Of a stretch of 49,371 bases of DNA, positions 1 through 49,371 are shown in pieces. The notes under the pieces were generated by a model that was not told the DNA's origin, did not search any database, and saw nothing but the letters and a program-made list of their open reading frames with translations. Source of the DNA: Gemmataceae bacterium (GTDB taxonomy: Bacteria; Planctomycetota; Planctomycetia; Gemmatales; Gemmataceae); contig SIAQ01000024.1 in the NCBI GenBank assembly GCA_009697105.1, positions 1-49,371 of the forward strand. Direction: 5' to 3'. The position numbers and the translations under genes were made by a program. The stretch's first letter is position 1, and every line of letters begins with the position of its first letter.

Positions 1-147
1 GGTCGGACCTCCTTTGTAAAAAATACCTCCGGGCCGCAGTCTATAAAGGTAAGGACGACGGTGTGGAAAACGTTACAAACCAAACTTACAAGCAGGGACA
101 CTTAGATCGTCGCCGCATTCGGATGTCACGATGCGGTAAAACTTAAG

Positions 148-169
148 GGAGTACCTCACCCCTGGGCTT
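148..169. repeat. half copy of palindrome family D
   Basis: This stretch reads GGAGTACCTCACCCCTGGGC plus TT. It matches one arm of the family-D inverted repeats found complete near 21.1 kb and 36.2 kb. No partner arm is seen next to it. The rest of positions 1-255 shows no convincing gene. Confidence 0.6.
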
Positions 170-255
170 GTTTCAAAATCCACTTGTTTGCTTGCAATCG
201 ACGAATGGAGCGGGAAGAATACACTGAAAGGAGGAAGGCCCATCGAGATCCCATT

Positions 256-2217
256 ATGCCGATTCGGGTAAAGTGCGACGCTTGCAAGAAGACGCTGAGC
301 GTGAAAGATCATCTCGCGGGCAAGCGGATCAAATGCCCGCTGTGCCAAGCGATCATCATCATTCCGTTCGCCGGCGCCGCCCAGGACACGCCGGGCGGTG
401 CCAAACCCGCTCCCGCCGCGAAGAAGCCGGCGCCGGGCATTCCCGCGCCCGTTCCGGGCGCCGCCAAGACGACGAAACCCGCCGCCAAGCCAAAACCAAA
501 GCCGACGACGAACGGGACGCCCGCGCCGAAAACCAAGGAACCTGTCGCTCCGCCGCCAGAGGACCTCGAGAAAGAGGCACTCTCCGCCTGGGCCGACGAA
601 CCGCCGACGACGGAGGAAGTTGAAGCGCCGACGACGATTGATTTTGTCTGCCAGTGGTGCGACGAAATGTTGCACCTGCCGCTCGACCTTGGCGGCAAAC
701 AGACGCAGTGCCCCAATGAAGAATGCCGACGTATTATCAAAGTCCCAATGCCCAAGATGCCCGAGAAGAAGGATTGGCGGAAGGTTAAGATCGGCCCAGG
801 CGGCGCGCTAACGAACCAGCCCGACGAACTCGACAACGCCTGGGGCACGGAGCAAACGACGCGAGCCCGCCAGGATTCGCTCGCCCAGGCCGGCGCGATC
901 TCGGCTCTGCCCAAACCGCCGCGTGGATGGTCTGGCTGGATGTACCTCGCTTTCGTGGGCATGGTCCTGTTTATCGCGATCGGCGCCGCCACGTTCGGCG
1001 GTGTGCGCCTGGTCAACAATCAACAGAGCGTGAACGCGTTGAGGGAATGCAAAAACCTCCTTGACCCGACGAAAGGCCCGAAAATCAAAGACCCGCTACT
1101 TCAGGCCGAAGCGCATCGCGTGATAGCTCTATTGACCTTAAGCGACGGCAAGGGCAAAAACGCCGGCCTGGACGCCGACGACAATTTTTCCGGAGCGCTC
1201 TCACTCATCAGCGATTCGCCCAGTGTCAACGAACAAATGTTCTTGCTCGCCTTGACGCGCTCTTTGATCGAACTGGGAGGCAACGAAGACGAAGTGAGTT
1301 TCCGAAGGACGAAACGATCGTGGGACAATGTCCGCGGCCTGCTGCGATCCGCATTGGAAAAATGCAACGACCCGGAAGTCCAAGTGGCGGGTCTTCGCGC
1401 AGTCGCCACGCGACTCATCGCCGTCAAACAGGACGATCTCGCATTGGTGCTCGCCGACGGCCTCGCCAATACCACCGCCGATAAGGGTGCCGCTCGCTCA
1501 CCCGCCTATCGGCAAGCGATAGCCTTGCGCATTTTCCGCGGCGACGACAAGAAGGCCGACGCGAAAATCAAACGGCCCGAACCAAAGGACGACAAAGCCT
1601 TCAACGACGCCCACGCCCGCATCGGTTACGCCGAGGGTTTCGCACGCAAAGGCGAACTCGACGACGCCCTGAAGCTGGCAATGCACAAGGGACCGCTCGT
1701 TGACCGATTCGATGCTTGTATCGGGATCGCCGGCGTGTTGATGGCGGACGCGAAGCAGCGTGACAAGGCAGGCCAATTCGTTAAGGAGGCCATCACGCTG
1801 TCCAAGGAAAAAGGCGGCGACAAGCTCACGCCGTGGCAGATACTCTTGCTCACTCGCCTTGCCGCCCGCACCGAGGAAGCCGACACGGTGAAGACACTCG
1901 TGGAGCAGCAGAAAGACAAATTCAAGCTGCGATCGCAACTGGAAATTCTCCTGGCGACATGTGAAAAGAGCAACACGGTTCTCGAGGTCGAGGCTCTGTC
2001 CGCGTTTGAGAACGACGACAAGGAGGGACAGACGCTGGCCCTGGCATGGTTCGCCTTCACGACGCACAATGCCAAACATGGCAGGAATCGGACGCAAAAT
2101 CGGCAAACATTCGAATCGCGTGCGACGATCGCCGGCCTGACCGAACCAACCATCGAGATGATTCGGTCAATGGTCGATCTCGGCACGTACCTGGGATCGC
2201 TGAAGTTTGTGCCGTAG
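256..2217 (+). CDS. zinc-ribbon, single-pass membrane protein with helical repeat-like C-terminus
   Basis: A 653-aa protein of unknown function. Two zinc-ribbon-like motifs are visible: C7/C10...C27/C30 and C132/C135...C152/C157. They are separated by a low-complexity Ala/Pro/Lys linker. One hydrophobic helix follows at about residues 227-251, then a long Ala/Leu/Lys/Asp-rich region that looks like a solenoid of helical hairpins (TPR-like, not proven). This suggests a cytoplasmic zinc-ribbon end and a long domain across the membrane. The ATG at 256 is preferred because the zinc ribbon starts right after it. The SD-like AAAGGAGG at 227-234 is about 21 nt away, which is long, so in-frame ATGs at 184 or 205 remain possible. 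pyrB follows 54 nt downstream. Confidence 0.85.
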   Translation: MPIRVKCDACKKTLSVKDHLAGKRIKCPLCQAIIIIPFAGAAQDTPGGAKPAPAAKKPAPGIPAPVPGAAKTTKPAAKPKPKPTTNGTPAPKTKEPVAPPPEDLEKEALSAWADEPPTTEEVEAPTTIDFVCQWCDEMLHLPLDLGGKQTQCPNEECRRIIKVPMPKMPEKKDWRKVKIGPGGALTNQPDELDNAWGTEQTTRARQDSLAQAGAISALPKPPRGWSGWMYLAFVGMVLFIAIGAATFGGVRLVNNQQSVNALRECKNLLDPTKGPKIKDPLLQAEAHRVIALLTLSDGKGKNAGLDADDNFSGALSLISDSPSVNEQMFLLALTRSLIELGGNEDEVSFRRTKRSWDNVRGLLRSALEKCNDPEVQVAGLRAVATRLIAVKQDDLALVLADGLANTTADKGAARSPAYRQAIALRIFRGDDKKADAKIKRPEPKDDKAFNDAHARIGYAEGFARKGELDDALKLAMHKGPLVDRFDACIGIAGVLMADAKQRDKAGQFVKEAITLSKEKGGDKLTPWQILLLTRLAARTEEADTVKTLVEQQKDKFKLRSQLEILLATCEKSNTVLEVEALSAFENDDKEGQTLALAWFAFTTHNAKHGRNRTQNRQTFESRATIAGLTEPTIEMIRSMVDLGTYLGSLKFVP

Positions 2218-2271
2218 TAAGCCCAGAGGCGGTATACTTCGGGCTTGCAGTTCCATCTGAAGGGAGCATCC

Positions 2272-3213
2272 GTGTTGACGCTGCCTCGCGTTTCCTGGCA
2301 ACACCGCCATCTGTTGGGCTTGGAAGATTTGAGTGCCGCGGAGTTGACCGCCGTGCTCGATATGGCCGAGCATTTCACGCACGACGCCGACCCGCCGCGG
2401 AAGAAGCGTAACCATCTCGCGGGGAAGGTCATCGTCAACCTGTTCTTCGAGCCATCGACGCGGACGCGGATGAGTTTCGCCCTCGCCGCCCGCAGGCTTG
2501 GTGCCGAGGTGCTGGATTTTTCGCCATCGGGTTCCAGCACGTCCAAGGGCGAAACGTTTATCGACACGGCCAAGAACATCGAAGCGATGGGCATCGATCT
2601 CGTCGTTGTTCGTCACTCGGCAACCGGGGCGCCGCATCTGCTTTCGCAGCATTTGAAAGCGAGCGTCGTCAACGCCGGCGATGGCGCGCATGAGCATCCG
2701 ACGCAGGGGTTGCTCGACATTTTCACGATTCGACAAACCCGCCGGCTGGAGGGATTGACAGTCGGTCTCGTCGGAGACATCGCGCATAGCCGAGTCGCAC
2801 GAAGCAACATCCACGGCTTGACCAAGCTTGGCGCAAAGGTCATCGTCTGCGGCCCGCCAACGCTCGTACCAGCGCGGATCGCCGAACTCGGCGTGGAGGT
2901 ATCGCACGACCTGGACGCCATTCTGCCTCGCTGCGATGTCATCAACATGCTGCGCATTCAATTTGAACGGCAACGCAGCGGCCTGTTCCCGTCGATCACC
3001 GAATACGCTCGGCTTTTCGGCCTGAACAGCGAACGCCTGAAAGTAGCCAGACCCGACCTCCTCCTGCTCGCACCCGGCCCGATCAACCGCGGCGTCGAGA
3101 TCACGCCCGAGGTCGCCGACGGCCCGCATTCCGCTATCCTGCGGCAAGTCACCAACGGCCTCGCCGTCCGCATGGCGGTCTTGTATTTACTTTGCGGGCA
3201 GCCGGAGGGATAA
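2272..3213 (+). CDS. pyrB: aspartate carbamoyltransferase catalytic subunit
   Basis: Condenses carbamoyl phosphate and aspartate to carbamoyl aspartate, the committed step of pyrimidine synthesis. The 313-aa product has the family motifs in order: [12 protein letters not shown] (carbamoyl-phosphate site), [10 protein letters not shown], a conserved [12 protein letters not shown] stretch and [12 protein letters not shown] near the end. The GTG at 2272 is chosen because GAAGGGA at 2259-2265 is a well-spaced ribosome binding site; a TTG at 2245 would also be open. The next intact gene on this strand is a dihydroorotase homologue lacking catalytic residues. This resembles pyrB-pyrC' pairs in which an inactive dihydroorotase supports assembly of the transcarbamoylase (known in Pseudomonas). 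A broken Uma2-like gene and a palindrome separate the two here. Confidence 0.95.
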
Positions 3214-3221
3214 TAATATCA

Positions 3222-3280
3222 AAGCCCAGGGGTGAGCGTGGCGAACCCCTGGGATTGCAAACCTCTGTTCCCTTGGGCTT
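3222..3280. repeat. palindrome family D, 9 nt after pyrB stop
   Basis: An imperfect inverted repeat, AAGCCCAGGGG...CCCTTGGGCTT, with an inner CAGGGGT/ACCCCTG pairing. It is related to the copies at 21072-21139 and 36224-36304. Confidence 0.75.
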
Positions 3281-3294
3281 ACGAAGGTAGTTCC

Positions 3295-4103
3295 ATGACC
3301 GTAGCTTCAGTACTCGAAAAAACCGAACGGCCGGCTTTTCCACCCGATGAATTGCTCATTTCAGAGGATGGTGAAAACTTGGAATCCGATTGGCATCGCA
3401 TCGAACTCAACCTACTGATCGAGTTGACCGACCAGTGGATAACTGGCCGCGATGATTACTTCGTTGGCGGCAATATGTTCATCTACTTCGACGAAGAGCA
3501 CGCTCGCAATCGCAATTTTCGCGGGCCGGATTATTTCTTCGTCTGGGGAGCGGAATCGGTTGCGAGAATACTGGGCTATCCGGAAGGAAGAAATGCAATT
3601 TCCGAACGTAATTTTTGAGCTGCTTTCACCTTCATACAGCGGAAATGGATCGCAACGAGAAGAAAGATGTCTACGAACGCCAATTTCGTACGCCCGAGTA
3701 TTTTTGGTACGATCCGGAGGATAACATTCTCAAAGGCTGGCAACTCAGCGATGAAATCTACCAGCCGATCAAGCCTAACGAAAAGGGTTGGTTGTTCTCC
3801 GAGCAATTGAACGTTTGGATCGGCAAATGGATTGGCGTTCACAGGGGCAAAAAAACCATTTGGATTCGGTTTTTTTCCCCTGACGGCGTGCTCGTTCCAA
3901 CCATCGCTGAATCAAATGATGTCGCCCAGGCTCAGGCACGGGCAGCGCAGCAGAAAGCCAAGCTCGCGCAACAACAGGCCGAGTTCGCGCAGCAGAAGGC
4001 CGAGATCGCGCAGCAGTCATTGGACGAACAACGACGACGCGCCGAGGCGGCTGAAGCGGAACTTGCCCAATTGCGGAAACTCCTGGAGAATAAAAAAGGC
4101 TAA
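3295..4103 (+). pseudogene. Uma2 family (DUF820) putative endonuclease, two frameshifts
   Basis: Uma2 proteins have a PD-(D/E)XK nuclease-like fold and are very abundant in planctomycetes and cyanobacteria; their role is not settled. The family sequence is spread over three frames. An N-terminal part ending ...RGPDYFFVWGAESV is in the frame starting at ATG 3295. It continues as RLREYWAIRKEEMQF...LLSPS in the next frame, then as TAEMDRNEKKDVYERQF...RFFSPDG in the third. The breaks lie near 3559-3563 and 3632-3636, each explained by one extra base. The C-terminal 55 residues form a Gln/Ala/Glu-rich coiled coil, as is common in this family. It lies between pyrB and pyrC' and ends 4 nt before the pyrC' start, so it looks like an accessory gene inserted into a pyrimidine operon and then broken. 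Confidence 0.85.
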
Positions 4104-4107
4104 CCCC

Positions 4108-5382
4108 ATGACCATCCTCCACATCACCAATGGCCGTATCATCGATCCCGCCCAGAATCTCGACATTGTCGGCGATCTCTGGATTCGCGACGCGCAGATT
4201 CTCTGCATCGGCCCGCGACCCGACCTACGCTCCGACCGCATTATCGACGCACGCGGGATGATCGTCTGTCCCGGCCTCATCGACATGAACGTCCGCCTCT
4301 GCGAACCGGGCCGCGATGAGAACGAAACCATCGCGACAGGCTCGGCGGCGGCGTTGCGAGGCGGGATCACGTCGGTCGCCTGCATGCCGAACACCGAGCC
4401 GCCGATCGATCACCAGGCCGCTGCGGAGTTCGTCTATCTCCAAGCAGAACGCGCTGGCAACGCCAGCGTGTTTCCAATCGGCTGCATCACGAAGGGTCGC
4501 AAGGGCGCCGAACTCGCCGAAATCGGCGGCCTCGTCGATGGCGGAGCCGTCGCCTTTACCGATGCCGATGCCCCCGTCGCCAGCGCCGAGATTATGCGCC
4601 GCGCTCTCGAATATTGCCGTATGTTCGACAAGCCCGTACTAAGCCATGCCGAGGAAACCGAGCTGACCCGCGGTGGCATCATGCACGAAGGCGGCGAGAG
4701 CATGCGACTCGGCCTGCGCGGCATGCCCGCCACCGCCGAAGAGGTCATGGTTAACCGCGACATCGAACTCGCACGCCTGACCGGCGGACGCTTGCACATC
4801 CTGCACGTTTCCACTGCCGGCTCGGTCCATCTAATCCGCCGAGCGAAAGAGCGCGGCGTGCGCGTCACTGCAGAAACCTGCCCGCCCTACTTCACGCTCA
4901 CCGAAAAAAAACTTCGCAGCTTCGATAGCAACTTCAAACTCAATCCCCCGCTGCGCACCGACGACGACATCCGCGCAATCATCACCGGCTTGGCCAACGG
5001 CACGCTCGATGCAATCTCCAGCGGCCACAATCCGCAGGCACACGAGAAGAAACTCCGCGAGTTCGATCAAGCCCCGTTCGGTGCCGTCGGCCTGGAAACG
5101 CTGCTGCCCGTCGCGATCACCATGCTGATCCAGCCCGGCCACCTAACCTGGCCCCGCTTGATCGAAAAGCTCACACGCAGCCCCGCGACCATTCTCGGCA
5201 TCGACCGTGGCACGCTCAAACCCGGCGCCGACGCCGACGTCACGATCATCGACCCCGCAGCCTACTGGACCATCGACGCCACGAAATTCACATCCAAGAG
5301 CCGCAACAGCCCATTCGACGGCATGCACGTGCGCGGCCGAGTGCATACGGTGATACTGGGCGGCGAGGTGAAGGCGGTGTGA
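4108..5382 (+). CDS. pyrC: dihydroorotase-like protein lacking catalytic metal ligands (PyrC' type)
   Basis: A 424-aa amidohydrolase-fold protein clearly related to class I (multifunctional-type) dihydroorotases. Family landmarks are present: GLID at 57-60, CMPNT at 92-96, SHAEE with H180, LHVSTAG with H233, KLNPPLR at 277-283. The catalytic set is damaged. The usual D-x-H-x-H-x-R-E-P-G reads D59-M-N61-V-R63-L-C65-E-P-G, so both zinc-binding histidines and the substrate arginine are changed. The usual DHAPH near the end reads G306-HNPQ, removing the catalytic aspartate. By analogy with the non-catalytic PyrC'/PyrX of Pseudomonas, it may be a structural partner of PyrB; another, active dihydroorotase should then exist elsewhere. 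ATG 4108 is chosen because the family N-terminus starts there. Confidence 0.9.
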   Translation: MTILHITNGRIIDPAQNLDIVGDLWIRDAQILCIGPRPDLRSDRIIDARGMIVCPGLIDMNVRLCEPGRDENETIATGSAAALRGGITSVACMPNTEPPIDHQAAAEFVYLQAERAGNASVFPIGCITKGRKGAELAEIGGLVDGGAVAFTDADAPVASAEIMRRALEYCRMFDKPVLSHAEETELTRGGIMHEGGESMRLGLRGMPATAEEVMVNRDIELARLTGGRLHILHVSTAGSVHLIRRAKERGVRVTAETCPPYFTLTEKKLRSFDSNFKLNPPLRTDDDIRAIITGLANGTLDAISSGHNPQAHEKKLREFDQAPFGAVGLETLLPVAITMLIQPGHLTWPRLIEKLTRSPATILGIDRGTLKPGADADVTIIDPAAYWTIDATKFTSKSRNSPFDGMHVRGRVHTVILGGEVKAV

Positions 5383-5579
5383 CCCTGCCGGGCCAAGGGT
5401 GAGCGCAGCGGAACGGTGGGCCGTACCAGTCACGGAACCGATAGGGCCGCGGGGCATGACGCTCTTTATTCGATTTCAAGCACCCACTATACAATGGCAG
5501 GTCGCATCCATTGGGAAGAATGAGTGGCTGCAAAGCGGCAACGGAACTCGGGCCAAGGGCAATGCAACTCGCAACAGGC

Positions 5580-5798
5580 TCAGGCGACCTGTCGCGGCAG
5601 GTAATGCAATACCATGATTTGGCTCAATCGAAGCTCCAAGCTGGCGTAGGTTCAGCCCTCATCGTCGCTGAACTCAACTTCTACTGCGTCGGGTGCCAGG
5701 AATTCGACCACGGTGCCGACTTGCCCTCGACCAAGGCCCCGGTTCGGCAAGTCTTCTGTCAGGGCGACGATGTCGAGCAATTGAATTGGCGGATTCAT
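5580..5798 (-). pseudogene. DUF4926 protein interrupted by an in-frame TGA
   Basis: The start is ATG 5798 with a perfect GGAGG five nt upstream. The product begins MNPPIQLLDIVALTEDLPNR and reads through the DUF4926 core VGTVVEFLAPDAVEVEF to SDDEG, where TGA at 5654-5652 ends a 48-aa product. The same frame continues TYASLELRLSQIMVLHYLP and stops at TGA 5582-5580. DUF4926 proteins normally have DEGRTY at this point, so the stop most simply arose by CGA (Arg) to TGA. It is the last gene of the minus-strand cluster behind the type IIG enzyme and is a relative of the intact DUF4926 gene next to it. Confidence 0.75.
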
Positions 5799-5848
5799 AG
5801 CAACCTCCGATTCCATTAAACCACCGAATAGGGGCGCTGGAATCGATT

Positions 5849-6097
5849 TTACGCTCCTGCCGCCGCAAGAGTACGCGCGGCGGGACGATCTGCTGTCGTC
5901 GGCGCTCGCAAAAGACTGGCCGTCACACAAACAACCGCTACGGTTCGGCCCGTCATGTCAAAAAACTCCACGCTATAGCCGACTTCCTTGCCCGGAACGG
6001 TGTGGCGCTCCACGACCGTGCCGATGTCGCCCGCACAAATGCCGTTGTCGCCGAGGTCAACCGTCAGAATCACGTCTTGGTACATCTCGAAATTCAT
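5849..6097 (-). CDS. DUF4926 domain protein
   Basis: An 82-aa protein with the DUF4926 pattern: MNFEMYQDVILTVDLGDNGI, then AGDIGTVVERH and a VEFFDMTGRTVAVVCV strand. The last 20 residues are Ala/Arg-rich and may be divergent. The family is small, likely a beta-barrel of SH3-like type (inference), and of unknown function. It is often next to DUF6883 genes. It starts 4 nt after the DUF6883 stop, with GGAG supplied by the end of that gene, so the two are translationally coupled. Confidence 0.85.
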   Translation of the reverse strand: MNFEMYQDVILTVDLGDNGICAGDIGTVVERHTVPGKEVGYSVEFFDMTGRTVAVVCVTASLLRAPTTADRPAARTLAAAGA

Positions 6098-6101
6098 GGC
6101 A

Positions 6102-6434
6102 TTACTCCGGATACATTGTAATCAGTCGTGGGAAGTCCATGCCAGAGTCAATTTGCCAAACGCTGCGGAAGGGAATGGCTTTGCCGCTTGGACTGACGAG
6201 CGGAGCCACGATCTCGTAGCATTGACCATAATCGTTGCTCGATTCGCCGCTGACCTCGGCACTGAGATGCTGCATGCGCAGATCAAGCTCCAACCGCATC
6301 CAATCTTCGGCGGAGTAGCCCAGCGCGAGCAACAGTCGGGCTTTCGTTCCGCCCTTGCGATGCGCCGTATTCAGCAGATAATCGCGGAGCTTTTCCGGCG
6401 CGATCACCTCCTTCTCGGCATTCCGGATCTTCAT
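6102..6434 (-). CDS. DUF6883 domain protein
   Basis: A 110-aa protein matching DUF6883 (NAEKEVIAPEKLRDYLLN at the start, then a GTKARLLLALGYS helix and a central GQCYEIVAPLVSPSG). Its start ATG overlaps the stop of the restriction enzyme by four bases (ATGA), and its GGAGGGG ribosome binding site is inside the last codons of that gene. The function is unknown. Related domains occur at the C-termini of some toxin-like or phage proteins, and the family is commonly paired with DUF4926. The coupling suggests it is made in a fixed ratio to the enzyme, as an accessory or immunity-like factor (inference). Confidence 0.85.
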   Translation of the reverse strand: MKIRNAEKEVIAPEKLRDYLLNTAHRKGGTKARLLLALGYSAEDWMRLELDLRMQHLSAEVSGESSNDYGQCYEIVAPLVSPSGKAIPFRSVWQIDSGMDFPRLITMYPE

Positions 6435-9310
6435 GCCGTCCCCTCCATAACAGCGGTGGCCTTGTCCGCATCGGCCGTACTCGCCGTCTCGCTTCCGGCT
6501 TGCTCGACGATCTTGATCTCCTCCGGCGTCAGTCCGTAGAGTTCGTAGACCAGGTTGTCAATCTGCCAATCCGTCGCCGCGATCTGCGTTTCCAGGCTCT
6601 TCTTCTCGTGCGGCGTTTTGGCGGCGGAGAGTTGCTTGTGGAGGGTGAGCATTTGTGAGGCGAGTTCGCCAATGTTCTTCGTCCGCGCAGCATCGTTTGG
6701 CATTTTCGGAATCGGCAGGCGCCGGAGCTCGGCCAAGGTTGTTTGTCGAAAATCATCCTTTGTCGCGATTGACGACGTGTTCACGTAAAGGTAAGAGATT
6801 AGGCGGCTATTCAGGATTCCCAATACATAAAACACGTTCCAATCTAAGGAAGTGAGAAGGAATGGATTGATATCTTTCTTGAAAACCATCTTGGCATCAC
6901 TGTATGTGGCGAGGAGTCGGTCCTGGCGGCTGATGACCCGTCGAATCAGAATCTTCGGCTCCGCCTCGTAAAATCGTCGCAACGACGGAGAATCCTCGAG
7001 GGTCGTATATTCGGCTTTCTCTATTTTCAACTCGTAGCGATGCGCCTGGCCAGTCGTGAGAAAGGGATACGAGCCGAGAAGAGGCAAGCTGGTAATGGCG
7101 AAGCGGTTTCCAGCAAGCCCTTGCGTGGAGATCGAAAAACTTCCAAGCTGCGAGAACTTTGGATCGGCGGAGACACGGTTGAAAATCAATTGTGCGCCCG
7201 GATTCAGAATAACTTTGTAGTCCGGCCCAGTGACCAAGCCGGTGTTCACGACGTTGTATTTCACGGCTTCAAGATCAGCGACGACACGCTTCTTCGCGAA
7301 GCAATAAATCGAGTATTCGGCGGATGGCGAGCGCGAAAGCACATAAACTCCAGTGTCAACGTAGGCGTCCTTGAACACATCAAAGGGTAAATTCACGAGC
7401 CGACAGACTCCGGCCTTCTTGAACAAGCGCTCCCTCAGCTTGGCATAGTTCTCACCCGTTTGCCAGGTTACGGAAGAGATAAATCCGACCAAACCAGAGC
7501 TGGAAAGCCTTTGCAAAAGCGAGAGGATAAAGATCACAGACGAATCATATTTGCGTTCAAGCTCTGGATGCCGGGCCTGAAAATACTTACTTTCATATTC
7601 GGACATCATTTCGATTGGGATATACGGCGGGTTCCCGATCACCGCGTCGAAGCCACCGGCTTTCATGATGGCGGGGAACTTGGCGTTCCAGTCGAAGACG
7701 TTGATGCGGTAGCGTTCTTCTTCGTCGAACAGCGTCAACTGTTGGCCGTCGTAGAAGTCGGGGCCGATCAGGCTGTTGCCGCACTTGATGTTGCTGGCGA
7801 GATCGGGTAGCGCGCGTTCATGGAACAGAAAGAGCTGGCGTTCGAGCGTTTGCTGCGATTCGCCTTCGAGCACTTTCAAAAGCAGCGAAAGCTTGGTGAC
7901 TTCGACGGCTTGCGGATCGATATCGACGCCGTAGATGTTGTTGAGCAGGATGCGCTTCTTCTCGGCACTGGTGAGATGCCAGGCCCCGCCGCGGCCCTGG
8001 AAGAGTTCCTTGCTGGGTTTGTCGGTGCTGGCTTCGATATAGCGGTCGCGATACCAATCGAGGAGAAACTGGTACGCGCCGAGCAGGAAGGACCCGGAGC
8101 CGCAGGCGGGATCGAGCACGCGGAGCTTGGCGGCCTGCCTGGGTGTTTTGCCTTCGAGCAGTTTGCCGACGGTGTTCTTGACGATGTAATCGACGATGTA
8201 GGTCGGCGTGTAGTAGACGCCGCCGGCCTTGCGGACGTCGGGCTTTTCCTCGACGATGGCGCGATGGTTGTCCGTCAGGCGGATGACTTTGCCGAGGAAT
8301 TGCTCGTAAACCTGGCCGAGAATCTCGGCGGGCAGCACGGAGAATTCATACGGGCTATCGGGGTAGTACAGGCTCTTGAAGATTTCCTTGAGCAGCTTGT
8401 CGTCGATATTGAGCGCCGTAGTGAGTTCATCGTGCGATTCGGGCCGATCGGGTTCCTTGGTGAAATGGAATAGGCCGGAATTATAGCGCTCGTCGGCTTT
8501 GCGAAAAAGGTCTTGCAATCGGCCATAGACGGCGGCGCCGTTCTGCAATGCGCCGAGTTGGCCATAATGCTCGACGCCGCGATCCTCGCACATGCGTAGG
8601 AAGAGGACGCGATCGATTGTAACCTGGACGGCATAGTTGAGTTCGCGCTGGCTGAGTTGCGGATTGCGCAGGGCGATGTTCTTCGCCAGGGTTTCGCGCC
8701 AGCCTTCGATCTCTTTCAGGAAGGCGGTATCGACCGTGGCTGTGTCTTTTTTTAGCTTGCTGGTTTCGGCATATTTATCGAACAAGCCTTTGAGGACCGC
8801 GTCCTTGGAGAATGTTGCCGCGATGGTATCCCATTGCTCAGCGTAATCGGTGAACGTCAGGTAGCGGACGCGCGCCGCCGTGGCTTTGTCGGTTTGCGCG
8901 GGTTTGATGCGGCAATCGTAGACGGCGAATTCTTCAAAATCGGTAAGGACCGAGAGCGGCAGTTTCGCGGACCAGGCATACCGGCGAAGCTGGAACGCTG
9001 GCTCCGGGTCGATCTTCAAATTGATCGATGGCCGCTTCGCTTCGAGAAAAAACTTGCGCGTGCCGCCGACGCGGAAGCAGTAGTCGGGGGCTTTGGTCAC
9101 GCCGCCGACTTTGATCGCGTCCTCGTGAATGACATCCTTGTACGCCTCGGCGAAGCCGGCGGTATTGTCGATGTCCCAACCGAGACATTTGAAAAAAGGA
9201 TCGATGAACTCGCGCCGAACTTGCGTTTCGTTGTAGTTGCCCGAGCGGTACGAATCGCTATTGCGAGCGAAGCGGTCGATCAGTTCGATGATTTCGCGCG
9301 GGGCGGTCAT
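6431..9310 (-). CDS. type IIG restriction endonuclease/methyltransferase (Eco57I/TaqI-like)
   Basis: A single-chain restriction-modification enzyme of 959 aa that methylates adenine at its target site and cleaves unmodified DNA. An N-terminal PD-(D/E)XK nuclease domain is seen with D76 and E90-A-K92 (PDY...LEAKRP) inside a type I R-like N-terminal fold. The Mrr/HsdM-like linker leads to the N6-adenine methyltransferase motifs: LDPACGSGSFL at 399-409 (SAM binding), DIDPQAVEVTKLSL, and NPPY at 560-563 (catalytic). The C-terminal half is a TaqI-like target recognition domain with a helical tail. All key residues are present. It is first in a minus-strand operon with DUF6883 and DUF4926 genes. 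No separate specificity subunit is present, and the recognition site cannot be read from sequence. Confidence 0.93.
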   Translation of the reverse strand: MTAPREIIELIDRFARNSDSYRSGNYNETQVRREFIDPFFKCLGWDIDNTAGFAEAYKDVIHEDAIKVGGVTKAPDYCFRVGGTRKFFLEAKRPSINLKIDPEPAFQLRRYAWSAKLPLSVLTDFEEFAVYDCRIKPAQTDKATAARVRYLTFTDYAEQWDTIAATFSKDAVLKGLFDKYAETSKLKKDTATVDTAFLKEIEGWRETLAKNIALRNPQLSQRELNYAVQVTIDRVLFLRMCEDRGVEHYGQLGALQNGAAVYGRLQDLFRKADERYNSGLFHFTKEPDRPESHDELTTALNIDDKLLKEIFKSLYYPDSPYEFSVLPAEILGQVYEQFLGKVIRLTDNHRAIVEEKPDVRKAGGVYYTPTYIVDYIVKNTVGKLLEGKTPRQAAKLRVLDPACGSGSFLLGAYQFLLDWYRDRYIEASTDKPSKELFQGRGGAWHLTSAEKKRILLNNIYGVDIDPQAVEVTKLSLLLKVLEGESQQTLERQLFLFHERALPDLASNIKCGNSLIGPDFYDGQQLTLFDEEERYRINVFDWNAKFPAIMKAGGFDAVIGNPPYIPIEMMSEYESKYFQARHPELERKYDSSVIFILSLLQRLSSSGLVGFISSVTWQTGENYAKLRERLFKKAGVCRLVNLPFDVFKDAYVDTGVYVLSRSPSAEYSIYCFAKKRVVADLEAVKYNVVNTGLVTGPDYKVILNPGAQLIFNRVSADPKFSQLGSFSISTQGLAGNRFAITSLPLLGSYPFLTTGQAHRYELKIEKAEYTTLEDSPSLRRFYEAEPKILIRRVISRQDRLLATYSDAKMVFKKDINPFLLTSLDWNVFYVLGILNSRLISYLYVNTSSIATKDDFRQTTLAELRRLPIPKMPNDAARTKNIGELASQMLTLHKQLSAAKTPHEKKSLETQIAATDWQIDNLVYELYGLTPEEIKIVEQAGSETASTADADKATAVMEGTA

Positions 9311-9480
9311 GATTCGTTACCCGTAGACTCCGAAGGCCAATGCTCTGATTTTATCAGAAACTTGGCTCGACACCATCCGCGTCACGGCCGCACGTTGTAT
9401 CGCACGGCTGCCGTCGCGAAGAGCAATAACACGGGCATCGCAACCAACGGGAATGGCGTCGGCGAGAATGACGTACGCCC

Positions 9481-9506
9481 GCGCTCCGCTGCGCGTCGCG
9501 GCTAAA
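9481..9506. repeat. half copy of palindrome family A
   Basis: GCGCTCCGCTGCGCGTCGCG followed by GCTAAA is identical to the right arm of the family-A repeat at 11591-11654. The left arm is missing. It lies between the divergent type IIG and nadE genes. Confidence 0.7.
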
Positions 9507-9593
9507 CCTGGGCATCGCACTGGCGTGGATTCATCTGCCAACTTGCATAATCTAAACAACACCGCGCTCGCCCTCACCCTTGATTGGCACGCC

Positions 9594-11579
9594 ATGCTAC
9601 ACCACGGTTTTGTTCGGGTTGCTGCTGCTTTGCCACGTTTGCGCGTGGCGGATTGCTCGTTTAACGCTGCGCAGATGTTGCATCTCATGGATGACGCGGA
9701 ACGGCAAGGCGTGCACGTGCTCGTCTTTCCCGAGCTTTCGATCACCGGCTACACGTGCGGCGATCTCTTCCATCAGACCGCGTTGCAGCGGGCGGCACTC
9801 GACACGCTTGGCGATCTGATGCTCGCGGCCGAGTCGCGATTCAGCGGCGTTTATATCGTCGGCTTGCCCTGGGCGGTGCGCGATCAACTCTACAACGTCG
9901 CGGCTGTGTGCCAAAAGAACCGGCTGCTCGGGCTGGTGCCGAAGTCGTATTTGCCGAACTATAAGGAGTTCTACGAAGCCCGCTGGTTCACGCCGGGGTT
10001 GCGTGTGACGGAAGAACGCGGCACGTGGGGCCGATCGCAACAGCGCGAGTTTCGCCTGGCGACCGATACGCTGTTCGCGGATGAACGCAGGCCGAACGTT
10101 TGCATCGGCGTCGAAATCTGCGAGGACCTGTGGACGCCGATCCCACCCAGCAGCCAACAGGCGCTCGCCGGCGCGAAGATTCTCGTCAATCTGTCAGCTA
10201 GCAATGAGGTCATCGGCAAGGCGAGCTATCGCCGGCAGCTTGTCGCCAATCAGTCGGGCCGATGTATCGCGAGTTACATTTATGCTTCGACCGGCGTAAG
10301 CGAATCGACGACCGACCTCGTCTTCGGCGGCCACGGGATCATCGCGGAAAACGGCAGTATCCTCGCGGAGTCGCCGCGCTTTCAGCGGGAGAATTTGTTG
10401 GTCGTCAGCGATATTGATGTCGAACGCGTGCACAACGATCGCCAGAAGACGAACAGCTTCAGCGATTCGCTCGGCCAGCACGGGAAGCCGTTCCGCGTCG
10501 AATCGTTCACGCTCGACAAATCGCCGGCCCGGCTCGTGCGTGCGGTGGATGCGCATCCGTTCGTGCCACGCGCTGACGATCAACTGAGCGAGCGCTGCGG
10601 CGAAATCTTTCACGCTCAAGTCGCCGGCCTGGCGAAACGACTGGAGCATATCGGCAAGCCGGCAGTCGCCATCGGCATCTCCGGCGGGCTTGACTCCACG
10701 CTGGCGCTGTTGGTCACGTGCAAAACCTTCGACATTCTCGGTGTGCCACGCGACAAAATTCACGCCCTCACCATGCCCGGGTTCGGCACGACCGAGCGCA
10801 CCCGGGGCAACGCTCTCGCGCTCATGAACCACCTCGGCGTAAACGCACGCACCATCGACATCCGCGCGTTGTGCTTCGACGAGATGCGCACCATCGGCCA
10901 TCGCCCGTTCGGCATCGCGATTGATGGATTATCGCTCGACGCCTTCACGGCCAAGCTGCAAGCGGTTCCCGCCGATAAACGCAACGATCTGATCTTCGAG
11001 AACGTGCAAGCCCGCATGCGCACGTCGCTGCTGATGAACACCGGTTTCGTCGTCGGCACGGGCGATCTGTCGGAACTCGCGCTCGGCTGGTGCACGTACA
11101 ACGGCGACCATATCAGCATGTATAACCCGAACGTCAGCATTCCAAAGACGCTCGTGAAGTTCCTGGTGAGATGGGCCGCGAAGAACGAGTTCGCGGCCAA
11201 CGCCCAGAAAACGTTGCTCGACATCGTGGCGACGGAAATATCGCCCGAGCTGCTGCCCACCGCCGCCGACGGTCAACCGACACAGGCGACGGAGAGCGTG
11301 GTCGGGCCCTACGAGTTGCACGATTTCTTTCTGTTCCATTTCCTGCGATACGGCGCCCCGCCGGAGAAGATTCTGTTCCTCGCCGAGCATGCCGAGTTCG
11401 ATCGCAAGTACGGCGCGGAGGAGATTCGCGGTTGGTTGAAGATGTTCCTAAAGCGTTTCTTCGCAAATCAATTCAAGCGTTCGTGCATGCCTGACGGGCC
11501 AAAGGTCGGCTCGATCAGCCTCTCTCCAAGAGGCGACTGGCGCATGCCGAGCGACGCGATGGGTGATGGGTGGCTGTGA
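9594..11579 (+). CDS. nadE: glutamine-dependent NAD+ synthetase
   Basis: Makes NAD+ from deamido-NAD+, ATP and glutamine-derived ammonia. The 661-aa product has the two-domain form. An N-terminal nitrilase-type glutaminase carries the E47 (FPELSITGY), K117 (VPKSYLPNYKEF) and C176 (GVEICEDLW) triad. The C-terminal synthetase has the P-loop SGGLDS at 363-368. The length fits the bacterial glutamine-dependent family. ATG 9594 is chosen because the family N-terminus HGFVRVAA begins just after it; the frame is open further upstream through a half repeat, and no strong ribosome binding site is visible. A family-A palindrome follows 12 nt after the stop. Confidence 0.95.
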   Translation: MLHHGFVRVAAALPRLRVADCSFNAAQMLHLMDDAERQGVHVLVFPELSITGYTCGDLFHQTALQRAALDTLGDLMLAAESRFSGVYIVGLPWAVRDQLYNVAAVCQKNRLLGLVPKSYLPNYKEFYEARWFTPGLRVTEERGTWGRSQQREFRLATDTLFADERRPNVCIGVEICEDLWTPIPPSSQQALAGAKILVNLSASNEVIGKASYRRQLVANQSGRCIASYIYASTGVSESTTDLVFGGHGIIAENGSILAESPRFQRENLLVVSDIDVERVHNDRQKTNSFSDSLGQHGKPFRVESFTLDKSPARLVRAVDAHPFVPRADDQLSERCGEIFHAQVAGLAKRLEHIGKPAVAIGISGGLDSTLALLVTCKTFDILGVPRDKIHALTMPGFGTTERTRGNALALMNHLGVNARTIDIRALCFDEMRTIGHRPFGIAIDGLSLDAFTAKLQAVPADKRNDLIFENVQARMRTSLLMNTGFVVGTGDLSELALGWCTYNGDHISMYNPNVSIPKTLVKFLVRWAAKNEFAANAQKTLLDIVATEISPELLPTAADGQPTQATESVVGPYELHDFFLFHFLRYGAPPEKILFLAEHAEFDRKYGAEEIRGWLKMFLKRFFANQFKRSCMPDGPKVGSISLSPRGDWRMPSDAMGDGWL

Positions 11580-11590
11580 GGGGCTTCGAT

Positions 11591-11654
11591 TAGCCGCGAC
11601 GCGCAGCAGCGGAGCGCGGAATCGAAAAACTCGCTCCGCTGCGCGTCGCGGCTA
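11591..11654. repeat. palindrome family A between convergent genes
   Basis: TAGCCGCGACGCGCAG...CTGCGCGTCGCGGCTA, arms about 23 bp with one three-base bulge and a short loop. It lies between the convergent nadE and oxidoreductase genes. The right arm supplies the TAG stop (11654-11652) and the last Val codon (GTT) of the oxidoreductase. Confidence 0.9.
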
Positions 11655-12653
11655 AACAAGCTTCAGCAATATCTTCCCGCCGCGCGCCGATTTCTCGACA
11701 TGCTCGATCGCTTGGGACAACTGGTCGAGCGTGTAGGTGGCGGCCACCGGCGTCGTCAGGATGCCGGCGCGCATTAGCGTGATGATCTGGCGGAACAGGC
11801 CGAGCATGCGCAGCACGCCCTGGTTCTTGACCCATTCGGAGAGCCAAAAGCCTTCGATGACGCGCTGAGCGCTCATCAGCGAGCGCGGCTCGAGCGAGAT
11901 CGGCTCGCCGGACAGTGTGCCGTAGAGCAGTAGCCTCCCCTGCGGCGCGAGTGACTTCACGAGTTCGCAGACACCTGCCCCGCCAACGCAATCGATGGCG
12001 TACGGGACCATCGCCCCGCCGGTGATCTCGGCGACGCGGGCGGGGATGTCGTCGTCAACGCTTGACAGCACGGCATCGGCGCCGAGCTGCGTCAGTTCGC
12101 TTGCCAGTTCCTTGCGGCGGACGACGTTGATGGTGTGAAAACCAAGGTGCTTGCCGAGCCGAATGATCATTTGGCCCAGAGCGCTGCCTGCCGCGGATTG
12201 AAGCAGCCAGCCGCCGCGGCCAATGTGAAGCACGCGCTGAGTCAGGACGAGAGCGGTAGCGGGATTGACGAAGAACGCGGCGACTTGTTCATCGGGCAGG
12301 TCGTCGGGCACGGGCACGACGTTGCGAGCGGAGAGGACGACATGCTCGGCCCAATTCCCGCTTGTGCCGTTGAGCACCGCCACACGGCGACCGACGCGCA
12401 GGCCACGGAGTTTCGCCAGCCAACCGCCGCCAACCGACTCGATAACGCCGACGCCTTCAAAGCCAGGCGTTGCGGGCAAAGTGGGCAGTCGGCCATAGAC
12501 GCCGCGCACCATCATCAAATCGGACGGGTTGATCGGCGACATCCGCATGCGCACCCGCACCTCACCCGATTGCGGCTCCGCGGGCATCGGGATGTCGCGA
12601 ACCGTCAACACTTCGCGTGGATCGCCGAAACGGTCGAATACAACGGCTTTCAT
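11652..12653 (-). CDS. medium-chain dehydrogenase/reductase, 2-enoyl thioester reductase-like
   Basis: A 333-aa NAD(P)H-dependent oxidoreductase of the zinc-independent MDR superfamily. The sequence INPSDLMMVRGVYGRLPTLP and the following GFEGVGVI resemble the MECR/ETR (trans-2-enoyl-thioester reductase) and quinone oxidoreductase branches. The nucleotide fold is marked by QSAAGSALGQMIIRLGKHLG. The structural and catalytic zinc cysteine pattern of true alcohol dehydrogenases is absent. The substrate cannot be fixed; fatty-acid enoyl reduction is possible. ATG 12653 has GGAGAGA about 9 nt upstream. The stop codon lies inside the family-A palindrome. Confidence 0.85.
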   Translation of the reverse strand: MKAVVFDRFGDPREVLTVRDIPMPAEPQSGEVRVRMRMSPINPSDLMMVRGVYGRLPTLPATPGFEGVGVIESVGGGWLAKLRGLRVGRRVAVLNGTSGNWAEHVVLSARNVVPVPDDLPDEQVAAFFVNPATALVLTQRVLHIGRGGWLLQSAAGSALGQMIIRLGKHLGFHTINVVRRKELASELTQLGADAVLSSVDDDIPARVAEITGGAMVPYAIDCVGGAGVCELVKSLAPQGRLLLYGTLSGEPISLEPRSLMSAQRVIEGFWLSEWVKNQGVLRMLGLFRQIITLMRAGILTTPVAATYTLDQLSQAIEHVEKSARGGKILLKLV

Positions 12654-12669
12654 TTGAGTGTTTCTCTCC

Positions 12670-12706
12670 AAGCCTAAGGGTGAGGTACTCCGAACCTCTG
12701 GGTTTA
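12670..12706. repeat. half copy of palindrome family D
   Basis: AGCCTAAGGGTGAGGTACTC followed by CGAACCTCTGGG matches one arm and centre of family D. It lies between two minus-strand genes, and its edge contains the TAA stop (12706-12704) of the upstream membrane protein. Confidence 0.65.
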
Positions 12707-13117
12707 TGCGTCGAGAACGCCCTGGTTCGGCGGCGTCACGTTTCTGCCGCCGCACAGATTGATGACGATTGCGATGATCGTAAGAATCGGCCCGAACGGC
12801 ACGCCCCACCAGCCGAGCAATGCCGACAATAGCGTGTACTTCATGCCCATCCAAACCGCGCTTTCATTGCTGCGAATGAAATGCACCTGCGAGTCGCGGA
12901 AGAAGCTCAGCACGATCACCGACACGCAATAGTGGTATACGACAAACTTCCCACCGTTGCGAAGCTCCCAGTATATCTCCTCGTTGGAAAGGCCCGCCAA
13001 GCCTTCAACCTCGCTGAACGTCGGTAGCGGATCGTCAAGTAAGCTTCGGCATTCCGGGCAGCACCCGTCCCTTGTGTCCGGCAGCAAAGCCCCGCAATGC
13101 GGACAACGTGCGGACAT
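12704..13117 (-). CDS. small zinc-ribbon membrane protein
   Basis: A 137-aa protein of unknown function. It begins MSARCPHCGALLPD and has a C-P-x-C pair further on (CPECRSLL), forming a zinc ribbon. A GYF-like stretch follows (LSNEEIYWELRNGGKFVVY), then two hydrophobic segments, around YHYCVSVIVLSFF and LLGWWGVPFGPILTIIAIVI. The GG-WWG-PFGP pattern in a membrane hairpin is common in small bacterial membrane proteins. ATG 13117 is preferred to an upstream in-frame start at 13186 because GGAGG lies at a suitable distance and the zinc ribbon starts immediately. Confidence 0.75.
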   Translation of the reverse strand: MSARCPHCGALLPDTRDGCCPECRSLLDDPLPTFSEVEGLAGLSNEEIYWELRNGGKFVVYHYCVSVIVLSFFRDSQVHFIRSNESAVWMGMKYTLLSALLGWWGVPFGPILTIIAIVINLCGGRNVTPPNQGVLDA

Positions 13118-13330
13118 GGCGGCGGCCCTCCGGAGCGAGCTTCGTGACCTCTCTGCCAACTTATCGCCGAATCGCACCTTTAGCAAGAAGTGATGATTAT
13201 TAGAAGCGCTCCGTTGTTTACGCGTTTTCCGTTGGGCTTTTTATACCTTGAACGCCTAGACCGGCGTAGAATGCGTGGGAGGGGTTGTAGAATCGCAGGG
13301 ATAACTCATTGAATCAGAGTGGGCCGAGGA

Positions 13331-13576
13331 ATGATGAGGAAACGGCGGTTGCTGGCAGTTGCGGGAGTTCTTAGCGTTGTCGCCTGGTTAGCGCTACTCG
13401 TTCTCGCGCTGAAGCCGGCGGATCCTGGCGTGACAAAGGCCAACTTTGACCGGATCAAGGTGGGCATGAGCCGGGCTGAGGTCGAGGAAATCTTCGGCCG
13501 GCCTGCGGACGCAACGCACCTGCGATTCATTCCCACACTTTTACTGCGACAAGTGTTCCAATGTGATTCTACGTGA
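13331..13576 (+). CDS. BamE/SmpA-like small exported protein, C-terminally truncated
   Basis: An 81-aa product with an N-terminal membrane anchor (about residues 5-28) and a short BamE-like segment, VTKANFDRIKVGMSRAEVEE followed by IFGRPAD. Proteins of this type in planctomycetes are usually clearly longer. The sequence leaves family similarity at about residue 65 and ends in an unrelated tail. The tail overlaps, in another frame, the start of a cysteine-rich ORF that has lost its own start codon. A deletion joining two genes near 13516-13525 would explain both. Confidence 0.6.
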   Translation: MMRKRRLLAVAGVLSVVAWLALLVLALKPADPGVTKANFDRIKVGMSRAEVEEIFGRPADATHLRFIPTLLLRQVFQCDST

Positions 13577-13835
13577 AGCGGATCGAGATCTTGTTTATCA
13601 CAATGCGACTCGCGTAGAGTTTGATCAGATCGTCGCGACGTTGCCAAACTGTCCGTGCGGTAGTTTTTTTCGTCCCGGGGCTAATCCGAAGTGTGGCCAT
13701 TGCGGCTGTGAAGTACCCAATAATTCGGACGCCATTAAAAGGCTTCACGATCCAAACATGATCGTCATCGATGGAGCATGTGTATTCAGCGACTGCAGAC
13801 CGCCGTATTGTGTTTATATTGTTGAGAAGAAATAA
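13518..13835 (+). pseudogene. remnant of a CxxC-containing small protein, start lost
   Basis: This frame reads SFPHFYCDKCSNVILREADR through DQIVATLPNCPCGSFFRPGA, then a CGHCG pair and DPNMIVIDGACVF to a TAA at 13835. It is a plausible four-plus-cysteine metal-binding protein. It has no ATG/GTG ahead of FPHFYCDKC; the only usable start is GTG 13563, which would cut off the first CxxC pair. The reading frame runs upstream into the truncated BamE-like gene, so it looks like the 3' side of a deletion junction. Confidence 0.55.
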
Positions 13836-14022
13836 CCAACGTTGTAGTGGAGTTGTCTAACAAAGGTTTCCTGTCATTGTGATATGCGGTTGTCGAGGCT
13901 ACAGAGCCAGACGCCGAAGGAGTCGTTGCACCTGACCGCCGCTAATGATCTGGTTGCGGAGTCCTTGCTCGTCATTCCGGCGGCAGGTGAGCTTGGTTGT
14001 TATGCGGCTGGGGACACGAACA

Positions 14023-14295
14023 ATGTCTGCACGATTCCTTGCATGGTACACATGCGGCATACTCTCCCTCGCGTCCCTGGCCATCCTGTTTGTTTCGGTG
14101 GCTCCTGGGACCGAATCACGCTTTGCCGTTATCCAAGCCACACTCGCTGGCGCGGCCCTGTCGTTCGCAGTTGTTGCCGTCGTCCTGACAAGGCGGCCGA
14201 CCGAACATTGGAGCAATCGATCTATTATCGTGCGTGTCATGCTGGCTGTGGCAGCGATTTCTTCGAGTATGTTGATGGCCGTGAGCGTCGGGTAG
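14023..14295 (+). CDS. small three-helix membrane protein, unrecognised
   Basis: A 90-aa hydrophobic ORF with three predicted membrane segments (FLAWYTCGILSLASLAILFV, then FAVIQATLAGAALSFAVVAV, then VRVMLAVAAISSSMLM). No family is recognised. ATG 14002 is an alternative start. The ribosome binding site is weak, so this is a moderate call. A hairpin follows 14 nt after the stop. Confidence 0.4.
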   Translation: MSARFLAWYTCGILSLASLAILFVSVAPGTESRFAVIQATLAGAALSFAVVAVVLTRRPTEHWSNRSIIVRVMLAVAAISSSMLMAVSVG

Positions 14296-14308
14296 ACTGT
14301 ATCGTTTG

Positions 14309-14350
14309 GATGTTGCTCATGTTGCTCATCACTTTTGCATGAGCAACATC
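14309..14350. repeat. hairpin with short tandem repeats
   Basis: GATGTTGCTCATG pairs with CATGAGCAACATC. The left arm contains GTTGCTCAT twice, and the right side is followed by tandem AAACAACATC units. It starts 14 nt after the small membrane ORF. Confidence 0.6.
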
Positions 14351-14380
14351 AAACAACATCAAACAACATCCAACTTGGTT

Positions 14381-14442
14381 TAGCCGCGATGCGCCAGCGG
14401 AGCGCGAGCTTTATCCCGCGCTCCGCTGGCGCGTCGTGGCTA
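14381..14442. repeat. palindrome family A
   Basis: TAGCCGCGATGCGCCAGCGG with its partner CCGCTGGCGCGTCGTGGCTA and a short spacer; two positions differ between the arms. Confidence 0.9.
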
Positions 14443-14489
14443 AACAAAATCTTTCACAACTGACTTTGCGTATCGTCGTCGGCCTGTGT

Positions 14490-14601
14490 TAGGATTCATT
14501 CAGCGCGGTCTCCGCAGATATTCCTTATAGTAAGGTAGTTAGCCTCCCTTCTATATTTAGGTAGGTGGGCGCGCGCAGACGGGGTGCCTGCGCTTTCTTT
14601 T
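14490..14601 (+). ncRNA. candidate small RNA with promoter and intrinsic terminator
   Basis: TTGCGT (14466-14471) and TAGGAT (14490-14495), 18 bases apart, resemble a housekeeping promoter. Hairpin-forming segments follow: CCTTATAGTAAGG at about 14523, then CCTCCC...GGTAGG, then GCGCAG...CTGCGC (14573-14593) followed directly by TTTCTTTT. The last is terminator-like. No ORF is present. The family is not recognised; expression is inferred only. Confidence 0.35.
14573..14601 (+). terminator. intrinsic terminator candidate
   Basis: A six-bp stem GCGCAG/CTGCGC with a nine-base loop, followed by a TTTCTTTT tract. Confidence 0.5.
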
Positions 14602-14636
14602 CAAATTCCCCCTTGAGGAAGAATCCAATTTGGAGG

Positions 14637-14712
14637 CCGTGGGGCAGGATTTCTAGCCTGCCGAAGCTTGCGGGTGGTCAAAATACGGCAGGCTGGAAAG
14701 CCTGCCCCACGG
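14637..14712. repeat. palindrome family E flanked by 21-nt direct repeats
   Basis: CCGTGGGGCAGG...CCTGCCCCACGG with inner TTCTAGCCTGCCG/CGGCAGGCTGGAA pairing. It is related to 40863-40917. TCAAAT-N2-CCCTTGAGGAAG-type direct repeats flank it at 14601-14621 and 14717-14737, with two mismatches. Confidence 0.85.
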
Positions 14713-14932
14713 GCTATCAAATACTCCCTTGAGGAAGTCATCGATCAGCAAAAAGGAATCAGCGCGAGAACGAGTCTCAAAAGCTTCTTGACACGCGTGC
14801 CTGCGAAGGGATAATGAGAGGTGTTCGCGGATTCCAGCTCCATAGCGAATCGGGTCCGCGGTTCAGGTCAACCAGATTTAATACGTAGTGCTCCGCGCCA
14901 TAGTTGGAACCGTAGCACGATGAGAGGGAAGC

Positions 14933-15385
14933 ATGATCGGCTCATTGGTTCGAAGCGTGGCTGCCGTTCTCGTTGGCCTCGTGGCTGCCATGGTCTTGAT
15001 CGTAGGCGTTGAAGTCGGCAGTTCGATCATCCATCCCTTTCCCGCTGGGGTCGATCAAACCGACCTCGAAGTTGTCAAGGCACACGTTGCCCGATATCCG
15101 GCGTGGATTTTGCTGGTGGCTGCTTTGGCGTGGGGTCTGATCACGTTCCTGAGCGCCTGGCTGGCAACCCGCCTTGAATCAGGACGGCATCGCGCCCACG
15201 GCATTGTGGTCGGCTCAATTCTGCTCGCGCTCGCTGTCATGAACATGAGCATGTTGCCGTATCCCATTCGGTTCTAGGCTTCTAACCTGGTTGTCTTTCC
15301 GCTTGGCTTCACCTGGGGCGCCAAACTGGGAGGACCACGGCCATCGACCAGGCATGGCACCACGGCCGACCGCGGCGGCATCTAA
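14933..15385 (+). pseudogene. planctomycete membrane protein interrupted by an amber stop
   Basis: The open part (114 aa) starts at ATG 14933 with GAGGGAAGC upstream. Its pattern is an N-terminal helix, SSIIHPFPAGVDQTDLEVVK, AWILLVAALAWGLITFLSAW and a last helix up to LPYPIRF. TAG at 15275-15277 stops it. The same frame continues ASNLVVFPLGFTWGAKLG and ends at TAA 15385. Relatives have a Trp after the PYPI-F motif and a fourth helix, so TGG to TAG is the likely change. The function of the family is unknown. The unbroken product would be about 150 aa with four membrane helices. Confidence 0.65.
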
Positions 15386-15427
15386 ATCAAACGAGTCAGC
15401 GCCGCGATTCGCGGGGAGTTTTTTACC

Positions 15428-15658
15428 ATGCCCAAACCGAGAACATTCTTGCATTGTCCTAGCTGCCGCTTCAAATACGGAGACAGTGGAGTATACACGC
15501 TCAAGAAAGTATTCATATGCGACGTTTGCCGGGCATTCTCCTGCGACAAGTGTAAACTCAAAGATATGTCCGTTGACCGCTGCCCGCATTGCACCACCGA
15601 GATAGCTGGTCAGGAGGTTGGGTTACTATCCACGGAACGATATTTTGGTCCACTCTGA
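15428..15658 (+). CDS. small multi-CxxC zinc-binding protein
   Basis: A 76-aa protein with four CxxC pairs at residues 10/13, 31/34, 39/42 and 52/55, giving two probable treble-clef or zinc-ribbon sites. It has no signal peptide and no recognised domain name. GGGGAG lies about 10 nt upstream of ATG 15428. It stands alone on the plus strand, just after a broken membrane-protein gene and before a toxin-antitoxin pair. Confidence 0.6.
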   Translation: MPKPRTFLHCPSCRFKYGDSGVYTLKKVFICDVCRAFSCDKCKLKDMSVDRCPHCTTEIAGQEVGLLSTERYFGPL

Positions 15659-15733
15659 ACCCCATGATATGTATCCAGACGCTGCATCGGGATTTCGGGT
15701 CGCAATTCGGTAGAATGTCCCTGGAGGTGTCCA

Positions 15734-15952
15734 ATGATCCAAACAGTCGAAGCGGTTGTCGACTCCGCCGGTCGGGTTCATTTGCTCGGTGAGGTCCATG
15801 TCGCCAGTCCCCGGCGGGCGCTGGTGACGGTGCTGGAAGAGGCGGCAGCGGTACCGGGCGAGACCGCGTTGCTGGCGGAATCGGCTCTGGCAGTGGATTG
15901 GTCTCGGCCGGAGGAGGACACGGCGTGGTCACACCTTCAACCGGGGAAGTAG
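15734..15952 (+). CDS. antitoxin of a MazF/PemK-type toxin-antitoxin pair
   Basis: A 72-aa protein beginning MIQTVEAVVDSAGRVHLLGE, a strand-rich N-terminus like that of AbrB/MazE-like antitoxins. The acidic C-terminus with SRPEEDTAW is typical of antitoxin tails that bind the toxin. GGAGG lies just ahead of ATG 15734. The next gene, encoding a MazF-like toxin, starts inside its last codons (28-nt overlap), so the two are co-translated. Such antitoxins normally neutralise the toxin and repress their own promoter. Confidence 0.8.
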   Translation: MIQTVEAVVDSAGRVHLLGEVHVASPRRALVTVLEEAAAVPGETALLAESALAVDWSRPEEDTAWSHLQPGK

Positions 15953-16272
15953 TCCTGGTCCCATTCCCGTTCTCGGATCTCTCAAAGTCGAAGGTTCGGC
16001 CAGCAGTTTGCTTGGCCCACGCGGATCGTGGGGACTGGATTCTTTGTCAAATCACGAGCAACCCTTACGGCGATCCTACGGCAGTGGCGCTTGATGCGCC
16101 GGACTTCGCCTCGGGCGGATTCCTGGTCGCCAGTTGCGCACGCCCTGGCAAGCTGTTCACAGCTCACGCTGGGTTGATAGTCCGCTCGGTCGGTGTCCTC
16201 ACCTCTGCAGCATTCGCGCGGGTGCTAACGGCGGTTGTGTCGGTACTCCAACCGCCGACAAATGGTAGCTAA
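15925..16272 (+). CDS. MazF/PemK-family toxin (endoribonuclease)
   Basis: A 115-aa protein with the PemK/MazF core. The start VVTPSTGEVVLVPFPFSDLS is followed by KVRPAVCLA and by QITSNPYGD; a conserved RPGKLFTAHAGLIV lies near the end. MazF proteins cut mRNA at short sequences. GTG 15925 is chosen because GAGGAGG at 15911-15917 is well spaced; an ATG-like start at 15898 would add residues outside the family. It overlaps the antitoxin by 28 nt. Confidence 0.85.
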   Translation: MVTPSTGEVVLVPFPFSDLSKSKVRPAVCLAHADRGDWILCQITSNPYGDPTAVALDAPDFASGGFLVASCARPGKLFTAHAGLIVRSVGVLTSAAFARVLTAVVSVLQPPTNGS

Positions 16273-16343
16273 CCAGATTCTTTCAAGGCCGTCCGGACAT
16301 ATCCGAGTTCGTCCAACGCATTTCGTTTCTTTTTTAGTGAGTC

Positions 16344-16420
16344 GCGAGCCTAGCCGCGTAAGCGGCAGGTTGAACATGTTGACACCAAAGTCAACCTGCC
16401 GCTTACGCGGTTAGGCTTGC
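16344..16420. repeat. palindrome family B
   Basis: GCGAGCCTAGCCGCGTAAGC...GCTTACGCGGTTAGGCTTGC, with the arms continuing inward through GGCAGGTTGA/TCAACCTGCC. It lies 17 nt beyond the stop of the minus-strand Tat protein. Confidence 0.9.
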
Positions 16421-16436
16421 CCATGCACATTGACGA

Positions 16437-17732
16437 TCATCGTTCTGCTATCATCCCCACATCACGCCGTTCCGGCTGGTTGCCGAGCGTGCGCCAGGAT
16501 TCGCCCGTCTCTCGTACCGTACGGAAATCGCGGGCGTGGTAGGCGATGTCCAGGTGCGGCGTTTCGATCCTCGAACCGGCGGCGCGGCTGCGCATCACGG
16601 CGTCGGTCAGGCCGGTCGTCAGCAGCGTTCGTTCGATCGGGTACGGCGATCTGCAGTTCACGAAATGATTCTGGATTGCATGCGACAATGCCATGAACAG
16701 GCAGCGATTGCCATACGGCCCCGTGTAGAATCGTGTCGCTCGGGGACGGTCTTCACCGGCGAGTCGGCAGGCGACGTTCCAGCGCACCGAACTCGCGCCG
16801 ACTTTGAGCATCGTCGCTCGGAAGCCATCGCGGTATTCAATCAACAATCCATGCGGCTCGGCGGCACGCTCACGCGGGATCGGTTGGCGGATGTCCGGCG
16901 CGTTCTTGCCAAACTCCGCTTCGAGTGCCGACTGGGCTAGCCGCAGCGACCATCGGCCCTGGCGAGCGGCGTCGAACAGGGCATCGCCACGCAGAAACTC
17001 GACGGCCCGGACGCCTGATTCACCGCCGCGCCGAGCTTCGACGATCGATTGCAGGTTTTCGAGAGCGTGAAAGTCATACGATTCGACCCCGCCGGCATGG
17101 ATCGACACGGCTTCTTGGATCCGTGAATTCCCAGGTAGCTCCATGGCCGGCTGACGTTGCGCGAGCGGCACGGAGCTGCCCGCCATCAGCGGGATGCCGA
17201 GTTCCTGACAGGTGTCGAACATTTGTCGCGCCCACGGCCATTCATACGACAGATGCTTGTCGTTGAAGATCGGCACGGAGCGTCGGGTGCGGCGCATGAC
17301 GGTTACAATTTCGTCGAAGAGACGTTTGCGTGGATACATGTGCTGGCCGAGCCGGTTGTACGGATACTCGCCATGCTCGCCGATCAACAGCACCGCATCG
17401 ACGGCGAGCGTATTGCCACCGAGGGTCAACGCGTCGGCGATAGTGCGATGCACGGGGATGTTGAACCGACGGGCGATTGCGTCGGTCGTGTCGCCTTCGG
17501 GGGAACGCTGATCGGCATAGAACGAGACGATGTCGCAGGGCGATGCCGTGCGCTTGCCGTTGAAGAGGTACGGCGTTAGAAAGTTTTCAAGGATGTTGTG
17601 GGCATGCGAGCGAAACCGGAAGACGGTATAGATCGCCGCAACGCGTGGCCGTGGCGCCGGCTGGGCCAGTAGGGAAGTCGCTGGCGCGACGGCGAGGCCT
17701 GCGAGCATCTGGCGGCGGGTGATCGGGTGCAT
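16437..17732 (-). CDS. Tat-exported protein of unknown function
   Basis: A 431-aa protein that starts MHPITRRQMLAGLAVAPATS, a twin-arginine signal (TRRQML) with a probable cut after Ala. The mature part is soluble and strand/helix mixed. It has YTVFRFRSHAHNILENFL near the start, VLLIGEHGEYPYN in the middle and IFNDKHLSYEW further on. No catalytic family is recognised with confidence. GAGAGGAAA lies ahead of ATG 17732. It follows an FGE-sialidase fusion gene on the same strand, separated by a palindrome. Confidence 0.7.
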   Translation of the reverse strand: MHPITRRQMLAGLAVAPATSLLAQPAPRPRVAAIYTVFRFRSHAHNILENFLTPYLFNGKRTASPCDIVSFYADQRSPEGDTTDAIARRFNIPVHRTIADALTLGGNTLAVDAVLLIGEHGEYPYNRLGQHMYPRKRLFDEIVTVMRRTRRSVPIFNDKHLSYEWPWARQMFDTCQELGIPLMAGSSVPLAQRQPAMELPGNSRIQEAVSIHAGGVESYDFHALENLQSIVEARRGGESGVRAVEFLRGDALFDAARQGRWSLRLAQSALEAEFGKNAPDIRQPIPRERAAEPHGLLIEYRDGFRATMLKVGASSVRWNVACRLAGEDRPRATRFYTGPYGNRCLFMALSHAIQNHFVNCRSPYPIERTLLTTGLTDAVMRSRAAGSRIETPHLDIAYHARDFRTVRETGESWRTLGNQPERRDVGMIAER

Positions 17733-17753
17733 GGCTGTTTCCTCTCAGGTTCA

Positions 17754-17817
17754 TATTGCCGCTTGCGGCTTAGCGCTCGGTGTGTCCCATGCGAGCGCTA
17801 AGCCGCAAGCGGCAATA
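17754..17817. repeat. palindrome family C
   Basis: TATTGCCGCTTGCGGCTTAG paired with CTAAGCCGCAAGCGGCAATA, continuing inward through CGCTCG/CGAGCG. The stop of the FGE-sialidase gene is 16 nt away. Confidence 0.95.
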
Positions 17818-17832
17818 CGAATGCGCGAAAGC

Positions 17833-19734
17833 CTACTTCGCCGTCGCTTTTCCTTCGCGTAGCCAGGCTTCGTTGAACGAGGCGCAACCCATGCGGGATC
17901 CGAACAGGTGGATGATGCCGTTGGGCGCCTGGGCGACTGACATGTACCCGCCGACGCCTTCGACTTTGCGGATGTGCGACCAGGTTTTGCCGTCGTCATC
18001 GGACAGGGCGGCATAGGTTCCGCCGTCGATGAAGGCTTTTTTGGTGTCGGGTGAGCAGAGGAGGATCGCACCGCTGGCGAGTCGCATGGCGGCGATCTTT
18101 TGGCCCACGCTGATGCCGGGCAGCGTCGTCGCTTTCGCTTGCCAGGTGTCGCCCCAATCGCGCGAGGTGAGCATCGGCATCGGGTGCGGGCCGCGCAGAA
18201 ACGACAGAATCGCGCCATCCGACGTGGGCACGATCGCGGGATGGATGACGTACTTGCCGTCGTAGGCTTTGCGCATATCGCCTTTGCCGACCGTCCAATT
18301 CAGGCCGCGATCCTTGGAGATCATCAGGCGTTCGTCGATATGGTTGTCGCCGTCGCAAGCGAGGACGAGCGTGCCGTCTTTGGCGACGAACGCCGAGCAA
18401 GGTTGGCTGAGGCGATCCGGGCGATCGCGGTCGAGGATGATGCGCGGGTGCGACCAGGTGACGCCGTTATCATCGGACCAGCGGACGATATTCGAGGCAT
18501 TGTCCCAGCCGAACAGCGATTGCGTGAGGAAATGGTAGATGCGCTTGCCGTCGCAAAGCAGCACTGGGGCGTGGCTGTTGATGTCCGGAACGCCGAAGAA
18601 GAGTGACGCCGGCTCCCAGCGATCCGAGCCGACGCGAAGTCGGCTGCACGCTTGTGCGAGTTCGCGTCCCGATTCGCTGACACAGGTGTACCAGCAGGCG
18701 AGCACGTCGCCATTCGGGCAGACGCAGATGGCAGAGTAGTGGTTGTGAGCACTATAGATCGGACCCCAGGTTTCCTTCGGGATCGTCGCGATCTTCGCTT
18801 CCTTGGTGGTGCCGATGAAGTAGGGCTTCTTCGGATCGGGACCATCGGTCGGTGCCGGCGTTTGCTTAACGTTTTGCTGCCAGGGTTCGACTACCGCGGG
18901 CAATGGCTTGGTTGTCGGCCCCTCGCCAAGCACAACGCGAAAGCCGGTGTAGATGTTGGAGTCTTCGGGAAGCTGGCCCGAGCGATTCGCCGATCGGCAG
19001 AGCTTGGTCGCGCCTTGAAACGACGGCGTCAAACAACTCCACCCGCGTAGCACTCGCGCATAGCCCGATATGCGACCGGTGGGATCGGTTTGCTCGCCTG
19101 CTTGATACGGTCCATACCAATCGAGGCACCACTCGGCGACGTTGCCATGCATGTCGTGCAATCCCCAGGCGTTCAGCGGATAGCTGCCGACCTTGACCGC
19201 GGCCTTGAACACCTTGTCGTCGCGGCTGCGTCCGAAGTTGGCATCGCTGGCGGTCAGTTTGTCGCCAGTGTGGAACGGCGTCGTCGTGCCCGCTCGGCAA
19301 GCGTATTCCCACTCGGCTTCGGTAGGCAGGCGGTAGGTTTTGTTTTCATTTTTCGACAGCCAGGCGCAGAACGCGACGGCGTCGTGCCAGGTGACATAGA
19401 CGACGGGATCGTCGTCGGCTTTGCCGCTGCCGCGTTTGCCTCGCAGGGCTTTGTGCTTGGGGTCGAATGCTTCGTACTGGACGTTGGTAACTTCGTGGAT
19501 GCCGAGGTGGAGCGCCTTGGAGATGATGACGCGATGGGCCGGCGCTTCGTCGTGATCGCGTTCATTCCATTCCGCGCGCGACTTGGGCGGAGCGTCGCCG
19601 GTGCCCATCATGAACGCCCCGGCATCGATGCGTGCGAACTTCATGCCAAGCGTGTTGGTGAAGGTCTTCGCGTCCTGGGCGTTGGTAACCGTGGCGATAA
19701 TGCACCACGTTGCAATGATGACGATGGTTCGCAT
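17833..19734 (-). CDS. secreted FGE-sulfatase-like (SUMF1) domain fused to a sialidase-type Asp-box domain
   Basis: A 633-aa protein with an N-terminal signal peptide. Residues about 25-270 match the SUMF1/EgtB/PvdO fold: YRLPTEAEWEYACRAGT, HGNVAEWC, RVLRGWSC and TGFRVVL. The close CxxxxC copper/thiol pair of true formylglycine-generating enzyme is not seen, so sulfatase activation is doubtful. The C-terminal half carries four Asp-box repeats (SDDNGVTW, SKDRGLNW, SRDWGDTW, SDDDGKTW) typical of six-blade sialidase/BNR propellers. The combination suggests a periplasmic or secreted glycan-binding or processing protein. No sulfatase gene is adjacent. Confidence 0.9.
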   Translation of the reverse strand: MRTIVIIATWCIIATVTNAQDAKTFTNTLGMKFARIDAGAFMMGTGDAPPKSRAEWNERDHDEAPAHRVIISKALHLGIHEVTNVQYEAFDPKHKALRGKRGSGKADDDPVVYVTWHDAVAFCAWLSKNENKTYRLPTEAEWEYACRAGTTTPFHTGDKLTASDANFGRSRDDKVFKAAVKVGSYPLNAWGLHDMHGNVAEWCLDWYGPYQAGEQTDPTGRISGYARVLRGWSCLTPSFQGATKLCRSANRSGQLPEDSNIYTGFRVVLGEGPTTKPLPAVVEPWQQNVKQTPAPTDGPDPKKPYFIGTTKEAKIATIPKETWGPIYSAHNHYSAICVCPNGDVLACWYTCVSESGRELAQACSRLRVGSDRWEPASLFFGVPDINSHAPVLLCDGKRIYHFLTQSLFGWDNASNIVRWSDDNGVTWSHPRIILDRDRPDRLSQPCSAFVAKDGTLVLACDGDNHIDERLMISKDRGLNWTVGKGDMRKAYDGKYVIHPAIVPTSDGAILSFLRGPHPMPMLTSRDWGDTWQAKATTLPGISVGQKIAAMRLASGAILLCSPDTKKAFIDGGTYAALSDDDGKTWSHIRKVEGVGGYMSVAQAPNGIIHLFGSRMGCASFNEAWLREGKATAK

Positions 19735-19748
19735 TTTTTTCCTTTTTG

Positions 19749-19814
19749 TTTAGCCGCGACGCGCCAGCGGAGCGCGAGCTTCATCCCGCGCTCCGCTAGC
19801 GCGTCGCGGCTAAA
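19749..19814. repeat. palindrome family A
   Basis: TTTAGCCGCGACGCGCCAGC...CGCTAGCGCGTCGCGGCTAA with a short spacer. Its right arm holds the TAG stop (19812-19810) and last Val codon of the PlsY fusion gene. Confidence 0.95.
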
Positions 19815-21063
19815 CGGGATTGGGTTTATTCGCGGGTACGTTCCCCGCCATGGCCATGGCGACGGCCACGCAAGCGATGGCACCGAAATTTGCGAGCAAG
19901 CTGAAGCCGTGCCACATGCCGAATTCAGCGCGGGCGGCACGCATCTCCGTTTCGCGTTCCTCGTCTGCCGGCGAAGCCAGGTAGCGTTCCATATTGGCGT
20001 TGCGAGGAAGACGCAACTCGCTGACGTGTCGCTGCAACGGCCAACCGATCAATACAAGCGTGACGGCCGCGATGATGACGTTCACTCGCCAACGATGCAA
20101 ACGCGAACCATCGCCGGCTTTCATCCATGACATCGCCGTCGCCAGCGCGATGAACCCGCACGCACCCTGGATCGCAAAGTACCACAGAAAGATCGGTCCG
20201 ACCGCGTAACCCGCAGCCCGCGTGCCCTGTTCTTTCGGCGCGTTGACGGCGAGGTCCTTGATGTCGTTGTAGATCATGGGCCGCGGGAACCAGCTTTCGC
20301 GCTTCTTGCTCTCGCCGAGTTTCTCGAGGGTGCTAAAGAGCGACGGAGCGGCGACGAATGTAAAAAACACCGACATCCCGAACCACAATCCCAGAGCGAG
20401 CAGGTGCAGGCTTTTGTTGAACTGTTGCATGAGCAGATGGTCCTTGAGTTGATTTTCCGTACCGGCGATCAGCCGTTTAATATTGCCACGATGCCGAAGC
20501 ACGACAAGCAGCCCGGCGACGACGCAGAACCAGCTGCGAGGATTCGACAAATCCCACGCGGCCGGAGTTCGCAAGTGAGCAGCACATAACACAAGCACGC
20601 TGATGATCGACGCGAGCGACATGTAGCGAAACGCACAGAGCAAAATGCCCCAGATTGCAAACGCCGCCAGCATCGGGATCGGCAGCAGCACGGCGACAAC
20701 GCCCGCACCGGTGGCGACGCCCTTGCCGCCGCGAAATCGCAGGTAAACCGGAAAGCAATGTCCGAGAAACGCCGCAAGACCCGCGCCGACGGCGACCCAC
20801 CTATGCGACCAGAGTTCGCCGTCGAAGTGTGATTGTAACGCCTGGGCCATGCCGACCGCCCCGGCTCCCTTAGCGCAATCGAGTGCGAAGACAATGAATC
20901 CGAACTTGCGACCGAGCACCCTGCCAACGTTCGTGGCACCGATGTTGCCGCTACCCTGGGCGAAGATGTCGATGCCGCGCATGCGCGCGACGAGGAAGCC
21001 GAACGGAATGGCGCCAATCAGATACGCCGCGATGAGCGTCAATATGGCGGCGAGGAGGTCCAT
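19810..21063 (-). CDS. plsY: PlsY glycerol-3-phosphate acyltransferase fused to a DUF4149 membrane domain
   Basis: Residues 1 to about 205 are PlsY, which transfers acyl groups from acyl-phosphate to glycerol-3-phosphate at the inner membrane, the first step of phospholipid synthesis. Signatures are YLIGAIPFGFLVAR, GSGNIGATNVGR and RFRGGKGVATGAGV. Residues about 220-417 form a second multi-helix domain, FNKSLHLLALGLWFGMSVFF and onward, of the DUF4149/TMEM205-like type. PlsY alone is usually near 200 aa, so this is a fusion of two membrane units. ATG 21063 begins the PlsY domain; an upstream in-frame start would translate a palindrome. The stop lies in a family-A repeat. Confidence 0.9.
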   Translation of the reverse strand: MDLLAAILTLIAAYLIGAIPFGFLVARMRGIDIFAQGSGNIGATNVGRVLGRKFGFIVFALDCAKGAGAVGMAQALQSHFDGELWSHRWVAVGAGLAAFLGHCFPVYLRFRGGKGVATGAGVVAVLLPIPMLAAFAIWGILLCAFRYMSLASIISVLVLCAAHLRTPAAWDLSNPRSWFCVVAGLLVVLRHRGNIKRLIAGTENQLKDHLLMQQFNKSLHLLALGLWFGMSVFFTFVAAPSLFSTLEKLGESKKRESWFPRPMIYNDIKDLAVNAPKEQGTRAAGYAVGPIFLWYFAIQGACGFIALATAMSWMKAGDGSRLHRWRVNVIIAAVTLVLIGWPLQRHVSELRLPRNANMERYLASPADEERETEMRAARAEFGMWHGFSLLANFGAIACVAVAMAMAGNVPANKPNPV

Positions 21064-21071
21064 TGGAAGCC

Positions 21072-21139
21072 AAGCCCAAGGGTGAGGTACTCCGAACCCT
21101 TGGGATCCCAGAGGTTCGGAGTACCTCACCTCTGGGCTT
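21072..21139. repeat. palindrome family D
   Basis: AAGCCCAAGGGTGAGGTACT...AGTACCTCACCTCTGGGCTT, arms about 33 bp with few mismatches. It lies 12 nt beyond the stop of the sugar isomerase-like gene and 8 nt before the plsY start. Confidence 0.95.
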
Positions 21140-21150
21140 ACAATATCCTG

Positions 21151-21987
21151 TTACGCCAAACAATCCTTCAGCACACGGATGCCGTGGGCGATGTCCTTGA
21201 CACGCTGCTCCTGGTCGCCGACTTCGCGTTCGATGCAGAGCGGGCCGGTGTAGCCGACCTTCTTGAGCGTGTCGATGAAGCGTTTGATGTTGACCTGGCC
21301 TTGGCCGAGCGGGACTTCCTCGCCCCAGGTGCCGGGGACTTTGGTGCGGAGCGCGTCCTTGACGTGCACGCTGCGAATGTCAGGGCCGAGGATTTCGACG
21401 GCCTGGATCGGATCGCCCATCTCGTAGAGGATCACGTTGGCGGGGTCAAAGTTGATCTTGAGGTTTGGACACTTCAAATCGTCGAGCGTTCGGCGAAGCA
21501 GTTGTGCGGTTTCCTGGCCAGTCTCGAACGAGACGGTGATCTTCTTCTCGGCTGCGAGCTGGCTGACCTTGGCGAGCGTATCGAGAAACGGTTTGCGATC
21601 GGGATGGCCCGGCTCCGGCAGGAAGCCCGCGTGGAGCATGATGTCGCCGAGGCCGAGTTGCACGGTACGGTCGATCGCCCACTGGAAGCGTGCGAGTCGT
21701 TCGGGCCGAGTCGCCGGGTTGCCGAACCCGCCGGAATGCTCGATTGTTTTGGGCGTGGTGTAATCTTCGCCGGGGAAGCCGAGCATGGTCCCGGTCATGC
21801 GAAAGCCGGCGGACTTGGCGGCGGCGGGCATGGCGTCGCCTTCGTCCCACGAGGCGTGGTGCGGATCGCCGCACGCAATCTGCACGACGTCAACGCCGAG
21901 CCGATCCATGAGCCGTTTCAACTCCGGCACGCTTTTGACTTGCAACGACCAGCTACAGACGCCGATGGCGAGTGGTTCGATAGGCAT
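21151..21987 (-). CDS. sugar phosphate isomerase/epimerase (xylose-isomerase-like TIM barrel)
   Basis: A 278-aa cytoplasmic protein of the AP-endonuclease-2/xylose-isomerase-like barrel family. Metal-ligand type motifs are seen in order: DIMLHAGFLPEPGH, SFETGQET, NFDPANVILYEMGDP, SVHVKDA and CIEREVGDQ. These are the His/Glu/Asp positions used for a divalent metal. Planctomycetes encode many paralogues for rare sugar metabolism; the substrate here is not known. ATG 21987 starts right at the first strand; the frame upstream runs into a family-C palindrome. Confidence 0.85.
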   Translation of the reverse strand: MPIEPLAIGVCSWSLQVKSVPELKRLMDRLGVDVVQIACGDPHHASWDEGDAMPAAAKSAGFRMTGTMLGFPGEDYTTPKTIEHSGGFGNPATRPERLARFQWAIDRTVQLGLGDIMLHAGFLPEPGHPDRKPFLDTLAKVSQLAAEKKITVSFETGQETAQLLRRTLDDLKCPNLKINFDPANVILYEMGDPIQAVEILGPDIRSVHVKDALRTKVPGTWGEEVPLGQGQVNIKRFIDTLKKVGYTGPLCIEREVGDQEQRVKDIAHGIRVLKDCLA

Positions 21988-22021
21988 GGGTGGAGTCTCG
22001 ATGGGGTGTGAATTATGTGAT

Positions 22022-22081
22022 TTCCGCTTGCGGCTTAGCGCTCCGCATGGCGCCTTGCGGAGCGCTAAGCCGCAAGCGGAA
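22022..22081. repeat. palindrome family C
   Basis: TTCCGCTTGCGGCTTAGCGC...GCGCTAAGCCGCAAGCGGAA, arms about 25 bp and perfect. It lies 4 nt beyond the clpS stop. Confidence 0.95.
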
Positions 22082-22085
22082 CACG

Positions 22086-22415
22086 TCACCCCGGCGCGGG
22101 TTCGATGCGGACGCCGAGTGGGCCGAGGTCTTTGCCTTGGCGTTTTTCGTGAGCGCTGGTCATGAGTTCATGCTTAAGTTCCGCGACTTCCTTGGTGCCG
22201 GTCCAGACGACAGCCTCGCCTGCCTCGTGAGCGTGCACCATAAGCTGGTAGGCGCGTTCTACGCTATAGCCGAGTGCTTTTTGCAACACTTCGATGACGA
22301 ACTCCATGGAATGATCGTCATCGTTCTCGAGGATCACATTGAATGGCGGAAGACGGCGCATCTTGGTTTCAGTTTCTTCGACAGGTAGCGTTGTCGTGCC
22401 AGCACGCAGGCTCAT
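22086..22415 (-). CDS. clpS: ATP-dependent Clp protease adaptor ClpS
   Basis: ClpS delivers N-degron substrates to the ClpA-ClpP protease. The 109-aa product has the conserved core NVILENDDDHSMEFVIEVLQ, followed by GYSVERAYQLMVHAHEAGEA and TKEVAELKHELM. The Asn-Asp-Asp and His-rich residues that hold the N-terminal amino acid of substrates are present. The start is ATG 22415 with GGAG about 8 nt upstream. No clpA is adjacent in this window. Confidence 0.93.
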   Translation of the reverse strand: MSLRAGTTTLPVEETETKMRRLPPFNVILENDDDHSMEFVIEVLQKALGYSVERAYQLMVHAHEAGEAVVWTGTKEVAELKHELMTSAHEKRQGKDLGPLGVRIEPAPG

Positions 22416-22499
22416 TACGCAGTCTCCGGACACAGAACGGGCTGCAAGTAAGGATATGCCGAGAGATGCCGTTTGGGCAGGCGCATTGTGCAACAAACT

Positions 22500-22584
22500 G
22501 TTTAGCCGTTCGCCTTTGGCGAACGCGGACTCGACGATGGACGACAGCGAAGGCAACACGCTCGCCCAAGGCGAGCGGCTAAAC
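22500..22584. repeat. palindrome family F
   Basis: GTTTAGCCGTTCGCCTTTGG...CCAAGGCGAGCGGCTAAAC with a loop of about 45 bases. It abuts the TAG stop of the hydrolase-like gene at 22584. Confidence 0.85.
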
Positions 22585-23348
22585 TAACGCAGCCAAGGCA
22601 CGACCTCGGACGAAATGAACCACGGCAGGCTGGTCGCGGAGTGACTACCGTTGCTGACGCCTGCGAGCAACATTCGGCTCGTGTACGGGACTTGGACCAA
22701 TCGGCGGTAGAGCGTACGATCCTCGTCCGTCTGGTTCAGCGGCACGACAAATCCCTTCAACCCGGCACTTTCGCCGTAATGTCGGTCGATCGTGCCAAAC
22801 GTGCTTGTGCCCCAACTGAGGATCATGCGATCGTTGCGCGAGTGGAACGAAACGATCTCGCCGCGCGTCGCGCGAAGAGCATGACGCAGGTCGAAGTTCG
22901 GCGAGACAGCGGCGGATAGCAAGATCACACGTTCCACCGTATTTGCAGGAAGATCACGGAGAGCGAACAACGTCAGCCCCGTGCCGCCGCTCTTGGCGAC
23001 GATGTAGATGCGTCGATTCGGGTACCTGGCACGATAGTCGCGGATGAAGCTCGCAAGTTCGTCGGCTTTTTTGAGGACATGCTGCGTGTCTTGTAAATCG
23101 GTGAGGAATTTGCCTGTCCCGTGCGTCCAGATGAAGCGATGCACATCATGTGGCAAGTTGGCATGCTTGAAGGAAAGCTTCGCGCTCTTGCCGACCATGT
23201 CGATACCACCGATGCCTTCGACGATGATGACGAGGCCAGGCTCTGACTCGGTTTGCGCGGGAGGCCGCTGTGCCCAGATTTGCACCGGCTGCTCGATGAG
23301 CACAAGGAATGCGAGGAATGCGATCAAGATACGTGAGGGTGGGGACAT
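22584..23348 (-). CDS. exported alpha/beta-hydrolase-like protein
   Basis: A 254-aa protein with an N-terminal hydrophobic signal (SRILIAFLAFLVLIEQPVQI, with cleavage near WAQ). The mature part has GLVIIVEGIGGIDMVG, then an AKSGGT nucleophile-elbow-like turn, and later DRMILSWGT and NGSHSATSLPW. That order of Gly-x-Ser-x-Gly-like, Asp and His fits an alpha/beta-hydrolase, but the family is not recognised with confidence. GAGGAACC lies ahead of ATG 23348. The substrate is unknown. Confidence 0.7.
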   Translation of the reverse strand: MSPPSRILIAFLAFLVLIEQPVQIWAQRPPAQTESEPGLVIIVEGIGGIDMVGKSAKLSFKHANLPHDVHRFIWTHGTGKFLTDLQDTQHVLKKADELASFIRDYRARYPNRRIYIVAKSGGTGLTLFALRDLPANTVERVILLSAAVSPNFDLRHALRATRGEIVSFHSRNDRMILSWGTSTFGTIDRHYGESAGLKGFVVPLNQTDEDRTLYRRLVQVPYTSRMLLAGVSNGSHSATSLPWFISSEVVPWLR

Positions 23349-23363
23349 ACGTGGTTCCTCTCG

Positions 23364-23429
23364 TCTAGCCGCGACGCGCCAGCGGAGCGTGATCACCATT
23401 CCGCGCTCCGCTGGCGCATCGCGGCTAGA
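23364..23429. repeat. palindrome family A
   Basis: TCTAGCCGCGACGCGCCAGC...GCTGGCGCATCGCGGCTAGA, lying just upstream of the hydrolase start and next to a second palindrome. Confidence 0.95.
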
Positions 23430-23454
23430 CTTTCGACGGTTGGGTTTGTCGTTT

Positions 23455-23537
23455 TTCCGAGCCGCGACCGTGAGGGAGCGACCGACATGATGCCGTGCGG
23501 TTTATCTTGGCCGCTCCCTCACGGTCTCGGCTCGGAA
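23455..23537. repeat. palindrome family I
   Basis: TTCCGAGCCGCGACCGTGAG...CTCACGGTCTCGGCTCGGAA, continuing inward through GGAGCG/CGCTCC. It lies 10 nt beyond the glycosyltransferase stop. Confidence 0.95.
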
Positions 23538-23547
23538 TAAACATGGA

Positions 23548-24570
23548 TTACGCGATTTCCTGCTCCGCTGGCGCCGACGCCTGGAACACTTTGATGTGCG
23601 GCGACTGATGGGCAGCGTGGTGCGGCTCGGCCTGGCGCGAATCATATTTGAGCAAATAGTTCGGTCGACAGCGCACCTGCTCCCAGATTCGGCCCAGGTA
23701 TTCGCCGAGGATGCCAATCGCCAACAGCACCGCGCCCGCCAGCACGTGGCTCGACACGATCATGTAGTATGCCATCCAGCTGCCGCCTGACGAAAACAGC
23801 ATCTGCACGAGACCCGCGACGGCCCAGATCAAACCGACGCCGAGCGCGATGCTGCCGAATGTCGTCGCCAACGTCAGCGGCTTTTTCGAGAACGAAAACA
23901 GACAGTCTTTGCCGAGCCGAATCAGTTGGCCGAACGAGAACTTGGTCTCGCCAAGCGTGCGTTCCTTCGGTCGAAACGGCACTTCAAGATACGCGAAGCC
24001 GAGCCAATGGATCAGGCCCTTCATGAAGCGATGCTTCTCGGGCATTTGAATCAACAGGTCGGCAACCTTGCGCGTCATCAACAGATAATCCGACGTCTCT
24101 CGGCGAATTTGGATTTCGCTGAGCGAATCGAGAATGCGATAAAAAATCTGCGTGCCCACCTGATTGAGCAAGCCGGGTTTTTGGTAGTCCTGACGCACGG
24201 TTACGACAAGATCGACCGGTTCCTTGGCCTTCTCGAGCAGCGACGGGATCAACTCCGGCGGATGCTGAAGGTCGGTGTCCATCGTAATGAGGAGATCGCC
24301 CTGCGCGTGCTCGAGGCCTGCTTGCAGCGCGGCTTCTTTGCCGAAGTTGCGAGCGAGAGATAGGACGCGCACACGTGAATCGTCACGCGCGATCTTGCGC
24401 ATGACGCTCAACGTGGCATCGCGAGAACCATCGTCGACGTAGATGATTTCGAAGTGATACTGCGTCGCCACCGTTGCGAGCACTCGGCTCAACTCGATGT
24501 GGAAATGCGGCAGCACTTCCTGTTCGCGAAACGCAGGACAAATAATGCTAACGAGAAGAGGATCGGCCAT
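23548..24570 (-). CDS. GT2 polyprenyl-phosphate glycosyltransferase (DPM1/GtrB/ArnC-like)
   Basis: A 340-aa membrane-associated enzyme that transfers a sugar from a nucleotide donor to a polyprenyl phosphate. Motifs are PAFREQEVLPHF, IYVDDGSRDAT, MDTDLQHPPEL (the D-x-D site) and the QIRRETSDYLLM-type acceptor loop. Two C-terminal membrane helices lie around ATTFGSIALGVGLIWAVAGL and SSHVLAGAVLLAIGILGEYL, as in GtrB and ArnC. ATG 24570 begins at the family N-terminus. It sits near a YdjC/HpnK-type deacetylase on the same strand; together they could build or trim a lipid-linked sugar. Confidence 0.9.
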   Translation of the reverse strand: MADPLLVSIICPAFREQEVLPHFHIELSRVLATVATQYHFEIIYVDDGSRDATLSVMRKIARDDSRVRVLSLARNFGKEAALQAGLEHAQGDLLITMDTDLQHPPELIPSLLEKAKEPVDLVVTVRQDYQKPGLLNQVGTQIFYRILDSLSEIQIRRETSDYLLMTRKVADLLIQMPEKHRFMKGLIHWLGFAYLEVPFRPKERTLGETKFSFGQLIRLGKDCLFSFSKKPLTLATTFGSIALGVGLIWAVAGLVQMLFSSGGSWMAYYMIVSSHVLAGAVLLAIGILGEYLGRIWEQVRCRPNYLLKYDSRQAEPHHAAHQSPHIKVFQASAPAEQEIA

Positions 24571-24727
24571 CCGTGACCTCGAGTATCTATTAGAGATTCC
24601 CATATAGCCTGCCATTTATGGCGGGTTTGGCTTCTACTCTATGGGGTATGTGGTGAGTAATACTCGACGCCGGACATCTTGTCCAGTGCGAAATTCCACT
24701 TGAATTTGCGGGTTCGGCGGGGGTTCG

Positions 24728-24803
24728 GCGAGCCTAGCCGCGTAAGCGGCAGGTTGAAGCGAGACGCCGTGATTCAACCTGCCGCTTACGCGGCTAGGCT
24801 CGC
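24728..24803. repeat. palindrome family B
   Basis: GCGAGCCTAGCCGCGTAAGC...GCTTACGCGGCTAGGCTCGC. The arms extend inward through GGCAGGTTGAA, giving 31 perfect base pairs around a loop of about 14. The right arm contains the stop codon of the DUF433 remnant. Confidence 0.97.
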
Positions 24804-25074
24804 AACGCTTCCATGCGAGCGCGGCCGGCTCGTGCCCGCGCTTCGATCTCTGGCGGATTGCCGCGTTTGAGGCAATCCTCAATCTGCCGATGTGTCACCA
24901 TCACTTCATCGCGATTTTCGTCGATGTAACGGACCGCTGCTTCGATTTGCTCAAGCGTCACCGGTGGATATCTGCGATCTCCGCGCGCGAGCGCCCAGCC
25001 TCCAAATAATAAAGGACATCATAAATCGTGACTCTCAACCCATCAATTCGATTGTTGACGATGACGACTGCCAT
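24794..25074 (-). pseudogene. DUF433-type antitoxin gene with one frameshift
   Basis: From ATG 25074 (GGAGG 5-6 nt upstream) the frame reads MAVVIVNNRIDGLRVTIYDV then LYYLEAGRSRAEIADIH and stops. The next frame continues PVTLEQIEAAVRYIDENRDE through RQIEDCLKRGNPPEIEARAR to TAG 24796-24794. Together they give a complete DUF433 protein, a small DNA-binding antitoxin type. One C missing near 24960-24968 explains the break. The stop lies in the family-B palindrome. The partner toxin gene (usually a PIN-like protein) is not seen; it may have been lost. Confidence 0.8.
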
Positions 25075-25201
25075 GGAAACCTCCGCGAAAATGCAGCCAC
25101 CGACATTTGTTCATCGTATCAAATCGATTCTACTTATGAAAGGTTGCGCTCACGTGGAGCGACGCCGGACACGAAGGCATCGCGAATGGCGACTGCCCAC
25201 C

Positions 25202-26110
25202 CTACGCCGCCTGCGCATTCACTGAAGGGCCGAACAAGAACTCGCTCGGCGACACGAGTCGGAACCCGGCTTCATCGACCGCATCGCGGAATGATGGGTC
25301 GCGCAGCCAACGCAGTTCGTTGACACGTTGTTGCATTAGCCCATCGGTTTCGGTGCAATCGCGGCCGACCAGCGTCGGATCCAGCCGACCCGGATGGCAC
25401 ATCAGTTCCACGACGCTTCCCGGCATCGTTTTCAGCCAACGCACGAAAAAGTCGTCGCCTTCCACGCACCCTGGCGTCGTGATGCCGGCCAGCCAATCGT
25501 TGCCCGGAAAGCCCTGCGTTTCCTGCGATCGGCTCAGGCGACGACCCAGCCACCCGAGGAATGTTCGCTTCGGCCGTGCCCCACTCAGTTTCTGAATCAC
25601 CCGCCAAGGCTCCTGGATACGCCGAATGTAGGGCCGCGTCGGCAACTTGGAGAGCACGTCGAGCAGAATCTCACCCACCGGCGCGAACACGCCAACGTGC
25701 TGATGGCAGTTGACGAACAACGGCATATGCCCCACCAGATCGGCAAACCGCTGGAGTTGCATTTCAAGCTCCAGGCGAATCTCGTTCGGGTTCAATCGAC
25801 CGACGAACCAACGCTTGAGAAACGCGCCGATGGGCCAAAACGTGCCATCCGCACGCACAAGACTGGCAACTTTGGCAGGATCGGCAAGCGGGGAATCCAG
25901 CGTCAAGTTCGGATGCCAGCCAAGCTCCAAAGGCGATCCCATCTGGCGCCAACGGAGCGTCGCCTCCTCGGCATAAGGGGAATTCACCAGGAGAACGGAA
26001 CCCGTGACGATGCCCTGCGAGGCTAGCTGAAGTATGCCCGTAGTCGTATTAGGGCCGATGCCGAAATCGTCGGCAATGACCAAAAGCAGCCTTTCGGATG
26101 ATAACGGCAT
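25202..26110 (-). CDS. YdjC/ChbG/HpnK-family carbohydrate deacetylase
   Basis: A 302-aa protein of the YdjC family, metal-dependent enzymes that remove acetyl groups from N-acetylated sugars (chitooligosaccharides for ChbG, hopanoid-linked GlcNAc for HpnK). It starts LLLVIADDFGIGPNTTTGIL, with the Asp pair of the metal site. HPNLTL and NCHQHVGVFAPV carry the ligand histidines, and ELMCHPG the last one. GGAGAGATC precedes ATG 26110. HpnK activity is possible with the nearby GT2 gene, but no other hopanoid gene is in view. Confidence 0.87.
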   Translation of the reverse strand: MPLSSERLLLVIADDFGIGPNTTTGILQLASQGIVTGSVLLVNSPYAEEATLRWRQMGSPLELGWHPNLTLDSPLADPAKVASLVRADGTFWPIGAFLKRWFVGRLNPNEIRLELEMQLQRFADLVGHMPLFVNCHQHVGVFAPVGEILLDVLSKLPTRPYIRRIQEPWRVIQKLSGARPKRTFLGWLGRRLSRSQETQGFPGNDWLAGITTPGCVEGDDFFVRWLKTMPGSVVELMCHPGRLDPTLVGRDCTETDGLMQQRVNELRWLRDPSFRDAVDEAGFRLVSPSEFLFGPSVNAQAA

Positions 26111-26660
26111 GATCTCTCCGCGCGGACCACTTCCAAATTGGCGATGGAAGAAGTGATCGAAAATTAACGGAAATGCGTCGGCAGGTCAATAGTCACCCAT
26201 TTTCGTCACGATCCTCGTGAGGACGACAGCGCTTGGTTTGAACCAAATTTAACCACGGATAGCACTGATTATGCGGATGGGAAATACCATGAAAGCGTTT
26301 TTCCCTATCCGTGTTTTCCGTGCTATCCGTGGTTTATTTCTTACAAGCGTTGTCGTGCATCCACAATCTTCGCAACGAATCGGGAAACGATACCTGCCTC
26401 CCTCGCAATAAACCACAGCGCCTCATACACTCATCCGCTTTCATCGACCTCCACGCTTTGCAAAAAACAGGGAATCTGCGGGGTTTCAGGTCCGGGCATA
26501 AGTTCCGGGAGCGCTTGGAATGCGAAAATCTCAACAATCCGACAATGCCGAAGTTTGCGTTTGTGCCGATTGTAGGCTATGGTTCAGCGAAGCAAACGCA
26601 ATCGTCAGTTTTCGTGGCGACTGCGAGGCGAGCCGTGATGTCATTGCCTGGATCGACAAC
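26111..26660. other. gene-free interval upstream of the riboswitch
   Basis: It contains a family-H palindrome (26251-26334). The open frames here are short, lack ribosome binding sites and match no family. No gene is supported. Confidence 0.65.
26251..26334. repeat. palindrome family H
   Basis: AACCACGGATAGCAC...GTGCTATCCGTGGTT, 15 perfect bp, with a second inner pairing CGGATGGGAAA/TTTTCCCTATCCG. Confidence 0.9.
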
Positions 26661-26667
26661 GCCTTTC

Positions 26668-26795
26668 ATCCTCGAAAGGGCAAAACCGTCGAAAGACGGT
26701 GACGCAAAGCTATGGGCCTTCACCTTCTGGGCCGTATGCGGATGAACTTCGCTTTCGTTTGGAAAGGTCGCCAAGCTGCCGAAGGGATCGACCGG
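26668..26795 (+). promoter_or_regulatory. GEMM-I riboswitch (c-di-GMP-I type)
   Basis: The segment has the family landmarks in order: AAAGGGCAAAACC, a hairpin CCGTC-GAAA-GACGG closed by a GNRA tetraloop, then GACGCAAAGCTATGGGCC, an extended arm, and GGTCGCCAAGCTGCCG with the tetraloop receptor. These are the ligand-binding core and tertiary contact of GEMM-I RNAs, which sense cyclic di-GMP (some variants sense 3',3'-cGAMP). The arm between GGGCC and GGTCGCC is longer than usual. A GTCCCGGGAC palindrome follows at about 26811. The nearest start downstream is a 43-codon ORF at 26842; fhcC begins 467 nt further on. Confidence 0.88.
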
Positions 26796-26841
26796 TGAAT
26801 AACCCGTCCGTCCCGGGACGTCGAAGCCTCTCGGAGGTACG

Positions 26842-26973
26842 ATGTCCATCACGGTCCAGGGACTGCCGACAGGCGGTTACATGACGGCTTGCCTTGCTTT
26901 TTCCTCCGCCAACTCTTCCCAGTATTGCTCCATATTCACCAATCGACCGATCAACCGCCTTGGTCATTTTTGA
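26842..26973 (+). CDS. 43-aa ORF directly behind the riboswitch
   Basis: MSITVQGLPTGGYMTACLAF followed by a Ser-rich stretch to TGA 26973. GGAGG lies 6 nt ahead of the ATG, a strong ribosome binding site. No family is recognised. It may be a real small protein controlled by the riboswitch, or the 5' stub of a longer gene lost to rearrangement. Confidence 0.4.
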   Translation: MSITVQGLPTGGYMTACLAFSSANSSQYCSIFTNRPINRLGHF

Positions 26974-27261
26974 ATACTTTTCGTATTTCTCAAACGAAAC
27001 GCTGATGTGCGACCAACCGCGACGCCGGCAGCCGCGGTTAGGGAAATAGTCGAAAGGGCGATATGCCACTTGAACTCGGCGCGTCCGAATGCGAGAATGG
27101 CTGAGAGGTGAATCCACCACGGTGCCTTGCTCTTTGTTGCACTCTGATGAAAACAGGTTTCTCACTCGGCCTGGGCGTGTTCGGTCATTTTGGCGGGCTG
27201 AACGATGCCGTCGAAAAATCGTGAGACGGTGTCAACTCAAATCACACTCCGAGAATCCCCT

Positions 27262-28062
27262 ATGCTGACCCTAATGCTGAAACAACACCCGACCGTGCCG
27301 CTCGAAGCCGAGAAGCTTTCGCCCGACGTGATCGCATCGCTCTCTCTCGACGAGGTTCGCGCTTTGCCCGTGCATCTCGGCAAACACGTGCGGCGAGTGG
27401 ATGAATTCTTTGACGTCGTCGGCGAACCGGGCGATACCGTCGAAATCCGTGGCGATCTGAGCCGAGTCAAGTGGATCGGCCATGCCATGACGCGCGGCTC
27501 GATCAAAGTCGTCGGCAACGCTGGCATGCATCTCGGATCACAAATGAAAGGCGGCACGATCGAAGTCACAGGCAACGCCGGCGACTGGATCGGTGCGGAA
27601 ATGACTGGCGGATTCATTCGCGTTCTTGGCAACGCCGGCGGGCAGATTGGCGCTGCCTATCGCGGCGGCCTTACTGGCATGAACGGCGGCACGATAATCG
27701 TCGACGGCACAGCCGGTCTCGAAATCGGCATGCGCATGAAACGCGGCATCATTGTCGTCGGCGGATTGGCACGCGATTTCGTCGGCTTGCAAATGAAAGG
27801 CGGCACGATCTTCCTGCTCAGCGGAGCCGAGATCCGCACCGGTGCCTGGATGTTTCGCGGCACCATTGTCTCGCTCAAGCCGATTCGCTTGCTGCCGACG
27901 TTTAACCGGGCCTGTGCGTATGAGCCGACCTTTCTGCGCATGTATACAAAACATCTGCACACGCTTGGCGTGACGATCCCGCTCGGCGGCTACGAGCGCT
28001 ACCTCGGCGATGCCGCTGTGCCAGGCCACGGAGAATTGCTGGTTTGGGGCGGCGGCGCTTAG
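27262..28062 (+). CDS. fhcC: formylmethanofuran dehydrogenase/formyltransferase subunit C
   Basis: A 266-aa protein of the FwdC/FmdC/FhcC family. From about residue 75 it is a ladder of GGTI/GNAG repeats (KGGTIEVTGNAGDWIGAEM, TGGFIRVLGNAGGQIGA and so on), the right-handed beta-helix shared with the glutamate synthase alpha C-terminal domain. In planctomycetes and methylotrophs the FhcABCD complex handles formyl groups in tetrahydromethanopterin-linked C1 metabolism. None of the A, B, D subunits or other C1 genes is in this window, so it is an orphan here. ATG 27262 is chosen by fit; upstream in-frame codons do not match the family. Confidence 0.9.
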   Translation: MLTLMLKQHPTVPLEAEKLSPDVIASLSLDEVRALPVHLGKHVRRVDEFFDVVGEPGDTVEIRGDLSRVKWIGHAMTRGSIKVVGNAGMHLGSQMKGGTIEVTGNAGDWIGAEMTGGFIRVLGNAGGQIGAAYRGGLTGMNGGTIIVDGTAGLEIGMRMKRGIIVVGGLARDFVGLQMKGGTIFLLSGAEIRTGAWMFRGTIVSLKPIRLLPTFNRACAYEPTFLRMYTKHLHTLGVTIPLGGYERYLGDAAVPGHGELLVWGGGA

Positions 28063-28069
28063 TATTGTT

Positions 28070-28125
28070 TAGCCGCTCGCTTTCGGCGAGCGCAGACAGT
28101 CGCGCTCGCCAGAAGCGAGCGGCTA
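28070..28125. repeat. palindrome family F
   Basis: TAGCCGCTCGCTTTCGGCGA...GCCAGAAGCGAGCGGCTA, 8 nt after the fhcC stop. Confidence 0.9.
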
Positions 28126-28244
28126 TACGAATTCGATCGTCCAATATTCACGAAAGATTCGGAATTCTGCACCGAATCCGGGCCTGTCGAATAAGATAAC
28201 CCCGTGGCTCGCGTGTTGAACCGAAAAAACAAGGAAAACTTCAC

Positions 28245-28424
28245 ATGGCAGAAATCCAAAAAGGGGTAGTGGCCGTTGCCCCGCCGAAGAAGAAAGTCAT
28301 GAAGTGCGACAAGATTTGTGCTTACGCGGGAAGTGGTAAGGAGCCGCAGCGCTGCAAGGGAAAATGCGGCCGTGAGGTGGGACACATTCTCGATTGCAAA
28401 TGCCGAACACACGAAATGCAGTAG
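28245..28424 (+). CDS. 59-aa cysteine-rich small protein
   Basis: The ORF starts MAEIQKGVVAVAPPKKKVMK and then has six cysteines (C21, C25, C37, C41, C51, C53) among many Lys/Arg residues. AAGGA lies about 8 nt before ATG 28245. The cysteine spacing suggests metal or redox binding. No family is recognised, but the composition and ribosome binding site support a real gene. Confidence 0.5.
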   Translation: MAEIQKGVVAVAPPKKKVMKCDKICAYAGSGKEPQRCKGKCGREVGHILDCKCRTHEMQ

Positions 28425-28446
28425 GAATCGGCGATGCGTTCAATTC

Positions 28447-28498
28447 TGCCTGCCGACTAGCGCCCGCTGGGAATGCAGCGAGCGCTAGTCGGCAGGCG
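28447..28498. repeat. palindrome family J
   Basis: GCCTGCCGACTAGCGC / GCGCTAGTCGGCAGGC, 16 perfect bp. It lies 23 nt after the small Cys-rich ORF and 18 nt beyond the stop of the small basic ORF on the other strand. Confidence 0.9.
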
Positions 28499-28515
28499 GA
28501 GAATGCAAAGCCAAT

Positions 28516-28623
28516 TTACGTTTTCTTCGCAAGCGCCATTACGGCGGCGAGCTTGGCCTTTTGCTCCAATTCAAGCTTCTGCTTCTTCTTCAATCTGCGG
28601 ACAGTGATGCGACGCAATTTCAT
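28516..28623 (-). CDS. 35-aa basic ORF
   Basis: MKLRRITVRRLKKKQKLELE followed by QKAKLAAVMALAKKT. It is highly basic, would form one helix and resembles small ribosome-associated or nucleic-acid-binding peptides only in composition. There is no strong ribosome binding site. A low-confidence call. Confidence 0.3.
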   Translation of the reverse strand: MKLRRITVRRLKKKQKLELEQKAKLAAVMALAKKT

Positions 28624-28764
28624 AATTCACCGTTTTTCTTGATCGATTAGTATTAAGCTACACCAACAAATTCAAATCACCAACCCAAAGCGTGAGCGAG
28701 GAACATGCGATATCCCTCGCTCATGTTTCGGGTTGGTAAAATAACGCTTTGCTTTCTTATCCAC

Positions 28765-28977
28765 TCATGGCTTAACTGGCAAGTCGGCTCCTGGACTATC
28801 GCCAGACGCAGGCGGATTTTGGTTCAGATGCTCCAATGCTGCTTTCTGTTCAGCCAGCATGTTTGTGAGAATCACAATGAGGATTTCGAGCGATTCCTTT
28901 TCGCCAAGGCCGGAGAAGCTAATAAAATCCTTGCAGATACCTTCCAACGCAAACCAGAGTTGACCGCGAGGCTGCAT
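28765..28977 (-). CDS. 70-aa protein of unknown function upstream of the glnA terminus
   Basis: MQPRGQLWFALEGICKDFIS with a central hydrophobic helix (ESLEILIVILTNMLAEQKAA) and a Pro/Gly-rich tail. AGGAG lies about 8 nt before ATG 28977. No family is recognised. It starts 59 nt after the glnA stop on the same strand. Confidence 0.45.
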   Translation of the reverse strand: MQPRGQLWFALEGICKDFISFSGLGEKESLEILIVILTNMLAEQKAALEHLNQNPPASGDSPGADLPVKP

Positions 28978-29035
28978 GGGAGTCTCCTATCGGGGACATG
29001 CCCCTTGTTCCTCTCGATTTTTTCGCTGTCGATTA

Positions 29036-30457
29036 TTAGCAGTCGTAGTACAAATGGAACTCATAGGGATGCGGGCGTAGACGAATCGGATCGACTTCCT
29101 TGGTTCGTTTGTAGTTGAGCCAGGTGTCGATCACGTCCTTTGTGAACACATCGCCTTGGAGCAAAAACTCGTGGCTCTTTTCGAGGTTGCTGAGCGCCTC
29201 GTCGAGCGAACCCGGAGCCTTCGGGACTTTCGACAGTTCCTCCGGTTCGAGGTCGTAGATATCCTTGTCGAGCGGTTCGCCCGGTTTGATCTTGTTCTTG
29301 ATGCCGTCGAGCATCGCCATCAACATAACGGAGAACGTGAAGTAAGGATTGCTCGAGCAATCGGGGCAGCGGAACTCGATGCGCTTGGCCTTCGGGCTGC
29401 GGGAGTACATCGGGATGCGGATCGAAGCCGAGCGGTTGCGTTGGCTGTAGGCCAAGTTGACCGGGGCTTCAAAGCCAGGGACGAGCCGCTTGTAGCTGTT
29501 GGTCGTCGGGTTGGAGAAGCCGCAGATGGCGGGAGCGTGCTTGAGCAGGCCACCGATGCCATACAGGCCGATATCGGACAGGCCGGCGTAGCCCGAGCCG
29601 GCGTACAGGTTGGTGCCGCCTTTCCATAGCGACGTGTGCACGTGCATGCCGGTGCCGTTGTCACCGAAGAGGGGCTTCGGCATGAACGTGACCGTCTTGC
29701 CATGCTGCTTCGCGGTGTTCTTGACGATGTACTTGTACTTCATGACCTTGTCGGCCATTTCGAGGAGCGGCGAGAATTTCATGCCGATTTCGCACTGTCC
29801 GCCGGTCGCCACTTCGTGGTGCTGCATTTCGACGGGGATGCCGGCATCGATTAGCTTGAGCATGATGTCGGTGCGCAGGTCTTGCAACGTGTCGGTCGGC
29901 GGTACGGGGTAGTAGCCTTCTTTGTGGCGAACCTTGTAGCCCAGGTTCGGCTTGTCGGGCGTGCCTTCCCTGCCGGAGTTCCAGATGCCTTCTTCGCTGT
30001 CGATGAAGTAGTAGCCGAAGTTGGAGCCGCTATCGACGCGCATGCTATCGAAGACGAAGAACTCAAGTTCCGGGCCGAAGTAGGCGGTGTCGGCGATGCC
30101 CGAAGCGATCATGTAGTTGATGGCTTTGCGGGCGATGTAGCGCGGGTCGCGCGGGTAGTCCATGAAGCTGAGCGGGTCCTTGACCGCGCAGATCATCACG
30201 AGCGTGTTTTCCTTGAAGAACGGATCGATGAAGGCGGTGGACGGATCCGGGATCATGATCATGTCGGATTCGTTAATCGCCTGCCAGCCGCGGATCGACG
30301 ATCCGTCGAAGCCGACGCCTTCTTCAAAGGTCGATTCCTCAATGTTGGACGCGGGGGTGGTGACATGCTGCCAAGTTCCAGGGAAATCGATGAAGCGGAG
30401 ATCGACCGCCTTGATCTGTTTTTCGCGGATAAGTGTCAGGACTTCTTTCGGCGTCAT
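29036..30457 (-). CDS. glnA: glutamine synthetase type I
   Basis: Makes glutamine from glutamate, ammonia and ATP; the cytoplasmic dodecamer is the main entry of ammonium nitrogen. At 473 aa it has the full GSI length. Motifs are [10 protein letters not shown] near the N-terminus, [10 protein letters not shown] and [14 protein letters not shown] (metal sites), [20 protein letters not shown], and NRSASIRIP (glutamate site). [10 protein letters not shown] keeps the Tyr that is adenylylated in the GSI-beta group, so control by an adenylyltransferase is possible. GAGGAG precedes the start. It is last in the amt-glnB-glnA cluster, with a 28-bp palindrome between glnB and glnA. Confidence 0.97.
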
Positions 30458-30535
30458 CTAACGGCTCCTCGGGGTTGTAGTGTTTAGGTGGGTTATACGG
30501 AACAAGATATTTGGGAGAGCGGTGAATTCCAGCAG

Positions 30536-30622
30536 AATTTCAGATTGCAGATTTCAAATTGCAAATTGGAATACACGATACATGCATTTCAATCTGCAAT
30601 TTGAAATCTGCAATCTGAAATT
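30536..30622. repeat. AT-rich 28-bp inverted repeat between glnB and glnA
   Basis: AATTTCAGATTGCAGATTTC / GAAATCTGCAATCTGAAATT at the ends, with arms extending inward to 28 perfect bp; inner copies of ATTGCA/TGCAAT also occur. It lies 3 nt beyond the glnB stop. Confidence 0.97.
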
Positions 30623-30625
30623 GAA

Positions 30626-30979
30626 TTACGGTCCGATCGCCTGGCCGCCGCGTTCGCCGGTACGGATGCGGACACAATCTTCCATGGGCAGGACGAAGAT
30701 TTTGCCGTCGCCGATCTTACCGGTTTCCGGCGAGCGTCCGGCGTGGACGATGGCTTCAATGGCGGCGTCGACGAACGCGTCGTTGACGGCGATTTCGAGT
30801 TTGAGTTTCGGCAGCAAGTTGATCTGGATTTCCGTGCCGCGATAGACTTCGGTGAACCCGCGCTGGCGACCGCAACCGCGCACGTCAGTGACGGTCATCA
30901 GGTAGACATCGCGTTCAGCCAACGCACGCTGCACGGCATCGAGCTTATCAGGTCGGATAATGGCGACAATCATTTTCAT
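30626..30979 (-). CDS. glnB: PII nitrogen regulatory protein (GlnB/GlnK)
   Basis: A trimeric signal protein that binds ATP/ADP and 2-oxoglutarate and controls ammonium uptake and assimilation. The 117-aa product starts MKMIVAIIRPDKLDAVQRAL and has the T-loop RGFTEVYRGTEIQINLLPK and the C-terminal signature GDGKIFVLPMEDCVRIRTGE. In E. coli Tyr51 of the T-loop is uridylylated; here residue 51 is Ile, though Tyr46 is kept. So control by uridylylation at the usual site is not possible. GGAGG lies ahead of ATG 30979. It is next to amt, and a terminator separates the two. Confidence 0.95.
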   Translation of the reverse strand: MKMIVAIIRPDKLDAVQRALAERDVYLMTVTDVRGCGRQRGFTEVYRGTEIQINLLPKLKLEIAVNDAFVDAAIEAIVHAGRSPETGKIGDGKIFVLPMEDCVRIRTGERGGQAIGP

Positions 30980-31021
30980 GGAGGATACCTACTATCTATT
31001 GTTAGGTCAAAGTGCAAAGGG

Positions 31022-31057
31022 AAAAAACCCCGCAACTCGCTCCGCCGCGAGTTGCGG
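31022..31057 (-). terminator. intrinsic terminator behind amt
   Basis: On the minus strand, CCGCAACTCGC-loop-GCGAGTTGCGG (31057-31030) is followed by TTTTTT (31027-31022), 11 nt after the amt stop. It should end or attenuate amt transcription before glnB. Confidence 0.85.
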
Positions 31058-31068
31058 CATGGGAGACG

Positions 31069-32805
31069 TTATGCCTCGATTTTCACCTGGAGAGAGCACT
31101 TCAATGATTTTTCGAAGAGTTTTTTCAGGTTTTCTTTCATGGCGTTCTGATCGCCGCCTCGGAACTTGAACCGGTTGCCCTGCACGGTCGTGACGAAGGG
31201 ATAAACGGCTTTGAACTCAGGTGCCGACGTAGCCGAGGGCTGGCACAAATCTGACCAGACCTTGATGAGGTCACTTTCCTTGGCTCCTTCAACGATGACC
31301 TGGAACTTGGAACCAACCGGTGGGACAATCGCCGACTTCGGCAGCGCCGAGGAGATCGCCGGCGCGGTTTCGTAGCCGTAGCCGAAATCAAAACCGGCTT
31401 CGCCATGCTCGACCTGGTCGAGGCCCTGAGTTTCTTCTTCCGGCGTGACCATGAAGCCGATGACGACATCGATGACCTTGATCAAGATTGCACTGACGAC
31501 AAAGGCGAGAACAGCCGAGCCGACGGCGGCGATGAGCTGGATTTTGACCTGCTTCAGGTCGCCGCTGACGATCATGCCGTCCTGGCCGACGTTGTCGATC
31601 CAATTCCACTTGTAGCAGAAGACGCCGGTAAGAACGGCGCCGAGAAATCCGCCGACGCCGTGAACGCCAAAAGCGTCAAGCGAATCGTCATACCCGAACT
31701 TCGGTTTCCAGCAGACAACGAGATAGCAGACGACGCCGGAGATCGCACCAATGGCGAGCCCGCCGCACGGCAGGACAAAGCCAGCCGCGGGCGTGACGGC
31801 GACCAGCCCGGCGACGATGCCAGAGGCCAAGCCGAGCGCGGTGGGCTTGCCGCGTTGCAGCCATTCGGCAAGCATCCAAGTCAGGCCGCCTGCAGCCGCC
31901 GCACATTGTGTTGCCGTGAACGCGGACACTGCAAGCGCGCCGGCTTGCAGGCCGCTGCCGCCGTTGAAACCGAACCAGCCGAACCAGAGCAGGCCGGCGC
32001 CAGTGAGAGTCAGCACCATGCTGTTCGGATGCATCGCATGTTCGGGGTACCCAATGCGTTTGGGAAGTAGCAGGATTGCCGCCAAACCCGAGAAGCCTGC
32101 CGCGATGTGAACGACCGTGCCGCCCGCGAAGTCGAGGGCGTCCATTTTGCCGAGTAGGCCGACTGCGGCGCCACCGGCTGTCTCCAGGCCCGTCCACCAG
32201 TCAAACGCCCATACCGCATGTGCGAGCGGACAGTAGACAAGCGTGATCCACAGGATGAGAAAGATGCAATATGGCTTGAATCGAATCCGTTCGGCAATCG
32301 CGCCGCTAATCAGTGCGGGCGTAATAATCGCGAACATGCCCTGATATACCATGTGCAAGTAGACGGGAATGCCTGTCCCAGGCAAAACGTCATAGGGATG
32401 GATCCCCTGCAGGAAGACCAGTTTCTTACTGAAACCGAGGACGCTGCCCATGGATCCGACGGCAATGAGCGGTTCTCCGAAGGCCAGCGAGTAACCGATG
32501 GCGACCCAGAAGACGCCGACGACGGACAGTGCAACCATGCTATGCATCATCGTCGCAAGCACGTTCTTGCGTCGGACCATGCCGCCGTAAAAGAGGGCCA
32601 AGCCGGGAACCATGAAGAGCACGAACGCGGTGGAGACCATCATCCAGGCGGCATCGCCCTTGTCGACTTTGCTCGCGAGCTCTGCGGGTGTCTTGGCCAC
32701 CTCCATCTTGGGCGGATCTACTTTCTCTTTGTCTTGAGTCAAGGCGGGTGCCGCCAAAAGAAGTAGAGTGCAGAAAACAAAAAATAGCAACAGACGCTTG
32801 AGCAC
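31069..32805 (-). CDS. amt: ammonium transporter with signal peptide and extra C-terminal domain
   Basis: An Amt/Rh channel protein of 578 aa. An N-terminal signal peptide (KRLLLFFVFCTLLLLAAPAL) is followed by 11 membrane helices. The twin histidines are H233 (GGTVVHIAAG) and H383 (DAFGVHGVGG), and VFWVAIGYSLAFGE is also conserved. The cytoplasmic tail has the usual GLDQVEHGE. After residue about 495 there is an added domain of some 80 aa (KFQVIVEGAKESDLIKVW...NRFKFRGGDQNAMKENLKKL) not found in standard Amt. GTG 32805 is chosen because GGGAGGG is well spaced and the signal peptide starts there. A PII gene lies 89 nt downstream. Confidence 0.93.
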   Translation of the reverse strand: MLKRLLLFFVFCTLLLLAAPALTQDKEKVDPPKMEVAKTPAELASKVDKGDAAWMMVSTAFVLFMVPGLALFYGGMVRRKNVLATMMHSMVALSVVGVFWVAIGYSLAFGEPLIAVGSMGSVLGFSKKLVFLQGIHPYDVLPGTGIPVYLHMVYQGMFAIITPALISGAIAERIRFKPYCIFLILWITLVYCPLAHAVWAFDWWTGLETAGGAAVGLLGKMDALDFAGGTVVHIAAGFSGLAAILLLPKRIGYPEHAMHPNSMVLTLTGAGLLWFGWFGFNGGSGLQAGALAVSAFTATQCAAAAGGLTWMLAEWLQRGKPTALGLASGIVAGLVAVTPAAGFVLPCGGLAIGAISGVVCYLVVCWKPKFGYDDSLDAFGVHGVGGFLGAVLTGVFCYKWNWIDNVGQDGMIVSGDLKQVKIQLIAAVGSAVLAFVVSAILIKVIDVVIGFMVTPEEETQGLDQVEHGEAGFDFGYGYETAPAISSALPKSAIVPPVGSKFQVIVEGAKESDLIKVWSDLCQPSATSAPEFKAVYPFVTTVQGNRFKFRGGDQNAMKENLKKLFEKSLKCSLQVKIEA

Positions 32806-33617
32806 AATATGCCCTCCCAAGGTGGAACTGAAGACGGTAATACGATCAGCCGTTGAGCCGGTCGGCGTGCGATTACAGGCTCTCCAATCCGATCCTGCCG
32901 TCCTCACGGAGGGGAATTGAAATGCTCCAAAAAATGGAGGATGACAACTCATTCCTAGCGCGGAAGTTCACGGGAGCGTTCAACCTTTGAGGAGCAATAG
33001 AGCAAAAACGCCCCGACCCACGTTCATTGCGCAAGGTAAGTGAGGTTTGCCGAGAACACCCTATTGATGCCTAGAAGGCGCCGACATTGGAGAGAGCGTG
33101 GAACCTTTGCGGAATATTCATTACGCAAGTGGGATGCCAAATGGGTAAGTGGTTCGGAACATTTCCGCAACTCAATGGTAAATAAATGGTTGCGAAACAG
33201 GCATTTATTGATTTCCAATAGACCGAAACCGCCGGATGCCTACTTGCCAGGCACGAGATGCACGCGTCCTGTGCAGCTTGATGGCGATAGTTGTTCGCAG
33301 TGTATTATTTAGTTGACGATAAACGGGAAAATCGTGGCGAACTTTACCGATTGTACAGCGTAAGCCGAGCATGTCGCCTTTGATAATTCCCGTTTTATGA
33401 CGACATTGCGTAGGCGTTTCTCCGATAAACACACATAGAGCAGCCAAAGATATCACTCAAGCCTAAAGCATGGAACCTCCAAATTCCATTATCTAACTTG
33501 CTGAGTTGATGCGGCGAGGTACGCTATGGAAGGCCTTTATGGTTGCTGCCGAAAAACGCATCAGCTCCATGTCGGGCTGAATGGATTCAGAACCCCAACT
33601 GCTAAGGAGATGAGAAA
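32806..33617. other. gene-free interval between amt and the porin gene
   Basis: No supported gene. One inverted repeat (AAACGGGAA about 33321, TTCCCGTTT about 33387) is seen, with open frames too short to trust. AAGGAG just before 33618 is the porin ribosome binding site. No nitrogen (sigma-54) promoter was found for amt. Confidence 0.65.
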
Positions 33618-35147
33618 ATGATCTGCAAGACACTCTTGCTCAGTGCCGTATTACTAACGGCCGGGCAAACGCCAAAGCCGGCGATCACCCCAATCCCCGC
33701 AGCTAACGCCGCCTCGTTCGGCGGCCAGGGGACCTACCTTTCGCCTAGCTCGCCTACCGCGTTAGCCGGTGCAGCATGCGGACCGAACGGTTGTGCGGAT
33801 GGCTGCAACGGCTGCGGCATTCCGTGGTTCGGATTCAGCCGACCGGGCAACGCTTGCGCCTCTGGAGGCTTCCTGAGCAAAATACTCCACTGCCAAACTC
33901 CCAAAGATAAAAATGGCAATGGAGACGGCAAAGACAAGAACGGCAACGGCAAGGATGATGCCAAAGACAAGAACGGCAACGGCGATGCCAAAGCCGACGA
34001 CGAAAAGAAAGACGACGAAGGCCCCTGGCGAATCTTCCCGAATGAAGTCGCCGGCTTCAAAACTACCGGCTGGATGTACGGCACCGGCGTCTACAACGCC
34101 TCCAACAGCAGCGGCACACGCTACAACGGCCCCATGTCGTCCAACGATCAGGAAGGCGTCTACCTCAACCAACTTTGGCTCAACGTCAACCGACCTCTGA
34201 AAGAAAGCCTCAGCTGGGGTGCAAACCTCGATTTCATGTTCGGTAACGACTTTATATCCAGCCAAAGCCGTGGCTTTGAAAACGCCAATAACCGCGGTTG
34301 GCTGCCCGCATGGAACCGCAACACCGACTACGGCATCACCATCCCGCAAGCCTACGTCGAAGTCGGCACTACCAAAGCCTCCTTGAAAGTCGGCCATTTC
34401 TACACTCCCCACGGCTACATGGTCATCCAGGCCCCCAGCAACTTCTTTAACACGCTTCCCTGGGGTTTCATGATGACCAACCCCTACACCCACTGGGGGG
34501 CGCTGGGTACCGCCAATCTCTCTGACGATTGGACCGTCATGGCCGGCATCGTCAACGGCTGGGACGCCCTTGATCGTCCCGTGAATGAAGCTGCCGTCTT
34601 GGCTGGTGTCAAATACAACTTCCAGGAAAAGAAAGGCTTCTTGAGCGTCAACGTGATGTCTGGCCGAGAACCCGAAAACCTCGGCGCCGGCTATGCGAAT
34701 CGTACACTCGTGACGACCGTCCTCGATTACAAACTCACTGACGACTTCAATTTCGTCTTCGAGCAAAACATCGGCTGGCAGCAGAACAATGGCCTCGACA
34801 CCGATGTCTTTTACAACTTCTCCCCCTACGCGTTCTACAAGATTAACGATCGCCTGAAGGCCGGTCTCCGCTATGAATACTTCCGCGATCCGTCCGGCTT
34901 CACAGCTTCGGAACGCGTCAACAACCCCAACAACGGCCCGATCCCCGCAAACAACCTCGGCGGCCCGTACTCCGGAACCTTCCAAACGATCGCCGTCGGC
35001 TTGAACTGGGCACCCTGCGGCAGTTCGAACCTCATGATCCGTCCCGAAATTCGTTATGACTGGTTCCAAGGCACTGGCACGCCTTTCAACGCCGGCCAAA
35101 GCAAGCACCAGGTCATGCTCGTACTCGGTGCGTTCTACCAGTTCTAA
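33618..35147 (+). CDS. outer-membrane beta-barrel porin (BBP2/OmpL-like)
   Basis: A 509-aa exported protein with an N-terminal signal. The head is rich in Cys and Gly (AACGPNGCADGCNGCGIPWF). It is followed by about 40 residues of Lys/Asp/Asn/Gly repeats (DKNGNGDGKDKNGNGKDDAK). From about residue 150 alternating hydrophobic strands (GWMYGTGVYNASNSS, LWLNVNRPLKESLSWGANLD, LKAGLRYEYFRDPSGF) form a barrel ending in a C-terminal Phe (GAFYQF), the usual barrel assembly signal. It matches the planctomycete porin family often called BBP2. The Asn/Asp repeats may bind calcium or form a periplasmic plug; this is inference. AAGGAG precedes the start. Confidence 0.85.
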   Translation: MICKTLLLSAVLLTAGQTPKPAITPIPAANAASFGGQGTYLSPSSPTALAGAACGPNGCADGCNGCGIPWFGFSRPGNACASGGFLSKILHCQTPKDKNGNGDGKDKNGNGKDDAKDKNGNGDAKADDEKKDDEGPWRIFPNEVAGFKTTGWMYGTGVYNASNSSGTRYNGPMSSNDQEGVYLNQLWLNVNRPLKESLSWGANLDFMFGNDFISSQSRGFENANNRGWLPAWNRNTDYGITIPQAYVEVGTTKASLKVGHFYTPHGYMVIQAPSNFFNTLPWGFMMTNPYTHWGALGTANLSDDWTVMAGIVNGWDALDRPVNEAAVLAGVKYNFQEKKGFLSVNVMSGREPENLGAGYANRTLVTTVLDYKLTDDFNFVFEQNIGWQQNNGLDTDVFYNFSPYAFYKINDRLKAGLRYEYFRDPSGFTASERVNNPNNGPIPANNLGGPYSGTFQTIAVGLNWAPCGSSNLMIRPEIRYDWFQGTGTPFNAGQSKHQVMLVLGAFYQF

Positions 35148-35180
35148 ACCAATCGCCTGAAAATGCCGCCTCGTCCGAAG

Positions 35181-35228
35181 CCGGCAGTGTAGGCAACGTT
35201 CTCTTATGAACGTTGCCTACACTGCCGG
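35181..35228. repeat. 20-bp perfect hairpin after the porin gene
   Basis: CCGGCAGTGTAGGCAACGTT / AACGTTGCCTACACTGCCGG around an 8-base loop, 33 nt after the porin stop. No T-tract follows. Confidence 0.97.
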
Positions 35229-35351
35229 TTCTGGCGTTTGTCGCACACATCCAACAATGTCCCGTCATCCTTTCGCGAACATTCGATACGATATTCCCCA
35301 GACAATCCACCCTACGTGATCCTTCGCAAGCCTCACCATGGAGTCACTGCC

Positions 35352-36221
35352 ATGCCGACCCATCTCCTTCTCGGATTGCTCGCACTCATCGTCGGCTGTG
35401 CGACAACTTATGCCGACGCCAACGTCCACGTCGTCGCCAAAAAGACCGGCGGACTCAAAATCTATCGTCCCGGCCTCGAAACCCCGATCTTCGCCTTCAA
35501 CGCGCCCGAAGACGGTCGGCCCTACGTCCACCCGATGCTCGCGCCGGACGGCAAAGGCGTCCTCACCGAGTTCAGCCCCGGGCATCACAAGCACCAGACC
35601 GGCATCTACGTCGGCTTTCTCAAAGTCAATGGCCGTGACTATTTCCACAACCGCGCCGGCGACTACTTTCGCCGAACCGGTTTCAAACTCCACGACAAAG
35701 CCGATGGCACGCAATTCACCAGCCTCTACGAATTGCTCGATGCCAAAAAGAACCCGCAGCTCACCGAGACTCAGACGTGGACTTTCCGCGATTACACGCA
35801 ATCGTATTCGATCGATTTCGACCTCACGCTCAAAGCACACACCGACGTCACCTTCGACAAACACGACTACGGCGGCCTGTTCATCCGCATGCCGTTCAAG
35901 AACCAACCCGGCGCCAAAGCGATCAACAGCGAAGGCCAAATCAACGGCAAAGCCGAGGGCCAAAAAGCTCGCTGGGTCGATATCGGCATGACCGTCGATG
36001 GCCGTAAGGAGCCCGCCCACATCGCCGTGCTGTCGCGCGAACCGGTGCTTTGGCGCGTCGATGGTCAGCTGGGCGTCGGTCCGGCGAAGAGCCGCGGCGG
36101 TGCGTGGAAACTCGCCAAGGACGAAAGTGCCGTTTTCCGCTACCGCTTCCTGGTCTACACGGGCGAATTTCAGCAAAATCAAGTAGAGGCGGAATGGAAA
36201 GCATTTGCCGAGAAGAAATAA
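35352..36221 (+). CDS. exported DUF6807 (PmoA-like) protein
   Basis: A 289-aa protein with a signal or lipoprotein-like N-terminus (LLLGLLALIVGCATTYADAN). The mature part follows the DUF6807 'PmoA family' layout: LKIYRPGLETPIFAFNAP, RPYVHPMLAPDGKGVLTEFS, PGHHKHQTGIYVGFLKVNGRD and so on, with conserved HHKHQ histidines. The 'methane oxygenase' name of the family is historical and does not prove that reaction; a role in sugar-related metabolism is more often suggested by context. ATG 35352 starts the signal. A family-D palindrome follows after 2 nt. Confidence 0.85.
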   Translation: MPTHLLLGLLALIVGCATTYADANVHVVAKKTGGLKIYRPGLETPIFAFNAPEDGRPYVHPMLAPDGKGVLTEFSPGHHKHQTGIYVGFLKVNGRDYFHNRAGDYFRRTGFKLHDKADGTQFTSLYELLDAKKNPQLTETQTWTFRDYTQSYSIDFDLTLKAHTDVTFDKHDYGGLFIRMPFKNQPGAKAINSEGQINGKAEGQKARWVDIGMTVDGRKEPAHIAVLSREPVLWRVDGQLGVGPAKSRGGAWKLAKDESAVFRYRFLVYTGEFQQNQVEAEWKAFAEKK

Positions 36222-36223
36222 TC

Positions 36224-36304
36224 AAGCCCAGGGGTGAGGTACTCCGAACCCCTGGGATGATTCCGCTACATCCCAGGGGTTCGGAGTACCTCACCCTTGG
36301 GCTT
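36224..36304. repeat. palindrome family D
   Basis: AAGCCCAGGGGTGAGGTACT...AGTACCTCACCCTTGGGCTT, arms about 36 bp with two mismatches, the longest of the family here. It lies 2 nt after the DUF6807 stop. Confidence 0.97.
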
Positions 36305-36335
36305 CTCACACAATCACACTAAACGAGGAGCCATC

Positions 36336-37241
36336 ATGCGTTACATCTTTGTGCTGTTTGCCATTTCAATGCTCGCGCCTGACTTCGTCGGCGCGGGCGG
36401 CAAGGACGTCGAACTGACAGTACGCGTTCGCAAGCCGTTCGAGACGCCGACGAAGGAGGTCGATTACAAGATCGAGAACCTGACGCGCGTCTGGTCGCCG
36501 AAGTCCACCGCGGTCATCGTCGTTGACATGTGGGACACGCATCACAGCTACAACGCCGTGCAGCGCGTCGTCGAGATCGCGCCGCGGATGAACGAGGTCA
36601 TCGAAAAGTGCCGAGCGCTGGGCATGACGATCATCCACGCCCCGTCGAGCTGCATGGATGCCTACAAGGATCACCCGGGCCGAGCGCTCGCCAAAAACGC
36701 ACCGACCGCGAAGAATCTGCCGAAAGATATCGGCGTGTGGTGCCACATGATTCCCGCGGAGGAGAAGGGCAAATACCCGATCGACCAAAAAGACGGCGGT
36801 TGCGACAGCGAACCGGGCGATCAGAAGAAACACCGCGAGGCCCTCATCAAACAGGGCCGCAATCCGAACGCACCTTGGAAATCGCAATATGCCGTGCTGA
36901 AGATGGACGACAAGGACATCGTCAGCGATTCGGGCGTCGACGTCTGGAACTTACTCGAATCACGCAAGATCGACAACGTCATCATCCTCGGCGTACACAC
37001 CAACATGTGCGTGCTCGGGCGTCCGTTCGGCTTGCGTCAACTCGCGAAGAACGGCAAAAACGTCGTCCTCATGCGCGACATGACCGATACGATGTACAAC
37101 CCGAAATCCTGGCCCTACGTCAACCACTACAAGGGCACGGAGTTGATCGTCGAGCACATCGAAAAATTCGTCGCCCCGACAATCACCAGCGACCAAATCA
37201 TCGGCGGCAAAGCGTTCAAGTTCAAGGCGGATACGAACTGA
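36336..37241 (+). CDS. exported isochorismatase-family cysteine hydrolase
   Basis: A 301-aa protein with an N-terminal signal (RYIFVLFAISMLAPDFVGAG). It has the isochorismatase-like fold: TAVIVVDMWDTHHSYN holds the catalytic Asp, and the catalytic Cys is in ILGVHTNMCVLGRPFGLRQL. The family hydrolyses amide or enol-ether bonds (nicotinamidase, biuret hydrolase and others); the substrate is unknown. A ~70-aa insert around DIGVWCHMIPAEEKGKYPID makes it longer than typical members. An export signal is unusual for this family outside planctomycetes. GAGGAG precedes ATG 36336. Confidence 0.88.
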   Translation: MRYIFVLFAISMLAPDFVGAGGKDVELTVRVRKPFETPTKEVDYKIENLTRVWSPKSTAVIVVDMWDTHHSYNAVQRVVEIAPRMNEVIEKCRALGMTIIHAPSSCMDAYKDHPGRALAKNAPTAKNLPKDIGVWCHMIPAEEKGKYPIDQKDGGCDSEPGDQKKHREALIKQGRNPNAPWKSQYAVLKMDDKDIVSDSGVDVWNLLESRKIDNVIILGVHTNMCVLGRPFGLRQLAKNGKNVVLMRDMTDTMYNPKSWPYVNHYKGTELIVEHIEKFVAPTITSDQIIGGKAFKFKADTN

Positions 37242-37306
37242 TTGTTGCGTTCTCGCCGTGCCCGCGATAGGATCATAATGGGCGCATCAACCACGAGGAT
37301 TGTCAC

Positions 37307-37531
37307 ATGGTCGTTATCACGTTCCCGGACAAGGAGACCCAGACGAAGGCGCTGGGTTTCCTCATCAGGCGGTTCTCCGGCAAGGTTCTCAAATCCGGTG
37401 AGCATCTTGTGCCCGAAGCGGCATTGCCAGCACTGGCGGCTCACGGTATTCCGTTCACCGTTCACGGAAAGGCATCCCATGAAAAACAAATGGAGACGCT
37501 TCGAGGTGCTGCTGCCGACACGGTTCAATGA
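37307..37531 (+). CDS. 74-aa small protein, first of an overlapping pair
   Basis: MVVITFPDKETQTKALGFLI followed by FSGKVLKSGEHLVPEAALPA. GAGG lies about 8 nt before the ATG. It overlaps the next ORF by 53 nt in another frame. No family is recognised. The pairing of a short acidic protein with a slightly larger one resembles a toxin-antitoxin layout, but there is no family evidence for that. Confidence 0.5.
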   Translation: MVVITFPDKETQTKALGFLIRRFSGKVLKSGEHLVPEAALPALAAHGIPFTVHGKASHEKQMETLRGAAADTVQ

Positions 37532-37958
37532 CGGTCGCGAAGTTCCCGACGAAACCATCGGTCAGGCGATTAATGAGATCGTTGACACATTCGGCGCCAT
37601 GTCCTACTACAAGGACACCGCCGAGGGATATTGGCAGCACGGCGAAATGCTGTTTTGCGACACGCTGGGCTTGATCATCGTTGACGTGCCCGACACCGCC
37701 AAGAACCGCAAATGGATGAAGGCTTTCAAGGCACGCTGGAAGGAACGACTTGAGCAATTGGAAATCTGGATGGTGAGCCACGTCATCGACATCGAGGAGC
37801 CAGTCTCCGCCACAAATAGGTTGATAATACCCGCGAGTCCGACCACAACGTCGTCACAATCCCATGCAAATCACCTTCGACGCCGGCACGCTCGTTCTCA
37901 CGGGCGATGCCGCCCAAATCGAATCGCTGCCGGGCTGCCAGTTCGATTCGCGCATTGA
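37479..37958 (+). CDS. conserved small protein reading into the helicase gene
   Basis: MKNKWRRFEVLLPTRFNDGR followed by a coherent alpha/beta sequence through VPDTAKNRKWMKAFKARWKE and LEIWMVSHVIDIEEP. That part, about 110 aa, looks like a real conserved protein. After it the frame continues with low-quality sequence into the helicase gene (95-nt overlap), so the true stop has probably been lost or moved. Function unknown. It is co-directional with the 74-aa ORF and the helicase. Confidence 0.6.
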   Translation: MKNKWRRFEVLLPTRFNDGREVPDETIGQAINEIVDTFGAMSYYKDTAEGYWQHGEMLFCDTLGLIIVDVPDTAKNRKWMKAFKARWKERLEQLEIWMVSHVIDIEEPVSATNRLIIPASPTTTSSQSHANHLRRRHARSHGRCRPNRIAAGLPVRFAH

Positions 37959-39276
37959 CGCATTCCGCACGGAGGCTCGGCACTATCGCGCCATCGTTGA
38001 GGAGTTGCGCCGCCGAAAGCTCGACTTCACCGACAACGCTCGGGGCTACCAGCCGATCGCGCTGACGCTGACCAATTCGCGTGAGCCGTTCCCGCATCAG
38101 AAAGAAGCGATGACCGCCTGGTGGAACGCCGGCGGGCGTGGCGTCGTCGTCTTGCCGACGGGTACGGGCAAAACGCTCGTCGCATTGCTCGCGATCGCCT
38201 ATGTCGGTCGGCCGGCGCTCGTCGTCACGCCGACGATCCCGCTCATGAACCAGTGGTATGGCGAAATGGCCCGCGCCTTTGCCGCTTGCGGCTTAGCGCT
38301 CAGCTTGGACCCATTGAGCGCTAAGCCGCAAGCGGAATCAGGAATCGGCCTCCTCGGCGGCGGGTACTACGAACTGCAACCGCTCACCGTCACTACCTAC
38401 GACTCCGCGTATATCCATCTCGAACGTTGGGGCAACAAGTACGGCCTGCTAATATTCGACGAATGCCATCACCTGCCCAGTGCGAGCTACCAGTTCGCCG
38501 CGGTCGGCGCCATTGCACCGTATCGTCTCGGCTTGACCGCGACGCCCGAACGTGCCGATGGCCGCGATACGTTGTACGCCGAACTCGTCGGCCCGATCAT
38601 CTATCGCCGCGAGATCCAACAACTGGCCGGCGAGTTCCTCGCCGACTATCGCGTCATCCGCATCGAAGTCGAACTGACGCCCGAGGAACGCGAGCGCTAC
38701 ACCCTGGCCCGCCAAACTTATCGCCAATTCGTCACCGATCACGGCATCTCCATGGGTTCGCCCAGCGGCTGGCAGCGCTTCCTGCAAATGACCTATCGCG
38801 AACCCGATGGCCGAGCCGCGTTTTTGGCCTATCGCGAACAGAAACGCATCTCGCTGGCCGCGCCGGCGAAGATCAATTTGCTCGACGATCTACTGCATCG
38901 CCACGCCCTCGATCGCGTCATCATCTTCACCTACGACAATGCCAGCGTGTACGAAATCGCCCGGCGATTCCTCGTCCCGGCGATCACGCATCAGACGAAG
39001 GCGCGCGAACGCCAGCAGATACTCGAACGCTTCCACAGCGGCGAGTACAACGTCGTCGTCACCAGCCAGGTGCTCAACGAAGGCGTGGATGTCCCCGCCG
39101 CCAACGTCGGCCTGATCCTGTCCGGCACGGGCAGCGTGCGCGAACACGTTCAACGACTTGGCCGCCTCTTGCGCAAACACGGCGATAAGCAAGCGATCCT
39201 GTACGAAGTCGTCAGCCGCGATACCGGCGAAGAGTATACGAGCGAACGCCGACGCCAGCACGAGGCGTATCGGTGA
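37864..39276 (+). CDS. SF2 helicase (XPB-like) carrying an in-frame palindrome
   Basis: A 470-aa helicase. Motif I is LPTGTGKT (98-104), motif II DECHH (199-203), motif III LGLTATPERAD; the second RecA domain has SQVLNEGVDVP and QRLGRLLRKHG (motif VI). This matches the XPB-like DNA helicases of bacteria and archaea. Residues 140-158 (ACGLALSLDPLSAKPQAES) are encoded by a family-C palindrome (38282-38335) placed between motif Ia and motif II. The flanks join well without it, and the frame is kept. The helicase is probably still functional, with a surface loop added. ATG 37864 has only a weak ribosome binding site. Confidence 0.9.
   Translation: MQITFDAGTLVLTGDAAQIESLPGCQFDSRIDAFRTEARHYRAIVEELRRRKLDFTDNARGYQPIALTLTNSREPFPHQKEAMTAWWNAGGRGVVVLPTGTGKTLVALLAIAYVGRPALVVTPTIPLMNQWYGEMARAFAACGLALSLDPLSAKPQAESGIGLLGGGYYELQPLTVTTYDSAYIHLERWGNKYGLLIFDECHHLPSASYQFAAVGAIAPYRLGLTATPERADGRDTLYAELVGPIIYRREIQQLAGEFLADYRVIRIEVELTPEERERYTLARQTYRQFVTDHGISMGSPSGWQRFLQMTYREPDGRAAFLAYREQKRISLAAPAKINLLDDLLHRHALDRVIIFTYDNASVYEIARRFLVPAITHQTKARERQQILERFHSGEYNVVVTSQVLNEGVDVPAANVGLILSGTGSVREHVQRLGRLLRKHGDKQAILYEVVSRDTGEEYTSERRRQHEAYR
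38282..38335. repeat. palindrome family C inside a coding sequence
   Basis: CCGCTTGCGGCTTAGCGCTC followed by A, paired with TGAGCGCTAAGCCGCAAGCGG: 21 perfect bp and a 12-base loop. It is the same family as 17754-17817 and 22022-22081, which lie between genes. Confidence 0.97.
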
Positions 39277-39318
39277 GGTGGAGAGTCGCGTGCAGCGATA
39301 ACGTGCGGACGCTACCGA

Positions 39319-40242
39319 TCAATCAATCGATACGCTCTCGCCACCACGTGAGGTGGCGAGGGCCCGCCAAGTGGCGAGCGAGATCGTTTGCGTGACGAAT
39401 CGCACGCTGCCGTCGCACAGGGCGACGCTGGCGCCGCTGCCGGAATGTCGGCTGCGCGCCGCCATCATCGTGGGGTTGGTAGCGGTGGGTGTGCCGGTGC
39501 ATGGCAAGTCGACTTGGTTGTTGCAATACCCGGGGGTGTAGATTACGTCGGGCGTGCTGCTGTTGATGCCGTTGTGGGCCGTGAAATTTGCTGCATCGCC
39601 CCACCAAATGAAGCCGCGAAGATCGCTGCCTTGGCCTTGCACGACTTCAGCGAACAACAGTGTATTGCTGACGCCGTCGGTTATAGATTGGAAGGTGATT
39701 TCGCTTGAGGATTGGAACTTATTTCGCGCAGGTTTGAACGGTGCGCCGGCCCACTTCACGCCGTTTAACGTTGCTGCCTGGCCATAGTCGGTGTTGCCAT
39801 GGTTGGCCGCGTAGTTGTGGTTTGTCAAGCCGCCGAACGGCATGTTGGGCATATCGGATGGGCATGTCAGGACCGCCAGGCGTCTGCTGCTGACGTTGGT
39901 CGTGTTCGGCGCGGCGCTGTAGCGTGGCCCAGTCGAGTCGTCGCCGCCCCAGTTGACGTAGAGACCGGCGAGATTCCCCTGATCGATGTATGGCATGATG
40001 AGAATAGGCCACGTGCCCCAACAGCACCACGACGAACCCATGCTGGCGGGCATCGACTTGTTGGCGTCGTGGAAGCTGTGCGTCGCCAGGGCGAGATTAT
40101 GAAGATTATTCTGACACTGCATCCGCGCCGCCGACTCGCGCACCTTCTGGACGGCTGGCACAAGCAAGGCGATCAGGATCGCGATGATCGCAATGACCAC
40201 GAGCAGTTCGATAAGGGTGAAGCCAGGTCGGTTTTTTCGCAT
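39319..40242 (-). CDS. DUF1559 prepilin-like secreted protein
   Basis: A 307-aa protein with a type IV prepilin N-terminus, RPGFTLIELLVVIAIIAILI, processed and methylated by a prepilin peptidase, then the planctomycete DUF1559 domain. The sequence has NHNYAANHGN and a C-terminal GASVALCDGSVRFV of the usual H-x-DG type. Hundreds of paralogues per genome are typical of Gemmataceae. The role is unknown, perhaps pseudopilus or surface fibres. It follows a lipoprotein gene by 11 nt on the same strand; the two form a unit seen widely in this phylum. Confidence 0.93.
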   Translation of the reverse strand: MRKNRPGFTLIELLVVIAIIAILIALLVPAVQKVRESAARMQCQNNLHNLALATHSFHDANKSMPASMGSSWCCWGTWPILIMPYIDQGNLAGLYVNWGGDDSTGPRYSAAPNTTNVSSRRLAVLTCPSDMPNMPFGGLTNHNYAANHGNTDYGQAATLNGVKWAGAPFKPARNKFQSSSEITFQSITDGVSNTLLFAEVVQGQGSDLRGFIWWGDAANFTAHNGINSSTPDVIYTPGYCNNQVDLPCTGTPTATNPTMMAARSRHSGSGASVALCDGSVRFVTQTISLATWRALATSRGGESVSID

Positions 40243-40253
40243 GGTTGCCTTCC

Positions 40254-40661
40254 TTACGAAATGCGATGTTCGAAAACATTCTTTCCTGCGTTGATCTCGA
40301 TCTTGTTCTTTGAATTTACATTCCAGGTCTCTGGAATCCGATCCCTGGCGACGGGACGAGCCTGACCCGGCGCTTCCTTTGGCGGCCCCATGTCCGTCGC
40401 GTCACCCGAGGAAACGCGGACGGTGTACACTCCCGGCTTGAGGCCACGTTGCTTGGCGATGCTGTATTTTCCATTGACGATGACGGCGCCGCCGTTGGAA
40501 CACTGTTCCATATCGTCGGGCTCAAATTGAATCGTACCCTGATCGAGCGGCTTGCCTTGAAAAAAAACCTCGCCCGACACCTCATGTTGGCCCGCGCCAT
40601 CGCTCGAACAGCCACCGACGGCCGCCGATGAAATCGCAACAACAACGCAGAGTCGAAACAT
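40254..40661 (-). CDS. lipoprotein with carboxypeptidase-regulatory-like fold
   Basis: A 135-aa protein with a lipobox (AAVGGCSS), so it is membrane-anchored after cleavage. The mature part, HEVSGEVFFQGKPLDQGTIQ and following, resembles the small Ig/transthyretin-like domain of carboxypeptidase-regulatory proteins, with FEPDD and GKYSIAK. It is co-transcribed with the DUF1559 gene and probably works with it at the cell envelope. Confidence 0.85.
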   Translation of the reverse strand: MFRLCVVVAISSAAVGGCSSDGAGQHEVSGEVFFQGKPLDQGTIQFEPDDMEQCSNGGAVIVNGKYSIAKQRGLKPGVYTVRVSSGDATDMGPPKEAPGQARPVARDRIPETWNVNSKNKIEINAGKNVFEHRIS

Positions 40662-41105
40662 CGATTTTCCAATTGGGTTTTGGAACTGCCTATTGCCTCA
40701 ATTTAACACACCGTCAGATAAAGATCAAGAAGATTGCGCGGAAAGCGACGGGAGGGGGCAGGACAGCACTTGCGCACGCGTCGCGAGGCCCCGCACTCTC
40801 GATCCCAAATTTACAGATTTGAAGTTATACTATCGGTGCGAAAAGGCAGAGTTGACAGGTCCGTGGGGCCAGGCTTTCTAGCCTGGCCAGGCTGGAGGCT
40901 GGAAAGCCTGGCCCCACCTGCTCAAATCAAACTGGTCGGACCACTAGCGGCGTGAGCGATAGGTTCTGACAATCGCGAATGGAACCTTCCCCTCACGAGG
41001 CTAACCGTGTTGGGAAATTCGGATCGTTTTTCCGTAGCATTCGCCAAAGATTTCTGATAGTATACTTCCACACTACCCCCGTTTTCCTTCCTGCCGGAGA
41101 TTCGG
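40662..41105. other. divergent promoter region with a family-E palindrome
   Basis: No gene is seen. The interval separates divergent genes and has a palindrome (40863-40917). A TATACT box at 41061 would suit a promoter for the DUF1501 gene at 41106, but the -35 element is weak. Confidence 0.6.
40863..40917. repeat. palindrome family E
   Basis: GTGGGGCCAGGCTTTC / GAAAGCCTGGCCCCAC with a centre of further CCTGGCCAGG pairing, related to 14637-14712. Confidence 0.95.
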
Positions 41106-42458
41106 ATGACTTCACATTTTCCGCTTTCTCGTCGTAGTTTTCTAAAAATTGGCGGCATCGGCGCCGCGGGTTTGGCGCTTCCTCAGCTACTCAAGGCCGA
41201 GGATGCCGTCGGGATTCGCTCGTCACGCAAGTCGGTGATTTTCATCTACCTCGTCGGCGGACCGCCGCACCAGGATATGTTCGATCTCAAGCCGAACGCC
41301 CCGCAGGAAATCGCCGGTCCGTGGCGACCGATTGCGACGAACGTCAACGGCATTCAGATTTGCGAAGCGTTGCCGAAACTCGCGAGCATGATGGATAAGC
41401 TCGTCGTCGTGCGTTCCGTCGTCGGCAACCAGGCCGATCACGACGCCATCCAGGTATTCAACGGGCATCACCCGCGTCAGCCGGGGAAGCCGCAGGGCGG
41501 TTGGCCTCAGTTCGGGTCGGTTGTTTCGCGGTTGCAGGGCGGAGTCGATCGCGCGACACCGCCGTTCGTCAGCCTGTGCTATACCACCACGCATGGCCCT
41601 TACAACGAACCCGGCCCTGGCTTTCTCGGCATGGCCATGGCGCCGTTCCGTCCGATGGGGCCGTCGCGCAACGATATGATCCTCAATGGTGTCACGGTCG
41701 ATCGTCTCGCCGATCGCCGCACGCTGCTGCAAAGTTTTGACAGCCTTCGCCGCGACGTTGATATTAACGGCGCGGTCAGCGGCATGGACCACTTCACCGA
41801 GCAAGCATTCGGCCTGTTGACGTCGTCACGCCTCGCCGAGGCGCTCGACCTTTCCCGCGAAGACCCGCGCATCGTCGCACGTTACGGCACCGGCAATCCG
41901 AACATCATGATCGACGCCAACGGCGCCCCACGCGTCCCTCAGAGCATGCTGATGGCTCGTCGGCTTGTCGAGGCCGGCGCTCGCGTCGTTACGCTTAACT
42001 ACAGCAAATGGGACTGGCACGGCGGCCTCAATGCCGAGGGCCGAGCCAACAACTCCGTCTTCTTGCGCGAAGCCGAAGACTTCCCGATCTTCGACAACTG
42101 CTTGTCCGCACTCATTGAAGACCTGCACGCTCGCGGCCTGTCCGATGATTGCACCGTCTGCGTCATGGGCGAGTTCGGTCGCACGCCGCGAATCAGCGCC
42201 CAGGTTGGCCGCGACCATTGGCCCCAAGTGAACATGGCATTGCTCGCAGGCGGCGGAATGCGCACCGGCCAGGTGATCGGCGCCACCGACCGCATAGCCG
42301 GCGAAGCGATCGCACGGCCCGTGACCTTCGGTGAAATCTACGCCACGCTGTTCCACAACCTCGGCATCAACCCGACCTGCGCGACCGTAACCGACCTCAC
42401 CGGCAGGCCGCAGTATATCGTCGAAGACAACGCCCAACCGATGCGCGAATTGGTGTGA
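41106..42458 (+). CDS. DUF1501 protein with Tat signal
   Basis: A 450-aa exported protein. It starts with a strong twin-arginine signal (SRRSFLKIGGIGAAGLALPQ), followed by the DUF1501 domain, an alkaline-phosphatase/sulfatase-like fold. Motifs include IFIYLVGGPPHQDMFDLKPN near the start, HPRQPGKPQGGWPQFGSVV in the middle and CVMGEFGRTPRI near the C-terminus. DUF1501 genes in planctomycetes usually stand beside PSCyt1/DUF1549 genes; this one is on the opposite strand to the copy at 42760. The substrate is unknown. Confidence 0.93.
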   Translation: MTSHFPLSRRSFLKIGGIGAAGLALPQLLKAEDAVGIRSSRKSVIFIYLVGGPPHQDMFDLKPNAPQEIAGPWRPIATNVNGIQICEALPKLASMMDKLVVVRSVVGNQADHDAIQVFNGHHPRQPGKPQGGWPQFGSVVSRLQGGVDRATPPFVSLCYTTTHGPYNEPGPGFLGMAMAPFRPMGPSRNDMILNGVTVDRLADRRTLLQSFDSLRRDVDINGAVSGMDHFTEQAFGLLTSSRLAEALDLSREDPRIVARYGTGNPNIMIDANGAPRVPQSMLMARRLVEAGARVVTLNYSKWDWHGGLNAEGRANNSVFLREAEDFPIFDNCLSALIEDLHARGLSDDCTVCVMGEFGRTPRISAQVGRDHWPQVNMALLAGGGMRTGQVIGATDRIAGEAIARPVTFGEIYATLFHNLGINPTCATVTDLTGRPQYIVEDNAQPMRELV

Positions 42459-42759
42459 GCGACTTGTTGGCCGAAATCGTAAGCGATGGAAAGCTCATCC
42501 ATCACTTACGCTGACATATTGGTTTTATCCACTTCCAACTCTGAGGCGTAGCTGCGCTTCTACATCCCGGCGTCACGGCAATATGACTTTCCCGTTGCCC
42601 GTTGTCGTGATTCGCCTGCCTGGGCGTAGCCGAACTGACTCAACATTAAGAAGGCCGAACAATACAACAAACTCGCGATTAGCGATGGTTTCGCTCGTGG
42701 TTTTTCAATGCATTCGGCCTCCACTAATCGCTGTGCTCATGGTGGGGCTTGGGGGGTAG
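42459..42759. other. gene-free interval between convergent DUF1501 genes
   Basis: It holds a hairpin CGTAAGCGATGG/CCATCACTTACG (42478-42510) about 20 nt after the first DUF1501 stop, and a second loose pairing (CGATTAG about 42671, CTAATCG about 42724). No gene is seen. Confidence 0.6.
42478..42510. repeat. hairpin after the DUF1501 gene
   Basis: CGTAAGCGATGG / CCATCACTTACG with an 8-9-base loop and one G-U-type mismatch. Confidence 0.7.
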
Positions 42760-44037
<1,278 letters not shown>

Positions 44038-44139
44038 GATGTAGTCCTTCGACGAAACGGAAAAACATAATCACACAGGAATGATATCATGATTTCGATC
44101 GAACCACAGCACATACTTCACGCGGCCAGAAATGCGACA

Positions 44140-44213
44140 TTGGCGAGCCTAGCCGCGTAAGCGGCAGGTTGACGTGCCCGCAAACCTGCCGCTTACGCGG
44201 CTAGGCTCGCCAA
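44140..44213. repeat. palindrome family B
   Basis: TTGGCGAGCCTAGCCGCGTA...TACGCGGCTAGGCTCGCCAA, arms about 31 bp. It lies 10 nt beyond the PSCyt stop and separates it from the DUF1501 gene. Confidence 0.97.
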
Positions 44214-44223
44214 AGCGATCAAT

Positions 44224-47106
44224 TCACCGCGTGAAGATCATCTCCGGCGAATTCAGCGTTGCCCATATCACGTCCTCCATGCGTTCGCGCCATTCGCGTG
44301 TCAGACGCGGCGTTGGCGGGTCGCCGCGACGGGCGGCGGCTTCGAGCTGAATCTTGATCTCGCTTGCCTCCGGCATCAGATGATTCGACCACGAGATATA
44401 CCGCGGCGGCATGCGCTTCACCGGCACGATCACCGGCGACTTCACGATCCGCTCCGCGAAGCCCGGGCGCAGGTGCTCGGCGAGGCTCGCACGCTCATCC
44501 ACCGACAGCTTGCGCGTGTAGACACGCAGGAACAGGCGATCGACCAACTCCTCCGGCGATTGGCTTCGCAGGGCCAACTCGGTGATGCCGTGCTCGTCGG
44601 AAAGCCGAGTCAACCACGTGCCGACGACGCCGTTGGCGAGCAGGGCGGGCTGGAGCACATTAGGCGACACATCGCGATCGGTCAACGGGCTCGGCCGAGA
44701 CGGACGCCAGCCGAACGCTTCAAGCACGTCGATCACCGCCTGAACGCGCGGTAGGGAGAGGCTAGGGCGATCGCGTTCGTTCGAGGTCGAGGCGAACATC
44801 CACGAGCGGTGCGGCTTACCCATGCTGATCGAGTTCTTGATGTCGCGGGCGCCGTCCACATCGAGGCTGACTTCCTCGGTGTTCATCGGCCTACCGACGG
44901 CGTGAAATAGCGAATCGACAATCTGCTCCGCCGTCAATCGGCGCGGCACATGGGCGATGTGATACGGGTCGGCGTCCTTGTGCATCGGGTCGGCGACGCG
45001 CTGATAGGCGTGTGAATTCAGAATGAGCCGGGCGAGTTGCTTCATGTCGTAGCCGTTGCTCGCAACCTCTCGGCCCAACCAGGTTAGCAATTCGGGATGC
45101 GTCGGTTGGCCTTTCTCCCAGTCATCGACCGGTTCGACGATGCCGACGCCCATGAGCCGTTTCCAGACGCGATTGGCGATGACCTGAGCGAAGCGCTCGT
45201 TGCGAACGTCGGTAATGCGCTGAGCCAAGTCATCGCGCGATTTGCCTGCGTCGGCTTTGGAGGTCAAAGCGAACGGCCAGGCCGGCGCGACTTTCGTGCC
45301 GGGCTTGAGCGACACGGTGATGAGCGGCTTGCGGTCTTTGCCGTGGATTTTGTCGATCGGCACGCTACTTGTCACAGGCACGGCGAGCGGGGCTTCATTG
45401 AGCATGGCGGCGATGCTGAAGAGGTCCTTCTGCGTGGACTTGTGCCCCGGCGCGTCATGGCAGCGGGCACATTTCATTTGCACGCCGAGAAACGCCGACG
45501 CAATTATGACGCCTTTCTCCGCAAATGGCGCGTCGTTTTGCGATGCCATCGCGAATCCCGCCGGCCCGCCGTAGGAGTGGCTGCCTCGCATGCGAACCAA
45601 TTCCGTGACGAACAGGTCCATCGGCTTATTGTCGAGCATCGCTTCGTGAATCCACCAGCGAAACGGGCCGGTGTTGTTGAGCGTCGGGTTAAGAATGTTC
45701 GGATTCTCGGCCAAGACATCCTGCCAATAGCTCACCCAGTGGTCGGCCCAGCGCGGATCGTCAAGCAACTTGTCGATGACGCGAGCACGTTTGTCAACAC
45801 GAACGTCGGCGATGAACGCATCAATCTCGCTCGGCGTCGGCAGCACGCCGATGGTGTCGAGCGTCGCTCGGCGAAGGAACGTCAGATCGTCCGCGAGGCC
45901 CGGCAGTGGGCGACGCTTCAACCCGGCGGGATCATACGACGCGCCGCCGCGAATCCATTTACGCAATGTGTCGATCTCAATCGCCGTCAATCCGGGGCCT
46001 TGCGGCGGCATCTTTTCCATGGCTTCGGTGGCGATGAGGCGGGCGATCAACTCGCTCTTCTCCGGTTGGCCGGGCACGATCGCCGGCGTCTTCGATGCGC
46101 CGCCGCGCTGGGCGGAGACCAGATCGTCGAGCCGAAGTTTGCCCTTGACTTTGTCGCCTTGATGGCACGAGAAACACTTCGCTTGCAGGATCGGCTTGAC
46201 CTCGGCATGGTAATCGACGCCGCCCTTGAACTTGTCGCCGAGCACGAATGCGTCTTCGATTTTGGCAGCGAGGAAATGGTCGATAGCGTTGTGTGCCGGC
46301 ATGCCCTTGCTTAGCGAGGGAACGGCAATCGGCGGTTGCTTATCCAGCCAGCGTTTCGCCTCGGCGCGACGGCGTGCCCATTCATCGCCATGTTTCGCGA
46401 ATGCTTTCTTGCGTCGTTCGGCTTCGATTGCTTTGAGCCGCGCCGTCTCGGCTACTTCGTAGACTTTCCAACCGGCGTCGGTGTAGGCGACTTTCATCGA
46501 CGGCGCGATGAGGTGGAATGTCTCGGAGCCGGCAAGCGAAATCGCGGCGACGGTCTCGCCGAGTTCGGAGCGCATGATGCCGTTGCCTCGCTTGCCGCCG
46601 ACAATGGTCTCAAGCATGATGCGATGCGTCTTGCCGGTGCTGGCGAACGTCGTCCATCTCTCGCGATTACCCGGCGGCGCGTAGCGAAAGTCGGGGCCAA
46701 GGTCGAGATAGTTTGTCGGGATCGGCGAATGGCCATCGGTCAGCACCGGCACGAATGGCGTCGTCAGCAGCACTTCGCCATCAATCCACAGCTTGGTCGC
46801 ACCACGAGCCCGCAATAGAATGCGATGCTTGCCGGCGGGCAGTGTGATCTCAGCACTTGCACGCAGGAGAAACGGAATCGACCGATCGGCTCGCACCCCG
46901 GTGTCGATGTACTTGAACGGCACATGAAAGAAGCCGAAGGCAATGGCGTCAAAACGCTCCGTCGCGGCGGGGGCGTCCTTGGGCCATTCCTGCTTCTCGG
47001 TCAGGCCGCCTTCGCAGATTTCGACGCGCACTTTCGGCGGATCGTCGGCAAAGGTCGACGTGATACCGAATGAGAATATGCAAATCGCGGTCAGGATGGT
47101 GCGCAT
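44224..47106 (-). CDS. PSCyt1/DUF1549/DUF1553 (PSD1) exported cytochrome-like protein
   Basis: A 960-aa exported protein. After a signal peptide there is a PA14-like domain (about 50-200), then the PSCyt1 haem motif CFSCH at 311-315. DUF1549 follows from about 380 with a second CARCH near 610 (GVQMKCARCHDAPGHKSTQK). The C-terminal DUF1553 has NRVWKRLMGVGIVEPVDDW and LARLILNSHAYQR, and the last residues LNSPEMIFTR. These are the standard landmarks. It may oxidise or bind carbohydrate-linked substrates at the periplasm. ATG 47106 starts the signal; an upstream extension of the frame would translate repeat-G sequence. Confidence 0.93.
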   Translation of the reverse strand: MRTILTAICIFSFGITSTFADDPPKVRVEICEGGLTEKQEWPKDAPAATERFDAIAFGFFHVPFKYIDTGVRADRSIPFLLRASAEITLPAGKHRILLRARGATKLWIDGEVLLTTPFVPVLTDGHSPIPTNYLDLGPDFRYAPPGNRERWTTFASTGKTHRIMLETIVGGKRGNGIMRSELGETVAAISLAGSETFHLIAPSMKVAYTDAGWKVYEVAETARLKAIEAERRKKAFAKHGDEWARRRAEAKRWLDKQPPIAVPSLSKGMPAHNAIDHFLAAKIEDAFVLGDKFKGGVDYHAEVKPILQAKCFSCHQGDKVKGKLRLDDLVSAQRGGASKTPAIVPGQPEKSELIARLIATEAMEKMPPQGPGLTAIEIDTLRKWIRGGASYDPAGLKRRPLPGLADDLTFLRRATLDTIGVLPTPSEIDAFIADVRVDKRARVIDKLLDDPRWADHWVSYWQDVLAENPNILNPTLNNTGPFRWWIHEAMLDNKPMDLFVTELVRMRGSHSYGGPAGFAMASQNDAPFAEKGVIIASAFLGVQMKCARCHDAPGHKSTQKDLFSIAAMLNEAPLAVPVTSSVPIDKIHGKDRKPLITVSLKPGTKVAPAWPFALTSKADAGKSRDDLAQRITDVRNERFAQVIANRVWKRLMGVGIVEPVDDWEKGQPTHPELLTWLGREVASNGYDMKQLARLILNSHAYQRVADPMHKDADPYHIAHVPRRLTAEQIVDSLFHAVGRPMNTEEVSLDVDGARDIKNSISMGKPHRSWMFASTSNERDRPSLSLPRVQAVIDVLEAFGWRPSRPSPLTDRDVSPNVLQPALLANGVVGTWLTRLSDEHGITELALRSQSPEELVDRLFLRVYTRKLSVDERASLAEHLRPGFAERIVKSPVIVPVKRMPPRYISWSNHLMPEASEIKIQLEAAARRGDPPTPRLTREWRERMEDVIWATLNSPEMIFTR

Positions 47107-47133
47107 GATTGATACCTTGTTATTTTCCTCGGT

Positions 47134-47283
47134 GTCAGAGCCACGCACGAAGTAAGTGGTTAAGACATACCGAAAACGTAAATTCAAACCACTTGCAACT
47201 CTGTCAGAGCCTCGCACGAAGCAAGTGGTTTGAACATACCGCGATCGGAAATTCAAACCACTTACTTCGTGCGTGGCTCTGAC
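47134..47283. repeat. complex repeat G (two direct units and one inverted)
   Basis: GTCAGAGCCACGCACGAAGT at 47134, GTCAGAGCCTCGCACGAAGC at 47203 and the inverse ACTTCGTGCGTGGCTCTGAC at 47264. The inverted unit encodes the last residues SEPRTK and the stop of the deacetylase gene. Confidence 0.93.
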
Positions 47284-49052
47284 ATCAATAGTTCTTTATA
47301 CGCCCGCCGATCGACGTGGTTCTTCAACAGCACGGTGTCTTCGTTCGCCCACCACAGTTGGCCGGAGTGGGCGAAGCAACCGTTGTTGGTGCCGTTGCGT
47401 GCGATCGGCGGGATCGCGCCGAGACCACCTGCTTTGCCAGCGCGTACCTTGGTCCAACCGGATTTCGTGTCGAGGAAGCGGTGAACGCCGAAACCGTGCT
47501 CGTCGGCATGAACGAGATCGAGCTTGCCGTCAGCATCGAGATCGACGAATCGCACGCCGCTGTGAATCGATGGCGGTAGCGAAAAAGCCAAGCGCCGCCA
47601 GCCTTTCGCGACATCGAAGGCGAACACGTTGCCGGCTTCATCGAGCTTCTCGCAGATGCCGTCGCCGTCGAGGTCGAGCAGGCGATGGATGGCCGAGGCC
47701 GCATCGATCGGCTTCTTGAAATTCAGATCGCTGATCCATTTGTCGCCGTCGAAATGCATCAACCCTTCGCGGAAGGTGTCGGGGGCCTTGTCGGCGGGGA
47801 TGCGGGCGAAGTGGGCGATCGACGCGCAGCCGTTCTTCTGCAACACGCCAAAGCGAACGCCGCCGCCAAGGACGAGGTTGAGCGCCAGACCGTCGGGGCC
47901 TTTGATGATGCGCCAACCTTTGAGGTCGGTGTCCCAGAGATAGGTCTTGCCGCCGCGCGAACGGAAATCGACGATGTCGAGGTAGCCGTCGTTATTGACA
48001 TCGGCGAGGAAGACGCTGTCGGAACAGGCCCGCCATTCGTGGCCGGCGAACAGCGATTTTTGCAGGCGGTCGTGAGCTTCCTTGAACGTGAGGAACTTCA
48101 CTTTCGTGCCATGCATTTCGACGGCATAGTCGATGAATTCGATGACCTGCTCGGCTTTGATCCAGCCGTGCGGGTGGAAGACCATGTTGAAGACGCCCTT
48201 TTTGATGACGGTACAATCAAGGGCCGCCTTCCAATCTCGAACCGTTAGCGGGTTGTTCGGCTTGTGCAGATACTGGGCTTCCCAGTCGCTGGGCGTCATG
48301 CATGGGAACTGCCAGCAGTGTTGGCCGATGATGTAGGGATACGGGTAGTTCTCGATCCAGTTGACGAAATCGCGATCGCCCGGCAGATACTTTTTGAAGC
48401 GTTCCTTGCCTGCGTCGAGTACGAGGTTCTTGGGCAGTTCGGGATCAGACGACGTGTAGCACAGGAACACCGAGGAATCGAGCGTTAAGTAGTTTCTCTT
48501 ATCTGTCACTTTGTTGAAAACCTCCGCCCAGTAGCGTGGGCTGGGCGTATTGAGCGAATCACAGCAAGGCATGCGAAACGCCACCGGCCTGCTATTGGGC
48601 ACGGTACTCAGTAGATCGACGCCGCGATCAGTCGTGTCCTTCGCCTTCGCGAATCCCGGTTTGAAGTACGGGCACGGATGATCGACGGTGTGCACCTCCA
48701 GGCTCAGCCCCTCCTTCAGCCAACCTTGCAAGCGCTCGTCCTTTGGGTCGATATTGCACGTCATGATGCTGACCGGCGCTCGGCCATCGATCTTCTTGAG
48801 CCGATCGAGAATGGGCCGCAGGTAGGTTTCGTATTTTTTCGGATCGCGCATGTCATCGATAGCGAGAACGACGACGGCTTCGACGCCATCCTCACCGACC
48901 CATTGCGGCGTGGTGAGCTTGGGGAACTTCGTGTGCGGATAATAGGGATCGAGATCATCGAGATACGCGAATCGATTGCCTGGCGTTATCACCGGCGGCT
49001 GCGCAAGAGCGGGCAGCGGGAGCAGAAGAAGGAGCAGGGAGAGGAGACGCAT
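47262..49052 (-). CDS. exported polysaccharide deacetylase-like protein with FG-GAP-type repeats
   Basis: A 596-aa protein with a signal peptide. Residues about 20-340 follow a NodB-like layout: VEAVVVLAIDDMRDPKKYET (metal-site Asp pair), LSLEVHTVDHPCPY (His) and VFNMVFHPHGWI near the end of the barrel. The second half has Asp-rich repeats, DVNNDGYLDIVDFRSRG, LDLDGDGICEKLDE and VDLDADGKLDLVHADE, the calcium-binding FG-GAP/VCBS type. This fusion suggests an extracellular glycan-processing enzyme with a propeller for binding. The last six residues and the stop are supplied by repeat G. Confidence 0.87.
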   Translation of the reverse strand: MRLLSLLLLLLPLPALAQPPVITPGNRFAYLDDLDPYYPHTKFPKLTTPQWVGEDGVEAVVVLAIDDMRDPKKYETYLRPILDRLKKIDGRAPVSIMTCNIDPKDERLQGWLKEGLSLEVHTVDHPCPYFKPGFAKAKDTTDRGVDLLSTVPNSRPVAFRMPCCDSLNTPSPRYWAEVFNKVTDKRNYLTLDSSVFLCYTSSDPELPKNLVLDAGKERFKKYLPGDRDFVNWIENYPYPYIIGQHCWQFPCMTPSDWEAQYLHKPNNPLTVRDWKAALDCTVIKKGVFNMVFHPHGWIKAEQVIEFIDYAVEMHGTKVKFLTFKEAHDRLQKSLFAGHEWRACSDSVFLADVNNDGYLDIVDFRSRGGKTYLWDTDLKGWRIIKGPDGLALNLVLGGGVRFGVLQKNGCASIAHFARIPADKAPDTFREGLMHFDGDKWISDLNFKKPIDAASAIHRLLDLDGDGICEKLDEAGNVFAFDVAKGWRRLAFSLPPSIHSGVRFVDLDADGKLDLVHADEHGFGVHRFLDTKSGWTKVRAGKAGGLGAIPPIARNGTNNGCFAHSGQLWWANEDTVLLKNHVDRRAYKELLMSEPRTK

Positions 49053-49080
49053 GGGAGGGGACTCCGGTTATCGCGGGGTG

Positions 49081-49140
49081 AGCTTTCAGCTATCAGCCAT
49101 ACAAGAATTTGGTCTGGCTTAGGGCTGAGAGCTGATAGCT
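49081..49140. repeat. imperfect inverted repeat upstream of the deacetylase gene
   Basis: AGCTTTCAGCTATCAGCC / GGCTGAGAGCTGATAGCT with two mismatches. Confidence 0.75.
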
Positions 49141-49270
49141 TCTCCTCAAACGGTAAGTTCCACTTCAGGTTATCATACCAATCCGTTTGCAAGCGAGAGC
49201 CTATCGATCGAACTTTCACTTGCTAATACGACAGCGCTACTTGCATTGCAGCTGTCAGTTATGGTACACT

Positions 49271-49307
49271 GTAACTCCTTAAACCACGGACGTTTGCAAG
49301 GAGTTAC
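49271..49307 (+). promoter_or_regulatory. hairpin masking the transposase ribosome binding site
   Basis: GTAACTCCTT pairs perfectly with AAGGAGTTAC. The second arm holds the AAGGAG binding site, 6 nt before ATG 49310. In insertion sequences such structures limit translation from read-through transcripts. It may also lie close to the element's left end. Confidence 0.7.
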
Positions 49308-49309
49308 GG

Positions 49310-49371
49310 ATGACCCTCGATCAGATACTTTCGTTCGGTCCTCAACTCGCCGATTATCTCGGCGAATTTGA
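49310..49371 (+). CDS. transposase start (IS701/IS4-like), cut by the window edge
   Basis: Only MTLDQILSFGPQLADYLGEF is in view. This resembles the N-terminus of IS701-type DDE transposases (a Leu-rich start followed by GPxLADYL). The call rests on about 20 residues and is provisional. The left inverted repeat of the element is expected within the preceding 100 bases. Confidence 0.5.
   Translation, partial: MTLDQILSFGPQLADYLGEF

What the first reader, a model, noticed from the sequence alone, without database searches (positions are those of the whole stretch)
3222..47283. Long palindromes sit at nearly every gene 3' end
Inverted repeats with 12-36-bp arms occur within 0-35 nt of the stop codon of at least fifteen genes: pyrB, nadE, the MDR oxidoreductase, the Tat protein at 16437, the FGE-sialidase, plsY, the sugar isomerase, clpS, the hydrolase at 22584, GT2, the DUF433 remnant, fhcC, glnB, porin, DUF6807, PSCyt and NodB. 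Most lack a T-tract, so they are not standard intrinsic terminators. Several sequence families (A to J) occupy the same kind of place. This could be a system of 3'-end-targeting mobile elements, or structural 3' ends that protect or stop transcripts. It is the main unexplained order in this window.
Basis: seen in the sequence. Interest (0 to 1): 0.78.

Follow-up and report, generated by a model that had tools for sequence, protein, structure and literature searches.

The report
REPIN repeats parked beside stop codons
The long palindromes after many genes in this planctomycete window are copies of many small hairpin-forming repeat families of a known type (REPINs) that travel with their own small transposases, and they tend to settle right behind stop codons, usually one per gene end.

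Summary
The window holds 21 strong palindromes; 16 of 39 called genes have one within 35 nt after the stop (17 with a decayed one after pyrB). In 817 kb of the same draft genome there are 264, against 0 in one Markov control, and 162 of 593 genes (27%) carry one. They form 17 families of three or more copies. Most look like REPINs: two inverted REP-like hairpins. All nine clear RAYT transposase genes found in this genome and its closest held relative have flanking palindromes, seven of them of families named here. So they are transposase-linked elements of a published kind, not intrinsic terminators. Stop preference is real and exceeds a start-avoidance model. Two further patterns: codirectional gaps hold far fewer double palindromes than expected (7 against 25; repeated in the relative), divergent gaps show no deficit; and 11 of 47 gaps occupied in both genomes hold different families. 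More distant congeners mostly lack palindromes at the same genes, which argues against a needed 3'-end function. Known kind, with atypical hairpin feet and an intriguing one-per-stop rule.

The parts
3223..3281 (.). decayed F2 REPIN after pyrB (one intact arm, one degenerate)
   Evidence: raw sequence; gene stop at 3213
11590..11655 (.). F10 REPIN between convergent nadE and MDR oxidoreductase; the latter's TAG stop overlaps the element
   Evidence: F1 in the same gap in G004
14378..14445 (.). F10 REPIN in a divergent gap (no stop nearby)
14637..14712 (.). F12 palindrome (GTGG foot) in a divergent gap
16347..16417 (.). F6 REPIN, 19 nt after the stop of 16437-17732(-)
17750..17821 (.). F1 REPIN, 11 nt after the stop of the FGE-sialidase gene
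   Evidence: about half missing in G004
19748..19815 (.). F10 REPIN whose GTTTAG end carries the TAG stop of plsY
   Evidence: F4 element with the same flanks in G004
21072..21139 (.). F2 REPIN, 11 nt after the sugar isomerase stop
   Evidence: F1 in G004
22022..22081 (.). F1 REPIN, 4 nt after the clpS stop
   Evidence: same family in G004
22500..22584 (.). F4 REPIN touching the TAG stop of the hydrolase
   Evidence: same family in G004
23363..23430 (.). F10 REPIN over the 5' end of the hydrolase gene call
23455..23537 (.). F5 REPIN, 10 nt after the GT2 stop
24728..24803 (.).
28070..28125 (.). F4 REPIN, 7 nt after the stop of 27262-28062(+)
28448..28497 (.). palindrome without an assigned family
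30536..30622 (.). F17 AT-rich palindrome, 3 nt after the P-II (glnB) stop; not REP-like
35181..35228 (.). palindrome without an assigned family, 33 nt after the porin stop
36224..36304 (.). F2 REPIN, 2 nt after the DUF6807 stop
38282..38335 (.). F1 REPIN inside the XPB-type helicase gene, 54 bp, in frame
40863..40917 (.). F12 palindrome in a divergent gap, absent from G004
44140..44213 (.). F6 REPIN, 10 nt after the PSCyt stop
47202..47284 (.). F9 REPIN overlapping the stop of the NodB/FG-GAP gene
   Evidence: F1 in G004

Best explanation
Most of these palindromes are REPINs: pairs of inverted REP-like hairpins, non-autonomous elements copied or moved by cognate RAYT (HuH, Y1-type) single-strand transposases. 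Many families live side by side, and those that could be traced each have their own RAYT gene. New copies settle mainly just behind stop codons, where they harm least and perhaps where the transposase finds single-stranded DNA; one copy then occupies the place. Shown: families, paired hairpins, RAYT flanking, conserved catalytic residues, stop attraction, one-per-stop deficit. Inferred: that RAYTs move them, that they are or were recently active, and why stops are favoured.
For: 264 palindromes in 817 kb against 0 in one control; 17 families of 3 or more copies; arms of most families contain an inner stem. RAYT ORFs are flanked by the same families: in the own genome F10 and F13 on both sides and F2 on both sides; in G004 F4, F5 and F1 on both sides, F7 on one side, and two further, unassigned families on both sides. 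That is 9 of 9 clear hits of profile A1, 8 of them on both sides; a tenth, weak hit (C67, E 0.0018) is not flanked. Wider sets, which overlap with these: 18 of 22 own and congener loci have a palindrome at one side or more; 37 of 80 RAYT loci from genome contigs do, 18 on both sides, those 18 alike on the two sides, with 0 of 138 control windows. Two histidines (HxH), a lysine and the tyrosine are invariant in 15 aligned RAYTs. Stop attraction: in codirectional gaps of 60 nt or more, 39% of 99 lie within 20 nt of the stop against 16% in a start-avoidance-only model; in G004 59% of 32 against 14% under uniform placement. Deficit of doubles: 7 codirectional gaps against 24.5 expected, 2 convergent against 7.9, divergent 8 against 8.2.
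Against: No movement was observed. No clean empty site with exact REPIN junctions was found; the cleanest empty site belongs to an F3-type MITE. 43 of 80 loci and 4 of 22 have no flanking palindrome at my thresholds. Most families lack the canonical GT[AG]G foot, and the 10 RAYTs tested score below the NCBIfam REP_Tyr_transpos cut-off (best 65.6 of 80). Several families, among them F3, F6, F8, F9 and F12, have no RAYT among the nine. F1 and F4, abundant in G000, have their RAYT only in G004, where it looks interrupted. F16, F17 and several unassigned palindromes are probably not REPINs.
Confidence: 0.9

Rival explanations
1. Functional 3'-end structures: the host keeps a hairpin at gene ends to stop transcripts or protect them from exonucleases, and the families are interchangeable raw material.
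For: Tight stop proximity, one per stop, and different families at the same gap in G000 and G004 (11 against 6.1 expected in strata, P 0.008).
Against: T-rich tails at background level, 9 of 148; 73% of genes have none; 46 of 264 in divergent gaps; in four more distant congeners 2 of 19 orthologous ends occupied here are occupied; copies inside what looks like the pheS-pheT operon (names read from the translations).
Confidence: 0.12
2. Passive pattern: insertions are random and selection merely removes those that hurt promoters, RBS or coding sequence.
For: Copies are rare inside gene calls (18 of 264) and near starts (56 of 593 genes against 162 at stops). Over all 42 convergent cases the median distance to the nearer stop equals the random one (12.0 against 12.4).
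Against: A start-avoidance model fitted on divergent gaps predicts 16% within 20 nt of stops, seen 39%; in convergent gaps of 60 nt or more 48% of 21 lie near a stop against 17%. The G004 convergent set does not repeat this (20% against 24%, 5 palindromes).
Confidence: 0.3
3. Ordinary DDE-type MITEs with terminal inverted repeats and target duplications.
For: Some F3 elements sit inside a larger inverted repeat (TGACGCC ends); one (C101:35616) has a clean empty site in G004 with an apparent 4-bp duplication, read by eye.
Against: Seen for F3-type elements only; I saw no outer repeats or duplications in the printed comparisons of the other REP-like families, and those are tied to RAYTs.
Confidence: 0.1

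Closest known systems
REPINs with RAYTs (Bertels and Rainey 2011, PMC3116915; abstract and passages seen)
   Same: Inverted REP pairs forming one hairpin, many dispersed extragenic copies, family-specific RAYT genes.
   Different: They report REP doublets spread randomly in the extragenic space of P. fluorescens SBW25, in three groups; here they crowd at stops and rarely double there, in at least a dozen families.
GTAG- and CGTC-tagged REPs (Di Nocera 2013, PMC3733652; abstract, passages, sections 15 and 16, part 1 of section 17 read)
   Same: Mostly between unidirectional or convergent ORFs, within 20 bp of 3' ends, REP ends supplying TAG stops, copies inside repair genes, families in Planctomycetes.
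   Different: Most families here carry TTAG, TAAG, CAAG or CGAG feet instead of GTAG; exchange of families at orthologous intergenic sites is not described in the parts read.
TnpA_Y1 subclass 2.6 and class 3 (PMC6006769; passages, sections 12 and 27 read)
   Same: RAYT-like genes flanked by atypical hairpins without GT[AG]G; class 3 mainly in Planctomycetes, with a Y----Q motif, which five congener RAYTs here show by eye (L116, L118, L127, L128, L133).
   Different: The class 3 foot is given as CnGA, which I did not see as a rule here. Subclass was not tested with their profiles.

Membership tests
REPIN | two REP sequences in inverted orientation forming one hairpin | tested here: met
   inner stem within the arms of most families
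REPIN | many dispersed, mostly extragenic copies | tested here: met
   264 in 817 kb, 18 within gene calls
REPIN | cognate RAYT gene flanked by the same REP family | tested here: met
   F1, F2, F4, F5, F7, F10, F13; not found for F3, F6, F8, F9, F12 in the own genome or G004 (F12-like around RAYTs of G001 and G002)
REPIN | mobility shown by excision or new insertion | tested here: inconclusive
   differences in presence and family against G004, but no clean REPIN empty site
canonical GTAG REP | GT[AG]G tetranucleotide at the hairpin foot | tested here: not met
   by eye: present in F11, F12 and F14; F1, F2, F4-F6, F9, F10, F13 have other feet ending in AG
RAYT / TnpA_REP | HuH motif and catalytic tyrosine | tested here: met
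   H105, H107, K125, Y174 invariant in 15; Y1_Tnp hits
RAYT / TnpA_REP | NCBIfam NF047646 REP_Tyr_transpos at its cut-off of 80 bits | tested here: not met
   10 of 10 match at E 0.01 or better, best 65.6 bits, none over the cut-off
intrinsic terminator | T-tract after the hairpin | tested here: not met
   9 of 148, background 5.6%
MITE (DDE type) | terminal inverted repeats and target duplication | tested here: inconclusive
   one clean F3 case (4 bp, by eye); not seen for the REP-like families

The most novel reading that the evidence does not exclude
A gene's 3' end works as a single REPIN slot: the transposase is drawn to the stretch behind a stop, a resident REPIN excludes a second one, and the resident can be exchanged in place for a REPIN of another family, by RAYT exchange at a shared foot or by gene conversion, so that the hairpin stays while its sequence turns over. 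The two cases with kept flanks (plsY end, F10 in G000 and F4 in G004; inside the XPB-type helicase gene, F1 and an F7-like element, frame kept) both pair families with shared end sequences. The XPB pair is still 78% identical and was scored 'shared' by my script, so there exchange and plain divergence are not told apart.
Probability: 0.3. Interest if true: 0.65.

Novelty: new member of a known kind. Interest (0 to 1): 0.42.

Why it matters
It turns the 'main unexplained order' of the window into a known class of element, and adds a genus in which many REPIN families share one genome and one kind of place. That makes an open question testable: whether REPINs sit behind stops because the transposase puts them there or because selection leaves them there. 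The one-per-stop deficit and the different families at the same gap in near relatives are measurable handles on this.

Tried and rejected
Intrinsic terminators: rejected, no excess of T-tracts. Rfam: only a c-di-GMP riboswitch matched in the window. Strong Pfam Y1_Tnp hits as the partners: rejected; of the 16 such loci (18 loci less L082 and L083) only L084 had a palindrome within 400 nt. Most of the weaker Y1 hits examined proved to be flanked (18 of 22). Conserved 3'-end function across the genus: not supported; 44 ortholog 3' ends in four congeners (genes counted more than once), 2 of 19 against 3 of 25. Target-site motif: T-rich positions just outside F1, F4, F5 and F6, but these may belong to the elements, so no target was claimed. 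Exchange test: the naive Fisher value 0.0045 (11 of 22 against 12 of 68) was replaced by a stratified one, P 0.008; both leave out the 36 same-family gaps, five of which are unassigned palindromes in both genomes. By eye several 'only' cases are decayed shared copies, two more look like exchanges (C30|8, C30|12), and a few 'different' cases involve MITEs, nesting or an unassigned palindrome (C47|62, C30|6, C101|35), so 11 is approximate. Statements on what is not in print rest on the searches and on the passages read; PMC2817692 and PMC8049555 were seen in passages.
Full report
What is there. The window is one contig (C82, 49,371 bases) of a 5.44-Mb draft genome in 187 contigs. It looks planctomycete: 78 of the 80 RAYT relatives listed (best 80 of 213 found) bear planctomycete titles, and planctomycete-type domains such as PSCyt1 are present. 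With a stricter measure (score 16 or more, loop up to 45) the window has 21 palindromes, and 16 of 39 gene calls have one within 35 nt after the stop; pyrB adds a decayed one. In 816,732 bases from 12 contigs, 264 palindromes were found, and none in one Markov control. The 11 contigs other than the window were chosen among those that hold family F6, which biases copy number but hardly position. 162 of 593 genes (27%) have one at the 3' end, so 'nearly every gene' is too strong.

Families and build. Clustering by shared 10-mers gives 17 families of at least three copies, the largest with 44, 35, 32, 22, 20 and 14, and leaves 36 palindromes alone. Arms of most families hold a stem of their own, so the whole is a pair of inverted REP-like units. 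Reading the arms by eye, many families have AG directly before the inner stem: GTTTAG-CCGC (F4, F10), CGAG-CCGC (F5), CTAG-CCGC (F6), TAAG-CCGC (F1), CAAG-CCC (F2, F13), AGAG-CCGC (F9), GTAG-CCGAATTC (F11). Only F11, F12 and F14 show the canonical GT[AG]G. F16 and F17 are AT-rich and not of this build.

Transposases. Pfam's Y1_Tnp gives five matches in the genome. The two weak ones (L082, L083) are flanked on both sides by F10 and F13 palindromes; the three stronger ones are not. Fifteen aligned RAYTs share two histidines, a lysine and the tyrosine. A profile from them finds three clear RAYTs in the own genome, plus one weak partial hit that is not flanked, and six in G004. All nine clear ones have flanking palindromes, eight on both sides: F10, F13 and F2 in the own genome; F4, F5, F1, F7 (one side) and two unassigned families in G004. 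The F4 and F1 RAYTs of G004 look interrupted by an in-frame stop or split. Among 22 own and congener loci, 18 have a palindrome at one side or more (three of these are G004 genes of the nine). In that set TTAG occurs near the start of 49 of 110 element ends, GTAG in 16.

Position. In codirectional gaps the median distance is 14 nt to the stop and 71 to the start. A model fitted to divergent gaps, where placement is nearly uniform beyond about 20 nt from starts, predicts 16% within 20 nt of the stop in gaps of 60 nt or more; 39% are seen, above the highest of 4000 simulations (30%). In convergent gaps of 60 nt or more it is 48% of 21 against 17%, P 0.0006, although over all 42 convergent cases the median equals the random one. 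In G004 the codirectional figure is 59% of 32 against 14% under uniform placement; the convergent one, with 5 cases, shows nothing. The stop codon of 21 of 593 genes overlaps a palindrome; 12 of these are TAG, against 145 of 593 overall.

One per stop. If palindromes fell on eligible gaps at random, 24.5 codirectional gaps would hold two or more; 7 do. Convergent: 2 against 7.9. Divergent: 8 against 8.2. In G004: 0 against 10.0, 0 against 3.7, and 4 against 3.7; on the five G004 contigs hardly aligned to the sample, 0 against 3.7 in codirectional gaps, P 0.005. A limit on how far such gaps can grow could give the same result.

Comparison with relatives. G004 is 87-97% identical over the longer aligned stretches. 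Of 59 G000 palindromes with both flanks placed, 41 are shared, 6 partly, 12 absent. Of 126 orthologous gaps, 36 hold the same family (five of them unassigned in both), 11 different families, 11 only G000, 12 only G004, 56 none. Among gaps without a shared family, occupation by different families exceeds a stratified null (11 against 6.1, P 0.008). At the plsY end the flanks match and F10 stands in G000, F4 in G004; in most other cases the near flanks differ too, so independent insertion is possible. Inside the XPB-type helicase gene a 54-bp F1 element in G000 faces an F7-like element of equal net length in G004, 78% identical; the archaeal XPB structures aligned lack about 18 residues there. 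In more distant congeners palindromes are rarer (0.09, 0.11, 0.12 and 0.23 per kb against 0.32), and occupied ends are not conserved.

Reading. The elements are REPINs of a RAYT system with atypical feet. The general placement behind stops and the TAG supply were published in 2013. What these data add is the number of families with their own RAYTs in two sister genomes, the one-per-stop deficit, and the different families at kept gaps. Why stops are favoured stays open: targeting and selection both fit, and I give selection acting alone 0.3.

Noticed in passing
38282-38335: F1 REPIN read in frame as 18 residues inside an XPB-type DNA repair helicase; the archaeal XPB structures aligned lack them; an F7-like element sits there in G004.
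   Followed up: partly
L083:2786-3504: A RAYT with F13 REPINs lies between what look like pheS and pheT (names read from the translations, no family search).
   Followed up: partly
L177:1414-2117: The F2 RAYT and two neighbouring ORFs all end in QAHG plus stop, read from the F2 elements, so REPINs can add C-terminal tails as well as stops.
   Followed up: no
L040:15616-15668: F3-type element within a larger inverted repeat (TGACGCC ends), absent from G004 with an apparent 4-bp target duplication: a MITE built around a REP-like core.
   Followed up: partly
26670-26784: c-di-GMP-I-GGC riboswitch match (RF03167, 68.2 bits, plus strand).
   Followed up: no
26246-26339: Inverted repeat with CCACGGATA / TATCCGTGG, by eye like a palindrome at C185:17259-17343 that G004 lacks.
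   Followed up: no
15898-16272: ORF with a weak PemK/MazF-like match (E 2.8e-6).
   Followed up: no
6431-9310: Eco57I-like restriction-modification protein with TaqI-type specificity domain.
   Followed up: no
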